Below, one piece after another: positions 1 through 64,000 of a stretch of 64,000 nt of DNA. Numbering within the stretch: the first letter of the stretch is position 1; each line of letters opens with the position of its first letter. The notes under the pieces are model-generated. The model saw only the letters and a program-made list of their open reading frames with translations. It ran no database searches and had not been told where the DNA came from. The DNA comes from Rhynchosporium graminicola (lineage: Eukaryota > Ascomycota > Leotiomycetes > Helotiales > Ploettnerulaceae): NCBI GenBank assembly GCA_900074885.1, contig FJUW01000004.1:124001-188000 (forward strand), given 5' to 3'. The translations under genes were made by a program, and so were the position numbers.

Positions 1-130
1 GACTCGCTCTCCTAGGGTTCCCTTGATAGGTAGCTTATATAATACAAACTCGTTCCTTTATAACGATATATCCGTTATAACGATATTTTTGACTATCCCG
101 AATCAATCGTTATAACAGGGGTTTCACTGT
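1..130. mobile_element. Probable terminal segment of a pogo/Tc1-mariner-like DNA transposon
   Basis: Read on the minus strand from about 130, the sequence starts CAGTGAAACCCC followed by TTATAACG-rich sequence. The palindromic word GTTATAAC or a close variant recurs about three times between 58 and 117. A terminus of the form CAGTGAAACC...TATAACGA next to a TA dinucleotide (here 130-131) is typical of pogo-like elements. No transposase is visible because the window starts inside the feature, so I cannot tell an autonomous element from a MITE. The second terminus was not found elsewhere in the window. This is a pattern-based call without a database match. Confidence 0.45.
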
Positions 131-799
131 AGTAAGAAAGCAACATGGAAATAGCGGAAACCATAAAGCGAGGGAGTCATTTGACGAAATAAACAGTCAC
201 AGCGAACAACAAGAATTGGCATAACGAATCATTAAGTCATTTTTACAAGTATCTGAGTTGATGTTTCCCAAATGTTCTCGAGTATGAATGGATGATATCC
301 TTCCATGCAGGAGGGGTCTGCACGTTCCCATCAGCTCCTAGCACCTTCGTAGCACAAGCCTTTATTCAAGTTCAGAGAGACTCAACCCCTCGAAGCCATC
401 TATATCTTCGCTTCGAGGCTTTTCATTTCGAATTGATAATTGACAATTATCACTGTAGCTGTATCACTTCCTTTGTTGATTGTTGTTGTCTGAATGGTTG
501 CTATGTAAAGGCAGAGCTAGGGCAATAAAAGCTAGAACTACCCGCATGCCCCAGCACTGACAAGGATGGCGCTTTGGCTCGAACTGGATTATTGCAGACA
601 ACTCCGAAGCGACGAATTTGGATCAATCGACGATAGATACCTAGGTACCCATTTATCATCACTCTATACCATTCCTATGTACTTATATTAGTGCGATCAA
701 ACTCATATTTACCAAAGTTACACACTCTCATTATCACTCTGTCCTCTCCAACCTGGTTCGTTTGCGAGGTGGAGGAGGTCGTGCTGGTTTGCTGCGAAG

Positions 800-3700
800 A
801 TGCCAATGATGATGGACGACGAAATGAATATGGATGATCTGTTCGGCGATGGAGTAGGCCTAAATATACCCTCACGACCACCTACCAAGGAGCTTCATCA
901 GAGATTGGATGAGTTGAGAGCAAGCGGTTGCTGCCAGTAAGTTATTCATCATGTGACAGACAGTGTCTGACAATTTTAGGACTATCGCCTGGTCCAAATG
1001 GGGCAGTATAGCATCAGTTGCTGCCAATGGAACTTCTTTAGAACTTCGGAACCTTCGTTGTCACCCAGATGATGGGACATGGGCACTTACCGAGCCCACT
1101 TCCACGCCAAATTTCTCCTCGGCACTTGATGGGGGCCCGCTGAAGCATCTTTCCTGGAGTCCAACGGGCAGTGATCTGGCCGTGATTGATGCTGCTGGAA
1201 GAGTCACTATCTTGTCCATGTTCTCGGGTTTGAACAAGTCTGGTATGAGCAGGCTGTGTCAGAATGATTCTGCGGACGATTTGAATGGGGTCGTCGGGTG
1301 CTACTGGTTGAATCAGGCTCCATTCCCGCCGGGGCGCCCAGTATGTCTCAATACGATGAGATGAATGACTCCAGCTGATGAGATTAATAGGCGATGCTGC
1401 ATGGGCCTGGAGTCAAGGATGGACCAATATACCGTTATGACGCCGCTCAAGCTCCGATACTAGGACCTTGTCATCCTGTCAGCTCGAAATCTGCATTTGT
1501 TTGTGTTACCACGAATGGCCTGCTGCGGGTGTTATGGCAACAGAACAACGGCAAGTGGCACGAATCTCATACGGAGCTAGAGAGTATAGTCTCGTCGGAT
1601 GAGTTGATAACCCACGCAGCAATCTGTTCCGATAAAGGTATGCACATCATCAATTCCTTGCAAGCTTTTCTTGACGTCTTCAGGTGGAACTTTACTCATC
1701 GCTTTCGCCACATCCACAATGCAGCTACGTACCGTACGAGCTTTCATAGACTGGGGCCTGCCCAAGGGAGAAAAGGGCCAACCAGCAGCCCAACCATTGA
1801 ACGTATCAATAAGGACGAAGCATCTCGCAGGTACAAGTTGGGTACCAGGTGCTTCACTCGATCCCATGAACCCATCAAATTCCGATACATCCATGATTCA
1901 ACTCTCACATCTTGAGTTCCTCCCACTCTGCGCAGATTCGCAAGGAGGTCCGATACCAGCAACTATCCTAGCTGTCCGGTCTTCGTCACCTAGCTTGTCC
2001 TCACATTATAACCCGGAAGTATCTAGCACGATAGATCGTTGGGAAATCCAAGAGCCGCATCAGAAGGTTCATCCTGCTTTCGAGCAGCTCAGTTCGCGGC
2101 GCAATAGTACTGGAGTAAATCCACAAGTAAGTCTGTTTTTATTCTCTTCAGCAGTCGTCTAATGTGGATAGCCTGTCGCGCATTTGAAGAAACTAGAAAG
2201 TGTCACAATCAGCAAGATCGCTGTTGCGATAGAGGCTATGAACAACGGCAAGGTCATTTTTTTCGCTTACAGCGACAGCTCAATTGAGTACCGAGACCGA
2301 GCAAGTATGTTAGAGACCTTCAACGATGGGAATCTTGGTCGGGTTTGGCATCTTTCTCAGATCGGATTTTCGTACACAGAGGATGAGCCATGTACGTCCA
2401 TGCACTCTCGTCATTTCTTTTCTAACACGTGAAAGGTCTTCAAGTGGCTCTATCGCCGAGTTATTGCTCAATTGTGCAGATACGGAATGATGGGAAGATT
2501 AAGTGGAAGCAACTTGAGTATCATCTAGGAGGCATAGGAAATAGTATGGAAGAGCGTAGGTTTTCATTTTATAGGGTTGCAACTCGGTCTGACCATATCT
2601 AGCACTTTACTCTGCTGTAGTAACCGCTCTATCACTATCATGTGCCACATCAGTCATGAGAAACTCCAGCTATGACGACCTCCTCGCCACGGCAAACAAA
2701 TACGCCACACCCCGTACGTGTATTAGAGCATTTCCCAAAGTCAACTCACCGAAGCTAACCTAGCTCAGAGTTCACCTACGACTGGCTTACCGAGCTCTCA
2801 CGCATCATGAAAGTCAACCTGGACTACTCCGAGGAAACACACCACGACGTTCTCGTTCGCAACACCACAATCCAGCTCTGCCTCAGTGTACAGAGCTCAC
2901 TAGGGTTTAAAGGCCAATTCAAACCTCGGACATTCGCTGGGAAGTTCTCCTGGCTGGTTTTGCAGCTCAGGAATATTGTTGTGCTGGTGACTATGGCTGC
3001 AAATTTGAACATACCTGGAGGTCCAAATGCTTCGGATAGGACGTCGCCACTTGAAGACCCTGGTTAGTCACTCTGCTCAACTTACCTCTCGTTTGATATA
3101 GGATCTGGCTGATGACCTGTATCCAATCACAGAAGTTATCACCTCCCTCGCCGGTTCAGTCCGCTGGGTGCTCGACCTCATGGCCTGGATAATTGACACC
3201 CTAACCACCCTCCCCTCCTCCCTTCCCTCCACCATCGACCTCTCAAGTCCCGCCACCCTCTCCCTTCCGGACCTCCTTGCCTATCTCCACAGCACCAATA
3301 CCGTCTCCCTCCATCTCCTCCTCTCCTCTCCCTCTCGCGGTTTTCTAACCGCCATCCTACGCCGACTCCAACACCTCGATTACATAGCGCGTAAAGCAAT
3401 AACTCACACGTCCTCCACACCCAATGCTCAAAACCCACAAACACCCACCTCGCTATCTCCAGCGCTAAAAGCAGCATATTTGCAAATCGCCACTCTAACA
3501 ACCTCCTCCATCTTAAAGATAAAAACTATAGAAACGCTCCTCTCCTCTCTCACCTCCAGTATAAAACTTGCGTACTCCTCCGCCTCCCCTCCTCTCAGTG
3601 GCTCGCCCCAAGCAGAGAAAGCACGCAATGGGCTAGAGATAAAGATGCATTGTGGTAGTAGTTTCCCAGATGCTTTCAAGAGCGTTATTGTGGAGCTTTT

Positions 3701-4061
3701 CAAGCCGGGAGGGCTGCTGGAGGGTGTTAAAGAGGAGATCGAGCCTAGTAAATTGTTTTTTGCGGACTTTGAGGGCTTGGAAGTTGATGACTCGCCCGCA
3801 GAGCTGAATGTTAGGAAAGGGAAGGGGAGGACGATGGATTGTTTTAGGAAGGTGTGGTTGAGTAATCCTCCGCCGGGGAGTGCTGGTGGCGAAGGAGGTA
3901 GAAAGTCAGCTGCTAGGTGGAGGAGATGTGCGAGGTGTACGGCTGTTATGGAGGATGTGCCGAGTCACAGACAGGCGCTGCAGTGGTTGGTTATGCAGCA
4001 GAGGAAATGCTTTTGTTCGGGCTATTGGTATGTTTTACCGGTTGGGGAGATGACGTTATGA
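800..4061 (+). CDS. MED16: Mediator complex subunit 16 (MED16/Sin4), nine exons
   Basis: This is a tail-module subunit of the Mediator co-activator, which in the nucleus bridges DNA-bound activators and RNA polymerase II. Exons by splice signals: 800-936, 980-1340, 1391-1637, 1684-2126, 2172-2391, 2436-2543, 2603-2713, 2769-3062 and 3133-4061. They join to 2850 nt without a frame break, giving 949 aa. The ATG at 800 opens an acidic, Met/Asp-rich N-terminus (MPMMMDDEMNMDDLFGDGVG), followed by the fungal MED16 core motif TIAWSKWGSIA and WD-like segments such as LKHLSWSPTGSDLAVID. The conserved C-terminal block is WRRCARC...ALQWLVMQQRKCFCSGYW. A further 3' intron at about 4028 (GTATGT) is possible, so the last eight residues are uncertain. 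The next gene has the same orientation and lies 3.5 kb downstream. Family identity is firm; exact splice sites are inferred. Confidence 0.9.
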
Positions 4062-4513
4062 GGACGAGGTTGGGGGGTGGAGGGGGGAGGAGAAGGTTTG
4101 TGTACTTGGTTTGCTTTCGATTCGTTTTAATCTGTCTTTGGAGATAGGTATGCAATATTCAAATATTTGATTCTGGATATAGTAGAACGAACGGCTTGAA
4201 ACGAGTATTCATTACCTAGCTTGGTATGAAGAGATAGGTATTTTCCTAATCTTCTTCCTGTAACATACGATGTCCTCCAATTTTGTGAATTTCTGCCACC
4301 GATGGATGGAGACTTCCTTCCATTCCTGCCCGTATGCCAAAACTTCCGTCATCGCTTAATCATAAGCAAAGATTCAAAGAACAGAATAGGATTATCTGCG
4401 CGTGTCTGTCTACGATCTATTGTCGGGTAAAGCTGCATTCCTAATCCTCGTCTCCCGCTCAATCATACCTCACACCTCACACATCTCATTGCATAATAGA
4501 GAGAGTTGGAAAA

Positions 4514-4555
4514 AGTGAGTGAGTGGGTGGGTGAGTGAGGGAGGGAGGGAGGGAG
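4514..4555. repeat. Imperfect GAGT/GGGT/GGGA tetranucleotide tract
   Basis: The run GTGAGTGAGTGGGTGGG drifts into repeated GGGA units. It is an interrupted microsatellite in the MED16 3' flank. Confidence 0.75.
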
Positions 4556-6660
4556 TGAATAGGGGGGTCCTAGAAGGTCTCGAGGAGAAAGAAGGAAATA
4601 GTGATATGGAAAAGGAAAAGGAATGGAGATGTGTCGATTGGATTTTTCAGATTTTTGTGTTTAGGTTTCTTTTGTTGTGTGTTGTTTCGTTTTGTTTGTC
4701 TGGCCCTCTTTCTGAGGCCGGAGAGCGGAGCGGAGCGGAGCAAGAGTTGGGGATGGATGGATTGGATTGACGGGATGCTTTACTTTGTATTTGTTTATTT
4801 CTTCTGTTCCTTTTTTTTCCTCCTTTTAATGTCCCTCTTTTATCACAAGGTAGTTGGTTATCTATATCTTACTAAAAATTCCATCTACGAATCCCGACCT
4901 CTCTCTCTCTCTCAAGAAAAAGAAGAAAAGAGAAGAAGAAAAAAAAGAGATAAGTAACGATAAAGGCCGTATATTTCCCTTGCCTGGGTAGTGTGTCTCG
5001 ACTTTTTCTAAATCTGCCATTTTATACTATGCGTCTCAGCTGGCACGCTTCTTTCTATAATACTTTGTGGGGAAAACCACGATCTACGTAGGTATTTACG
5101 ATGAAGTGGGATGTGTACTATCGAAGTATACCACGCGTGAGTAGGATGATACTGTGGTTAAACCACTGGAAAGCTTATTTATTATCTTCCTTGATATAAA
5201 TCAGTAATTTCTTCCTCCCTTGGGATAGATAGTACCTATATACATGTACCAACCCCTTTTCCTTTACTTGAATATGGGTGGGTATCTCTCACTCTTTCTT
5301 ATTAAATGTCTGCTTATCTACTTCCGCCTGAGGGAGGCCCTTACTTACATATGCGAACGGAGTATTGCGATCAAATGCGTCTTGTGTTTTCTTTTTGGGT
5401 GGGGGTGGGGGATTGTTCTTTCTTGTTGCTCGTAGATACTTCTGTTTGGAAGAGTGTGATACCGTATATTTCCCTCTTCATATTATCTGGTGTGACTGTC
5501 CGCTGAGGAAACCGAGTTTTGCTAGATTTGGTAGTTGGAGATTTCATGCCTGTTGGTATGGGGCGGCATGGAGCTGGCAGTGGGACGTAGTCGGGTTTTG
5601 ACATGGTGATGTTTTGTTACGTTTCGTTTTGCCTGCTCTTTTACATTTTTGCGGAAAGGAAGGGGAGGTGTGGATGGATGGATAGATGGAGGTAGAGAGG
5701 GAGGCGAGGGTTTTCTTTCGGGTTTTCTTCTTTTTTGTGTTTCTTTTTGTTTCATAGTTGCGTTACATTGATGTCTTACGTACTGTATATGATGTTTGAT
5801 TCATGATACTAAGGGGGAATAAAAGAAGGCAATAGGGTAAGAGTAGGTAGAGATGGAGATGGGAAGATGTGGATTCCCCTTCTACATACCAGGAGGAGGG
5901 AAGGGGGAGGGGGCTTCCGAGCCGGACGGGACGGGACTGGATTGATGGGAACCCTTATGGACTAGGTAGGTGGGCGGGTATGTGCATTGAAGCCGTGACA
6001 TGTGGTTATCATAATTTTGGGATTACAGCAGATTGTGTTTGATGCGCGGTGCAGAGTGTCGGTATGTACGTGTGGAGAAGATGGGTGGGTAGGTAAGGGA
6101 AGGGTGTGCATGAATGATTGATTGAATGATGATTTGTGTTGTGAGAGATGAGAAGTGAGAGGGAGAGAGAGTCAGAGACAGAGATTCTGGGAAATGGAAA
6201 TGAAATGGATCCGAGTCGTACGCGAGCTGTGCCGCCCGGAATAACACCTGACTGATTGATAGATTGGGTATTGGGTATTGGGTGGCAGGAACAATTGGTA
6301 TATCGATTGGCTGCTGCGATTGATTGGCCAGGTGGAGGAGGCCTGCGAATTGAGGTTGTACTCATCCTTATCCACCCGCCCTCTCGAGCCGCCCAGGTGT
6401 TTGTTGTCTTCGCAGCCGATGGAAGCGCCAGAACATTAGGAAGCAAACACCACACACCAATTGCCCAGCCTCTCCATCTTCTCGTCTAATCGAATGCAAT
6501 TGGGCTGGATAATCATCCCATTTCCAAATTAACTTTGATCCTTTTGATATCTACTCTCCCCCCCCTCATTGGCGCCAATCAAGCGCGAGTCCAAGACACC
6601 TACCTCTCTCTCCTCTCCGTCCAATCCTCCTCTCTGTCCAATCCGCCTCTCCGCCCAATT

Positions 6661-6734
6661 GGTTGCCTGGCTGGCTGGCAGGCTGACTGGCTGGCTGGCT
6701 GGCTGATTGATGGATTGGCTGACTGACTGACTGA
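6661..6734. repeat. CTGG/CTGA tetranucleotide microsatellite
   Basis: Units of CTGG pass through CTGATTGA variants into four CTGA units, about 840 bases before the likely start codon of the coiled-coil gene. Confidence 0.8.
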
Positions 6735-6826
6735 CACTCGGGCACTTGTACCAACTCTAGGAGGTTTGCTTTCATTGGTTTTCAGTGGCGCGTTCCCGAC
6801 CTACCTTGACGCTTATTTCCCCCTCT

Positions 6827-6827
<1 letters not shown>

Positions 6828-6860
<33 letters not shown>

Positions 6861-6875
6861 CCCGAGCCCGAGCCC
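6828..6875. repeat. GAGCCT to GAGCCC hexanucleotide tandem repeat
   Basis: About five GAGCCT units are followed by GAGCCC units. The switch of a single base between sub-blocks shows expansion of a mutated unit. It lies in the promoter or leader of the coiled-coil gene. Confidence 0.85.
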
Positions 6876-7574
6876 CGGTTGTACTTACATACCTAGTACT
6901 TCGTACTTCGTACCTACGAGCTATAGGTAGGCAAGGACCCTTGGATGCCCCTGACACTAATCCTATCCAGGCGCTGGGTCCGTTCTGTCTCCCCTCCTCG
7001 CACGAGGAATCCCCAGCGGATTCCCCCCTGGATATCGAGATCCTCAGCTTCACCACCCAGAAGGAGCCGGAAGACTGCGACAACCTCGACTCCTGCCTCC
7101 GCCATCATCTGCGAACCCTCCGCCGTGCTAGACTCAATTGGTGTTTCCTCCTGCTCACAGACTGAACTGTGCGTAGAAAATCCCCTGCCCAGCACAATCG
7201 TTCTTGCCTCTTCGAGCTCCATCAATCATTATACCCTGTCGGCAATTGACGCCAGAGATACGCGCCTTCCCTTTCCGAGCGGTCAAGGGGTTGGGGTCGG
7301 GGTCGGGGCTGGAGGGTGGTCCTGTTCATGGGCTCAATCCTTCCAGACTCAGAGTCACAATCTTGACTTTCCAGCCAAAGCCAAGGACACGCCCAACCTC
7401 AATACCGCCGCCGCCGGTGCCTCGCCCGTATTCGATGTAGTAGCAGTTACTCGAAGAGGAAGAGGAGGTCGAAGAGACACAATTGCACATCTTGCTCGTA
7501 TTCAATGTTGGCAGCACAATCGCTCATTTCGCTCCTTTCGCTCGAGCTCACATTTGCACAATCACATCTTCAAC

Positions 7575-10500
7575 ATGGCCGCCGTTCAAGGATCCAACCA
7601 CAACCGCAACCTTTATACCCTTACCCATACCCATACCCATACCCATACCGCTCGCCCTTCTGATACATCTCACGATTCATCCCAACTTCCGAGCGTCAAC
7701 TCTCCACACGATTTCCAGTTCAGCGACGTGCACCAGAACACTCGACCAAGGAATCCGTCCCTCACAGTCCGTACCCGTACGCGTACAGAAACCCTCTCTT
7801 CCATCACCTCGACGAGCTCGACTTCCTCGTCGCCCGTTCGTAGGAAACCCCTCCCCCCAACCGCTTCCCCTTGGGCGACGAGGTACTCTTCCGGCGAGCA
7901 TCTTGCTACAACCTTACAACCGTCGGAACCAACCTACGTTAGACCCTACGCTGTTGATAGTCCGACCCTCCACGAGTTCCCGCCGGTCGCGAAAATATTA
8001 CCATATTCCCCTGCAGTTCACTCGGCGCAAAGTCTGTCAAGGTAAGTGACATCAACTGTCCCTGAAACGGGGAGGTTTCACCATTACGAAGATTTGTTCT
8101 GACAGCCCTCGCAGATTTTCAAACGAACCTGTAGCTTTGACGCCCGGGGTAGCTTCTGACACATCTGTGTCCAACCACCAAGCAAACTCGCGACATCATC
8201 TTCCCAGTCCTGACAGTCCGCACCCTGTCGTCCCAAACAATAACTTCTTCAAAACGTCACCACCGAACACAGAGTCCAAGCATGCGCACGTAGCCAGCGA
8301 ATCTTCCATCCCTTCCGCGTCTGATCCGACGAGCCCATGGTACAGTGATTCGAGCTCGGCCTCTGATTCGCGATCCACCATGTCGATGTTTTCCACGAAA
8401 CCCCAACCACCACATACCATAAATGCTAATCCACGAAGCCCTTCGAGCGATTCCGCTGCCACCATCCAGAAACCACAACCCAAATCACCTGGCGGATCCA
8501 AACTTGGATCTCTTTTTGGTTGGGGAAGTACATCTCCTGCATCAACAACCTTTTCTTCCGAGAAGGCGTATTCTCCGATACCGTCACCGCATGCATTTGA
8601 AAGTACCATCACTCCCACCGATGTCTCCAAAGCCCCCACTAGGAATATACCAAGAGCTATTGATGTCCCAAAGGCCAACGCCAATGCGGCTGGTTACTTT
8701 GCAAGCTCATATCTTCAACTTCCATTGGCAACCCCAACCACCCCAGTACAAGTCGAAGAGATGGAGAAGGAATTGAAGGAGATCAGCACCGAGCTGGCCT
8801 CGTCCATACGGCGTGAGATGGATCTTGAAGATCTTGTCGAACGTTTACAATCGGAAGCGATGAACCCTACCTCTAACGCAGCGAAACGAACCAGTGATTA
8901 TTTCTCGGATTCCGGTACAAGCTCAACCAGATATGGAGAACCAGACCCCAAGCAAGATGAGATGGACCGGCTGCTCAGGAAAGCCGAGCAAGAGAGAGCT
9001 CAGATGAGGTTGGAGTTAACTGGCAAGGTGCAAGATGAGAGGACGAGGAGGAAACACCTTGAATCGCAGATCAGGAATTTAGAAGAAAAGGCTTCTCAGG
9101 TTTGTCCCATTTTTTTTTTCTCAAGGCCCCGCTGATGTCTTTGAAGGTCGACCTTGCTTCAATTAATTCTATGGATGCCAATGGCCGACTTCGAGACCTC
9201 GAAACTACCTGCGAAGATCTACGAAGAAGATTGAGTGAAGAAAAGCTAGTCAAGGACAACTTCGAGGACCTCCTTACCGCATTGAAGAGCGACCTAGAGA
9301 GTTCCCAGAATGAACGAGATAATTTACGAGACGAAATTGTTCCAGGACTGAGAGCTCGGGTAGAAGGCCTTGAAGCCCAAGCCGCCCAGCATGAAAAGCT
9401 CACGTACGAGCAAAGCAAGACCCAGCAAGAGCTGCAAAGTCTGAAGAACGAAAATGTTACCTTGATTAATGCCCAGAGATTACAAATGGAGATGCAACAA
9501 CAGATGAAAAAGTTCAATACGATAGCGGAGGAAGCTTCAGTGGTCCCAAGTCCCAGGTCTTCGGGCCTGTTCCGGTCGAACTCAGTGGCGCAGGGGAACA
9601 GTATTACACGGTCGAGGCCACCATCTCTGACGAGGTCGGTTTCTGTCAAGATTGCCGAGTCAAGGGATTCATTAGCAGAAAGGGTGAAGGATGTCGAGCT
9701 GCAGCGGGATGCGTTACACGCAGCCCTCAAGAGCCTTCTCGAGCGCCAGGAGCATCAGAATCGCGAAAATCAGAAAAGGATCCGCCAACTCGAGATGGAA
9801 CGTGATCGGGCACTGACAAGTTCTCCGAGGCGAATCGGGTACGACAAAGAAGTTTCTAATCTTCGAGAAGAGATCAACATTCTTCGAAAACGAGCCGAGG
9901 ACGCGATCGAGCAGAAGTGGCAATGCGAGAAAGGTCTGAGCGGGTTAAAGATGGATCTGGATCGTGCTGAACAGGAGATCGGCTCGTTGAAATCCTTGCT
10001 CAGCGAGAAAGATATTCTCATATCAACGGGATCACGTGAAAGGAGCGCATCTGATTCTGTATCGTCCGAGACTCTCGAGCAGGCATACAGGGAACTTCAG
10101 CAAGCGTACTCCGAATCTTTGGACCGTGTCAAGAATCTGGAGATTTCCACTACCCGGGACGAGGAGACTGAGCAGGCTATGAAAGAGCTTGAGCAAGGTC
10201 TCGCTGATGCTGTTTCTGAGCGAGATTTTGCTCAGAAGGAAATTTACTCGCTACGAGAACAGTCCGACAGGTTGCGAGAGGGAGAAAGAGTAAACGTGGG
10301 CAATGAAGTCGCTCTAGCAGAAGAAATCCGTGGATCAGCAAAACGCGTCGAAGATCTAGCAGCTCAAGTTCGTCAACAACTCGATACAAATTCCGCACTT
10401 CGACAACGCCTTTCGGAGACCATCGAGCGTGGAGATCGTGATCAAAAAGCGAATGCCGAGAAGATCATGCTGATGCAAATTAAACTTAAATCACTTGAGG

Positions 10501-10964
10501 ACAAGCTTGTGATAGCTCAACAAAACACCGAAGACAAAGTCTCGCGCCACGAAGACCAGATTCGCGATTTGAAAGATAGTCATTCCATCCAACTTCAGCG
10601 CGTGAAAGACGGCATGCGATCACCCCGTCTCTTCGGTCCGAAGTCCCCCGTGTCACCTCTCTTCGCTGGTTCCTCGCGCGCTCCTAGAATCCTATCAACC
10701 ACATCAGGGAAAGCGATGACGGTTAGCGAGGAGAGTAAGTTGGGATTCCTCAAGCAGCGAGTCGTGGAACTCGAGACCGCGCTCGCGCAAGCGGACTCCG
10801 AAATGGAAGAAGTGGTGGGGCGAATGAATATCGCTCAGATCGAGGTTATGGAGTTGCAGAACGAGCGCGAGGAGGCGGTCAGGCAGACGAAGAGGTTACA
10901 GAAGGAGCTTGAGGAGGAGAAGAAGAGGGCTTTCGAGGATAGATTCGCGTCGCTGTCTACTTGA
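7575..10964 (+). CDS. Large coiled-coil protein (fungal 'M protein repeat'/DUF7603-like family), three exons
   Basis: Exons 7575-8041, 8106-9099 and 9147-10964 join in frame to 1092 aa. The first intron splits a Ser codon and the second is phase 0 (SQ|VDL). I chose the ATG at 7575 (context CAACATGGCC) because the protein becomes family-like after it; an in-frame ATG at 6945 would add 210 low-quality residues. The N-terminal 380 residues are Ser/Pro-rich and disordered, with a TH-dipeptide run from a microsatellite and the motif RRKPLPPTASP. From about residue 380 to the end the chain is almost continuous heptad-rich helix, broken by Ser/Pro/Arg islands (RSSGLFRSNS, SRPPSLTRSVSV, PRLFGPKSPVSPLF) that look like phosphorylation sites. 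The block LEDLVERLQSEA...TSDYFSDSGTSS recalls fungal proteins annotated as M protein repeat proteins. Function is unknown; a cytoskeletal or septation scaffold is a guess. There is no transmembrane segment. Confidence 0.82.
7617..7649. repeat. In-frame CCCATA hexamer repeat in exon 1 of the coiled-coil gene
   Basis: Five CCCATA units encode a Thr-His dipeptide run in the gene's frame. Because the unit is six bases, copy-number changes keep the reading frame and only alter the length of the disordered N-terminus. Confidence 0.8.
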
Positions 10965-11829
10965 GTCATGTGGTGTGGCGGGGTATTTATTTGACCCTGA
11001 ATTTTTGGGGAGGTTATGCTGCGTTTTAGCGGATTCGATCGTCGACATCACGGACGCGGACAGAGAAAGACGGCTTGGCTTGCATTTCATTCTCTCATGT
11101 TGAGAGACGGAGTTTTGCTGCTCTTTCCTCTTGTTATTTTGCATTTACATGGTTGCGAGGGAGTGTTTGTTTATTATACCTTTTTGTTTATTCTGTATTG
11201 AATAGTACTGTATTATATTTGGAGAGGACACAGGCTTGAGCAGGGATGCATCTAGAGAAAAGGAGAGGATGGGGTTGGATACGTTGGGGGATGGGGAAAA
11301 AGGAAGGGGGCGGGGGACGGACTGAAGATACATCATGGATGCAATCAATGAGATATGAAGAATCCGAATCCTGGACAAGAATAAAGAAAGATTCTTGACA
11401 CATACTGCTTCCCTACTCTTGCGTCACTTAACTAGCTTGATTGCATTGACTGCTTGAATTACTTGGCTGACTTGACTGAACTGACTGAGTATCGACTGTG
11501 CACCACTTCTTTTTTGGCCATTCTTATTCCTTTCACTGCTTGCACTTTTGTAATCTCGTTTCTTCGACCTAGATTCTTCTCTGTTGACGTCGCATGTATA
11601 AATGCATTCTCGCTCTCTTATCCCTTATTCTTTTTCATTCCTTTATCATTCTCTCTCTTAAGATTAGCAGCGAGCGTACCATCTACACCTACACCTCGTT
11701 CTCTCTTTCTTATATATCCATCTAATGTCTAATCTCTCTCTCTTCGATCTCTAAATATGCGATACTGTACTGTACTTACTTTATCTCGCTTTACTTCATT
11801 TTATCTCATTTTACTTTATTAGTAGTTGT

Positions 11830-11927
11830 GGAAAAAGGGGAAAGGAAAGGAAAGGAAAGGAAAGGAAAGGAAAGGAAAGGAAAGGAAAGGAAAGGAAAGG
11901 AAAGGAAAGGAAAGGAAAGGAAGAAAA
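11830..11927. repeat. GGAAA pentanucleotide array, uninterrupted polypurine tract of 98 bases
   Basis: Apart from the first units, perfect GGAAA repeats run to 11922. The plus strand has no pyrimidine from 11830 to 11927. It is mirror-symmetric purine sequence of the kind known to form intramolecular triplex DNA. Confidence 0.9.
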
Positions 11928-11936
11928 TAAAACGAA

Positions 11937-11965
11937 ATGAGATGAGATGAGATGAGATGAGATGA
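11937..11965. repeat. GATGA pentanucleotide array
   Basis: About five to six GATGA units sit between the GGAAA and GAAGT arrays. Confidence 0.85.
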
Positions 11966-12052
11966 AGTGAAGTGAAGTGAAGTGAAGTGAAGTGAAGTGA
12001 AGTGAAGTGAAGTGAAGTGAAGTGAAGTGAAGTGAAGTGAAATGAAGTGAAA
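11963..12052. repeat. GAAGT pentanucleotide array
   Basis: About eighteen GAAGT units (one GAAAT variant near the end) directly adjoin the GATGA array. All three neighbouring arrays share the 5-base period. Confidence 0.9.
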
Positions 12053-12134
12053 TAAAATAAAACGAAAAATGAAAAGGGTAGAAGGAGACCGAGGATGAGG
12101 GGAAGCAGGAAGGAGGAAGAGGGCAAGGATGGTA

Positions 12135-12135
<1 letters not shown>

Positions 12136-12168
<33 letters not shown>

Positions 12169-12170
12169 CA
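12136..12170. repeat. GGCA/CAGG tetranucleotide microsatellite
   Basis: Eight or so perfect CAGG units occur 80 bases after the pentamer cluster. Confidence 0.85.
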
Positions 12171-12590
12171 TACATTGATGATATATCTGGAAATGAGAGG
12201 TAGTAAGTGCTTGAGTACGTAATTCAAACAATCACAAACTCCGTCAAAAGACCGAGAGGCTGAAAGACTGAGATTCTTGAAGGGGGTTTTCCTTTTTTTC
12301 TTCTCGTTTTTTTAGAGAGGAGAGAGGAGAGAAGGAAATAGGGGTTGTTAGATTCCACACTTCACCGAAACGTGATCTTTCTCGCTTCTCTCGGTTTTTT
12401 TTTTTTAGATCTTGAGAGTTAGTTGGAGTGTGGCGTCCCGTTAGACTTGAGTTGAGGTTCGAGGTTGGACTTTGCCTCGGGAGAGGAGGATACCATCCTT
12501 TGTTTTTTTTTTTTAATTAATAATTTTCTTGCATACTTGCTTGCTGCTTGATGACTGCTCAACTTTATGTGAGAGGGTGGGATGAGAGGG

Positions 12591-12643
12591 NNNNNNNNNN
12601 NNNNNNNNNNNNNNNNNNNNNNNNNNNNNNNNNNNNNNNNNNN
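12591..12643. other. Assembly gap (53 N) beside a G-run
   Basis: The sequence is unknown for 53 bases. The right edge is a run of nine G and the left edge ends GAGAGGG, so the missing sequence is probably G-rich or homopolymeric. Confidence 0.95.
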
Positions 12644-14499
12644 GGGGGGGGGTGGATGCGTTTAGGATGTGTGCGCTTGTTATGCTCTATATCTGCAGAT
12701 ATTCTGTTTTTCTCTTTCTCACGCTCTCTCAGATCGTATAATCGAAACTCGTAAGCGAGTATAGTACGACATGCTGTGGTGATAATAATAACGATAGCCA
12801 TTTACTTCACTACGCTCATTCGTATCCCAAGCCTTCAAAGAGTACAGGAACGTGCTAAACATAAGATATACATCCATACCAACCCCTAATAAAATTCTTT
12901 CCTCATATACTCTTAGAGCCGTTGAAAGTTGTGTAATACTGCATTTGCGCAGTAGATAATAGCCTGGGTTAGCTATTCTTGCACAGCAAGGGCTCTTTAT
13001 AAGAGCTAGTGTATCAACTCATATCATATCATATAATCTCGATCTCCTTACGCAAGCGATACTCAATTGAAGGGAAGGCCTGATTTCTCGATGGAGAAAG
13101 AAAGTTATATATACGAGTTGGCGCGTAAATATCCCGAAAGACAAAAACGAGGGAGACGCAGCTAGCTAGCTCTTCATCTTTGATGCTTTCACTTTAGACC
13201 CTTCTTCTTTATCTTGTATTCTTTTTCAGAGGGAAGACCAAAATTCCATCCTCTTGTGTGTAGTCTTCTGAAATGTCAAACGTTTAATCTTTTCAAGAAG
13301 AAAAAAATAAAGAAGAGAAAAAAAAGCGTTTTTTGTTTCTATTTATACCGAGGTTGCTTGGGTACCTACCCTAGTTCGGTCGATTGTAGTTGTGTATCTC
13401 CGAAGGGGAAGGGGTAGAGAGGGCAGAGAGATAGATGCAATTAGACCCTTCCCTACCTTACCGAAAGAACAAAATATTTGATCTATAGTAAACCAGAGAA
13501 GCCGATCGCCGTAGTGCGGCTTTTCTCATGAAAAGAAAGAAGAAGATTCAATTTATAGCTAAAGTCGTAGAGAATCGCAGAGATTACAGATGCCGAAGAC
13601 ATAATATCAGCACGAAAATTCTCCAATCTATCGAGCTTGAAAGCAAGCGTTGCTTTGCCTTTCTTTTTTTTTTCTTTCGCCTCCTTGATAATCGTGGAAT
13701 GATATGGGTATTTTTATCGGCTATTCTCGAACGCGAAAAGTGTCGAGTGTTTGTAGCTTATAGAGTATGAAGATGAGAGGTTGAGCCTTTTTTCTCACTT
13801 TATGATAGGTATAAGAAGGATGATAAGGTGGGATTTGTGGAGATATGATGTGTGCTTGTTATTGTTTTTTGGTTGTGAGATGTGTTCATCTATGTGCTGT
13901 ATACTCTATGCTGTATTCTGTATTCTGCTACTTTTCCGTTCTCTTAGATCGTATCGTGTACAAGCGGGTAGAGTAAAAGGTGTAGTTATTGTTTGTTTAA
14001 GTAGACTTTACCTTTGACGTGGATTATATTGAAGTGCAGGAATCGATAAGTATTAAGTGAGGAATAGATGAGACGTGAAGTGGGGTGCGTGAGTGAGTAG
14101 TTGAGTGATTGGATAGATAGGAGGATGGGAGATGGCTCAGATGACAGCGAAGAGGAAATGAAGAGGCAAATCGAGAGGAAAATCGAGTTATGTAGGGCGA
14201 AAAAGTGATGGATGAGTAGATGGATAGATTGGCTACCTCTCCACTATCTATACCCCTCTAGAAGGTATCGGACAGTCTTTGGTGCTCGGGTATTGATTCT
14301 GGAATATCTTAATGATTTGCGTTTAGAGTCGAATCTAGATCTGGAACTCACATCATATCAGCCTTTTCATATCAATAGGGATTGGAAGTTAGTAAGTTAT
14401 ACTCCATTGACTTACCAGAGTGTCGAGAATCAGCCACATACCACTCATCCACCACCTTCTCAGGCTTTTCCGAAATATTATTTTCCACACATCAGAAGC

Positions 14500-15060
14500 T
14501 AAGGTAAGAAGATATACCACTCTACGTCAAAGTTTATAAACCTATAAATTTTAGATACAACTATATTGGTACAGTACATGTCCACTTTACATAGTGCCGG
14601 TGTATCTCTTCCAAAAAAAAAGCTGATATGTCTTCGAAAATAACCTCAGCCCTCTACAGCCGTTTTAGGTTGGAGCCTTTACCCCAAATACTACCAAACG
14701 TCACTACTTATACGATTAGTTTAACAGATATGTATTAGTCTTGACAAATTAAGCTATACAGAATCTCGTAAGATCTATATAATAGTACTCTATCTTAACT
14801 AGGAACTCATAAATCTGCTCTTCTTAGTATAATATCCTAATTAGAAGTCGGAGAAATTCGCAAAATCACGATTCCTTACTAAAATTAAGCGATTTTTGAA
14901 GATTTTTAATAATATACTAAGGGCGATCCTTGGTACTGAAGTCACTATAGACACGAACTCTCTGATTAAGATCTATATAAATTGAACGCTTACGGGCTAT
15001 TTAATAATGAGATTATTATTTATAGATCTAATGTAGTTATAGTATTATCATGAAGTGAGG
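14500..15060. other. AT-rich block, possible decayed transposon
   Basis: TpA-rich sequence full of words such as TATATAA and TTATTATTTATAG, with stops in every frame, contrasts with its flanks. It has the look of repeat-induced point mutation (RIP), but no transposase or reverse transcriptase motif survives that I can name. Confidence 0.3.
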
Positions 15061-17468
15061 AGAGGGCAAAATGACGATTAACGTGAGGATGTCAATAATG
15101 GCTCAAACTCAAGACGGATAAGCTTTCTTTCTCTATAAATAGAAAAGGGAAGGGAGGGGAGTAAGACAGCTACTTGAAAACCCAATTATCTACATCAAAA
15201 TAGCACGCTCAAATAACAAGCCTCACAAGGCAAGGTTATCCTCGGTATACATATCCGGCGGGGACAAGAAGCACTCTCCAAGAGGAAGTAAGTAAGTGCG
15301 TTAACGATCTATATGCCCTGAATCCTAACCTACCTCGTTCAAACTCGAAACACACTTACTTATACACTTCAGTACACATATAAGAAAACTTCATCCTTTG
15401 AAATCAGTCACCCAAAAAAAACTGCCTCTGAGATTTCTTCCTAGCACTGGACTGAACTGAACCGATGTATGGTGCGTGGAAATACAGGGCAATGAATGCT
15501 AGCTATATATCTACAGCCTTGTATCTCTCTACATAACAGCAGAAGAATGCAGATATTGAGTATATCCCTCTCTTCCTCCCTCTCTGTCAAAGTAACATTC
15601 ACCGCGCTCGTCAAGTAAGTAGTTTTGGCAACTCACCGAACGGAAAAGTTATGCTCTCAACTGAGCCAAACCCACCACTTCCCATTGATTAGTAACATAT
15701 GTCATCTGAGTCCCCAGTGGCGATCCAGCAATATTTTTAGTTAGTTATTCCTCTTTTATGTCGGGGAATGGGGCGGTAAAGTCGACTCACGCAAATACGA
15801 GTTTCAAGAAAGTCAGAGTTGCATGTCAGTGAACGATACTCTGGGAATTGCTTACTATGTTCGTAAATCTCATGCTAAGGTCCAGGACTCTGATGTGATG
15901 GGAATCTTGTGGTTGGTTATATTTGAATATCGAATTGTCGATTATTACGTAGGAATTTGATGCGTGGAGAAGAATTCTATAAGAGTTTGATATGTTAAAA
16001 AAACCCCAAAAAAATTTAAAAGAAAATTCCGGTCTCGAGGATTAGGTGACTAGCTTGAGAGGTTTTGTGGAATTGTCTTTCAGGAGTAAATAGCTTATTC
16101 TTCCCTTCCCTTCCCTTCACTTCCCTTCTTTTCCCTCACCATAAATCATATCTCATCATTAGATAGCAAGCTATAACCTAGTAACTCGATCCTATCCTAT
16201 CTGGTCTGATTTTGTTTCATGTTTACTTATTGTTTAATTACTACACACCCTGCTCTGCTCTGCGCTGTTAAAGATATTTCGCACTTTAGTGATGTTTTCC
16301 CACTAGAGATGAGACTGATATGGAAAGGAATGAGTGAATGAATGAATCGATGACTTGACGGAGGAGCGGGAGTTAGAGCGTAAGGAAGCGAGGAGAGTGG
16401 AGAGGGGTTAGTTGAGAAAGGGGAGAAGGAAGATCTGAGGGGGGGAAGGTGGAGGATAGATAGAGTAAAGATAAATAAGGATGAAAGGATAAGATGATAG
16501 GATAACAGGATAGGGTAAGATGAGATGATATAGAACTCATTAGCGAAAACAAGAAATATGAGAAAAGTACAACTTCCCTCAATCCTCAAAAAGGTGGGTG
16601 CAAGGATATATTTGAGCATACCACGAATTCCACTTTTCGAAGGAGCGTTATATAGCTCTAAAGGCTCTCTTTACGATTCAGAACGTACTAGTTCGTGCCT
16701 TCCTTCTCTGCCTTCTTACGTGAACTAGCCATGTGACTTATCTCGTTTTCTCTTATCTATCTTCTTTGTTCTGTTTCCTAAAATTCAATACCCAAGGTAA
16801 TCAGTCGGTTTGGTTTGCTTTGATGGTGCGATTTAGTTTAGTTTGCTATGAACCAGCCTAGTGATGTTTAGTTCAGGTAGTTTCCGCTAGGTCGGGCTCT
16901 AGTTTAGTGCCAAATCGCTCTGTTTTGCGGTTGCGGTCCGTTTTAATCATTGACTTTTGGATTTTCCTGCCTTCTGCTTACTATGCTGCGCGATTGAATT
17001 CGCTTCATGAGACAAGAGAACAGAAACCCCATCTTGCCTCGACGAGGTGATGTTAAACTAAACCTCATCCTTGGTAGTCGTTTGCAAGAAAGAGTAAATC
17101 CAGGTTAAGGGAAAGGGTAGGAGTCGAGAATGGCAAATCACAAAGCGTGGGAATCAAGGCAGGCATGGTATTCGCATTTGCGTTTAAAGTACAAACATTA
17201 TTTAAAAGAATTTCAGTGCACCGAGATCGAAACATAGGCCAGTACCCGATCTGAGATCGTACCGCACAAATTTAATCTTCCGCTCGCGCGCTGCTGGTGT
17301 AAAAAAAAAGGGTATCATATCTCAAGCGTGCGCAGCATTCCATCCAACTCAGACTAGTCCAATCGCACGGTCTAAACCATAACCTGCAGTCTCCTTCATC
17401 AAGACTGACGAAGGATAGTACAGGGTCGAGATGCGTAGTTTGAGAGGATAGTCGGTCGAAGAAATCGC

Positions 17469-19295
17469 TCAAACATGCTGGATAGAGTCGAGGTTGTCAC
17501 TCGAGCCACTCAGTTGCTTCTCCTGATCTTGCGCATGTCCAGCAGAGTATTTACTCGCGGCATCATCAACATCATTCAAAACCTCCCGAGTCAACTCAAC
17601 ATAATCATACGCAAACTCTCCAATCTCTGCATCATCGATACCGAGAATCTCAGCCTCCTCACTTGCTCTCAAACTCAATCCTGGGATCAAGTTCATGACG
17701 AATAGGATGATGCAGGTACCAAAGAAGGAGTAGGCTGCGCCAGCGACGGAATCGGCAAGTTGGTATCCGATTTGAATCCAGTGACGGTTGAGCCAGCCAC
17801 CGGGGATCACGGTGAAGCCGTCTAGATGAGCTATGTAGTCGGCGGCGAAGAAGGCGGTTAGGACGTTCCCGATGAAACCACCGACTGCATGTTCGGCGAA
17901 GATGTCGAGGGCATCGTCGATGCCGAGGACGAACTTGAGTTTGGTTGCGTACTGGAGAAGGTCAGTTTCGGTCTGGAGTTGAGGCTGTCAATTTGAGAAA
18001 AGGCACTTACATTAGCACCTGCGGCACCAACAATACCATAGACAACGGCAGCCCAAGCGGGAACGAAACCAGAACCCGGAGTAATAGCTACAAGTCCAGC
18101 AATAACACCCGAGCAGAAGCCAACAGTCGACCACTTCTTCTCGAGACGGTAATCCAGTACACACCATGTGATACCACCGACACAAGCAGCGAGATTGGTG
18201 ACCATAGCAGCCATGACAGCACGTAGATTAGCAGCGAGTGCCGAACCGGCGTTGAACCCGAACCAACCGACCCAGAGGAAGACGGTGCCGATCACGATGT
18301 GTGTCACATTGTGAGGACGGTAGTTAAGCTCGTGGGTGCCGTGACCGCGACGCTTGCCGAGCATGATGGAGTAGGCAAGAGCAGCGCATCCGGAAGAGAT
18401 ATGCACCGGTGTTCCGCCAGCGAAATCGAGACCACCCATTACGAAGGACCAGCCGGAAGTGTTCCATGTCCAGCAGGCGATGGGGTCGTAGATGATAGTT
18501 GTCCAGACAAACATGAAGACCTAGGCATGTTAACTTGGGCTCTACTGATGAGGGAATCACGAGGAATGTGAAGGGTGAGATTGAGTGCTGGCAAAGTGGG
18601 GAACGTACGACAGTAGGCAACATGCGACCTCTCTCCGCAACGGCACCAACCGCAAGAGCCACAGTGATACAAGCGAACATGCCCTGATAAACGGCGAACA
18701 TCAAATCCGGAATCTTAGCAGAGCCCACGGAAGGAGCACCAAGCACATTGCGGAAACCGATGTTGTCCAAATTACCGAGGTAGGAGCCGGCGCTGTGCGA
18801 GAAGGCGAGCGAGTAACCCCAGAAGAACCATTGGAAGGAGACTACGGCTGTGGCCATGACCGAGAGCCAGATGAGAGAGAGGGCGGACTTCCGGCGGGCG
18901 AGACCTGAGTAGAAGAATCTGTGCACAGGCAAGATTAGCCTGTGGTCTTCTTCTGGTGAGGTTCTGTGGTACAGCTGTGGTACTGATGCCACGTTTGGAG
19001 GAGCTCTCGTATCTGTACTTACCCGACACCTGGAATCATGAGTAGAACGAGTGCGGTACATATGATCATGAAGCTGATATCGCCAGACTAGAAGGAAGCT
19101 CATGTCAGCGGTTGATTCTATGCTGTCGAGCCCAAGAAACGGATTGGACCAAGCTCGATCTTACGATCTAGACCACACGACACAATCTGATTCGAACTGG
19201 AGTCAGGACAAGCTTACCTCGTAGTAGATATTGAGATCCTCGGTCAGAGAGTCACCTCCTGTCGCGAGGGTACTGTTATACTCAGCGACAGTCAT
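17469..19295 (-). CDS. Ammonium transporter, Amt/Mep/Rh family, five exons
   Basis: This plasma-membrane permease takes up ammonium as a nitrogen source. Exons in coding order: 19218-19295, 19023-19087, 18609-18918, 18011-18520 and 17469-17951. They total 1446 nt, giving 481 aa, a normal length for fungal Mep proteins. The Amt signature DFAGGTPVHISSG carries the conserved Asp (about 183) and the first pore His (about 191). The second pore His (about 342) lies in DIFAEHAVGGFIGNV. Other hallmarks are FFYSGLARRKSALS, VGWFGFNAGSA and ELNYRPHNV. About eleven hydrophobic helices precede a hydrophilic C-tail (YDYVELTREVLND), the cytosolic region known to gate trimers of this family. Whether it is a high-affinity sensor type (Mep2) or a low-affinity type (MeaA) cannot be settled from sequence alone. 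Neighbouring genes are unrelated and kilobases away. Confidence 0.95.
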
Positions 19296-22200
19296 CGTGA
19301 AGACTATTGCGCTCGAAGGCGTCTTTGTTGCGTGAAGGTGATATTAATTAGATCGTAGGTGTGTTGTTTCGTCGTTGGTTGAAAGGGCAGTTTAGGAAAG
19401 AATAGGCGTAAGTCGCAAGGAGCGTGTGTGAAAAGGAGAGAAAGGATGCACAAATCTTTCTCGAGATCTTTCTCGAGATAGACGCTCTCTAAGGAGAGAG
19501 ATCGATGCTGTAGAGATGGTGCCTCCTGTGCCTGTGTCTGTGTCTGTGTCGATTCTCGGCGATTCTCGAGAGCGTGAGGTTGTCAGAGGTGACAGGTAGG
19601 GTGATGGAAGAAGTGGATTACGACCTAGTGGTCCATTCGAGGTGGGTGGGGTGGGGGGGGGCACGCTTGTATTTGAAGGGTCGGGGACTAGTGCGGGTTA
19701 GTATATACTTACTCATAGCACGGTACTGCTCGAAAAGGTAAACGAAACGAGAAACAACCAACGTGAAAGGTCCTCAGAGGTGATGAAGTCGACCTGCACG
19801 AAGGTGGGGCCAAATGTGGATATCGTATTCAGGGGTCTAGATCTGGATTCCCAACCAGGCGTTTCGTTTCGTAGGGACCTCCGATTACTTGCTGCAGGCT
19901 GATGGCGCATCCTGCAATATTCAACTGGATAGCTTCCTACTGGTAGAGAAAAAGCAGTTTTGGGAGATATCTCCGGAAGTCTTTCGTATTGAAATAAATA
20001 CCTTGGGAAAGACGTCAGCCAACTAACTGATCAAGAAGAACTGAGAAGGAAGGAAAACCTTATTGACAGCCTTGCATAGTACTTAAATTACAAGAGATAC
20101 CTGCAAAGACAATTTTGGGTATGTTTCGCCTGGTAAACAAGCTACCGTACATTCACATGCCAGGGCACTCAAGATGTTGACTTTCCTTTCTTCATAATGT
20201 AAATACCTAGTCGGACTTCAATACCACCTGCTATTCATGCACGTCAGCGGATCAAACAATGCCCGATCTAAAACTCCATACGGAAGAGCTCTATACTCCG
20301 TATGAAGGAACATTGTTCCAAACAAAATGTTCCTCTCGAGTCTCGACCTTCCCTAGGTATCTATCTACCTGGTTATTAAACCTTCCTCTTCGCTTCTATT
20401 TCGCTCCCTCTTGTCCACTCTCATATCCAAGGTTCACAAACCAGACCTGATGAAAAACTATGCCCAGTATGCCGAGACCCACCTGTCTCCACGATTTACC
20501 ACATCTTCCCTCTTGCATAGATATTTCCATCATTTCATACAACGATATAGAATACAATCGATCACTTATCTGTCTCATACCATGCCATGCCATCCCATGC
20601 CATATTCCCTCTCATACTGTCAGCCTGTACCCTTAATCCCTACCCTGCCCTACCACACTAGTACACGGACTAATCCATCAACCGGTCCATTTTGGCTGCG
20701 GGAAGATCCTCCCCTGTCAGAATGGACCCACCAAAGATAAGGAAATGCAGAGCGCCAATCACATGCAGTCTTGGAAAGCGTGGGTGAGATCTTGAACTTC
20801 CCTGCTATTTATTGGTCACCTTTTGCTCGATGCCAGCAATTGCCATGGCCGGCGACCTGCTTGGAGATACGAAGTAAAGGAAGAGATGGCATGGCACGTT
20901 AGGTCTGGTAAAAGAAAGGAGAGGAAGGTATGGAAGATGAAGAGGGAGGAGAGAAGGGAAAAAAGGATGAGATAAGATTACAGGATGGCAGCGGCTTATT
21001 GGACGTAGGCATGTCCTACAGCTAATACCATGAACAGATCAGACGTGTGTTTCATGTTTGAGAAACAGCTACGTACTGCACTCTGACCATCGACGATTTA
21101 CACCGCGACATCGTGACATCTGGACTCTGGAAGATAGATATTTAGAGTTCACGATAGGCCGAATACGGAAAGTTTAATATCTGTAAGGAAGGAGATATCT
21201 GTTCTCCGTATTACAACCGACCATTAGCGGCCGTGGGCTCCGATAAGAAGTCTCACTTTCAGGCGGTTGAGGCGTTCGAAAGGAACAATAGCTGAATAGC
21301 TAGCTCTAAACAGTTAATGCTTGAGCTTCATTGATAGATTGATAATGCACTTCTGCACTTTTTGAAAGAAAGATAGTCGTAGATACGTGTGTTTTCAAGT
21401 TTCGTTAAGTACTGGTCGGATAGTTGCTCACCTAGCGTTCTCGCTATCACTATTACATACCTGCGGGTGCCGAAACCACGCTTTCGGGATTTCTTGACGC
21501 ACGGGCTCCTATTTTGGGGATTTTGCTTCTAGAAGGTTACTTGTTATCCACCTAATCGTACCGACTCCACGGTTTCAAAGACAAGTCATATACAAATATT
21601 CTTTCGAGGCCAACTAGGTGATGATTCTTTCATCGTACATGATAATTCGTATGTCCGACTCCAAGCTTCAGAAATCCGGAAACATCGGCTTGCATACTGT
21701 ATCAAATTATCAATGCCCATATCCCATACATACCAAAGTGCAGACATTCAATCGTCTCTCTCAGCTCTCCGACTGGCCTATTTGAACGTACCTTTCATGC
21801 GCGGCTGAGTTCCATTCCCCCGCTCTACAATGCTCCCTCTCCCACTGCCACTGCAGCTGATCTAGTGCACTGTAGATAATCAAGCTCTCCTTTTCACTCC
21901 TGCACTGTACTGATAATGTGATAGCCAGACCAGGCGACGAAGCCAAGTGGCGCACGCCACTAAACGATCGCGTGGTGAGGTTGCGATAAGGATTCTTTGG
22001 ATTCTTTGGGTTCTTCGGGATGTGTATGTGGAGATCGCTATGATAGGATCAAGGAGATGGTGTTTTGACGAATGGCTGACTGACCGAGTTGGTGATAAGT
22101 GTACGACGGTAGCAGAGGATTCAGAGTGTGGTTTCAGGACTTGATAGACGCGTAATTCTCACGATAGAATTTCAACGCAAGTGTCTTAGAAATATGGATA

Positions 22201-25200
22201 TCGGCTTCATTTGTGGTAAGATTCGGGCCGGAATGAGCTGCTCGGTCGGGTGTGTCGTCCCGGGTTGAGGTTTGTGGTTTGTGGTTTGTGGGGAATGGGG
22301 AATGGGGAATGGTAACAGTTCACCGTGCGATCTTGCATTCGTCTGTACCTACCTGTCACTTATTCTGAAGGAGGCGCCTGTTCACGAGATCGATGAAGGT
22401 ATGTTAGGTGAGGTGGGACTGAGATCTATCTCAGCTTGGACACACAGAAGACTCTCGACATCTACTACAACTATGTGCTTATATGGAACCTCGAAACTCT
22501 AATGAAAAAGGGTGAGTTAAATTCAAAGATGTCTCTACTAATGGCTTCCAATGGAATATACCATCGTGCTAAGGAATGCCTATAAATTAGTAGGATCGCA
22601 AACGACACAAAGTCTAGAGTAGTACAGAATGCGTGTAACTGCCTTGTGCTCCTTTTTCTCTTATTCCTTCTGTGTTTCCTTCCCATATTCCTTCGTCCTT
22701 CGCAATTTTACTCTTATCGCCCGGTGTTTCGGAAGGCTACTCGATCTTGAATAATGAAGTGAGACGTGAGATATGACACGGAAGTCGAAGCTAAGCTGGA
22801 AGGACTCAGCTGCGTCAGGTTGAAAGACCGAGATCTGATTGCTAAATACCAAATCCGTGATACTCTCCCTGAAGACACAGCTACTGCCACAGAGAGAATC
22901 GTTCGCTTGTTTTTCTTCTGATACTTTATCTTTCGCTTCTCACTCCGATGTTCGCGTGCTACATCAGCTCACTTTACATGATGCAAGGTTCAAATAAGAC
23001 ATGTTCTCAAGAGATTCCATCTACTAAGTCAGCACCAGACCCTCAAGTTCAAGATCTCCGCTGCCCAAGCATGAGACTCGTAAGACCATAAAAATACCCA
23101 AGATACGTCCCAGCTTGACAGACAAATGACCTTATTCCTCGCATCACACCGGATCCTGCAAGCGCATTTGGGACCGGTAATGTGCAGTAGTGGTATTAAG
23201 GTGAAATTCTGATTGGTAGGTACTTTGACGAACACATCCGATAAGGCTGTGTTATTACACTATTTCGAATGCTCTGTTGTGCGTTGGTAGAGGTATATAT
23301 GTTTCACGACCGAGTCATCTGGATTCAGTACTCGGGAGAAATTTTAGAGGAGGGACACGGGTTGTGAGATTTCGGCAATTGAGGCAATGTAGACAGGAAA
23401 AGGTGGCAAGTGCAGTGTGCAGTGTGCATTTATAATGAGTGAGAGAAATGCGGAGTTGCGATGGAAGTATAGGTTTGGACTTTGGTGGGAGTGAGAACAT
23501 GGTAAGTAAGGAGCTTTGGTAAGTACTGTCAAGTCAAAACGAAACTGTTGTTGTCGTTCTCATTCCTTTAGCTGATTTACCTTTCTCACTGCACGGTATA
23601 ACATCTTATTTTGAGTCAGTCTTTTTCATTATAATCACTCCTCATTTATCGTCCTGTATTGAAGAATTCTGCGATTAGGTAGCGAAGTGGTATAGGAACT
23701 ATCAGCAGTCGTGATCTTTACTTATATCTCAGTCAAGTGAACTTTATTTCCATTCCTATGGAAGTCAGCCTGCACTAGCTATGCATGAACCCAAGTGCCA
23801 AGCGTACACTTCACCCTACGTCAAGTTCATTTTCATCCTAATCTCACATGAATTTCTCCTACCGATTGCTTTGACAATCAAAATCACAACTTCGGCCCTT
23901 TTCACCCAACTCTTAGATTCTTCATTTCCTTTTCGATAATATCCTTCGTCCTTCCGACCAAATTCCCATAATCCATCCGCGGGTACCTACCTTCATCACG
24001 GAATCTATCTGGCTTCCACAACGGCGCGCCGCATCTCATCTACCACGAAAAACTGCTCCGAACATCGTTCTGTGATACAAATTATAACACGACCTTGTCA
24101 GTGAATAGAGGTAGATCAGATTTTCAGTGCGTAAGATGGATCACGGTATCAAAACTTAAAGTGAAACATGAGGTCCTGTACTCTTTGTTAAATGAAGCCG
24201 CTGTAGAGCTAGCTGATTATTGGTTGTTGATTGGCTACGTTGATAGAGCTGAAAGTCGAATGATTATGATCATGTATGTAAGGTATATAAGCATCTCCTA
24301 CTAGGGAAATATGTAAGATTTATGTATATTCAGCGAGAAATGTACACAAGGATCGTCAGGAAAAGTATATATATAGCGTCGGCCCCCGTCCCTCCACTTT
24401 TGGATGAAGCTAAGCGAAATTCATAATTTGTTTTGTGTTTTATTCTGGCTTTGATTATACCAAAAGCTCGTGGAACGTATGATAAGTATAATTAAGGAAT
24501 TCTTTCGTCAACATCTTTCGTCGCTGGATTACGACACATTACGATCATGACAGCAATGAAATCAACAATAGGGATGCGTACGGTGGTGTTCAATAAAATA
24601 ACGATGACAACGTCGTTGGCAATAGTGATAGCTTGTCGCTTAATCTTACATTAAATCAGACTCCTCAAGTAATGCGATGAGGACACTAGATGACCAACCT
24701 TAATGTTATTGCATCTAAATTGTAAAAGAGCAAAATCATCCCTACTCGCGACGACCGGCCAGACTGACTCAGACACAGCCTATCCAGAGCCTTTACCTTA
24801 TCATCCAGGCTTCTGACCTATAGTGGTCAATACCAGCTCATCTTTGTTACTCAAAGATACAGATATTTCTAACGATTCTCAAGAAGAATAAGATGTGAAT
24901 GATTAATAGATCGAAAGACGGGTCTTTTAAGTGTGGGTTATGGACTCGTAACTTCTCAGAAATGTCAATCTCAGATCGAGGTGTAAATACAGGATATCAC
25001 GGACTCAAAAGAAGCTGTGCATGTTCTCATCCCATTCGTCATCCACGGGAATCAGTTCAGAACGGTCTTCTTTGGTTAAATAGTGATGTTGTGACTGGAT
25101 CAGACGTAGGTTATCCCCTCATGAATAGAGTGAAGACGTTCAGATTTATCACACAGAGTAATAAGAGAGTGACTTTATGGAAAGACTCAGGAATGTGTCA

Positions 25201-27888
25201 AAAAGGAAACATGACAGCAAGTAAGAGATTGATAACGAAACTTTCTTCTCTGATGCCTAGTTACTTAGTACGTATTCCGACCTTGATGCTGCCTAAAGTC
25301 CTCATAAGCTAGGAAAGATATGTCAACTCGGGTGTTATCTTTTCTCGGAATATTAAAGGTCGTGTAATCCAGCAGAGAAAGTTAATACAATCGCATAATT
25401 TCCAGGTTCGAACTTGGAATATGGGGAATAACTTCATTAATATATCCGGCTTTTGTACCCGTCGATATTAGACGATCGTTGTGAAGCGTCCACGTGTAGT
25501 ATTCGATGCAATACTAAGTGAATAGGCTCTTCCTATTTGCAAGTTTGATTAATGGAATGAATCTCAATGTATCAGTGTCCTTGTATATTTCTGTGTTATT
25601 TTCCCTTGATAGTCTAGCACGCTTCACCTCTTTCTAATGTGTTGGAACATCATTTTACGATACAAAGATAAAGCTTGCAACTCATGAGAGCTTCGAAATG
25701 CATGTATATCTGGATCTATATCCATCGATATTGCCACAATACCCGTAAATCACTTTCTGTTGGTCGGTGCTCGAGCCGCGTCTGACCTAACTATTTCCAT
25801 TTGCGCTATCGATATTGATTTGTTGAGTTCTGAGTTAGTGAAGCAACGACCAAGAAGATGTCTCTTTTGATTTAAAAGTGTGTTTTGCCCGTTGATCATG
25901 TGACAGGGAAGGACTGAGGTATTCAAAAGTATATACATCACGCGCTCCACAGAAAGCGAGCAGAAGCTAAAAGTTGAACAATTGAGAGGCCATTTTACGT
26001 GGCTTCCACGTTTGGTTGTGGAGTTCAGATCTGGCAATAGAATTCCGTGCCTTGTGCTATCCTATCTGTCTGAAGAAAGATTAACAAAGTGGAGGGTCGG
26101 GAATATGGGTTGTGCTTGATGAAAATCCAGAACTGTAAGTCTAGAAACTTGATAGAAAGCATACGATAGTTAATGACAGCGATGATGTCGTTGACGATAG
26201 TAATGACGCATTATCTCAAGTGTTCGAAGATTTGCGTTGAATGATTCCGAGGACAAGACAAGGGAAAGCATTTTAGTTATTATGATAATCAGCAAGAAGA
26301 ATTAGTAATTAGATCCCTTGCGACGTAACACCACGGATTTTTTGCACTGAAGATTGCCTTTGTCAATCAAGCTTCATAATCAGCACATTTCCGAGTTCTG
26401 CCTCGAAGGATTTCCAAGTATACATGTCTGACAGGATCTCTACCGAGGAATCTCACCCGTTGATGTCGAATGATGAGGATGGATATGTAGAGGTAAAAAA
26501 GTTGGTGACGGGATGACAGCCTTCTACTAGAACCGTCACTTTAAAATCACCTTGAGTAATCGCTTTCCGTACGCGTATGTCAATAACAGTACTTCATACT
26601 AATGTACTTGGATGGCAGCACTTGCAGTACGCCGAATCCTGCCGAATCCTCGCGTATGATTGATCGGTCTGAGTTTGTCTAAATATAGTGGAATGTGGCA
26701 TGATAAGTGAGTATTTTGGGGAAAAAGAAGAGAGTATAATAAGTGACGAGACAGTTAAGACCCCGAATTGAATATTTGAGGTCAGCCGAACTTAGAAATA
26801 ATTAAGAACGGCTATATCCTAATGAAAGCGAAGGAGACTTCGACAACAAGCAAGATAACCTATATCGCCCTCAAGATGCTGTTACGAAGCCTGTCTGAGA
26901 CCTAATAATCTTCGAAAACGACTCAGTTTGAGAAGACTTTAATCCAATAAGTTCAGTCAGATTCCCCTTCCAAGTTATTCTAAAACGGAATTACCACTGG
27001 CCAGCCATGCGATTGATCGTAGTTTATTTACGGCATCAACTAAATCAAGAACGGCTCATAATTATGTACATACTACATATATGTATCATAATCAGCTAAG
27101 ATTCTCGTGTATTTGAAAGAGAGACGAATGAATCGTCGTATGGATGAAACCCCACTAGGCTTTGCGATGAACGGGATGTAATAGGGAGAAATTTTTGCAT
27201 CAACACACCGATTGTGTTCCTAAGCAGTAAAGTCAAAGTCTCTAGGCAGTGTTTTCAAATGCACTTCAGACTCTTATAGGTGGTTCAAAATAAGTTACTG
27301 GCTCTGCTGAATACTATCAGAACCTCTCAGCTTGGACATGAATGTAATCAATAAGAAATTTTTACGTGCAAGTTGTATGGGTGGGTTAAAAATCAGGTTA
27401 AAATTTTTTTGGTCCCTTTGGTCCTCTTCTGAGAAACCTCCGAGCTCTCATAACTTCAAGATAGTAGCTTACCTCACTGTTTACATTAAATTCTCCGCCG
27501 AGATTTAGAGCCAAACACAACATCCTAAAACAGCACAATAAGCGAAAAAGCTTATTGGATTTTAGCGGCAGCCCAGCCAAGGACAAGCTGCATAAGACAT
27601 CTCCAGGCTTCCACTGCAAAGCCAATCGAATCGCTTTCGTGACCTCGCATTTTACAAAATGCGCGTTTTCTAGCTGCGACGCAGTAGCTGGCATGATATA
27701 CCAGTCTTTGGACGCCAGATCCCGACAAATGAAGGATGACTGCAGTGTGTTTGCGACGCGCTGCGGGGTTCAATTTCTTCTTCCTTGACCACAACAAATG
27801 TAGCAACGCACGATTATCGGTATCTTTCACATCATGCGCATAAAGTTTTGGAGAAGTAATACACCTGGATATAATCAAGAACCAACCA
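19296..27888. other. 8.6-kb gene-poor region
   Basis: I recognise no protein family here. Open frames are short (the longest, 24899-25312, is 137 codons) and show no domain, signal peptide or exon chain. Base composition is moderately AT-rich, with small tandem motifs such as TTTGTGG/GGAATGG at 22270-22313. A minus-strand frame at 27552-27965 (137 codons, basic, Cys/Arg/Lys-containing) overlaps the promoter and start of the MFS gene and is unidentified. The region could hold decayed transposons or lineage-specific small genes. Confidence 0.5.
22270..22313. repeat. Short tandem repeats TTTGTGG x3 and GGAATGG x3
   Basis: Two different 7-base units, three copies each, lie back to back. Confidence 0.75.
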
Positions 27889-29419
27889 ATGGCTCCAAGA
27901 TACCTCATCAGTGGTCTTGAGGAGGTCGGTTTGATCTCCCTCTGGACATCCACCTTCGACGTCAAGCTCCTCTGCTCGCAGCGCTTTGTGCGTCTCTTTG
28001 CCTACGGAGGCTCGACCCTTATCCTCGCCTCCTACCTTCAAGAACTCGGCATCTCAAAATCTAAGATCGGATTGTTCATGACATTGACGCTGGTTGGAGA
28101 TACAGCTATCAGTTTTGTCTTGACGCTGTTCGCAGATGCGCTGGGCAGGAAATCTATACTGGCGCTGGGGGCGGGGTTGATGGCTGTATCTGGAGTCGCC
28201 TTTGCGACGAGTGGAAACTATTGGATTTTGTTGATTGCGGCTGTTATTGGGGTTATTAGTCCTAGGTATGCTACTCGAGAGATCGAGTTGTGGTGCAGGG
28301 ACAACAGCTGATGTCTGATAGTGGTAATGAAATCGGACCTTTTCGCGCAGTCGAAGAGAGTACCCTCGCACACCTCACACCGGCAGCGAGTCGTGGCGAT
28401 ATATATGCTTGGTATTCGTTGATTGGAACCGCGGGAACAGCATTTGGACTCATGACAACTGGATGGATCCTGAGTTACATGATTATTGGTCTGCAGTGGG
28501 GGCCGGTTGCGGCATATCGGATTGTGTTCTGGGCATATGCTGCCTTTGGGGTATTGAAGCTCTGCCTTACGCTGGCGCTGAGTAGCGCAGTGGAGCTGAA
28601 AAATAAAGAAATTCTGATTCAGGATCCCGAAGCTGCACCGCTCTTAGGAGACGGGGCAGAGGATGTGGAACCAGAGAAGAGTCATTGGCTTTGGTCCAAA
28701 TTACCAGCTTTCAGTTCTGAAAGTAAGGCGGTTGTGATCAATCTGTGCATCTTATTCGCACTAGATGCATTTGCCTCTGGACTTGCGCCTCTGTAAGCTC
28801 CAACTCTCATGCTCCGAATATCATGCTCCAGTATTTTTCAATTTGCTAACATAAACATAGGTCATGGGTGACATTCTTCTTCCACGAAAAGTTCCACCTC
28901 AAGGAAGGCGTCCTCGGCTCCCTCTTCTTCACCACTGCGATCATCGCCGCCCTCTCTATGCTCCTAGCTTCCTCAATAGCCAAACGAATCGGCAACATTC
29001 AAACCATGGTCTTCACGCACTTACCGTCCGCCATCTTCCTCGCTCTCATTCCAATTCCGGACTCCGTAGCCATAGCTATGCTCTTCCTGATCCTACGATC
29101 CTGTACACAGTCCATGGATGTAGCGCCTCGCTCGGCATTTCTTGCTGCGGTGGTGTTGCCGCATGAGAGGACTGCGGTGATGGGTATGGTCAATGTAGCG
29201 AAGAGCTTGGGGCAGAGTTCGGGTCCGTTTATCACGGGTGTGTTGGCGGGGAAGGGGATGTTTTGGGCGGCCTTTGTGTCTGCAGGGGTTTTAAAGGCGT
29301 CTTATGATTTGGGGATGTTGGCTGTATTCAAAGGGCATAAGACGCATGATGAGAGGGCCGAGGATACAAGAGTCGCCGAGGAGGAGGAAGTGAGAGATAG
29401 TGCGAATAATGAGCTGTGA
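27889..29419 (+). CDS. Major facilitator superfamily (MFS) transporter, three exons
   Basis: This is a multi-span membrane carrier of unknown substrate. Exons 27889-28265, 28322-28792 and 28861-29419 join in frame to 468 aa. The joins rebuild a Ser codon (VISP-S-GNEIGPF) and a Leu codon (LAPLSWVTFFF). The ATG at 27889 has a good context (ACCAATGGC). The first half carries the loop 2-3 motif LFADALGRKSILALGAG, the MFS A-motif with its conserved G...D..GRK pattern. A hydrophilic central loop (about residues 215-250, EAAPLLGDGAEDVEPEKSH) separates the two six-helix bundles. The tail is charged and cytosolic (DERAEDTRVAEEEEV). It is convergent with the sugar transporter, 377 bases apart. It resembles uncharacterised fungal drug/metabolite-type MFS proteins more than sugar porters, as the PESPRW signature is absent. 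Confidence 0.88.
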
Positions 29420-29796
29420 GATGTGAGTGAAATGTTACGTCAGTCTTGCAAGAAGGAATTTATCTTATTGGGGAATTGCGAATGGGAAAAAAATTATATA
29501 CTTGTACCAAGCAGGTAATGAGCCGACCTGACCCCCAATTAATGCTATTTCGTAGCCATTCACGAGCCTAAGGTATTTCACTGATGGACTATAGGCAGAG
29601 AACCTTAATTGCATTAACATGTCCAGCGACGGAGATAGGCAACGAGAGAAATAAAACCCAGACCATCATGCGGCCAACAAAACTACAAACTTAAGACCAT
29701 TTTCCAGGGAATCTGCAAAGTCAAGCAAGGGTATAGGGTATGCAACAATTCTCGACAATTACAAGCTTGCCACATCTATCCTCTCGAATGGAGAAA
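29420..29796. other. Convergent 3' intergenic spacer
   Basis: These 377 bases between the 3' ends of the MFS gene and the sugar transporter presumably hold both 3' UTRs and polyadenylation sites. Nothing else is seen. Confidence 0.5.
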
Positions 29797-31846
29797 TTAG
29801 GCAGTGGACGTGTTGACAGTAGCAGCCTGCTTCTCATCCATATCTCCATGCTCAGCGTGAAGTTCTTTTTCAACCTCATGAAGATCCAAATGAGCAACCT
29901 CAGCGCTATTACCATCGAAGATCTTGGCGAGCTCTTCGAGAGTAGGACCACGTGTCTCGACGTAGAAGAAGTAGACGAAAAGAAGCTCGAGGAAGTCCCA
30001 AAGGGTGTAGAACATGCAAAAGGTCCATGTCTTCTTTTGCTTCTTGAGATTGTCCCATGCGATGGGATTGGTGTAGTTACCAAGGACTAGGGTAGCTTGG
30101 ACAGTCAAGTTCATGATCATGATACCCTTGGCTCGGAGCTTGTAGGGGAGAATCTCAAGGGCGTATGCGACAAGGAGACCGGACCACGCGAGAGAGTAGA
30201 ATACACCGAAGAGCCAGACAAAGACGATTTGTGGGTAGCCAGTAGCTTTCACGTTCTTGCCGTTTGTCTTTTCGTATTGTGAAGCAACGATAGTCCAGCA
30301 CTAATCAATACTTTAGTATTGTCAAAGCGGAATTCCTCGGGATTGACATCAAAGATGGGGAGGGAGAGGAGGGGTTTTCCCAATATGAAAAAACTGCGAT
30401 GTAAAGCGGGGATATCACGTACCATAAACATGAGAACCATGCCGACTGTCGAGGTCAAGAAAAGAGGACGACGACCGACACGATCTACCAGAAACGCACA
30501 ACTGATAGAAACTATGAGCGACAGCAAGGTTTGTCCACCGTTGAGCTTGGAATGGTCAGCTGTTGCAATTGCCACGAGACGATGGATGATCTTACAGGAA
30601 TTTTTTGATTCTGTTTCGTAATACCAGCATTCTCATAAATCAGATTCATGTAATTGCTGAAGAGGGCATTGCCAGAGTATTGGGAGATGATGCCGAGCGA
30701 GACAAGAATAGCAAGGCGATATCTGTTGCCTTTGGTCTTGATAAAGTCAGAGTAAGTACTGGCCTTCTTATACTCGAACTCGAGGCGAAGAGTCTCCTTG
30801 ATCTCGAGAAACTCGAAGGCGACTGTGGCATTAGTCTTATCCCCGTTGGCGTGGTATTTGGCGAGAATGGTCTCGGCCTCCTCGTACCGCTCCTTGGACA
30901 CTAACCAACGTGGGGATTCTGGGACCCCTGGGACGAGTGTTAGCCAAATTCATAGAACATTTAACATCGTTACGTACAGTAAATGAATACCAATTGGACT
31001 ACGGCCGGTACAGCCTGGAGAAGAGTTAGAGATCTCCATGACCAGTTACCCTTGATCTCGATTGTTGCCCACGCGAGCCATGCGACGCCTATATATCTGT
31101 CAGTTTCTCTGTTGGACCGGAGGCATATTAATTTTCTTACAGAGAGCTCCCAGGTTCCAAAGACAATTGTAGATAGCAGTGACACGCCCTCGGTGCTGTG
31201 GATGGCAGATTTCGGTAAGCAAGACTGGGGATAGCATCTGTGCCATGGAGTTACCAAAACCAAGTACAAAACGCCCTCCCGTATACACTAAGTCTTCATC
31301 AGTCTTGATAACAATAAAATGTCATTTTCAGGACTCACTCCCGTATCCGTTGGCAAACGTGCCTAGCATAGCACCCACGAGCATAATGGCGCACCCAACC
31401 GCTATTGGGGTACGACGTCCCCACCAGTCTGCCATGTATGGACTGTATGCTTGTCAATCCCTGCTGATCTCAAGTGTAATACGACTATGTACTTACACCA
31501 ATGGGAAACTAACAAGAGATCCGATCTGGTAAATGGCGTTCATGAAACCCAACTTGCTTCCCGATGGAGTGTTGAAGAATTTCTTCCACTGGTCCATATT
31601 CTGGGAAGTGTTAAGTAGCATGCTATGTAAAAAAACGTATTAGTCCTGAGAGGCTCAAAAGATGTGTTTCCGGTCAACATACCCATCATAACCTGTCGTG
31701 GCAGATGCAACGCAAAGAACGGCAGCCCAGAAGTATAGCTTTCTCAATCCAGGATTCGAAAGCCAGTGTACTTTCTCGAACTGGGGAGCTTCGCCTTGGG
31801 CAACCTCTAGGGCGCCCTGCTTGTTCGAGACTCCGATATTCACCAT
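29797..31846 (-). CDS. MFS sugar porter (hexose/lactose-permease-like), multi-exon
   Basis: This is a proton-coupled or facilitative plasma-membrane sugar transporter. It starts at the ATG 31846-31844 (MVNIGVSNKQGALEV) and stops with TAA at 29797-29799. Exon 1 is 31683-31846 and exon 2 begins MLLNTSQNMDQWKKF. Several further short introns follow; not all boundaries were fixed, and the predicted length is roughly 530 aa. Sugar-porter hallmarks in order: WAAVLCVASATTGYDG (helix 1), DWWGRRTPIAVG (loop 2-3), GGRFVLGFGNS, VPESPRWLVSKERYEEAE (the PESPRWL signature), GIISQYSGNALFSNYM (helix 7), DRVGRRPLFL and YALEILPYKLRAKG, ending in VETRGPTLEELAKIFDG. The Gln in the ISQYSGN helix is where hexose and disaccharide porters bind sugar. 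Fungal relatives are often called lactose permeases or cellodextrin-type transporters; the actual substrate cannot be inferred. Confidence 0.92.
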
Positions 31847-34800
31847 AGTGCTTGTTTCAAAGAACGAAGATCAATGTCAATGGTCGGGAGAGTAAATTTG
31901 TTTGCTGCTCTGCAGAAAAGGTCTTGAAACTTGAAGATTGAGCACGTTCGTCGAGGGCAGGACACAGTGCTTTCTTATGAGAACCATTCCGAGCCAAATT
32001 CCGATAGCAGGTGGGGTAAGCAAGGCACTGCGCCAGAGCACACGGTGCACATAAGCATTATTTCTGCACCTCGTCTTGTGGATGCAATGCTCGTCGTCTC
32101 TCCTTTCCAGCATATATACTGTGGCATCTGAGTTTGGGGATTTTGGTCTGGGGGATCTTGGTCGGGTCCAAGGACCAATCGACCTTTGCCCTTTGGCAAG
32201 CCACCGTAATACAGCAGGAAATGACCGTCACGGACAAAGTGGTGGACCCAACGCCACGGTCTGCGTATATTATCCAAACTTGTGATGGATAGAATAAGAC
32301 GCTAGCTATATACCAATCTTTGAAGTTCTATCTGAAAGAGGTTTCTTTTGTTGGCTGGATGTTCAGAAACATTTGTCAGAACCTACCCAGCCCATGTTCT
32401 TGCCCGGTTAGGTACCGTTTATCTGGGATATCCAATTCTTCAACATCAAGACAGATTATGTCCGTATGCAATAGCGGGGTCAAGAAACGTCCAAGATCTT
32501 GGTGGTCATTATCATGGGTTCCCACTTCAGTCGTGGGAATGGACTTCTTGAGAGTGGCAGTTCGGGATCTCACTTGTGTCAGTCAGCCTTACAGATCCCC
32601 GAATGCACCCGGTCCTAAACTACTGTACCCTGAGTCTTGATGCGAGAATCTGAAGAAAGTAACATAAACCTAGGCGCCCAGCTGTTTGATCAGGTAAATT
32701 CATATTAAGCATTGCAGCCAGAGCAGTAAAAGGCAAAAGAAGATTTCTGAGGAGGGAATTTTCTAACGGGTAAAAGAGCGAGATTAATCATTCAACATTC
32801 CCATCGAGACCTTGGATGCTGTATCAGCTTAAGATCATGGTTGATGTGAGAAAGACCATCTATTCAATTGTTGGCTTAGACTGAGGCAGATGCTGGGCCT
32901 AATGCTCGTCTGTGAGACTGTGCCGCATTCGTGGAAGTTAGTAATCTTGAAGCTTTAGGGGAAAAGGTGCTAGTGATGAGCGAGAGCACTTGAAGATGGA
33001 CAGATCACGGTGGATTAGAGAGCTGACACTACAAGTTCCATGAACTGCAACAAATTCTGCTACGAGTGACTACAATACATCAAGGAGCGTTGCTCATGCG
33101 CTAGTCGAAGCGAGTGATCGAATTCTTCAACCGGTGTGTGTATGAACCAGCATTAGGTACCAAACATGAAGTTTGAATTGTCGGATGTTAACCAAGAGTT
33201 CGTCAAAGGAACATTTCCCCATTACTTTCGCCTATCATACGTCTATCTAAGCAGTATACTGTTCTCAACTTCACCATTACATATCAAGCAATCGTTTCTA
33301 TGTCTCCGGCAGAGCTTTCACTATGCGTGGACAATCTGCCGAGCCTGCTCAAGCCACCATAAGCCTTTTATGTTTATCCAGCTTTAGCCTAAAGTCTTCA
33401 TATCGATTCTATTTTAAAGCCTGTCTCCCAAATCGCGATGCCATGAGCTACCCCACAATACCCCAGATTCTACTCCGGATTTTGCCCCCGCCGTATCCAC
33501 TTGAAAGCTTGTCCAGACGGGGATTGCGCGAGCCCCCAGTCAGCTGGGCAAGAAAGAAAAGTGATCTCTTCTTGTTTTAATTGACGCTGAACTATGGATC
33601 AAGGCTCCTGGCAAACTTCAAACATCTTACGGTTATGAAAAACAATCTTTTAAGAGTCCTTGTCTGTCCAAGAATCGTCTTTATTTCATTGCCCACCAGG
33701 CGAGGCCATGTGACAACCAAAGAACTACTGTAAGCTGCAATCTGCCTCGTATCATGCCACATCAAACAGTATTAGGTTCTTCTTCTTCGCTCGCAGCATG
33801 CAATCATCTGGGTATCTCAAATTCAAGACATGTCAATTGCTCCTCTGATCAGCTGTTTTCTCATCGCCTAGATATTCCCAACCTTCAGAACGCGGATCGT
33901 CCGACAATGCCAATCATCGCTTGAATCCAATAGAACTTGCAGCAAGCCATAAGTCGGTACAGCTGTACAGCATCCTACAACGACGCCCATGGCATGCAAG
34001 TTGGCCTAGGATACCAATTTCAGCACCATTCCTCCTCTCCTTCGGCTTCTGGATCGGGAGAAAGCTCAGATGTACCCTGCTAAAGTGGTTGATATACCTA
34101 CCTCTCGCTCACAAGTCCAGCTGCCCGTCCTCCAGATTCGCTCATGTGCCCACTCAGATGCCGCGTTGGCTAACAATATATTGTGTTACGAACACAGCGG
34201 CTTGCATGGATTGCGGCCCCTCTTTCGGCTCTTTCCTCCCAACTCAATGATTGGATTCTTCCACGAGCACGGGATAAGAATTTCCCTTGTACCGTTCCCG
34301 TGTAAAGATAAGCTTAAATACGTGAAGATGAGGAGATTAGTACCAAGTACCGGCATTGTTGGGTCGGGTAGTGGAAACCTTATGTAGACTTGTACATTCG
34401 AGCCATTGGAAAAACAAACATCTCGATGAACACTTCTAAGCTGCGAATATGGATTCTAACTGGTAATTTATGTGTGAATCTAATGGGGTAGATATGTTCT
34501 CATCTCGATGCCTCTCAGCTAAGTCTTCAGATCTGTTCAGATGTATTTCTCTGCTGCGCATGCACTGCCTGAAATTCGAGGATTCGACCATTCCTGATAT
34601 CCATTTTCCCGGATCCTTGATATACTACATGTGCGCTCGAAAGAGTCCTGTAGAAAACACCTTTATGTAAGTATTCCAACACGAAAAAAGCCACCTATTC
34701 AAAAGTACACATCAGGAACTCCAGGGTGAGGTTGCCGAAATCCAGCTTCAACTGTACAGAACCATCGGCGAAACACCTTATTTTGCCAAAGCACTAACAT

Positions 34801-37064
34801 TTTTTCGACGTCTCATCGAATTCATAGTCACAACATGTAATATCTGCTTTTCATTCAACCGGTAGGAATACGAATTTGTTGGCTGGAGTTCACAGGGTAA
34901 TGTCGTTATTGTGATGTGAGTATATCATACCACTTTCGCACCTGAGGAACTTGCCGTTTACCTTCAGGAACAATGTTCCGAGCGCGGAATGGTGTTGGAG
35001 TGGCGACAACTGCTTGACATCCTACAAGGAAACTATGAAGATAATTTTTAGATAGTCGCCAACTAATGGAAAGAGACGAGGCTTTCTTCGGTGTTTTAAT
35101 TTTGTGCTTGAAGGTACCGGTTAGGCTAGCCATTGATATGGAGTGTGGAAGTGGCTGCGCCATGGCGAGATTAGCATGGCGTTTGTATCAGCTCATCTTG
35201 GAGGAGGTAAAAGTTAGGACTTCGTGATCGTGCCGTAAAGTGATTAGAGATATAGTTATGTTCGGAGTTCTGATGATCTGATTAGGAACCTATGTCTATA
35301 CTTATATCGTGGATTATATGCACATTCAGTCTATATTGTTTATCGAAACTACAAGATCAAAGTGAAGTATAAGCGATCTCTCGGTGTTTATTGAAAGAAT
35401 GTGGTATCACGATACCCTCAACCAGGTACAACTCCCACATCTTCTGCAGGTGCAATTTCTGGGGGGCCTGTCGCGAGCTAAGTTACAGTTCTCGAAAGAC
35501 ATCTAGAATAAATAACTAGTGAGCGGCAGATTCTCTCTCATGTCAAAAAAACCAGATTGCACAAACACTTCTAACTCACCTCGATTTTGAACATTCAATC
35601 TCCTATACCAACCAACAAATATAAATAACAGTGCCCACATACCATCCACTCGGCAATGGTATCGACCAATATACTTCAACCCGGCAGTCGATGGCCTGGC
35701 CAGAGTTGGGCCGGAAAGTATCTATCTATCTAAATACAAGACCACCTCTCGTGACGAGCTTCGACCTCGACTCATCAACGGGACTGGATAGTTAGGACGG
35801 ATAGAAAATTGAGTCGAGAGAATTATCGAAGAAGGTAAATTGACAGCGATCAAATTCTCGACAGTAATAAAGTTTTCTGTTGGTTCATTTCCGTCTCCAG
35901 ACACTCGGACGACGGGAGGACCTGCTACCACCTGCAGCTGCAGCTGCATTGGCACCTCAATGAGATTTGAAAATATAGAATTCTCACAGCCCACATATCA
36001 AGTATGAGCAAGAAGTTTTTTATTTATTTATCTCACTCGTATAACCGTTCCTCTCGTCCCTCACAACCATCACGATAGACGAATCGCCTCCCAACCGCCA
36101 TATCCACATGAAGAATAAGTGAAAAATAGCAACCTCCCCCTTCATAACCATCGAAGATAAGTCGCCCTTAGTGAAATCACAATCAAAATGAGAAGGTCAG
36201 ACGATACCGCTTTCGCTGTTCCGCGTTCCTTGTGCTTAGTCAGAGACGTGGAAACAATCAACGTTATCATACGACAGTGAATAGCTCAGGGCAACGCCTA
36301 ATTATAGAACAGTCGCTACAGAAATCAAAGAGCTTGCTCCTTGAGTATTTCGTACTTGTTTAGACCCCTTGACGAAGTGGGCATCTCGCTCAGAACTCAC
36401 GAAGGATCGGTGTATACTTACCGAAGTAATTTCATATCCCAAACAAAATTATCATGTCATCTCAGCTTACTGTATTTGACATATGTATCGTAAGCGTTCA
36501 GACGATCTACATCACCCTCTGCTCCCTAATCTGGGTGATATAAAGCATGGCTGCTTTTCAACCTGATGAGCTCTGCACTCCTGAGGGCTTCATTCATTCT
36601 TCTTCCCTATAATATTCAATATCTAATACAGTACCCCACAACGAAGATCTAGATATTTCTCAAGGTGAAGAAGTCAAGCAACATTACCTCACATTCGCAA
36701 TGCCCTTTACAAGATATCACAGATTCTTAAAGGAAGAGAATATCAAAAAAAGATCGAATTAATCATTAGATTACTTCCCTCAATAGATAGATAAGGACAG
36801 CCTTTCTATAAATCCAATTATCCTAGCCTTTTCCACCAAATCGGCACTAATTGCCATTGCAATTTCCATACAATATACAATTTTCCTCATCCTTCTCTTT
36901 CCTTCCTTCCTCCTCGCAATGGAAAATCTGTTCTCTCGTACCGAGAGTTATTTTATCTCCTCCCTGAACGCCATGCTGAAATATGTACTAAATGCTCAAC
37001 ACCGCAAGCCAATCAATCTCATAAACCAGATCAAATATATTATCATCACCTCCTATCCTCCACC
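31847..37064. other. 5.2-kb gene-poor region
   Basis: This lies between the sugar transporter promoter and the gtb3 3' end. No frame exceeds about 110 codons, and none shows a family motif or a chain of exons. Frames at 36919-37287 and 37423-37713 (+) run antisense to gtb3 and are shadows. Sequence is AT-biased, notably 35200-35400 and 36600-36900. Nothing else supported. Confidence 0.5.
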
Positions 37065-40000
37065 TCAGAGTTCGCTCGCAAGCGGACTCCCAGCCAACAT
37101 GCTCGTCTTCCTCGAGAGCGTCGGACGAACACTGACCAGCCCACTCGGCTTCTGCATCCAGTCACTCATTCCATCCCTCTCTTTACGGCCAACGCCATTC
37201 CCGATAATAAAAGGGACCGGACTCTCCGGTCCAATACCAGAACCGTATCCGGATGAGACACTCATAGGCGGCATCGTACTGTCCTGATTGAAAGAGAGAC
37301 CTGGCACGGAAGTCCGTCGACTAGAATCTCCCGTGCGGTAGATACTGACTTTACTGCCCATACCTTCGCGATGGAGACTCGGGCCTGGTGCAGGTCGCCC
37401 CGAAAGCATCGAGACGCGATCCATGTCTGCTGCGGCAGAAGGAATCACCATCCTCGCAGATGGTCTCGCGTGCGCTGGGAGGCTCATATCTTTCTTCGCC
37501 TTTCCAACCCACAACATCTGCTCATGCTCTCTTAGATATCTCTCTCCACTGAAACTCTTCATGACGATATCACGACTTCGCATGCCGAGAGCGCGTCGAG
37601 CGTCAGCTTGTTCGTACATACGGCGCGTGATGCGGGCAACGTCCTCAGGTGTAGGGTCGTGTGGGAAAGTCGAATCTGCCGTTTCACTACTGCACTTGGA
37701 TTTGTCTTCATAGATTGAGAACTCGTCAAGGAGGGCGAGGATCTTAATCTGAGCGCGGGCCATGTCGTGCGCATCATTAGGGGCGACGACGGCGGAGTAG
37801 CAGGCGCCGTCGATGGGAGATGTAAGCACGCGGAGGGAGGCGCCAACGTCGGTGCAGACTACTGGGGCGCCGGTCAGGGCTGCCTCGCCGAGGGCGAGGG
37901 GAAGGCCCTCGGAAATGGAAGAGTTGAGAAATACCCACTAGCAGAGGTTAGTAGTGATCAATCATGAGGTGTCAGCATTGCTTACTGTTCGCTCCAGTAC
38001 ATTGATTGGGTCTGCTTCGCCCTTTAGGCCAACGTTATCACGTAGTGACTTTGTAGCAATGATCTCTTGACAATCAGTAGTGTATGAGGGTGTCTTGTCC
38101 ATAGCACCATAAACCTCAAGCTGGAAATCCTTGAAGCCCCATTTGTTGACGATGATATCGGCTGAAAGTAAGGCAGTCTTGATATCCTTTGCGAACCTTT
38201 GGAAGATTAGTATAAAATTTCTTTAAGTTGGGAGGACCTCGCTTACCAGAGATGGGACAACATAGTAACGGTGGGTTGCTGAGTCTTGATTTCCTTCACT
38301 GGTGCGAATCGCTGAGTATCGTTAGCAACTAAAAAGCAAATCAATCAAACCATGCCAACTCACCTCCATATTCGTGATTCCATTGACGACCGGATCGATC
38401 TTTCTCTTGAATAAGCTCCTGTTCTCGATCTTTCCCTGGGATGTACCAATCTCGACCTCCCAATTGGGGTTGAAGAAGTCCGCACAAGGTAAAATCGTAT
38501 CCGCGTGATGTAGCGTCAGCACACTCGTGATTCTCATGAGACCCAAAAGAGAATTTCTCGTGAAGGGCGACAGGGCGCAGAGCGAAGACGAGAGATACAA
38601 GTTCGTTTCTCGCCAACTGATAGCGTGGTCCCAAATCTGCAATGTGCATCCGCGTTTGATCTTGCATACGATACCGTAGGAAGCGCTCACGCTATGATGC
38701 GAGGCTTGGAAAACAGCTGGCATCTTTTCGGGGATGGGAATGGAGTAGATGAAGAGGTATCGGGACCAAAGCTCAAGACCCTGGTCCAGTTGACCGAGAG
38801 TCGGTAGTTCGGTTGTGAACCATTGAGACGATGGAAGAGCGTTGTCCGCGACCTGAGATAACCAGAGGTTCCTCCAGGCAGACTTGACAGCGTCACTCCG
38901 CCAGACGGCACTCCAGTGGCGACCATCCTCGAAGTAGGCGTTCAAGTTGATCAGAGCGCGAGTAACTTGCTTAATGTCCGCCAGTGAGAAGTCCAGGGAT
39001 CGGGCACCGCGTATTAGAGCTGTGAGAATTGGGACAAAATTGCGCTCGATATCCAAGAAAGTAGTATGTGTAGTAACATGCTCGACTTCTGAGTCAAGTC
39101 GATTGTTGAATAATCCATGGGTAGGAGTCATGAGATCTAGACCCCATAGAGGGATTACTTTGAGAGAGTGGATGTTTCGCTCAATCTGACGTTTGGGGAT
39201 TCCAAAATCGTTGGCTGATTCTGCGACCATGTGCCATTTGATTGTGCGAAGGTTGTTAATGACATCGCTACGGCATGCTGAAACACCGCCACCCTGTCAT
39301 TGTATTAGCATATTGATATTCGCAGACATGTATGATTCACTTACCTCGTTTGGCCACGTTCCAGTATCGACAGCAATGACATGCAGCGCGGTCTCATCAT
39401 CATTCTCAATAGTGACATTCGAGCGAGTCCGGCTGCAGGCGTCACCACCTTGACCAAAGCTATAGAAATCATTGATCTTCATGGCCAAAGGAGTCCAGCT
39501 AGAGACAGTATTATCAAGATCCGTGCTCGCCATGATAGCATCGCGATTCTTGTCAAGATACTGCTCAGCGGCATCGAGCTTGGCCAGATCTCGCTTCCGC
39601 CAGTATGGTGTGAGGACTTCATCGCGGCGAAGGAGGCGCTCATCTAGCCAGCGAACTATAACTCCGTCGAATGCAGGGTCGTCCTTCCATGCCTTCCATA
39701 ACCAAGAGCGGGATTGCGAAGTGGAGACTGGGAAACGGCGAGTATGTAGGCCGAGCCAGCGAGACACTGCCGTTGTTTTAATTGAGTTGAATCCGTATAG
39801 AGGATTATCGTCTAGGAACGATGTATTTGTGGGCTTCTTGAGCACATTTAAATGATCGTGCAAGATAAGATCGGGTGTATCCACCCTCTGACCGTTCAAA
39901 GTCGTAAGGATGGTAGGATGGAACTTGTGATCGTACATATATTTGCTTTCCCAGACATCGGCACCAACGACAAAGGTTGCTTCCGTCACTTGCGAATGGG

Positions 40001-43000
40001 GTAACTATAGAGTGTTAGATGTCGAACGTTCACAGAACTTGGATGACTTACCCAAGTGTCGAGCTTCTCTGGCTTGCGACGAGGTGGCGCGCACCATGCA
40101 ACAGTACAACTCATATGCGGTAAGACGAACTCGGCTCGAAGAAGAGCACCACCATATTTACTAGCCTTTTGGTAATGGTACTTGAAGCGAACCATGTTGC
40201 CATCAAGTAGGTAGGAACCAGAGTCAATCAAACCCTTGTTATTGTAAGTCACATCTTGAAGCACATTCTCACCAGCAATACCCCTGCGGGTGATTGGCTC
40301 TCTCAACACATCACTCTTCGATATGCGTCTGGATGAACCATCGTATGCGGTGGTGCGGTAGTCATAAATGTAGTCGTTGACTGTGTTGCCGTTTTTCATT
40401 TGAACCCGTCGCTTCAGAGACATGTTGTTGGTGTACATGTTCATCGAAATTAAGCTTTGATTCGTGGTTGGCTCTGTCTTGTGGTCCCCCTTATACTGGA
40501 GGAGTTTGAACGTGTCTGCATCGACGGGGTGAATAAAGCCTGTAGAAGTCCCCTCGAGGTTTCGAATCAAGATGCGACGTCTTTTTATAGAAACCTCCAT
40601 ACCGTGTAGATTCTGCCAGACAGAGACGACATTCTTCCTGTTATGGAACAGAAAGATAGGTAGGAATAGCCTCTGAATAGCCTTCGACCAGGCCCAGATG
40701 GAAAGTAGAAAAAATCTCGTGATTACATTTGCGACGTTCCTGTTTCCAGGAAAGCTGCAACGTAACTCTCTCTGAAATTCGGGGTCGGCAACGAACGCAA
40801 TCATGAAGAATTTGCAAAGTTTACCAGCGAAGTGGTACACGACACCAGTGTAGTGGTGAACGTGATCCCAGACTGAAAGCTTGGGAGGAGTAGCATGGGC
40901 AAGCAGATCTAATACGCGAATTGAAGACCCAGGAGTTGCAGTTTCGAGAAGCAGTTGAGACTGCTGAGCAGATTCTGCCTCGCTGGAAGCGATAGAGCGC
41001 TGATAACTTTGTCGTGGCATAAAGCTTGATGGTCTGGTTGAGAACACCGAACGCTCTTGGCTTGCCCAAGCATTGACACGGCTCAGCATACGAGAGCCGG
41101 AGACAACTGCGTAATTGCATCGAGCTACGTATGTGTCGAACGACAAACCAGTTGTATGGTTGAGCTTGTCATTCAACATAACAATTTGATGGTCAGTCAG
41201 TTGGCCAATGACTCCGACGCACCGGTTGATGAGGTATGTACGAAGATCGCCTGGCATATTCTCTGAATCCAGGTTAGTATCGAATCCAAGACAGAGGTCT
41301 CGCAAGATCTGCGTCTTCAGGTAGGTCTGAATCTCTGCCAAGTTCTTGGTCTGGATTTTGAGATGACGTTCTAGAATATCGGGGCCGGTGACACTATTCC
41401 AGATACCATTGCTGAGCCAGAGCGTTCGTGCAAGTAAGGAATCGTGCGTGTTCAAGCCGAGATATCTCTCAGCAGTGACCTGAACCAATAGCTCGGCAAC
41501 ATCCCAATAGAAACCCTTAAGTGGATCCTCATTTGTAGAGACGCGCTTGGTTTCGCAGGCCACGAGGAGTCTAATCTGATCATCCTCAACAGAGCTGATA
41601 GCTCTCATACTGGGGTCTGAGAAGTGATCAACAGACATTAATTCCACGTTGATGAAACGTTCTCTGAACATCTGTATGCTAAGTCTGAGCAACGCATCAG
41701 CATCTGGAAAAGCCCGCTTGGCAACATCAGATAGGTCGGTATCGCTGCATTGCTCGAGAATCAGTTTGACCTGACTCCCGAACTCCGAATCCGGATCAAC
41801 CAAGAGACGCTCCTTATCTGAAAGATCAGAAAGCTGTTCGTAGAGACTCTGCATTTCAGGCTGTGACCATGCGTGATCCGCACCAGGATTCGAATAAGCA
41901 TTGTAGACGCCATCTGATGCTGTCAAAGGACGTATCCTATCCTCAGGAGGCCCTATGATTTTACCAGCCCAGAGCGATAGGATGGCGACCGTCCAGCATG
42001 CCACACCCAGAGCGACAATGTTTGAATAAAGGAAAGTTTCCGGGGCGTATGCATTCAAGATGAAACCAAGTGGTAGACCGATGGCAACAGCTATAAGCAG
42101 AGGTTTCAGGGCATGAGGACCAGAGAAAATCTTGGTGTACTGGTACCACAGAAGGCCGGTATATGCCAAGACATACGACAAGAAAATAATGGTACCCTCA
42201 CTACTCTCAGTGCTGGCGAATAGCCAGAGAAGGGCAGAAGTGACTGCTAATCCCCAAACGTGGAGTAATAAGAAGCTACCAAGAGTCTTCCAGTACACAC
42301 TTCTGCGATTATCGGACTTTTGCTTGAGCGCCTGTGCGAGATCTCCATCAGTTGGAATGACCTCCTCCGTGGATTTCGCAGCAAGCTCATGGAGCTTGTT
42401 GGCATTAAAGTCGAGAAGGACGGCTCCGACAAGGTAATATGCCAAGCCGAAACCGACGGGCATTGTCAAAGAGACGTTACCGAAGGGGAGGAGGCCAATC
42501 AAATCACCGCCGCTAAGGAGGGAAATCCATTTGTCTAGCAATGCGACGATGAAGTATAGCATCGTGCAACCAATCTCGTCACCAGCCTGACGCCAGTGGA
42601 GAAAGCCATTGTGGAATCTAATTCCAAGTTGGGATTTCTGCATGGAAAACAGGGCGACTTTGGTTTGAACGTTCCAGGCCGAACTAAACATGATTGGCTG
42701 TGGGACTCCAGTAAATTGACAGTACCAATTCTAAATAAGTCAGCCATCGGATCGAAGTCAAGTATATTAGAGAAACTTACCATCAGAAAACTTGTGGCCT
42801 CATATGATCGAACCAGCTTGAGTACAAGTGCATCTTTAGTCTTCTTAGAAAGTATTGACTTGCTCCGTTCCGACAAGACATCTTTGAGCAACGCGTCACG
42901 AGCGAATCTCAGTATAGCAGGATCAGACATCTTCTCGATTCCGTCCATTGGCGAAGTCTTATTGTCAATGTACCATGTTCTGAGTGCCTTGTCATCGACG

Positions 43001-46000
43001 AGGTTTATCTTCTGGTACCAAGTGGTCCACTGAGCACCAGTACGGCGAACTCCAAGGAAGAGCATGCTGACGAAAACGTAAAGCACAGTCAAGTAGATGG
43101 CAACATCGTGATTGGGAACGAACATTGTGACAATCGGTGACACAAACAAGATGGGAATACAAAAGATGATGGTTGCTCGACCCTATGAGATCTCAGTATA
43201 AGAGTGAAAGTAAGGAAATTGGAATACTTACTGATTGGAATGAAGATCCGATGAATTGATAATTGGCCAGAGCCGCAAGAAGTGAGAGATATGTCGTCAA
43301 GACCATCAAGTACAGGAAGAAGAGTAGCGCATTGTAAACAGAAACCGTGCATGCAAAGGCAATGAATCCTACAATAGCCACAACGAGAGTGAATGCAAGA
43401 CCACCGAGTAATCGGGTGACTACGAAGTAGTTCATAGCCGAGAAAGCCATTGAAGCAAGGTAGAATGTTCCACCGCATGTGATCCAAGTGCCAATTGCAC
43501 CAGATAATAAGAGCGAGATCATCAACGCGGTTGTAGCGCTATGCTGCTCATCATGTGTCATATACTCATGTCCTTCTTTTCCACCACTGAGATACAAACC
43601 GTGCCCGGTGGTTGTGAGCATGAGAATATCGATCAGGGCAGGAATAGCGAACACACTCAAGAAGGTGAATCTCTTATACGATGCCATCTCGGTAGGTTTG
43701 TAGTTTGGATCTACGTCGATTTGCGCCTCCGCATAGGCCGATGGAAGCGCAGTCATGGTGTCCTTAAACATAGGGGGCTGGTTCTCCGGTAAAGAGTAGT
43801 GGGCGCGGTATTTTGCGGAGAGAAGTTCTCCGAACTGGCTGGGAGAGCAGTCAAAGTAAGACTCGCAGCGAGATCCGAGAGCGAAAAGCTCAGCAAATGC
43901 AGCTGACTGATCTGTTTGATCGTTGAAGAGTGGATTTCTATCAGTCACTTCAACATAGACCTCATCGAAGGCTAGTCTTCGCATGGTACAGAACACTGCA
44001 AGTGCGTACAAGTCGCCAACAGCTGCATAAGCGATGTTATTGAGGAGTTTTTCGAGGGCTTCGATGATTATCTTGAGTTTGGGATGACTCCTTGTCCGCA
44101 AAGCTTCTTCGATTGCTGCCTCTACATCGTGGAAGAGTGCTATTGCCGCTGGTAGATTAGGATGACGGCGTTTGGCTTGGCAATGCCATTGGAGGCGCGA
44201 TTCGAGAAGTTCCGTAATGGAGATGTCTCCATTCAGGTATCCGACCGTATTGACAGTCTTCAATTGATTCCAGTTTGGAACATCAACCAAACGCTCCATA
44301 GCAGCCGATTTAATGCCGTAAAGGATGAAATCTTCTTTGGCATTAGGCGCAAGAGAGACGCGCTGCAGCAAGTGAAGACATTCTTCAGGTGAGAGAAGCT
44401 CAACATCTTGTACAAGTCTAGGCGGGATATTGTGAGAGGATGTGAGTTTCTTGTTCCAGCGAGCGAAAGAGGTTTCTGCAGCGATACATTCCCTGCGTGT
44501 CAGACCCCGGCAAGACAGGAATGTATGGAGAAGTGTGCCCATAACATCATTGACAGTCTTCGAGATGTATATATCAGCCGTAGCTTTGGTGGGGTAAGCG
44601 TGGTAAACAGCCCAAAATTGCTTCTCGATAGTACGCTGAAATCCCGAATGGAGTCCAAGGAAAACCCGGATACCATCAGAACCATCGTCAGGAGATGCCA
44701 TCAGTTTCTTTGCCATGATTTCTATAGCACGTGACACGGAAGGTACTCCAGGGGTTGAAGGCTCCGAGGGTAGAGTGGTTACAGCTGCGAAATTTGCGAA
44801 GGTGGCACCGTATTCCCGGAGGTCAGCCGGAGTGACCGAGTCCAACAACTCCAGCTTTCTCAGATTTCTCTGAGAGAAGATGACCTCTTGAAAGTCATCG
44901 CTAGAAACATCCAGCCCGACGGGAAAGCATCCAAGTCCATCATAGGAAGCTCCGGCTGCAGATGTGCAAAGAGGGTCTCCACTAATCCCGTCTCTTAACA
45001 CGAACCATTCCATGTTTTCTTGGAAATCAGATTTTTCCTTGGACAGGTCGTCTGGTTGCTCGTCATGAACGCAAGTGCAGTCGTTCTTTGCATCCTCCAG
45101 GCTCGGTAACATCGCGCCGAGATGTCCAATGACAGAGTGACGATGGTTGGTATTTTCGATCTGAAGTCAATGATGTTAGCAATACTTGGTAAACAACGGC
45201 GTGCCGCCATGAAGAGGTGCTCACGGATTTCCTGCTTTTCCACATATCGTGGAGCTCCATCACTTTAGGTTCCTTCAGCCAAGCGAATGCGCTCAGCGGC
45301 TCCATCTGAACCACATCCAAGGTTGCATTCATAAGTGCGCTTTGCGATCCGATCCATGAGACTACACTGTAGAAATTACACCAAGCGAATGTTCTTTTTA
45401 GAACTGCGTTTGGAAGAACTACATCGTCGTCCAATGTCTCCCAGACGAAAACAGTGAAGTCCCTGACACATGATTGGGATACGAATGATTTCGCTGTCGT
45501 TCGGAGAGGTTCCATATCAAAGCAATCCCGTCTCTCACCATCTGGAAGCACAAGCGCATTACGTATTATAAGACCTGAGATAGAGCTACAGGCTAGCGCG
45601 CTACCATCCGCGAGGAAATCCGGCGCGGATGTCTCGACATATATTTCAAGACCAAAAGTGGAAATGACAGCGCAAAGCTCATGGAAGACTGGTATTGGGA
45701 AGATCTCCCAGCCTGCTAACAGAATTCCCGTAAAATCATTTTTGCCACCCTCTGAGTTTCGGAATGCCGTGATAATCATGCTCATAGTGCGATCTAGACA
45801 TGACAGGACATATTTTGACGATTGGCGAGACGGTGCCGCGTCCGTCAAGACATTTGCCAAATCCAATCTTCCGATTACACGCCGTGGAACTTTTTCGCGC
45901 CTAGATAATTCTGCCAAAACTCTTGGGATGTAGCTTTGTAGAGGATTGAGAATAATCATGTCCCGTTCCGAGAGCCTTTTGCATTGCGCATCGGAGATTG

Positions 46001-46421
46001 GGGACTCGAAAGTGCCCAGATATATGCCCAAAGATGTCGGTCTCTTGGAATCGAGTTTCTCTAGGGTTGATTCCGGCGAGGATGAGGCGACATACTTCTG
46101 CAAATGGCGCGCGACGCGCTCCTGCAAGTGCTTCGATGGCCCATTCTGTCAACAAGGTGATTTGTTAGAACCAACTCCATATCTGAAGCGTAAAAGCCGG
46201 TGGATTCATGTACCTTCTGTCTCGTGTGTACCCATAGTTTTCTCAACAGCAGGAATGAGATATATGTACTTCCCACAAAAATTGAAACCAGAGCCAAGCT
46301 GACGAGCACCTATTTCATATTAGAAGAGTGAGTAGAACTCAACCGGATGCATTACCAGCTGCCACCAATGTTGCCTCAACTCAGTCCAGTTCCCAGCGTG
46401 GACACCAGTGATGTATGCCAT
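37065..46421 (-). CDS. gtb3: Gtb3-type membrane glycosyltransferase (PelF-like GT4 domain) of the galactosaminogalactan cluster, eleven exons
   Basis: This is the predicted polymerase/exporter of GAG, using UDP-GalNAc and UDP-Gal at the plasma membrane. Exons in coding order: 46356-46421, 46214-46309, 45225-46145, 43232-45160, 42781-43182, 40052-42730, 39345-40004, 38364-39293, 38247-38311, 37986-38196 and 37065-37937. All joins keep frame, giving about 2943 aa. The start is the ATG at 46421 (MAYITGVHAGNW); the next exon would otherwise begin with GTG. One membrane helix lies at about residues 23-45, and a dense cluster of a dozen or so helices between about 830 and 1430. The GT4 part begins near 2230 with AVDTGTWPNE-GGGVSACRSDV, like the G..RGGVS start of bacterial PelF. 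It carries the EX7E motif (Glu 2663 and 2671, EGLPLALGE) followed by GAPVVCTDVG. The tail is Ser/Arg-rich and disordered. The gene is divergent from agd3 across 3.5 kb. Identification rests on the domain and its neighbours. Confidence 0.88.
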
Positions 46422-49400
46422 ATTGTCGGTAAGGAAATTACCAAAGAGTCATCGCCATATGAGTACAGTCCAGAGGTTCTCCTTTTCGAACAGGCGAAAT
46501 GGGGTGCTATCGAGCAAGCGAGCTTCTGGCAAAAGCAAAGTTTCAGATGAGCAAATTTTCGGATGAGCGAAAACGAAGATCTCAAGGAAGATAGGAAGAT
46601 AAAGATTGAAGCCTCGATAGCTAAGCCTCGGCGATCTTAGACGGAAACAAATACTGAGTGACAAGCTATGAAATCTTGAGAAGCCAAGCGCAACCTTCCC
46701 TGCCGAAGATCATCAATAGTCCCCAACTTCGAGGCTGGGGGGAACGAAAGTTTGGCCTGCGGAGTCACCATCACAACACAAATTGCATCGGATGTATCCA
46801 GCCCCACGGTCAGGATAGAACTAGCAAGCCTCCAATATTTCCCGAAAGATCAACAATAGCATGAAGTGCAAAACATGACAGTAAAACAGCAGCAACGTGG
46901 GTCCACGATTCACCAAGACCAAGGACGGTGCTTGGCCGGCCTGCAGTTTGACATGAACAAGGCGAATGTTCGAGCTGGCCACACGCCGTGTCTCATTATA
47001 GTAGAAAGTAGTAGAGCGGTCAGACCGCCACTCGTATAGCCTGAGTTGCAAGTATATTCTGAAGCAGCTCTGCTGTTCTTGGTATCAAACGGCTGAAGTT
47101 GGGCCGTACAATAGCCGTCGTCAGCCAGCTAGCTATCCGAGCTGCAGAACCAAACTGCTCTAGGGTCCCCAGGCAGGTATCATTGACGGATTGATATTGG
47201 CAGGGGTAAACAGCACCGCTTCTGCATCGAGTGAACTTGAGGGTCTAGTAGTCAAGCCTGGGCCAGCGCTTGTCTGCCACTTATGCATCTCAGTATGGCT
47301 AGCTGCGCTAGTGACGATGGACATCTGACTAGCCGAAGAGGATACAACGTCGATAGAGATCGAGGCAGGTCTTTGAACGCTGCTCGCGAGATGTGAGTAC
47401 CGTCCGCAGTCAGTCAGTCGGTCACTAGCCGTAGTCTCCTGAAACTATTCCCTGAGGCAGATGGGATCGGAGAAAGGGACCAAGCGAAGAAACATTGAGG
47501 AGGGATGGGACATTGATCGTGAAGTCATACATCTCGTTTCCGAGCGACAGTGCGCCCGCGAACCTTAAAGTTCACCGTTTCAAGACACGATACGATATGT
47601 CGGGAAAAGAGGAAGAGGGAGGAGTGATCGACCCAGGACCACAAGACAGTTCCGGGTTTGCGGGGTGACAGCTCTGGAAATTGGAATCTCGCAAACCCCA
47701 GCCTCAATCCCTCCGCTTGACAATTAATGTCCCCTAACGTCAGGGTGTCAAGGAAAGAGACATAATGGAGCTCGCACTTCTTGAGCCAGCCATATTCGGA
47801 ACGCCATAGCTAACAAATACAAATGGTCCAGGGCCGTCCTGGCTAACTAAGGTAGGTTAAACAGCTAACATCACAAAGAGGACAAGACGTTGAGGATAAA
47901 CGAGGCTTGGTAAGCACGGAGAACGGCAGATACCAACCAGCACGTGACGTGAGATTAGGGATTAGGAGCGAATGAACATATTGAAAGCGGCGTCAGGGCA
48001 AGCGAGCAAGGGTTCAAGCCAGCCAGCGTCAGCATCTGCACGAGCACTACTCTATTTTAGTGGGAATTGAATTTCCCTCCCCGCTCGCTGCTTTTGTTTG
48101 CACTTCTCCACTGGGGACAAGAGCTGCTTAGTAGTAAAATGCGCTAAGGTAGACAGACAGATACCGACCTAGTCTATTCTGGGTATCTCGTAGCTTGCCC
48201 TTTTTTCAAATACCCCCAAGTCCCGCGACAACCTCCGAAAATGTATATTTTACTACCCGTGGCGTCGCCAATAACAAAATCCTCGACGCCATTGTGCTTT
48301 GCCGTCTAGCACAGGACAGCACGTCACATCCACATCTCAAATCTCACTGCATATCACGAGATCTGTCCGACACCGAGTTGCTTCTTCCGGGAACTGAACA
48401 AGCACTTTCTTCAGAAATGGTTTCCACACAAATGGAAATGGAAATGAACATGAGACTTCCTACGAAAACCTGCTCGTTGGGACTGTCAGGGTTGATTTGG
48501 AGTGGGAGGTGTCTTTAGAGGTGAGATATTTTGGGTTTCTCATCGAAGATCTTTAACTTAGCTCTCGGACACATAGCTTAAGCTTAAGCTTAAATGCCCG
48601 TGCTATACCGTAGTATAGTTGACCATGTCACCTGAAGTCGACCATGTCAAAATCATTCCTGCTCCTCGCCCTCTTCCTGAGGTTCTTGCCCGCCGTCTTC
48701 CATACTTCCTGTCCCCATCACAGCCATCGGCGAAATGCGATCTCTATAGATACCTATCTACACGACCTACAGAAAACCACAAGTCAGCGGTTTAGGAAAT
48801 TTCCTCCTTGCATATCGTGTTATGCACAACATGCCTCTAGCGGCGCAAAGGGCGAGCTTGGCGCTTCACATCTCGGCTCCGCCTCCTTTAGCTCTGCAGG
48901 CCTGGTCTAAAAAAAGGTAAAGCTCGTGTCAAAAGCGGACCTAGTCAGCCAATGAAAGGCTAGTGGCCCCGTCGTACCCCTGAGATCGTCCGGTCCCGAG
49001 CCCACCAGTGACACCATGGACGACTACCCACGACCCCTCGAGCCCTATCGCGGCCCGAACACAAACTTCAGAGGACGATGTATGTACTGTATGTACATTA
49101 TGCATGCTCGTACCGGTAGGAATTCGATTTGCGCGGCCATTTCCATGCTCATGCTCGATGACAGTTGATCACCTCTTCTTGTAGTATCTCTAGGATCTCT
49201 AGTCCCTAGTATCTCTAGTATCTCTAGTATCTCTAGTACCTCTAGTATCTCTAGTACGGCAGACTTCTCCGAGTACGACGAACTGGCTCCCATCAATGTC
49301 ACTTCTATGACTCCATTCCGGTCAGCCGGCAGTGTAATCAGTCAGTACCCAATGCCATGGCACCGATCCGATGTTCTCTCCTGTACTGTAGCTCGGTCTG

Positions 49401-49913
49401 ATGGCTTGCTGCAGTCTGCAGCCATCTTCCGATATAGTCTCCGTATTCCGAGTCAGTACCTTACCTTAGCTATCCTTAGTGATCCGTGGTTATCGCCCCT
49501 ATCTCGCCCATCTCCGGACCCAGACATTTCACATTTTCATGTCATGATCTTTTGAGACGGGCGCTTTGGTGATCCAGCCCAGTCCCACTCACGTCGTCTG
49601 ATGTGGTGTGGTGCCTCTTTGTAATGCTTTGTTTCTGGTCGAGCCGAGTTTGATTGTCCGTGGCTGTGTGGCAACCAGGTCCATGTGAACGTCGCAGCCG
49701 CCGCCCCCCTCCCCGTCCACCACCTTCTCCCAACTCGTGTCATCCCAGCTGACAAGACTCCCGCCTCGAGGTCTTTGGTCGCCTGTTTGCCATACATATA
49801 ACGTCGGCCTTGCTGACTCCAAAAGCTCCTTTCGATCTCGAGCTACATCTCAACTCGTTTTCGTGTGAAGACTGACACTCGCTACCTTCTCATTGCCTCG
49901 CCTCTCTCTCATC
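46422..49913. promoter_or_regulatory. Divergent 3.5-kb promoter region between gtb3 and agd3
   Basis: The two GAG genes are transcribed away from each other, so both promoters must lie here. In Aspergillus the cluster is controlled by the developmental regulators StuA and MedA; I did not find a convincing StuA consensus by eye. Contents include a nonamer repeat near the agd3 side (49182-49257) and a short frame at 48644-48910 with a hydrophobic start (MSKSFLLLALFLRFLPAVF) that is not convincing as a gene. The agd3 leader around 49500-49900 is pyrimidine-rich, as in many fungal core promoters. Confidence 0.5.
49182..49257. repeat. Imperfect TCTCTAGTA nonamer tandem repeat upstream of agd3
   Basis: About eight units of TCTCTAGTA or one- to two-base variants lie 650-730 bases upstream of the agd3 start codon. 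Confidence 0.85.
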
Positions 49914-52499
49914 ATGTTGACCAAAACCTTCTTCTTCAAGGCCTTGCTTGTGGCAGCCTCCGTGTCAGGAGCTCATGCGCATCCCCAGAAAAATACCAAC
50001 GCAGTGTCTGAACCCGTCCAGTCTCCTGCACAGGGTGGAGGAGTCGCCGCACCTGCAGTTGTTGCTACCAAAGACGCAACGGGTAAGTCAAGCTTTAATC
50101 CCCCCNNNNNNNNNNNNNNNNNNNNNNNNNNNNNNNNNNNNNNNNNNNNNNNNNNNNNNCCCCCCCATGCTCCTACGGCCGGGTACCCCAACAGTCAATC
50201 AAAATATAGATTAAACTGACTCCTCTCTAGTCAATGGCAAGACTGTTGCTGCCAATACCACTGTCTCGACTCTGGCTGTCGCTGCTCCGGCTGCAGTCGT
50301 CGCAGGCACAAGTACCAAGAGCACTATCCTGATCTTTGCTCGTGATGCCGCCTCGGCCTATTCGGCTACCTCGGGTCTCAGTGGATATGCCATTCCATAT
50401 CAAGTCGTGACTGTCCCTCAGGCTGGTGTCACGCTTCCCGCACTCAACAGCTCTTCCACGGCTGGTAACTACGGAGCCATCGTCATCCTGTCAGAAGTCA
50501 GCTACGACTATGGTGGAACTGTTGGATTCCAAAGTGCTCTTACTGCTGCTCAACTGGCAGCGCTCTACCAGTATCAAGTCTCGTTCGGTGCCCGCATGGT
50601 CCGAATTGATGTCTTCCCCGGTCCGGCTTACGGAACATCTGCCATCGGTGGTTGCTGTGGCGCAGGTGTAGAGCAACTCATCAGCATCTCAAACACTGCA
50701 GCTTTCCCAACTTCTGGAATAAAGACTGGAGCTGGTGTTTCTACTGCTGGTCTCTACCATTACCCTGCCACCATCTCCAACGCGACCATTGCAAGTGAGT
50801 TTGCGCAATTTGGCCCAACCACAGGTTTCCTAGGCACGTCCACTGCTGGTGTCATCAATAACATCGATGGTCGACAACAGGTAAGCACACCCACCTGTAT
50901 CTAGTAATATTCATATTGACTTGCATCAGATGGTCTTCTTCATCGGTTTCGCTACTGAATGGTCTTCGACTTCCAACTACCTTCAACATGCCTGGATCAC
51001 TTGGGCGACAAGAGGCTTATGTATGTATGCAAGCCAAGATTTCGAGCTGCGGCTAATCATGTAACAGACACTGGTTTCCGTCGTATCATATTCAGCAATC
51101 AGAGTAAGTTCTGCTCCACAAGTTTAATGCCACCAATTAGGCTAATCATGCATAGTCGATGACATGTTTTTGATCTCAGACATTTACCGACCCGCCGGCA
51201 AAACGTACAGACTCACCACGGCTGATTTGGACCAACACGTTACCTGGACCAAGGATATCAATTCTCGTTTACCCGCCGGAAGCCAATATTTCCTCGACAT
51301 CGGACACAACGGCAATGGCAACATTGAAGCCGGCGCTGATCTTGGTGGTAACCAATGCGGTATCGGTCCAATTGAGTACGACGAGCAGATCGATACCCCG
51401 CTCGAGTTCCAGAAGCCTCTCGGCACCGGCACTAACCTCTGGCCATCTACTCCAGCCAACTACCCATACACCACGGCTTGCACCGACCTTGATGCCATGA
51501 AGGTTTGGTTCGCGAAGCCTGCCAACCGTGATGTCTTTGCTCACGTCTCGCACACCTTTACCCATGAGGGCGAGAACAATGCTACCTACTTTGATGTTAA
51601 CCGGGAAATTGTATGGAACAAGGCATGGCTCAACCAAGTCGGTATTGCAGCCGCCAATAAGTTCAGTGCCAACGGTATCATCCCTCCTGCCATCACTGGG
51701 ATGCACAACGGTGATGCTATGAAGGCATGGCTCGACAACGGGATCAAGTACGTCGTTGGGGATAATACCCGTCCTGTCTTGATGAACAAGCAGAATGAGT
51801 TCTGGCCACTCATCAGTACCGTCGCTGATAACGGATATGCCGGTGTAACCATCGTTCCTCGTTGGGCTACCAACATCTACTACAACGTATGTTATCTTCA
51901 TCCCACGATCAAACCAGATACTAACGAAGCAACAGTGTGACCTCCCAGCCTGCACAGTCCAAGAATGGATCGACACATCCGCCGGCTCCGGCGACTGGAC
52001 CGCTCTCCTCGCTCTCGAGAAGGCAACCAACACCCGCCACCTTCTCGGTCTTCACCACGACCCTTACATGTTCCACCAGGCCAACATGAACTACCAAACC
52101 GCAGGAACAACCACCATCAACGGCGTCACCAAGAAGCTTTCTCTCGTCCAAGCCTGGGCCGAGACCGTCACTCAAGAGATGATGCGCCTGGTAACATGGC
52201 CCATGGTCTCCAAGAAGCACGATGATCTCGCACTTGATTTCCTCGACCGCATGGCCAGAGACAACTGCGCCCCGCAGCTCTCTTACACGACCAACCCCGC
52301 CGCGAAGACCATCACAGCCGTGACCCTCACCACGAACAGCAATACCTGCTCGGCCAAGATCCCAGTCACTGTGCCTGGCACCGTCACCAACACCCAGGGT
52401 TTCACGACTGAGAAGTTGGGCTCCGACCCTCTGACAATCTGGGCCAAGATGTCTGGGCAGCCAATCACCTTCACTTTGAGTACGCCTGTCGCGTACTAA
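49914..52499 (+). CDS. agd3: Agd3-type secreted deacetylase of the galactosaminogalactan cluster, six exons
   Basis: This is an extracellular metal-dependent deacetylase (CE18 type) that removes acetyl groups from GalNAc in GAG, giving the polymer positive charge and adhesiveness. Exons 49914-50082, 50231-50880, 50930-51020, 51068-51103, 51156-51886 and 51936-52499 join to 2241 nt, giving 746 aa. The ATG at 49914 opens a signal peptide (MLTKTFFFKALLVAASVSGAHA). The upstream in-frame start at 49893 is only a TTG. A Ser/Thr/Ala-rich linker is followed by the N-terminal module (STKSTILIFARDAASAYS), then the catalytic fold with FLDIGHNGNG (Asp about 363) and SHTFTHE. The latter contains His448-x3-His452, fitting the H(S/T)xxH metal motif of polysaccharide deacetylases. 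Further conserved blocks are TGMHNGDAMKAWLDNGIKYV and LLGLHHDPYMFHQANMN. The assembly gap at 50106-50159 lies inside intron 1 and does not touch coding sequence. It is divergent from gtb3. Confidence 0.93.
50106..50159. other. Assembly gap (54 N) inside agd3 intron 1, flanked by C-runs
   Basis: Unknown bases are bordered by CCCCC on the left and CCCCCCC on the right. The GTAAGT donor (50083) and TAG acceptor (50228-50230) lie outside the gap, so the coding sequence is intact. Confidence 0.95.
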
Positions 52500-53135
52500 G
52501 CGTTCGTTCGTGCAATTTAAATTGATCTGTTTTCGTTCTGGGTATATGCAAGCACGGTAATCAGGAGTTGAAAAGAATGGTCCGTCTTTCTTGGGTGTAA
52601 CATCACGCGGGGGAGGCAGGGGCCTACGGTCTACAGGGCATGGAGTACAAGCACGCAATCCTTGTGCACATGGAGTATACGTATCACGGCCTCGATATCC
52701 ACCCACATTAACATGGGAAATGGAACACATATTATTTCTGTAGTCTTTATTATTTTATCTTTAATCGAATCAAGAAATACACGAAAATCTATCGCGCACT
52801 CCAAATTTTTCTCCGGACCTTGTTCTTTTCGTGTCTCCCTTTCCGCACAATAATGCCACATCCCCTGCATCTGACTAATCATACCTCGGTATAAGTACCA
52901 TCAGCAGTGCTGTTCCCACCTAATAACACACACAAAAGACACCCACAGCAGCCACTTCATGCATGCATTGTATAATTTCCCTCGACATCGCAGCACATCA
53001 AACCCTCCCAATGCAATTACTCACCTCTACTATACCTTCCTTACCTACGCATACACTACAACAGCATCTGCATCAGCATCTGCACAGCGACATAAGACAA
53101 GACTGATCGCAGCGCGGGGTCACAAATAAGCCCGA

Positions 53136-53168
53136 TATGACATGACATGACATGACATAACATGACAT
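53136..53168. repeat. ATGAC pentanucleotide repeat
   Basis: About six ATGAC units, one carrying a T-to-A change. Confidence 0.85.
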
Positions 53169-53766
53169 GGCTTGAGAACTACCGTCATTTGCCTAAGAAG
53201 CTCGCTCGATACAGCTCGTTCATTCATATAAGTAATAATTAAATAAAGGAAGAGATAAATCAGTAGAATAAATGAATACCCTCCGTGTACTATACTCCAC
53301 CATACCACACCAATACCCCCTACCGTACTATGATATAGCATGCATTGTACGATCATAAAAGCAGCAAGGCAATGTATCATTCTCAAGGGTCCTTTTCCCT
53401 ACGTGTATTCCATTGCATGGTATTCTACTATATTATGTCGCGAGTATTGCGATAGGGTAAATTAAGAAGGCAGGGCAGAGAAGAAGAAAGAGGGCAGGGT
53501 AGAGCAGGATAGGGCAGGACAAGACACGTACCCTGCACATACAAGCTAGCAGGTGCTTCCTCCGTAGGGAGATTCCGTCTTTGTTTTAGACAAGAGAATC
53601 CGCAGCTTGGCTTGGGAATTTCGCTTTCCTCACTTCTTTTGACCAATTTTACATCGTATGCTCGCTGTTTGTTTCTCCTTTTTATTTAGACTTTGACTTT
53701 GAGAATTCGCGAGAACGTCTCGGTTGAGTGGAGCGATCGATGGGGATGGGATGGGATAGGATGTGG

Positions 53767-53798
53767 TGCTATGCTGTGCTGTGCTGTGCTGTGCTGTG
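53767..53798. repeat. TGTGC pentanucleotide repeat
   Basis: About six units of TGTGC, the first with a TATGC variant. Confidence 0.85.
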
Positions 53799-54563
53799 TG
53801 TTTTGGATTGTTTGATTGTTTGGAGGTAGGTAGGTATCAACCTGGCACTGCTTCTTTATTCCACATCTTTCAGAATCTTCATATTCTATCCCATCCACAA
53901 TACCCTCCCTGTTAACCAAACGCTTGTTTATTACTTTTCTATCCATAGTGCCAGTCACGAATGCAGAACCATATATACATGCCCTTCCGCTTCAACCATT
54001 CATGTAGCATTTCCCCGCAATTCGCTGCACGCCTCCTCCGGCCTCCACCTGTTCTTCTGGTAATGTAACCTCATATTACCACTCAATATGTACGAGTACG
54101 TATTCATCAGCCTCATGCATTGCATGCATCACTGCAGGGATGCAGCCTAATAGCTGCTCTCACACGTAGGTCTAGATGTGTTCGAATCTGCAAATTCGGT
54201 AGATGATGCCATCTTTGAGCTATGCAAGCAAGAAGTACCTCATACCATCAACATCACAAGTCACATCACGTCTCACTGCGCCACTCACTCACTCACTCGC
54301 CACCTTACCGACTTTCTCGCCAACTGCAACAACATACGATTATTAACGATCTGCCGCGCTTCTTTCCATCCCAAAGAAGAAACCACACCCACGAGAAAAA
54401 AAAATTCAAAAGATCAACAAGATCAGAAAAGTTCTCTCTGTATGCACGCCACACGCTGCAAGCTGCACGTAAGCACAGCACAGCACAGCATAGTGTCGTC
54501 AAAACCCCTAAAGCTGCACGCATAGCGTCACATGTGCATGCATGCACATCAAGCCCTCCACAA

Positions 54564-54566
54564 AAT

Positions 54567-54630
<64 letters not shown>
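54564..54630. repeat. AAC trinucleotide repeat, about 22 units
   Basis: Nearly perfect AAC/CAA repeats. Frames crossing it give poly-Asn, poly-Thr or poly-Gln, or poly-Leu on the minus strand, and are not genes. Confidence 0.95.
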
Positions 54631-54668
54631 CATGGACAAGTACCACGATGCGGTACGATACCACCCCC

Positions 54669-54700
54669 ATCCTATCCTATCCTATCCTATCCTATCTTAT
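54669..54700. repeat. CCTAT pentanucleotide repeat
   Basis: Six CCTAT units about 40 bases after the AAC tract. Confidence 0.9.
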
Positions 54701-57700
54701 CCCCTGCCCACAGGCTTTCCAGAATATCCCAGAAATATCCCTCGCCGCGTGCAATACTTCGAACCAATCCCACCTCCTTGTCATAGGACCCTGTTCCTGT
54801 ACCTGTCCCGAAGAAGGGGGTGATAAGTGACCTGTCTTTTGCTTGGACATCCATCAGCAGCTAGCTCATCTCGGATTCTCGTTTCTGGAAGCAGGCAGGC
54901 AGGCAGGTAGGTCAGCCTTGCCAAGGGAGGAGGAAGGGAAGATGTGCAGGGTAGGCAGGCAGGCTTCAAATCGATATTCGTTACGTAAATATTGGGTTGT
55001 TTTGGGAAGTTTCCTGGCTGTGGAAAGCGCTTTTCTTTTTGTCTTTCTTTGGAGGAATATAGGCATGGGTAGTGAGTGGGTGGTTGTCGGCGCTTTGTGC
55101 TGGTACGCTGTGCTTGAAGCTACGAAGACGATGTTTTGAGATAGAGATTGAGGTTACAGTGTAGCGAGCGCGGTCCGTCATGCTAGCTGGTGTTCGGACG
55201 AAAATGCCGTGTTCGATAACGAGATCTCTTGTATTCATCGTCATTCGAGGATTCTAAGTAAGGGGTGCCGTAAGTGGATAGGTGCAAATGTCAAAAATAT
55301 GCACAGAGTAGCCATTCAACCTAAGTCTCGTCCTGTTAGATTCCAGCATCCTTCACAGCACAACGGCCTTTGACGGAAGCTTGTTTCCTGAGCTGGATTA
55401 AATTTGGGAACAACATACCATCGATGCAGTGGCCTGTCAATGTGTGGTGCCAGGAAAGATGTAGTTGTACATCGTACCACAGAGCAGCATTGTCATCTCA
55501 ATCACGCCTTCCCAAATTCCGACCTCGTGTTCTCTGGTCCGGGGAGCACGACATGAAAACCAGAAGATACGACAATACCGCCATTGCCACAACATACCAT
55601 GGTGTAGCGACGTCCACATTCGAATTCGGACGAAAGCGCACACTAGAATACAGTTACACATGTTTGGGGGTAAGTCGTGAATTCTTCCTGTCAAATAAGC
55701 GAGCCAGCTGCGAACCGATGTCTGATGTAAACACAGCCAGCTGCGGGAGCTCCTTAATCGTGTTCAATTGTGCCTGCTGCAGCCCACCAGTCTCTTCTTG
55801 GGCAATGCAACGTTCCAGCAAGCATTAGTGTAGGAGACTTAAATCGAGGAAATGTATTGCAACCCAGCTAGCTGCCTTTCCATAATCCCTGAAACATCCA
55901 AGGCAGAACAGTAGGGCGAGGTATAGAAACATGACAAGGCAGTCTCTGGAAAAGCAGCGACTAGTCGGTTGTGATCCTAGGTATATTTCACCGATCGTAT
56001 AATGACCTCTCAGCCACAGCGTATAAGCGCTAGACTTCCGGCTACCAAATCATTGCGTGAGACCCTCCAAACCACAACTCTGATCCTGCTTTATCGCCAA
56101 GTCACATTCCCAGCCTCCGCGGGGAAAGACACGGGAAGCTTACTACCTTTTCAATAAATCGAACATCGTTCAGCCTCACCTTGGCTGACTCGGAATAGGC
56201 CAAATCAAGAAAGTGAGGCTTCATCTCCCAAGACGGCTGCTCGTCCAACACGTAAGAGCCAACCCAAAAGGATATTTAAACCGACATGCGTTGGATTTCT
56301 AGTTTCCAAGATCTGTCCAAGGCCGTCTAGGCGGGAAGGGGAAAGAAATAAAGAGGAAGAAAGCTAGGCATAAGCATAATGGCGTGGCATCGCATATTCG
56401 GTACGAGAACACTTGTTATCTGTTTTCTTTGTCCCCAACGGCAACGGGGACATTTTTTTTCATCGCTTCGCTTGGCGTTTGTTTACTTGATTATTCCATG
56501 TTCAATTTTAAGCCTGTGGAACTACCCGCAAATAATATCCTATGCAATCCGGCCGTTTTGGGGGGGAAAAAATCTCCGTTCCTTGTTCGGGTATAATCGT
56601 AGTTCAAGAATGCTTCTTTTTTGTTTTTTTGTTTGTTTTTCTTCTCAGCTTGATGGAAGTGTAGCTCAGCTTGGTTTGATTCTTGACACACGCCACGCAA
56701 GGTCTACAGATTGAGAAGGTTTGGTAGAGACGACCCTGGGTAGAGCACTGTCAGAGGAGAATGACAGACGCCACGAACTTCCTAAGTTGCCTCATTCGCA
56801 GCTGTCTTGACTCGTTGTCATGGCTCGCATGATCAGTGACGGCTCGCGACTGCGACCTTATTCTGAATATGCAGATGGGGTAGATCTCAAACATGGCTCG
56901 CAAATCTTTGAAGCCATTCGCGATGTTTGGAAACGCCGTATCATCAACGATCACGAGAGTGCTTCACCGTGTCGAAGGCTTCGGATCTCGTTCTTGCCGC
57001 ACCTCATAACCATCACCATCCTGCATGTTCCGACTCATGTGTTGATTCTATTGATAGCATAGTTCCATCATAAGGCGAAGAAAAAAATGAAAACAAAGCT
57101 CGCTTGCCGTCGCTTCCCGAGGAGAATTTTACCTCCACATCATAGTCATCCCCCACCTTGCAGAAAGTACAAAAGCAATTAGCCCGGCAAAAGATCCGAA
57201 AACCCACACCCCGAGCCCGTAATCGAGTGCTCTTCCTTGCAGGATGTACTTGAGTAAGACACGTACCGCTCTTTGAGCCTATCTTGGCGTCGCATCATCT
57301 AACCCAGCTTGCGGGTCGCTTGTATCGTTCCGTTAGACTAGTTCAAGACTAAATCGAGCTTTGGAACTCTGACATTTGCCGAGCGTAAAAGCGATTGTCA
57401 ACTAAAGTAGACGTCTATTTGGAAGACCTTCTCGCTGTTTTGGCCATCGCCATCGCGCCATCTGGTAGATAAGATTCTAGTTAATATCTGAGAGCTCTCA
57501 GACGGCATCGGACCACGCCGGCTGATGAAGGAGCGGTCTAAAACACGGGACATGATTTATGAGAGCCAAGGGATTGTTCGTTTCTCGGTACGAAGTTTGT
57601 GGAGGCAGTTAAGAGCTCCTAATCGAGTACTGTACCCAGATGCGTCGATAGATACTTACTAACTGCAGACTGGTTCGTGCTCATTACAATAATCCTACAC

Positions 57701-60356
57701 AATCCGTAAGTAGAAGTGCAAGGCAGCTCTAACCTCATAAGTCTTTTCCCGGAAGGGTTCACCCAATCAGCTGCGAAATGGCTGAAGCCTCAATCCCTCT
57801 TGAGACGGGGTGCGCTGACATACTAGGTTTCTCCATTAGCTATTACGCCACCTTGATACATATCACGTGGCGTGAGCATGAGGCATCGACTTGGAGACAT
57901 CGGCTCGAGGTGCATGCCAGCGCATCATCGCGTCCACCATGGCAATGAGGAGCGCTTTGCTAGACATCTGCCCTGACCATCCGAGCTGATCATTCTAACA
58001 GCCTGACCCTTGCAAAAAAGGTACGAACCAACGAGAGTCAGCCAAGAAGGGAGCTGGCTAAGTATGCAGGTTCAGTAAAAATTTGGCATAGTTGGTTGGT
58101 ACTGCCGGTCCTTACAAAGCATGGCCTGATATCCATAAATATGAACGTAGTCCTGTACCTGGTACACAATTTGCTACTCTCGTGTCCACATTTATCGGCG
58201 TATCTGGCGGTTATCTCGTCTTGATCGTGATCTTGTCTATCAGATCGTGAAGAAAAGCCAAATCTGCAGATCACTCCACTGTCAAAGCTCTTGGATAAGC
58301 CAAAAGAAAAGCGTAACCTCAATGAATAATGTTTCAGCGCCTACTAGGGAACCCGAAAGCTTTCAATTGGGTCAAGTGGGCGTTTCCACACCTCATTCGT
58401 CTAAAATAGCAAAACCTGCATCTGCTCCTCATCACCCAGTGAAAAAAAGCAATGAGAAGAACTTTGATTGACCCGGTGCAATGATCCCAACAATCACACC
58501 CTGCAACCCCACATTGTCAAAATCGAGGGTCCAACTAAGATCTTTCTTTGCGCCAAGCGCTACCACATCCGACCGGGATTATATTGGGATACGAGCTAGC
58601 CAGAGGTCGTTTCAAGCTCGATTTGACGCATTCAATTGGCTTTTCAGACGAAGAGGGTTTTGCTACTGAGCTTTCGTAGTAGGGCATCAGTACTGCAGAT
58701 GCTTGTACCCATGGTTTGGCACGTTAGAGGCTCTCAGTCGTTGAAAAAAAGGGACATATTGCATGTTAGACTGAGCTTAAGAGCAGTCTGGCGGGCAGCT
58801 AGGAAAGTGACAAGCTCTTTTGAAAACTTCCCACGTCGCACGACAACTTCAAACCACTTCCTGGTAAAGCGAGGCGTTCCAGCGCAGACGCAAGGACACC
58901 AACGAGGCAATAAACACCGTACTGTCTTGGAGCGGGTGCTGTCTCCTATGGGTAGATGGCTAAGCATACAGTCAGCTGTCTCAGTCGCACCTACGTCTCA
59001 ATACTCAATTCTCGATTTCCAGCTTTGTTGAAGCTTGGGTGCCCAGAAAGTCAAGATTCAGCACCATCTTTTCACCAGACGAGGTCCTGATGGACGAGTT
59101 GTGAAGTGATTGAATCTAGAATCCTAGTTTAACTGGATGAGTGCCTATGTATATATACTTGATACGTGCGGTTCTTCGATCAGCGTGTCGAATCCAAGAG
59201 TTGGTGTCAAAATAGCGTGGAGATTGATCATCTCCAAGCTTTCGAGGAGCGGGACAAGAGCGGAGATCTAATATTCCAAGACGGCGACCAAAACACCAGC
59301 CTCGTGTTTCGACAATCCCACATGTAGCATAACTGGCGAGAATGCGAGTGATTCAGAACAGCAAATGTATCCAGCATCGTGGCATCCAGTATGTTCAAGA
59401 AGATGGACCAAGCTCCTCGTTCGTGTCAGTTGTGATTAGTAGCAGATCTGGCATACTAGCTATGACGGCGAGAGACCATGCATAGCGCTAAGCGATCCTT
59501 GTCCTTGTTAAATGCCGCTTTACAGCACAGAAAAGGATTGCTGCTTTAATCCGAACCAAGCTTGATATTGGTCCAAGCTTGATATTTCCGAGACGGGATC
59601 AAAGCGGAAATCGTTTTCCAAATTCCTCATTTATCACTTACCAACGGAGTCTCCGGTGGCTGAAATCCGATAGCTCTATCAATATTGTCTTAGACAAACT
59701 CCATTTGTTGTAGGTTTTTTGCTTCGCGATGGGCCAGCCATAGTGTAAAGGGAAAACAATAACTGTGCTTCTCGGTTCTGTTACAGGTGCGATATTAAGT
59801 GGCGGTTCACTGGTTCATGAACACGCCTAGGGATCCCGAGCCCATACACCCAAAAGAGTAAGTCATATAGGGCAGTTGGTGTCAGGGGTCGGTGATATTC
59901 ACTTATCGACCATAGTAAGATATTCCCAGTGTCGTAAATCAACTGAAGAAGTGCCATAGCGCTCGCCCCTTGGAGAGTACCTATTGCATGTAAGCAAAGC
60001 CAAGTCTTTGGTCGTCAGGAAATTCGTGATTGAAAGCAATTGACTGTCCACTAAGAATTGTGGGACTGGAACAAATTTTCAAAGTGAGTTGCCCGAGAAG
60101 GCTCGCCCGAGAAGAATCGGCCGATGGCTCGAAAGAAGCGGGCTCTGAAGCTTCGATGAGAAAGCGACTGGCTCAAGCCTATGATGTGGTGCCTTGCACA
60201 AGCTAGAACAAACGATCCTCATTTCTAGCCCAATCAGAACAAGTATGTAAGGAACGTCTTCCTCCTGAGCTTGTTTCGATATTTAATATCTATGAAAAGC
60301 AATCCACTTACTTGGTTCAAGCTACTCGGGTTTTCATAGACTCATTGCAATTCAGC

Positions 60357-61655
60357 ATGTTGAACTCAGAGGTCAATACTCCTAGTCTCTCGCTTGGCAG
60401 CTCGATATCAGATGCTGGCACTCCAGCCACCCACAGATCAGCCCTCTTCGACCCGAGCTCCAATGACACAGATAGAGACTACATTCTTGTCGTTGGAGGT
60501 CTTGGGTATATAGGTAGTCATACTTGCCTAGAACTGTTGAAAGCAGGGCACAACATTTTAATCGTCGACAATCTCAGCAATTCCTTTCGAGATGTGTTTG
60601 ACAGAGTTTCGTCACTTGCGACCAAATACCACGATGAGCGTTGTCAAACAACACCTCTGATGCGTTTATGCGAAGCAGACTACCGCGACGAAACATCTAT
60701 AAGGCAGTTTCTTGACCAATATGTTAAGCCTTCCACTTTGCACGATGGTGATGCCGAAGGATCGCCCAAGCAGTCATGGATCAAAGGTGTGATACATTTC
60801 GCTGCATACAAGTCAGTTTCGGAGAGTTTATCAAACCCTCTCAAATACTACGCCAACAACGTAGCTGGCATGATTGAATTCTGTTCTGTGCTGAGCGACT
60901 TCAATATCAAAACGTTTGTCTTCTCCTCTTCGGCAACAGTTTACGGAACTATCGCGAATTCCGGACTACCTCTGCGGGAAGAATATTGCACACACCAGAC
61001 CGAGTCCTTTGTCGATCATGATGGTGCCTCCAGGACCACTGAGGGCGGCTGCTCTGGACTCACGAACCCATATGGAAGGTCAAAGTGGATGTGCGAAGCG
61101 ATCCTTTCTGATCTTGCTCTGGCAGACCCTGAATGGACGATCCTCGCCTTGCGTTATTTCAACCCTGTAGGCTGCGACGAGTCCGGGCTCCTCGGTGAAG
61201 ACCCTAAGGGCATCCCAACGAACCTCATGCCCGTGGTTGTGAGGGTTATGACAGGAGTTTCGGAGCATCTCAACGTGTTCGGTACAGATTATCCTACCCC
61301 TGATGGGACGGCTGTGCGAGACTTCATCCACGTGACGGATTTGGCTTGCGGTCACGTCGCAGCTCTCTCTTCCGCATTCGCTGGCCGTGTATCTAAGGGT
61401 TTCCGAACCTTCAACCTAGGCAGCGGAACGGGTTCTTCTGTGTATGAGGTTGTCCATGCACTCGAAGCAGTTTCGTCGAAGGAGATTCCTCTACGAAACG
61501 TACCGCGTCGAGAGGGTGACGTTGGATCATGTGTTGCGCTTGCCCAGCGGGCAGAGGTCGAACTGAAGTGGAAGACGCAAAAGTCTCTAGAGACATGCTG
61601 TAAAGACATCATGAATTTCTTGGATCATCAAAAGACAGAGTCGGCAAAGGTCTGA
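60357..61655 (+). CDS. uge3: UDP-glucose/UDP-GlcNAc 4-epimerase of the GAG cluster (Uge3-type), intronless
   Basis: This is a cytosolic NAD-dependent short-chain dehydrogenase (extended family) that interconverts UDP-Glc/UDP-Gal and, for Uge3, UDP-GlcNAc/UDP-GalNAc, the donor sugars for GAG. The first in-frame ATG is at 60357, giving 432 aa; the frame is open further upstream, but only from a TTG at 60312. After a 43-residue Ser/Thr-rich extension comes the Rossmann motif GGLGYIGSH (about 47-55). The catalytic Ser lies in FSSSATVYG (189-197), and the catalytic pair is Tyr239-x3-Lys243 in NPYGRSKWMCE. Epimerase-typical blocks follow: ALRYFNPVGCDESGLLGED, GIPTNLMPVVVRV, YPTPDGTAVRDFIHVTDL and FNLGSGTGSSVYEVV. 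The name uge3 rather than a housekeeping GalE rests on proximity to gtb3 and agd3, so specificity is inferred. It reads in the same direction as agd3, 7.9 kb downstream. Confidence 0.9.
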   Translation: MLNSEVNTPSLSLGSSISDAGTPATHRSALFDPSSNDTDRDYILVVGGLGYIGSHTCLELLKAGHNILIVDNLSNSFRDVFDRVSSLATKYHDERCQTTPLMRLCEADYRDETSIRQFLDQYVKPSTLHDGDAEGSPKQSWIKGVIHFAAYKSVSESLSNPLKYYANNVAGMIEFCSVLSDFNIKTFVFSSSATVYGTIANSGLPLREEYCTHQTESFVDHDGASRTTEGGCSGLTNPYGRSKWMCEAILSDLALADPEWTILALRYFNPVGCDESGLLGEDPKGIPTNLMPVVVRVMTGVSEHLNVFGTDYPTPDGTAVRDFIHVTDLACGHVAALSSAFAGRVSKGFRTFNLGSGTGSSVYEVVHALEAVSSKEIPLRNVPRREGDVGSCVALAQRAEVELKWKTQKSLETCCKDIMNFLDHQKTESAKV

Positions 61656-63375
61656 CAAGCGCGAGGTCGATGTGGCATGTGCCTATGCTGGGCCGCAGGG
61701 CTCGTCTAGATGTTGTTGTCGCCTCGCTTGCAATACCCGACTTTAAGACAAAATAAATCTGTTAATACTTGAATGAATCAGATCTTGGTGTTGTGTGTTG
61801 ATGGGTGAAGTTTTTGGTTGAGGAAAAAGTTGATCACGGAATAATTTGAATTGAGGAGATACTGTAAAGCTAGTGTAAGCGACAGGCACTAGTCTCAGGA
61901 GGGGGCCTTCTTATCTCTGTTTTTGTATGCAGCTTCCTAATACGACCGGGTGATATTGAGCGAGATTCGACCTGATGATATTGAATCATGAGTTCACCTA
62001 TTGTGAAGGCCTATATACATATTTAAGAAAAATAATCCGATCCAAAGACCTTCATCCTCAAGATATCTCTTCGGTGAAGTGTCGAAGAATGAATGTATTT
62101 ATCCCCAAACACGTTTTTCTCGCTCCTTCAGCACAAGAAATTTCGCAAAAGCTCCTCGTACGTTATAATAATATGTAAAACAGGTTGTCGAGCGTGGAGA
62201 TGCAGTGCGAACATTAATTGCGATGACGCGTCGAGATCAACGGCCACACAGGCGAAAGCGGTACCGGCGATATGCATCCTCATTACATTAGAGCAACAAA
62301 AGCAGCAAGCATTGACTGACTCGGTGCATAGCCAATCTAAAAGACTATAAGTCGAAGTTGCTCAAATAAGTTTGCATTGACTCCCAAGTGTCGGAAAGGA
62401 CAATGTGTCGAAGCGTGGCCTGGAGCATCCAATATAAATGTAACTTACAGGCTGGTTAACTACAAGTAGAATTGGTACTATTGACAGTAGTCGGCTCTTG
62501 TGGTTGGTCTGGCAAAACTGGCTTTGCATACAGGCTTGTGAACCAAAAGAGGTAGGTCTGCGCTAGGTTTCGCAAGCGAGGAGCGTCGAAAATTTGAATT
62601 CTTGGCAAACCCGAGGCACTCTCCTATCTTTCTTCATCGATTTTAGAGTTGTAAAGCCTCTTCGGTCTGATTTTAATTACTACTGAAGAAAAATGTCATA
62701 CGTAGAGCCAATTCGCCGATTAGGGCTGGTCGTAGGGAAAAGTGCTGTGTGAAGTCGATAAGGAGCTTCCCTCTATCATACAGACTTCATCTAGACTGAT
62801 CAAGAAGTGTTACTTCGGGGCCTCCAGTAGGACGAGAACACATAATCAGAAATGGTACCATCGCAGTTTCTAAAGATCCATAAAGCAAGCGGAATCTTAA
62901 GTACTTGGAGATTTGATTCATCATTGTTTACCTATTTGGCAGCTGAAGTATCAGTTCAAGCGCGTGGTTTCATGTCAACCTCTGTACTCACGCAGGAGGT
63001 GGGCATACATCACGATACTCTCACCTCGATGTTTCTAGTCCATTCTCTGGTCGGCCTTCGGACTCGCTACCGAGACTCGCCATAGCACAGCTGAACCAAG
63101 ACCTGCCAATACTGGTATCATGCGCGTCCTTTTACAATCAGAAGCTAAAATTTTATTATTTTCAAGCTTGGTATATTATCGATCTATGTAGCTGCTTCTG
63201 GAGCTCATTTTTTGAGATCCCTGACGAGTTTCTTCGTAGGAAAAGACGTAAAACCTAATGCTAGGTAGCATGTATCAACCCCGTATGGTTCTGCCTGAGC
63301 AAAAGCATAAATGAGAAATACTAAAACACTTTTGGGAAATAAAAAGCTAAGCCTTCGAACTCATATCTTATTTAA
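61656..63375. other. Intergenic region downstream of uge3; no gene seen
   Basis: Contains the uge3 3' UTR and about 1.5 kb of sequence without a recognisable frame. The frame at 62852-63085 (77 codons) has no family motif. Confidence 0.5.
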
Positions 63376-64000
63376 TCATGCTATCTCGGCTCGCTTTGCC
63401 CTTTATGCCAGTCAGGGAACCATCTCCGGTTCTGCCCTTTCCCTCTAATGTCGCTGGTCGACGAGGCTCAAGCTAGTCGGCCGCTGTCAGGCCCAGTTAA
63501 CCAAATATTACCGACCCGTTGCCTTTTTCATGGCGGAAGTCCCAAGTTCCTGCCGTTGCACGACCGGGAGAAAATGATTCAAAGGTAGCGTTGGATGTTG
63601 TATTGATATATTTGTTTGGCGCCTTCAGGCCCTCATAGCGTGCTTTTCCAATCCAGAGCCTTTCCTCGTGCTCTCGAAGGTATCGTTCGCAGCCAAAAGA
63701 CCTTTGAAAAATGTCTATAATTCTCATTGCTCGAGTAAACTCTTCTACTACTGCTGGCGTATGCTTTTCTCCATTGTTTGGAGGAACAAGTCCCTCTGAA
63801 TCATTAGAAAATGATGCCCATTCGTCAAGCAGAGCCGGAGATTAATCTGTACGCGTACGGAATTGCTGCCTACATGTCCAATCTGTAGTCTGTGAAATCC
63901 CACTCATTGCATACAATGTCTGCGGAAAGAATAGCGGTATTGATGCATTTGGCGTACCAAGTATGTGTGAGCATGGTAGCCGTCGGTAACTTCGACGTCA
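63376..64000 (-). pseudogene. Decayed second copy of the gtb3 3' end, cut by the window edge
   Basis: Minus-strand segments match the intact Gtb3 in colinear order. At the right edge TMLTHTWYAKCINTAILSAD matches TMLSHLWFAKDIKTALLSAD, continuing to DYRLDM and a TAG stop (63870-63872). The central GT4 part, including the EX7E motif, is deleted. Next comes a TAA stop (63842-63844) followed by SPALLDEW (intact copy: LALLDEF). Then, after loss of about 14-18 residues (YEQADARRALG region), comes SFGCERYLREHEERLWIGKA, matching SFSGERYLREHEQMLWVGKA. Weaker similarity (TAAD, RRPA, RTGDGS) continues to about 63376. The intron that interrupts this part of gtb3 (between LW and FAK) is missing here. With two stops and deletions the copy cannot make a working enzyme. 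Its upstream part lies outside the window. Confidence 0.85.

Follow-up and report, generated by a model that had tools for sequence, protein, structure and literature searches.

A probable galactosaminogalactan core locus of variant layout in Rhynchosporium graminicola, with a second core on another contig

Introduction

In several fungi, attachment to surfaces is decided by galactosaminogalactan (GAG), a cationic adhesin. The closest described system is the Aspergillus fumigatus cluster of gtb3, agd3, ega3, sph3 and uge3, whose product contains galactose (Gal) and N-acetylgalactosamine (GalNAc), according to the portion of the published account used here (PMC4817252). Excerpts of the reports on Metarhizium robertsii (PMC8224951), Verticillium dahliae (PMC13245733) and Neurospora crassa (PMC11356417) describe the same core genes, with all five GAG genes in one cluster. 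According to the same excerpts, deletion of the M. robertsii cluster abolished GAG, knock-out of VdGtb in V. dahliae removed GAG and led to weaker disease on cotton, and GalN/GalNAc was much lower in the N. crassa synthase mutant. As summarized in part of a review, the A. fumigatus sph3 mutant makes no GAG, and why polymer-cutting hydrolases are required for polymer synthesis is an open question (PMC8647848); hyphae of N. crassa without the GH135 gene were still adherent, in the passages of PMC11356417 consulted. The bacterial Pel system (PelA-PelG) is also related, and consists of several proteins, whereas the fungal synthase Gtb3 is one chain.

Here we analyse a 64,000-nucleotide stretch of Rhynchosporium graminicola DNA (the window), which holds three of the five genes.

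Results

Three core genes in the order of known clusters

The preliminary description had read from motifs a partial GAG cluster in the order gtb3-agd3-uge3. Gene models and profile matches placed all three genes in this order, far beyond chance, and homology searches bore out their family identity. The features are as follows.

37065..46421, minus strand: gtb3, GAG synthase, 11 exons, 2943 aa
gtb3 exons 1-6, minus strand: 46421-46356, 46309-46214, 46145-45225, 45160-43232, 43182-42781, 42730-40052
gtb3 exons 7-11, minus strand: 40004-39345, 39293-38364, 38311-38247, 38196-37986, 37937-37065
45225..46145, minus strand: predicted (beta/alpha)8 barrel of Gtb3, residues 55-361
37734..38402, minus strand: PelF-like GT4 domain of Gtb3, residues about 2549-2721 (coordinates from the exon table)
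49914..52499, plus strand: agd3, secreted GAG deacetylase (CE18 with CBM87), 6 exons, 746 aa
agd3 exons, plus strand: 49914-50082, 50231-50880, 50930-51020, 51068-51103, 51156-51886, 51936-52499
52500..60356: agd3-uge3 gap of 7.9 kb, with no ega3 or sph3 and no recognisable remains of either
60357..61655, plus strand: uge3, GalE-type 4-epimerase, single exon, 432 aa
63611..64000, minus strand: C-terminal fragments alone of a second gtb3, from a different lineage, extending to 64168 beyond the window end

gtb3 ends with its stop codon at 37065 and uge3 with its own at 61655. The relative order, gtb3-agd3 and then uge3, matches the locus tags of Paecilomyces lecythidis (Gtb3 006727, Agd3 006726, Uge 006723) and Scytalidium (g9236, g9237, g9240), and is also what we take to be the order in A. 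fumigatus, where gtb3 likewise adjoins agd3 and uge3 lies further on. By tags only, Uge (L3040_002633) and Agd3 (L3040_002634) of Drepanopeziza brunnea are adjacent, so that there too no annotated gene lies between them. We consider the window locus to be the core of a GAG locus, of a known kind with a variant layout, at a probability of about 0.86, and GAG would be its product.

Synthase, deacetylase and epimerase

The gtb3 splice model starts at 46421 and has GT-AG introns throughout. The annotated R. agropyri protein P0241 has the same length, 2943 aa, and is 100% identical to the window Gtb3 over residues 2050-2750; over this searched region A. fumigatus P0261 (2893 aa) is 68% identical. 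A simple hydropathy count gave 10 hydrophobic segments, the picture of a multi-pass synthase with a C-terminal GT4 domain, in which the window model holds an E-x7-E motif (SEGLPLALGEA). The GT4 domain of P0241 matched NCBIfam PelF at 1.3e-15 and Pfam Glyco_trans_1_4 at 9.6e-13. The name PelF-like, used in the preliminary description, holds at the domain level, PelF being the best and closest NCBIfam match, but the 57.5 bits scored by P0241 stay below the curated cut-off of 100 bits for the equivalog NF038011. Judged by these profiles, Gtb3 is PelF-like, not PelF. Pfam PelG and PelD had no match in P0241 at E up to 1. By orthology, Gtb3 would be the membrane synthase that links the sugars through its GT4 domain and exports the chain. 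It groups with Cadophora, Drepanopeziza and Diplocarpon (SH-aLRT 100).

Agd3 matched the Pfam models CBM87_Agd3 (2.9e-80), Agd3_CE (1.7e-122) and Agd3_C (6.3e-29). The only PDB sequence that it matched was A. fumigatus Agd3 (6NWZ, E 1.4e-277), with 61.5% identity over 659 aligned residues. The catalytic motifs CM1-CM4 are present and the tested catalytic residues D377, D378, H510, H514, R613, M666 and H668 are kept; the HTFTH motif singled out earlier is the metal-binding H510/H514 motif. The N-terminus looks signal-peptide-like by eye. Because A. fumigatus Agd3 has been shown to deacetylate GAG and its tested residues are retained here, the secreted enzyme would remove acetyl groups through an Asp-His-His metal site, making the chain cationic and sticky. 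A separate deacetylase of the CE18 family sets Rhynchosporium apart from bacterial Pel. In the tree, the window Agd3 groups with Cadophora, Drepanopeziza, Diplocarpon and Marssonina (100/99).

Uge3 matched the GalE equivalog at 1e-99 and has relatives in Helotiales, Aspergillus and Penicillium, in agreement with its proposed identity as a GAG-type epimerase. Its substrate-gate position is Cys, as in human GALE and in 119 of the 120 listed proteins, the window's own included (the remaining one has a gap); Leu takes its place in the one further GalE-like gene detected in this genome, at 646.8k of contig C52. Family and gate residue, the latter with the meaning that we presume for it, suggest that Uge3 would supply UDP-GalNAc and UDP-Gal by 4-epimerisation. 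The window Uge3 groups with Leptodontidium (97/88) inside a five-row group (100/99).

A predicted galactosaminidase-like barrel in Gtb3

The predicted N-terminal barrel of Gtb3 is of the (beta/alpha)8 type seen in the GH114, GH135, GH166 and GH191 galactosaminidases. Its nearest folds are GH191, GH166 (PelA) and GH114, and the closest among these are GH191 and the hydrolase domain of PelA; profile comparison of the barrel with GH114 gave no support. On our reading of the Ega3 sequence, from which the numbering comes, the catalytic pair of a galactosaminidase would be an Asp that closes strand 4 and a Glu that closes strand 6. At what would be the corresponding places, the Gtb3 barrel shows no conserved Asp and has Asn (39 of 40), respectively. 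The N-terminal domain is predicted as a barrel most like the Pel/GAG galactosaminidases, and it apparently lacks their catalytic pair.

The PelF-like GT4 domain and this barrel both point to galactosamine chemistry, and the sequence is silent on the sugar ratio, so the three genes might make a related polymer, e.g. a pure GalNAc/GalN, Pel-like one. We regard this as improbable, given that Gtb3, in the searched region, shares 68% identity with a similarly long protein of A. fumigatus; GAG containing Gal is favoured because the cluster of that species yields Gal and GalNAc.

Missing hydrolases and remains of a second lineage

The cluster is partial, as had been proposed: neither ega3 (GH114) nor sph3 (GH135) was found at the window locus by genome-wide Pfam searches or by tblastn of the gap, for which fragments of proteins from the same genome (two GH114, three GH135) served as queries. 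In relatives with the five-gene layout, two genes occupy the agd3-uge3 interval. Elsewhere in the genome, the best sph3 candidate is a Spherulin4 gene at C75:1996k, whose best PDB matches are two spherulin-4 entries (4.4e-37), and the best ega3 candidate is a GH114 gene at C116:794k, whose best PDB match is Ega3 (5e-98). Both have by eye a hydrophobic N-terminal stretch of the membrane-anchor type. These two unlinked genes most likely supply the partners Sph3 and Ega3. Since the A. fumigatus sph3 mutant lacks GAG, the window locus would depend on such an unlinked gene as its true partner.

Starting at 63.6 kb and continuing past the window end are the leftovers of another, older GAG lineage (lineage B): the broken tail of a gtb3, and an agd3 that may still be an intact gene. 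Three C-terminal pieces are left of this gtb3; between two of them a stretch of about 100 residues that includes the GT4 core has been lost, and two of the three contain a stop codon. In blastx they are 71, 70 and 60% identical to Leptodontidium P0347; the corresponding values against the window Gtb3 are 45, 56 and 37%. We propose an old arrangement of two lineages, in which the window locus represents lineage A and adjoins lineage B.

The absent linked hydrolases and the reduced gtb3 copy could also be signs of decay: with ega3, sph3 and the lineage-B gtb3 gone, lineage A of the window would be fading and the core on contig C52 (below) would have taken over GAG. This is very improbable: the reading frames of all three core genes are open and the introns canonical, key residues are kept, and only 8 of 2943 residues (Gtb3) and 3 of 746 (Agd3) are changed relative to the annotated proteins of R. 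agropyri, by a count of amino-acid changes alone. The capacity to make polymer most likely lies with lineage A and the separate C52 core only.

With the pattern that we assume for StuA-type sites, 42 were seen across the whole window against 43.0 expected. There is no enrichment, and a site count of this kind does not reveal the known co-regulation.

A second core on contig C52

Contig C52 holds a full core, uge3-agd3-gtb3, whose gene models have no stops.

1304890-1306314, minus strand: C52 Uge open frame
1308853-1311494, minus strand: C52 Agd3
1313470-1322229, plus strand: C52 Gtb3

Because of this second core, the window locus need not be the sole or main source of GAG. The C52 genes group outside Leotiomycetes (class names of tree rows here are those we take to apply). 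Gtb3 groups with seven Dothideomycetes (SH-aLRT 99), and its placement with the 22 Leotiomycete rows was rejected on a quick tree (p-AU 0.00024). Agd3 groups with Oculimacula and Rhexocercosporidium (100/100) and then with three Dothideomycetes (100/98); constraining it with Leotiomycetes gave p-AU 0.032, a modest rejection in a test that left out the long-branched fourth Agd3. Uge groups with Eurotiomycetes and Cirrosporium (97/95), in a tree without any Dothideomycetes.

With a full core of such placement, the two machines may divide the labour, the window locus making the ordinary Leotiomycete polymer and C52 a second polymer, of another sugar ratio or stage, possibly after gain from a Dothideomycete-like donor. 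We hold this to be possible, at somewhat less than even odds. The branches of the C52 rows are long (Gtb3 0.63, Uge 0.9), and transfer explains the C52 core no better than does an ancient paralogue that was differentially lost. Such a division is compatible with the window locus being a GAG core, as an extension of it. Conversely, the C52 core could be the main GAG source, with the window locus serving another stage or polymer.

Discussion

The orthologous Gtb3, Agd3 and Uge3 are common to Rhynchosporium and A. fumigatus. Rhynchosporium differs in that ega3 and sph3 are unlinked, second-lineage remains are adjacent and a second core lies on another contig. The window locus is a three-gene variant layout of the known GAG cluster.

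Taken together, the fungal GAG synthase might be a single-chain Pel-type machine, in which a PelF-like GT4 domain is joined through the membrane to a galactosaminidase-fold barrel without the catalytic pair, holding the primer or nascent chain and not cutting it. Judging by how charges are distributed about the first membrane helix, the barrel would face the cytosol. Rhynchosporium would then carry two such machines in parallel, the native one of the window, without linked hydrolases, and the three-gene C52 core gained from a Dothideomycete-like donor. This combined reading is speculative, and we think it rather unlikely to hold in full.

A plant-associated fungus with two cores and no linked hydrolases would offer a natural test of the hydrolase requirement, in the form in which the consulted part of the review raises it (PMC8647848). 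The Gtb3 barrel, if real, would be a concrete new part in explaining why polymer-cutting hydrolases are needed in synthesis, and one that could be examined in fungi that make GAG, among them Neurospora in the laboratory.

Three linked genes of GAG families

Three genes with open reading frames were modelled in the window, which is C56:124001-188000 of a 55.3-Mb assembly:

46421-37065, minus strand: gtb3, 11 exons, 2943 residues
49914-52499, plus strand: agd3, 6 exons, 746 residues
60357-61655, plus strand: uge3, a single exon, 432 residues

In the splice model all ten gtb3 introns were GT-AG and 46-68 bases long. A protein-to-genome alignment script returned an identical agd3 model; as the same protein served as its guide, this agreement is a check on the script itself. 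Among the matches listed, the closest named Agd3 and Gtb3 were those of Rhynchosporium agropyri, differing at 3 of 746 and 8 of 2943 positions, respectively. These few differences place the fungus in Rhynchosporium (Helotiales, Ploettnerulaceae), probably as a different species or strain. A run of N at about 50106-50159, flanked by runs of C, lies in agd3 intron 1, outside the coding sequence, and marks either a gap or sequence that was withheld. The window also holds the Mediator subunit 16 C-terminal domain (3102-4061, plus strand, PF20719), a DUF7603 frame (9063-10964, plus strand, PF24554, E 6.6e-34) and an ammonium transporter gene that spans two or more frames (17858-19160, minus strand, PF00909).

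The window Agd3 matched all three Agd3 Pfam models. When all predicted proteins were searched with it, 761 of 7996 scored matched at E ≤ 0.001, the best 120 being listed. All seven residues shown or named as catalytic in the available part of PMC7229062 (D377, D378, H510, H514, R613, M666 and H668) are kept, and the HTFTH motif noticed in the preliminary description corresponds to H510/H514. For Gtb3, 420 of 6875 candidate proteins matched residues 2050-2750 at E ≤ 0.001 (best 120 listed), and this region was 100% identical to that of R. agropyri. The C-terminal GT4 domain contains an E-x7-E motif; for the corresponding domain of the R. agropyri twin, PelF was the best NCBIfam model, below the cut-off of the model. 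Uge3 matched the family model of GalE-type epimerases and has Cys at the position of the gate Cys of human GALE, which we take to be the substrate gate residue of that enzyme. Cys occupied this position in 119 of the 120 listed proteins, the window's included, with a gap in the other one; the other GalE-like gene found in the genome (C52:646.8k) has Leu. The preliminary description had read the three genes as part of a galactosaminogalactan (GAG) cluster. The only PDB match of Agd3 was A. fumigatus Agd3 (6NWZ, E 1.4e-277), and Gtb3 residues 2050-2750 were 68% identical to the A. fumigatus protein P0261. The GAG interpretation holds, qualified by the presence of another core on contig C52.

Remains of a second lineage in tandem

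A second set of GAG genes, termed lineage B, lies beside the cluster (window numbering):

63611-64168, minus strand: gtb3 relic in three C-terminal pieces, 390 bases in the window and the rest past its right end
65899-68929, plus strand, past the window end: agd3B, 53.3% identical to the window agd3

Stop codons interrupt two of the three relic pieces, and a stretch of about 100 residues that includes the GT4 core is absent between two of the pieces. The pieces were 71, 70 and 60% identical to the Leptodontidium protein P0347 and 68, 67 and 60% to the Oculimacula protein P0303, versus 45, 56 and 37% to the window Gtb3 and 48, 52 and 37% to the C52 Gtb3. Summed bits were 243 for P0347, 236 for P0303, 153 for R. 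agropyri Gtb3 and 152 for the C52 copy. The tested catalytic residues are present in agd3B, which may be an intact gene; its stop-free model takes 13 proposed introns, not all of them necessarily correct.

The Agd3 tree comprised 52 rows: 47 hand-chosen from the 120 listed matches, four Rhynchosporium copies and 6NWZ. There agd3B paired with a Hyaloscypha sequence (98/94), apart from the window copy, and the pair then joined Venustampulla and Cudoniella weakly (89/77), and Sclerotiniaceae (100/99). A sister relation of agd3B to the window agd3 was rejected by the topology test. Lineage B is thus not a recent duplicate but what is left, in tandem, of a second and older GAG lineage. Leptodontidium has both the closest listed uge3 relative and a lineage-B gtb3, with a longest contig of 813743 for both, and the shared figure fits an old tandem layout. 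Between the relic and agd3B (64200-65890), dinucleotide indices were 1.01 and 1.05, unlike the surrounding genes and near values usually taken for RIP.

A second core of other ancestry

Contig C52 carries another core, in the same relative gene order:

1304890-1306314, minus strand: Uge, open frame
1308853-1311494, minus strand: Agd3
1313470-1322229, plus strand: Gtb3

Identities to the window proteins were 54% (Uge), 58.3% (Agd3) and 46% (Gtb3, 1245 of 2718 aligned). We take the tree rows to belong to the classes named here, that of Oculimacula having been looked up. In a Gtb3 tree made by a quick method (37 rows, 35 from the 120 listed matches), the C52 copy grouped with seven Dothideomycetes (support 99), and its placement inside Leotiomycetes was rejected (p-AU 0.00024). 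The C52 Agd3 grouped with Oculimacula and Rhexocercosporidium (100/100), then with three Dothideomycetes (100/98); forcing the C52, Oculimacula and Rhexocercosporidium copies into Leotiomycetes gave p-AU 0.032, with a solitary fourth Agd3 omitted. The Uge tree had 31 rows, of which 30 came from the 120 listed proteins, and included no Dothideomycetes; in it the C52 copy joined Eurotiomycetes and Cirrosporium (97/95). The C52 copies have long branches. Acquisition of this core by transfer from a Dothideomycete-like donor is possible, and so is old paralogy with losses.

The fourth Agd3 was found elsewhere:

C56:2635041-2637509, minus strand: solitary agd3-like gene

It keeps the tested catalytic residues, has a long branch and is unplaced in the tree.

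Linked hydrolases are absent

The usual layout has five GAG genes in one cluster, as described in the available parts of PMC4817252, PMC8224951, PMC13245733 and PMC11356417. By locus tags, Paecilomyces lecythidis, Cirrosporium and Scytalidium have two genes separating agd3 from uge3. Of five further pairs, four have three genes between gtb3 and uge3 (those of Aspergillus nanangensis, A. brasiliensis, Endocarpon and Penicillium argentinense) and one has two (Penicillium alfredii). In Drepanopeziza brunnea the tags of agd3 and uge3 are adjacent, whereas A. melleus (agd3, gtb3) and a species of Mollisiaceae (uge) have widely separated tags. The tags mostly agree with the five-gene layout.

Neither ega3 nor sph3, nor recognisable remains of them, was found in the 7.9-kb gap between agd3 and uge3. 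An AAC microsatellite and other simple repeats were seen by eye at about 54565-54631. Genome-wide Pfam searches gave nine Spherulin4 (GH135) matches at six places (10 candidates scored) and four GH114 matches at three places (three candidates), none of either on C52. The sole match on C56, GH135-like, lies at C56:765192-765884, 577 kb right of the window and unlinked to the cluster. One candidate of each family, GH135 at C75:1996k (two frames, intron needed) and GH114 at C116:794k (best PDB match Ega3), has a hydrophobic N-terminal stretch by eye, like the membrane-anchored enzymes. These two unlinked candidates would presumably serve the window cluster. A predicted Cudoniella acicularis protein (P0029, 1095 residues) combines Agd3 domains with a GH114 domain, either as a true fusion or through annotation that merged two adjacent genes.

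Deacetylation by A. fumigatus Agd3 was shown by experiment, according to the available part of its source, and the available parts of PMC13245733 and PMC11356417 report experiments in which the synthase was needed in V. dahliae and N. crassa. The locus is of the known GAG type with an altered layout: three of the five genes are linked, the remains of lineage B stand beside them in tandem, and the same genome carries another core with a different ancestry. We infer that it makes GAG in Rhynchosporium, and likewise infer the role of the N-terminal barrel of Gtb3 (residues 55-361, predicted galactosaminidase-like fold).
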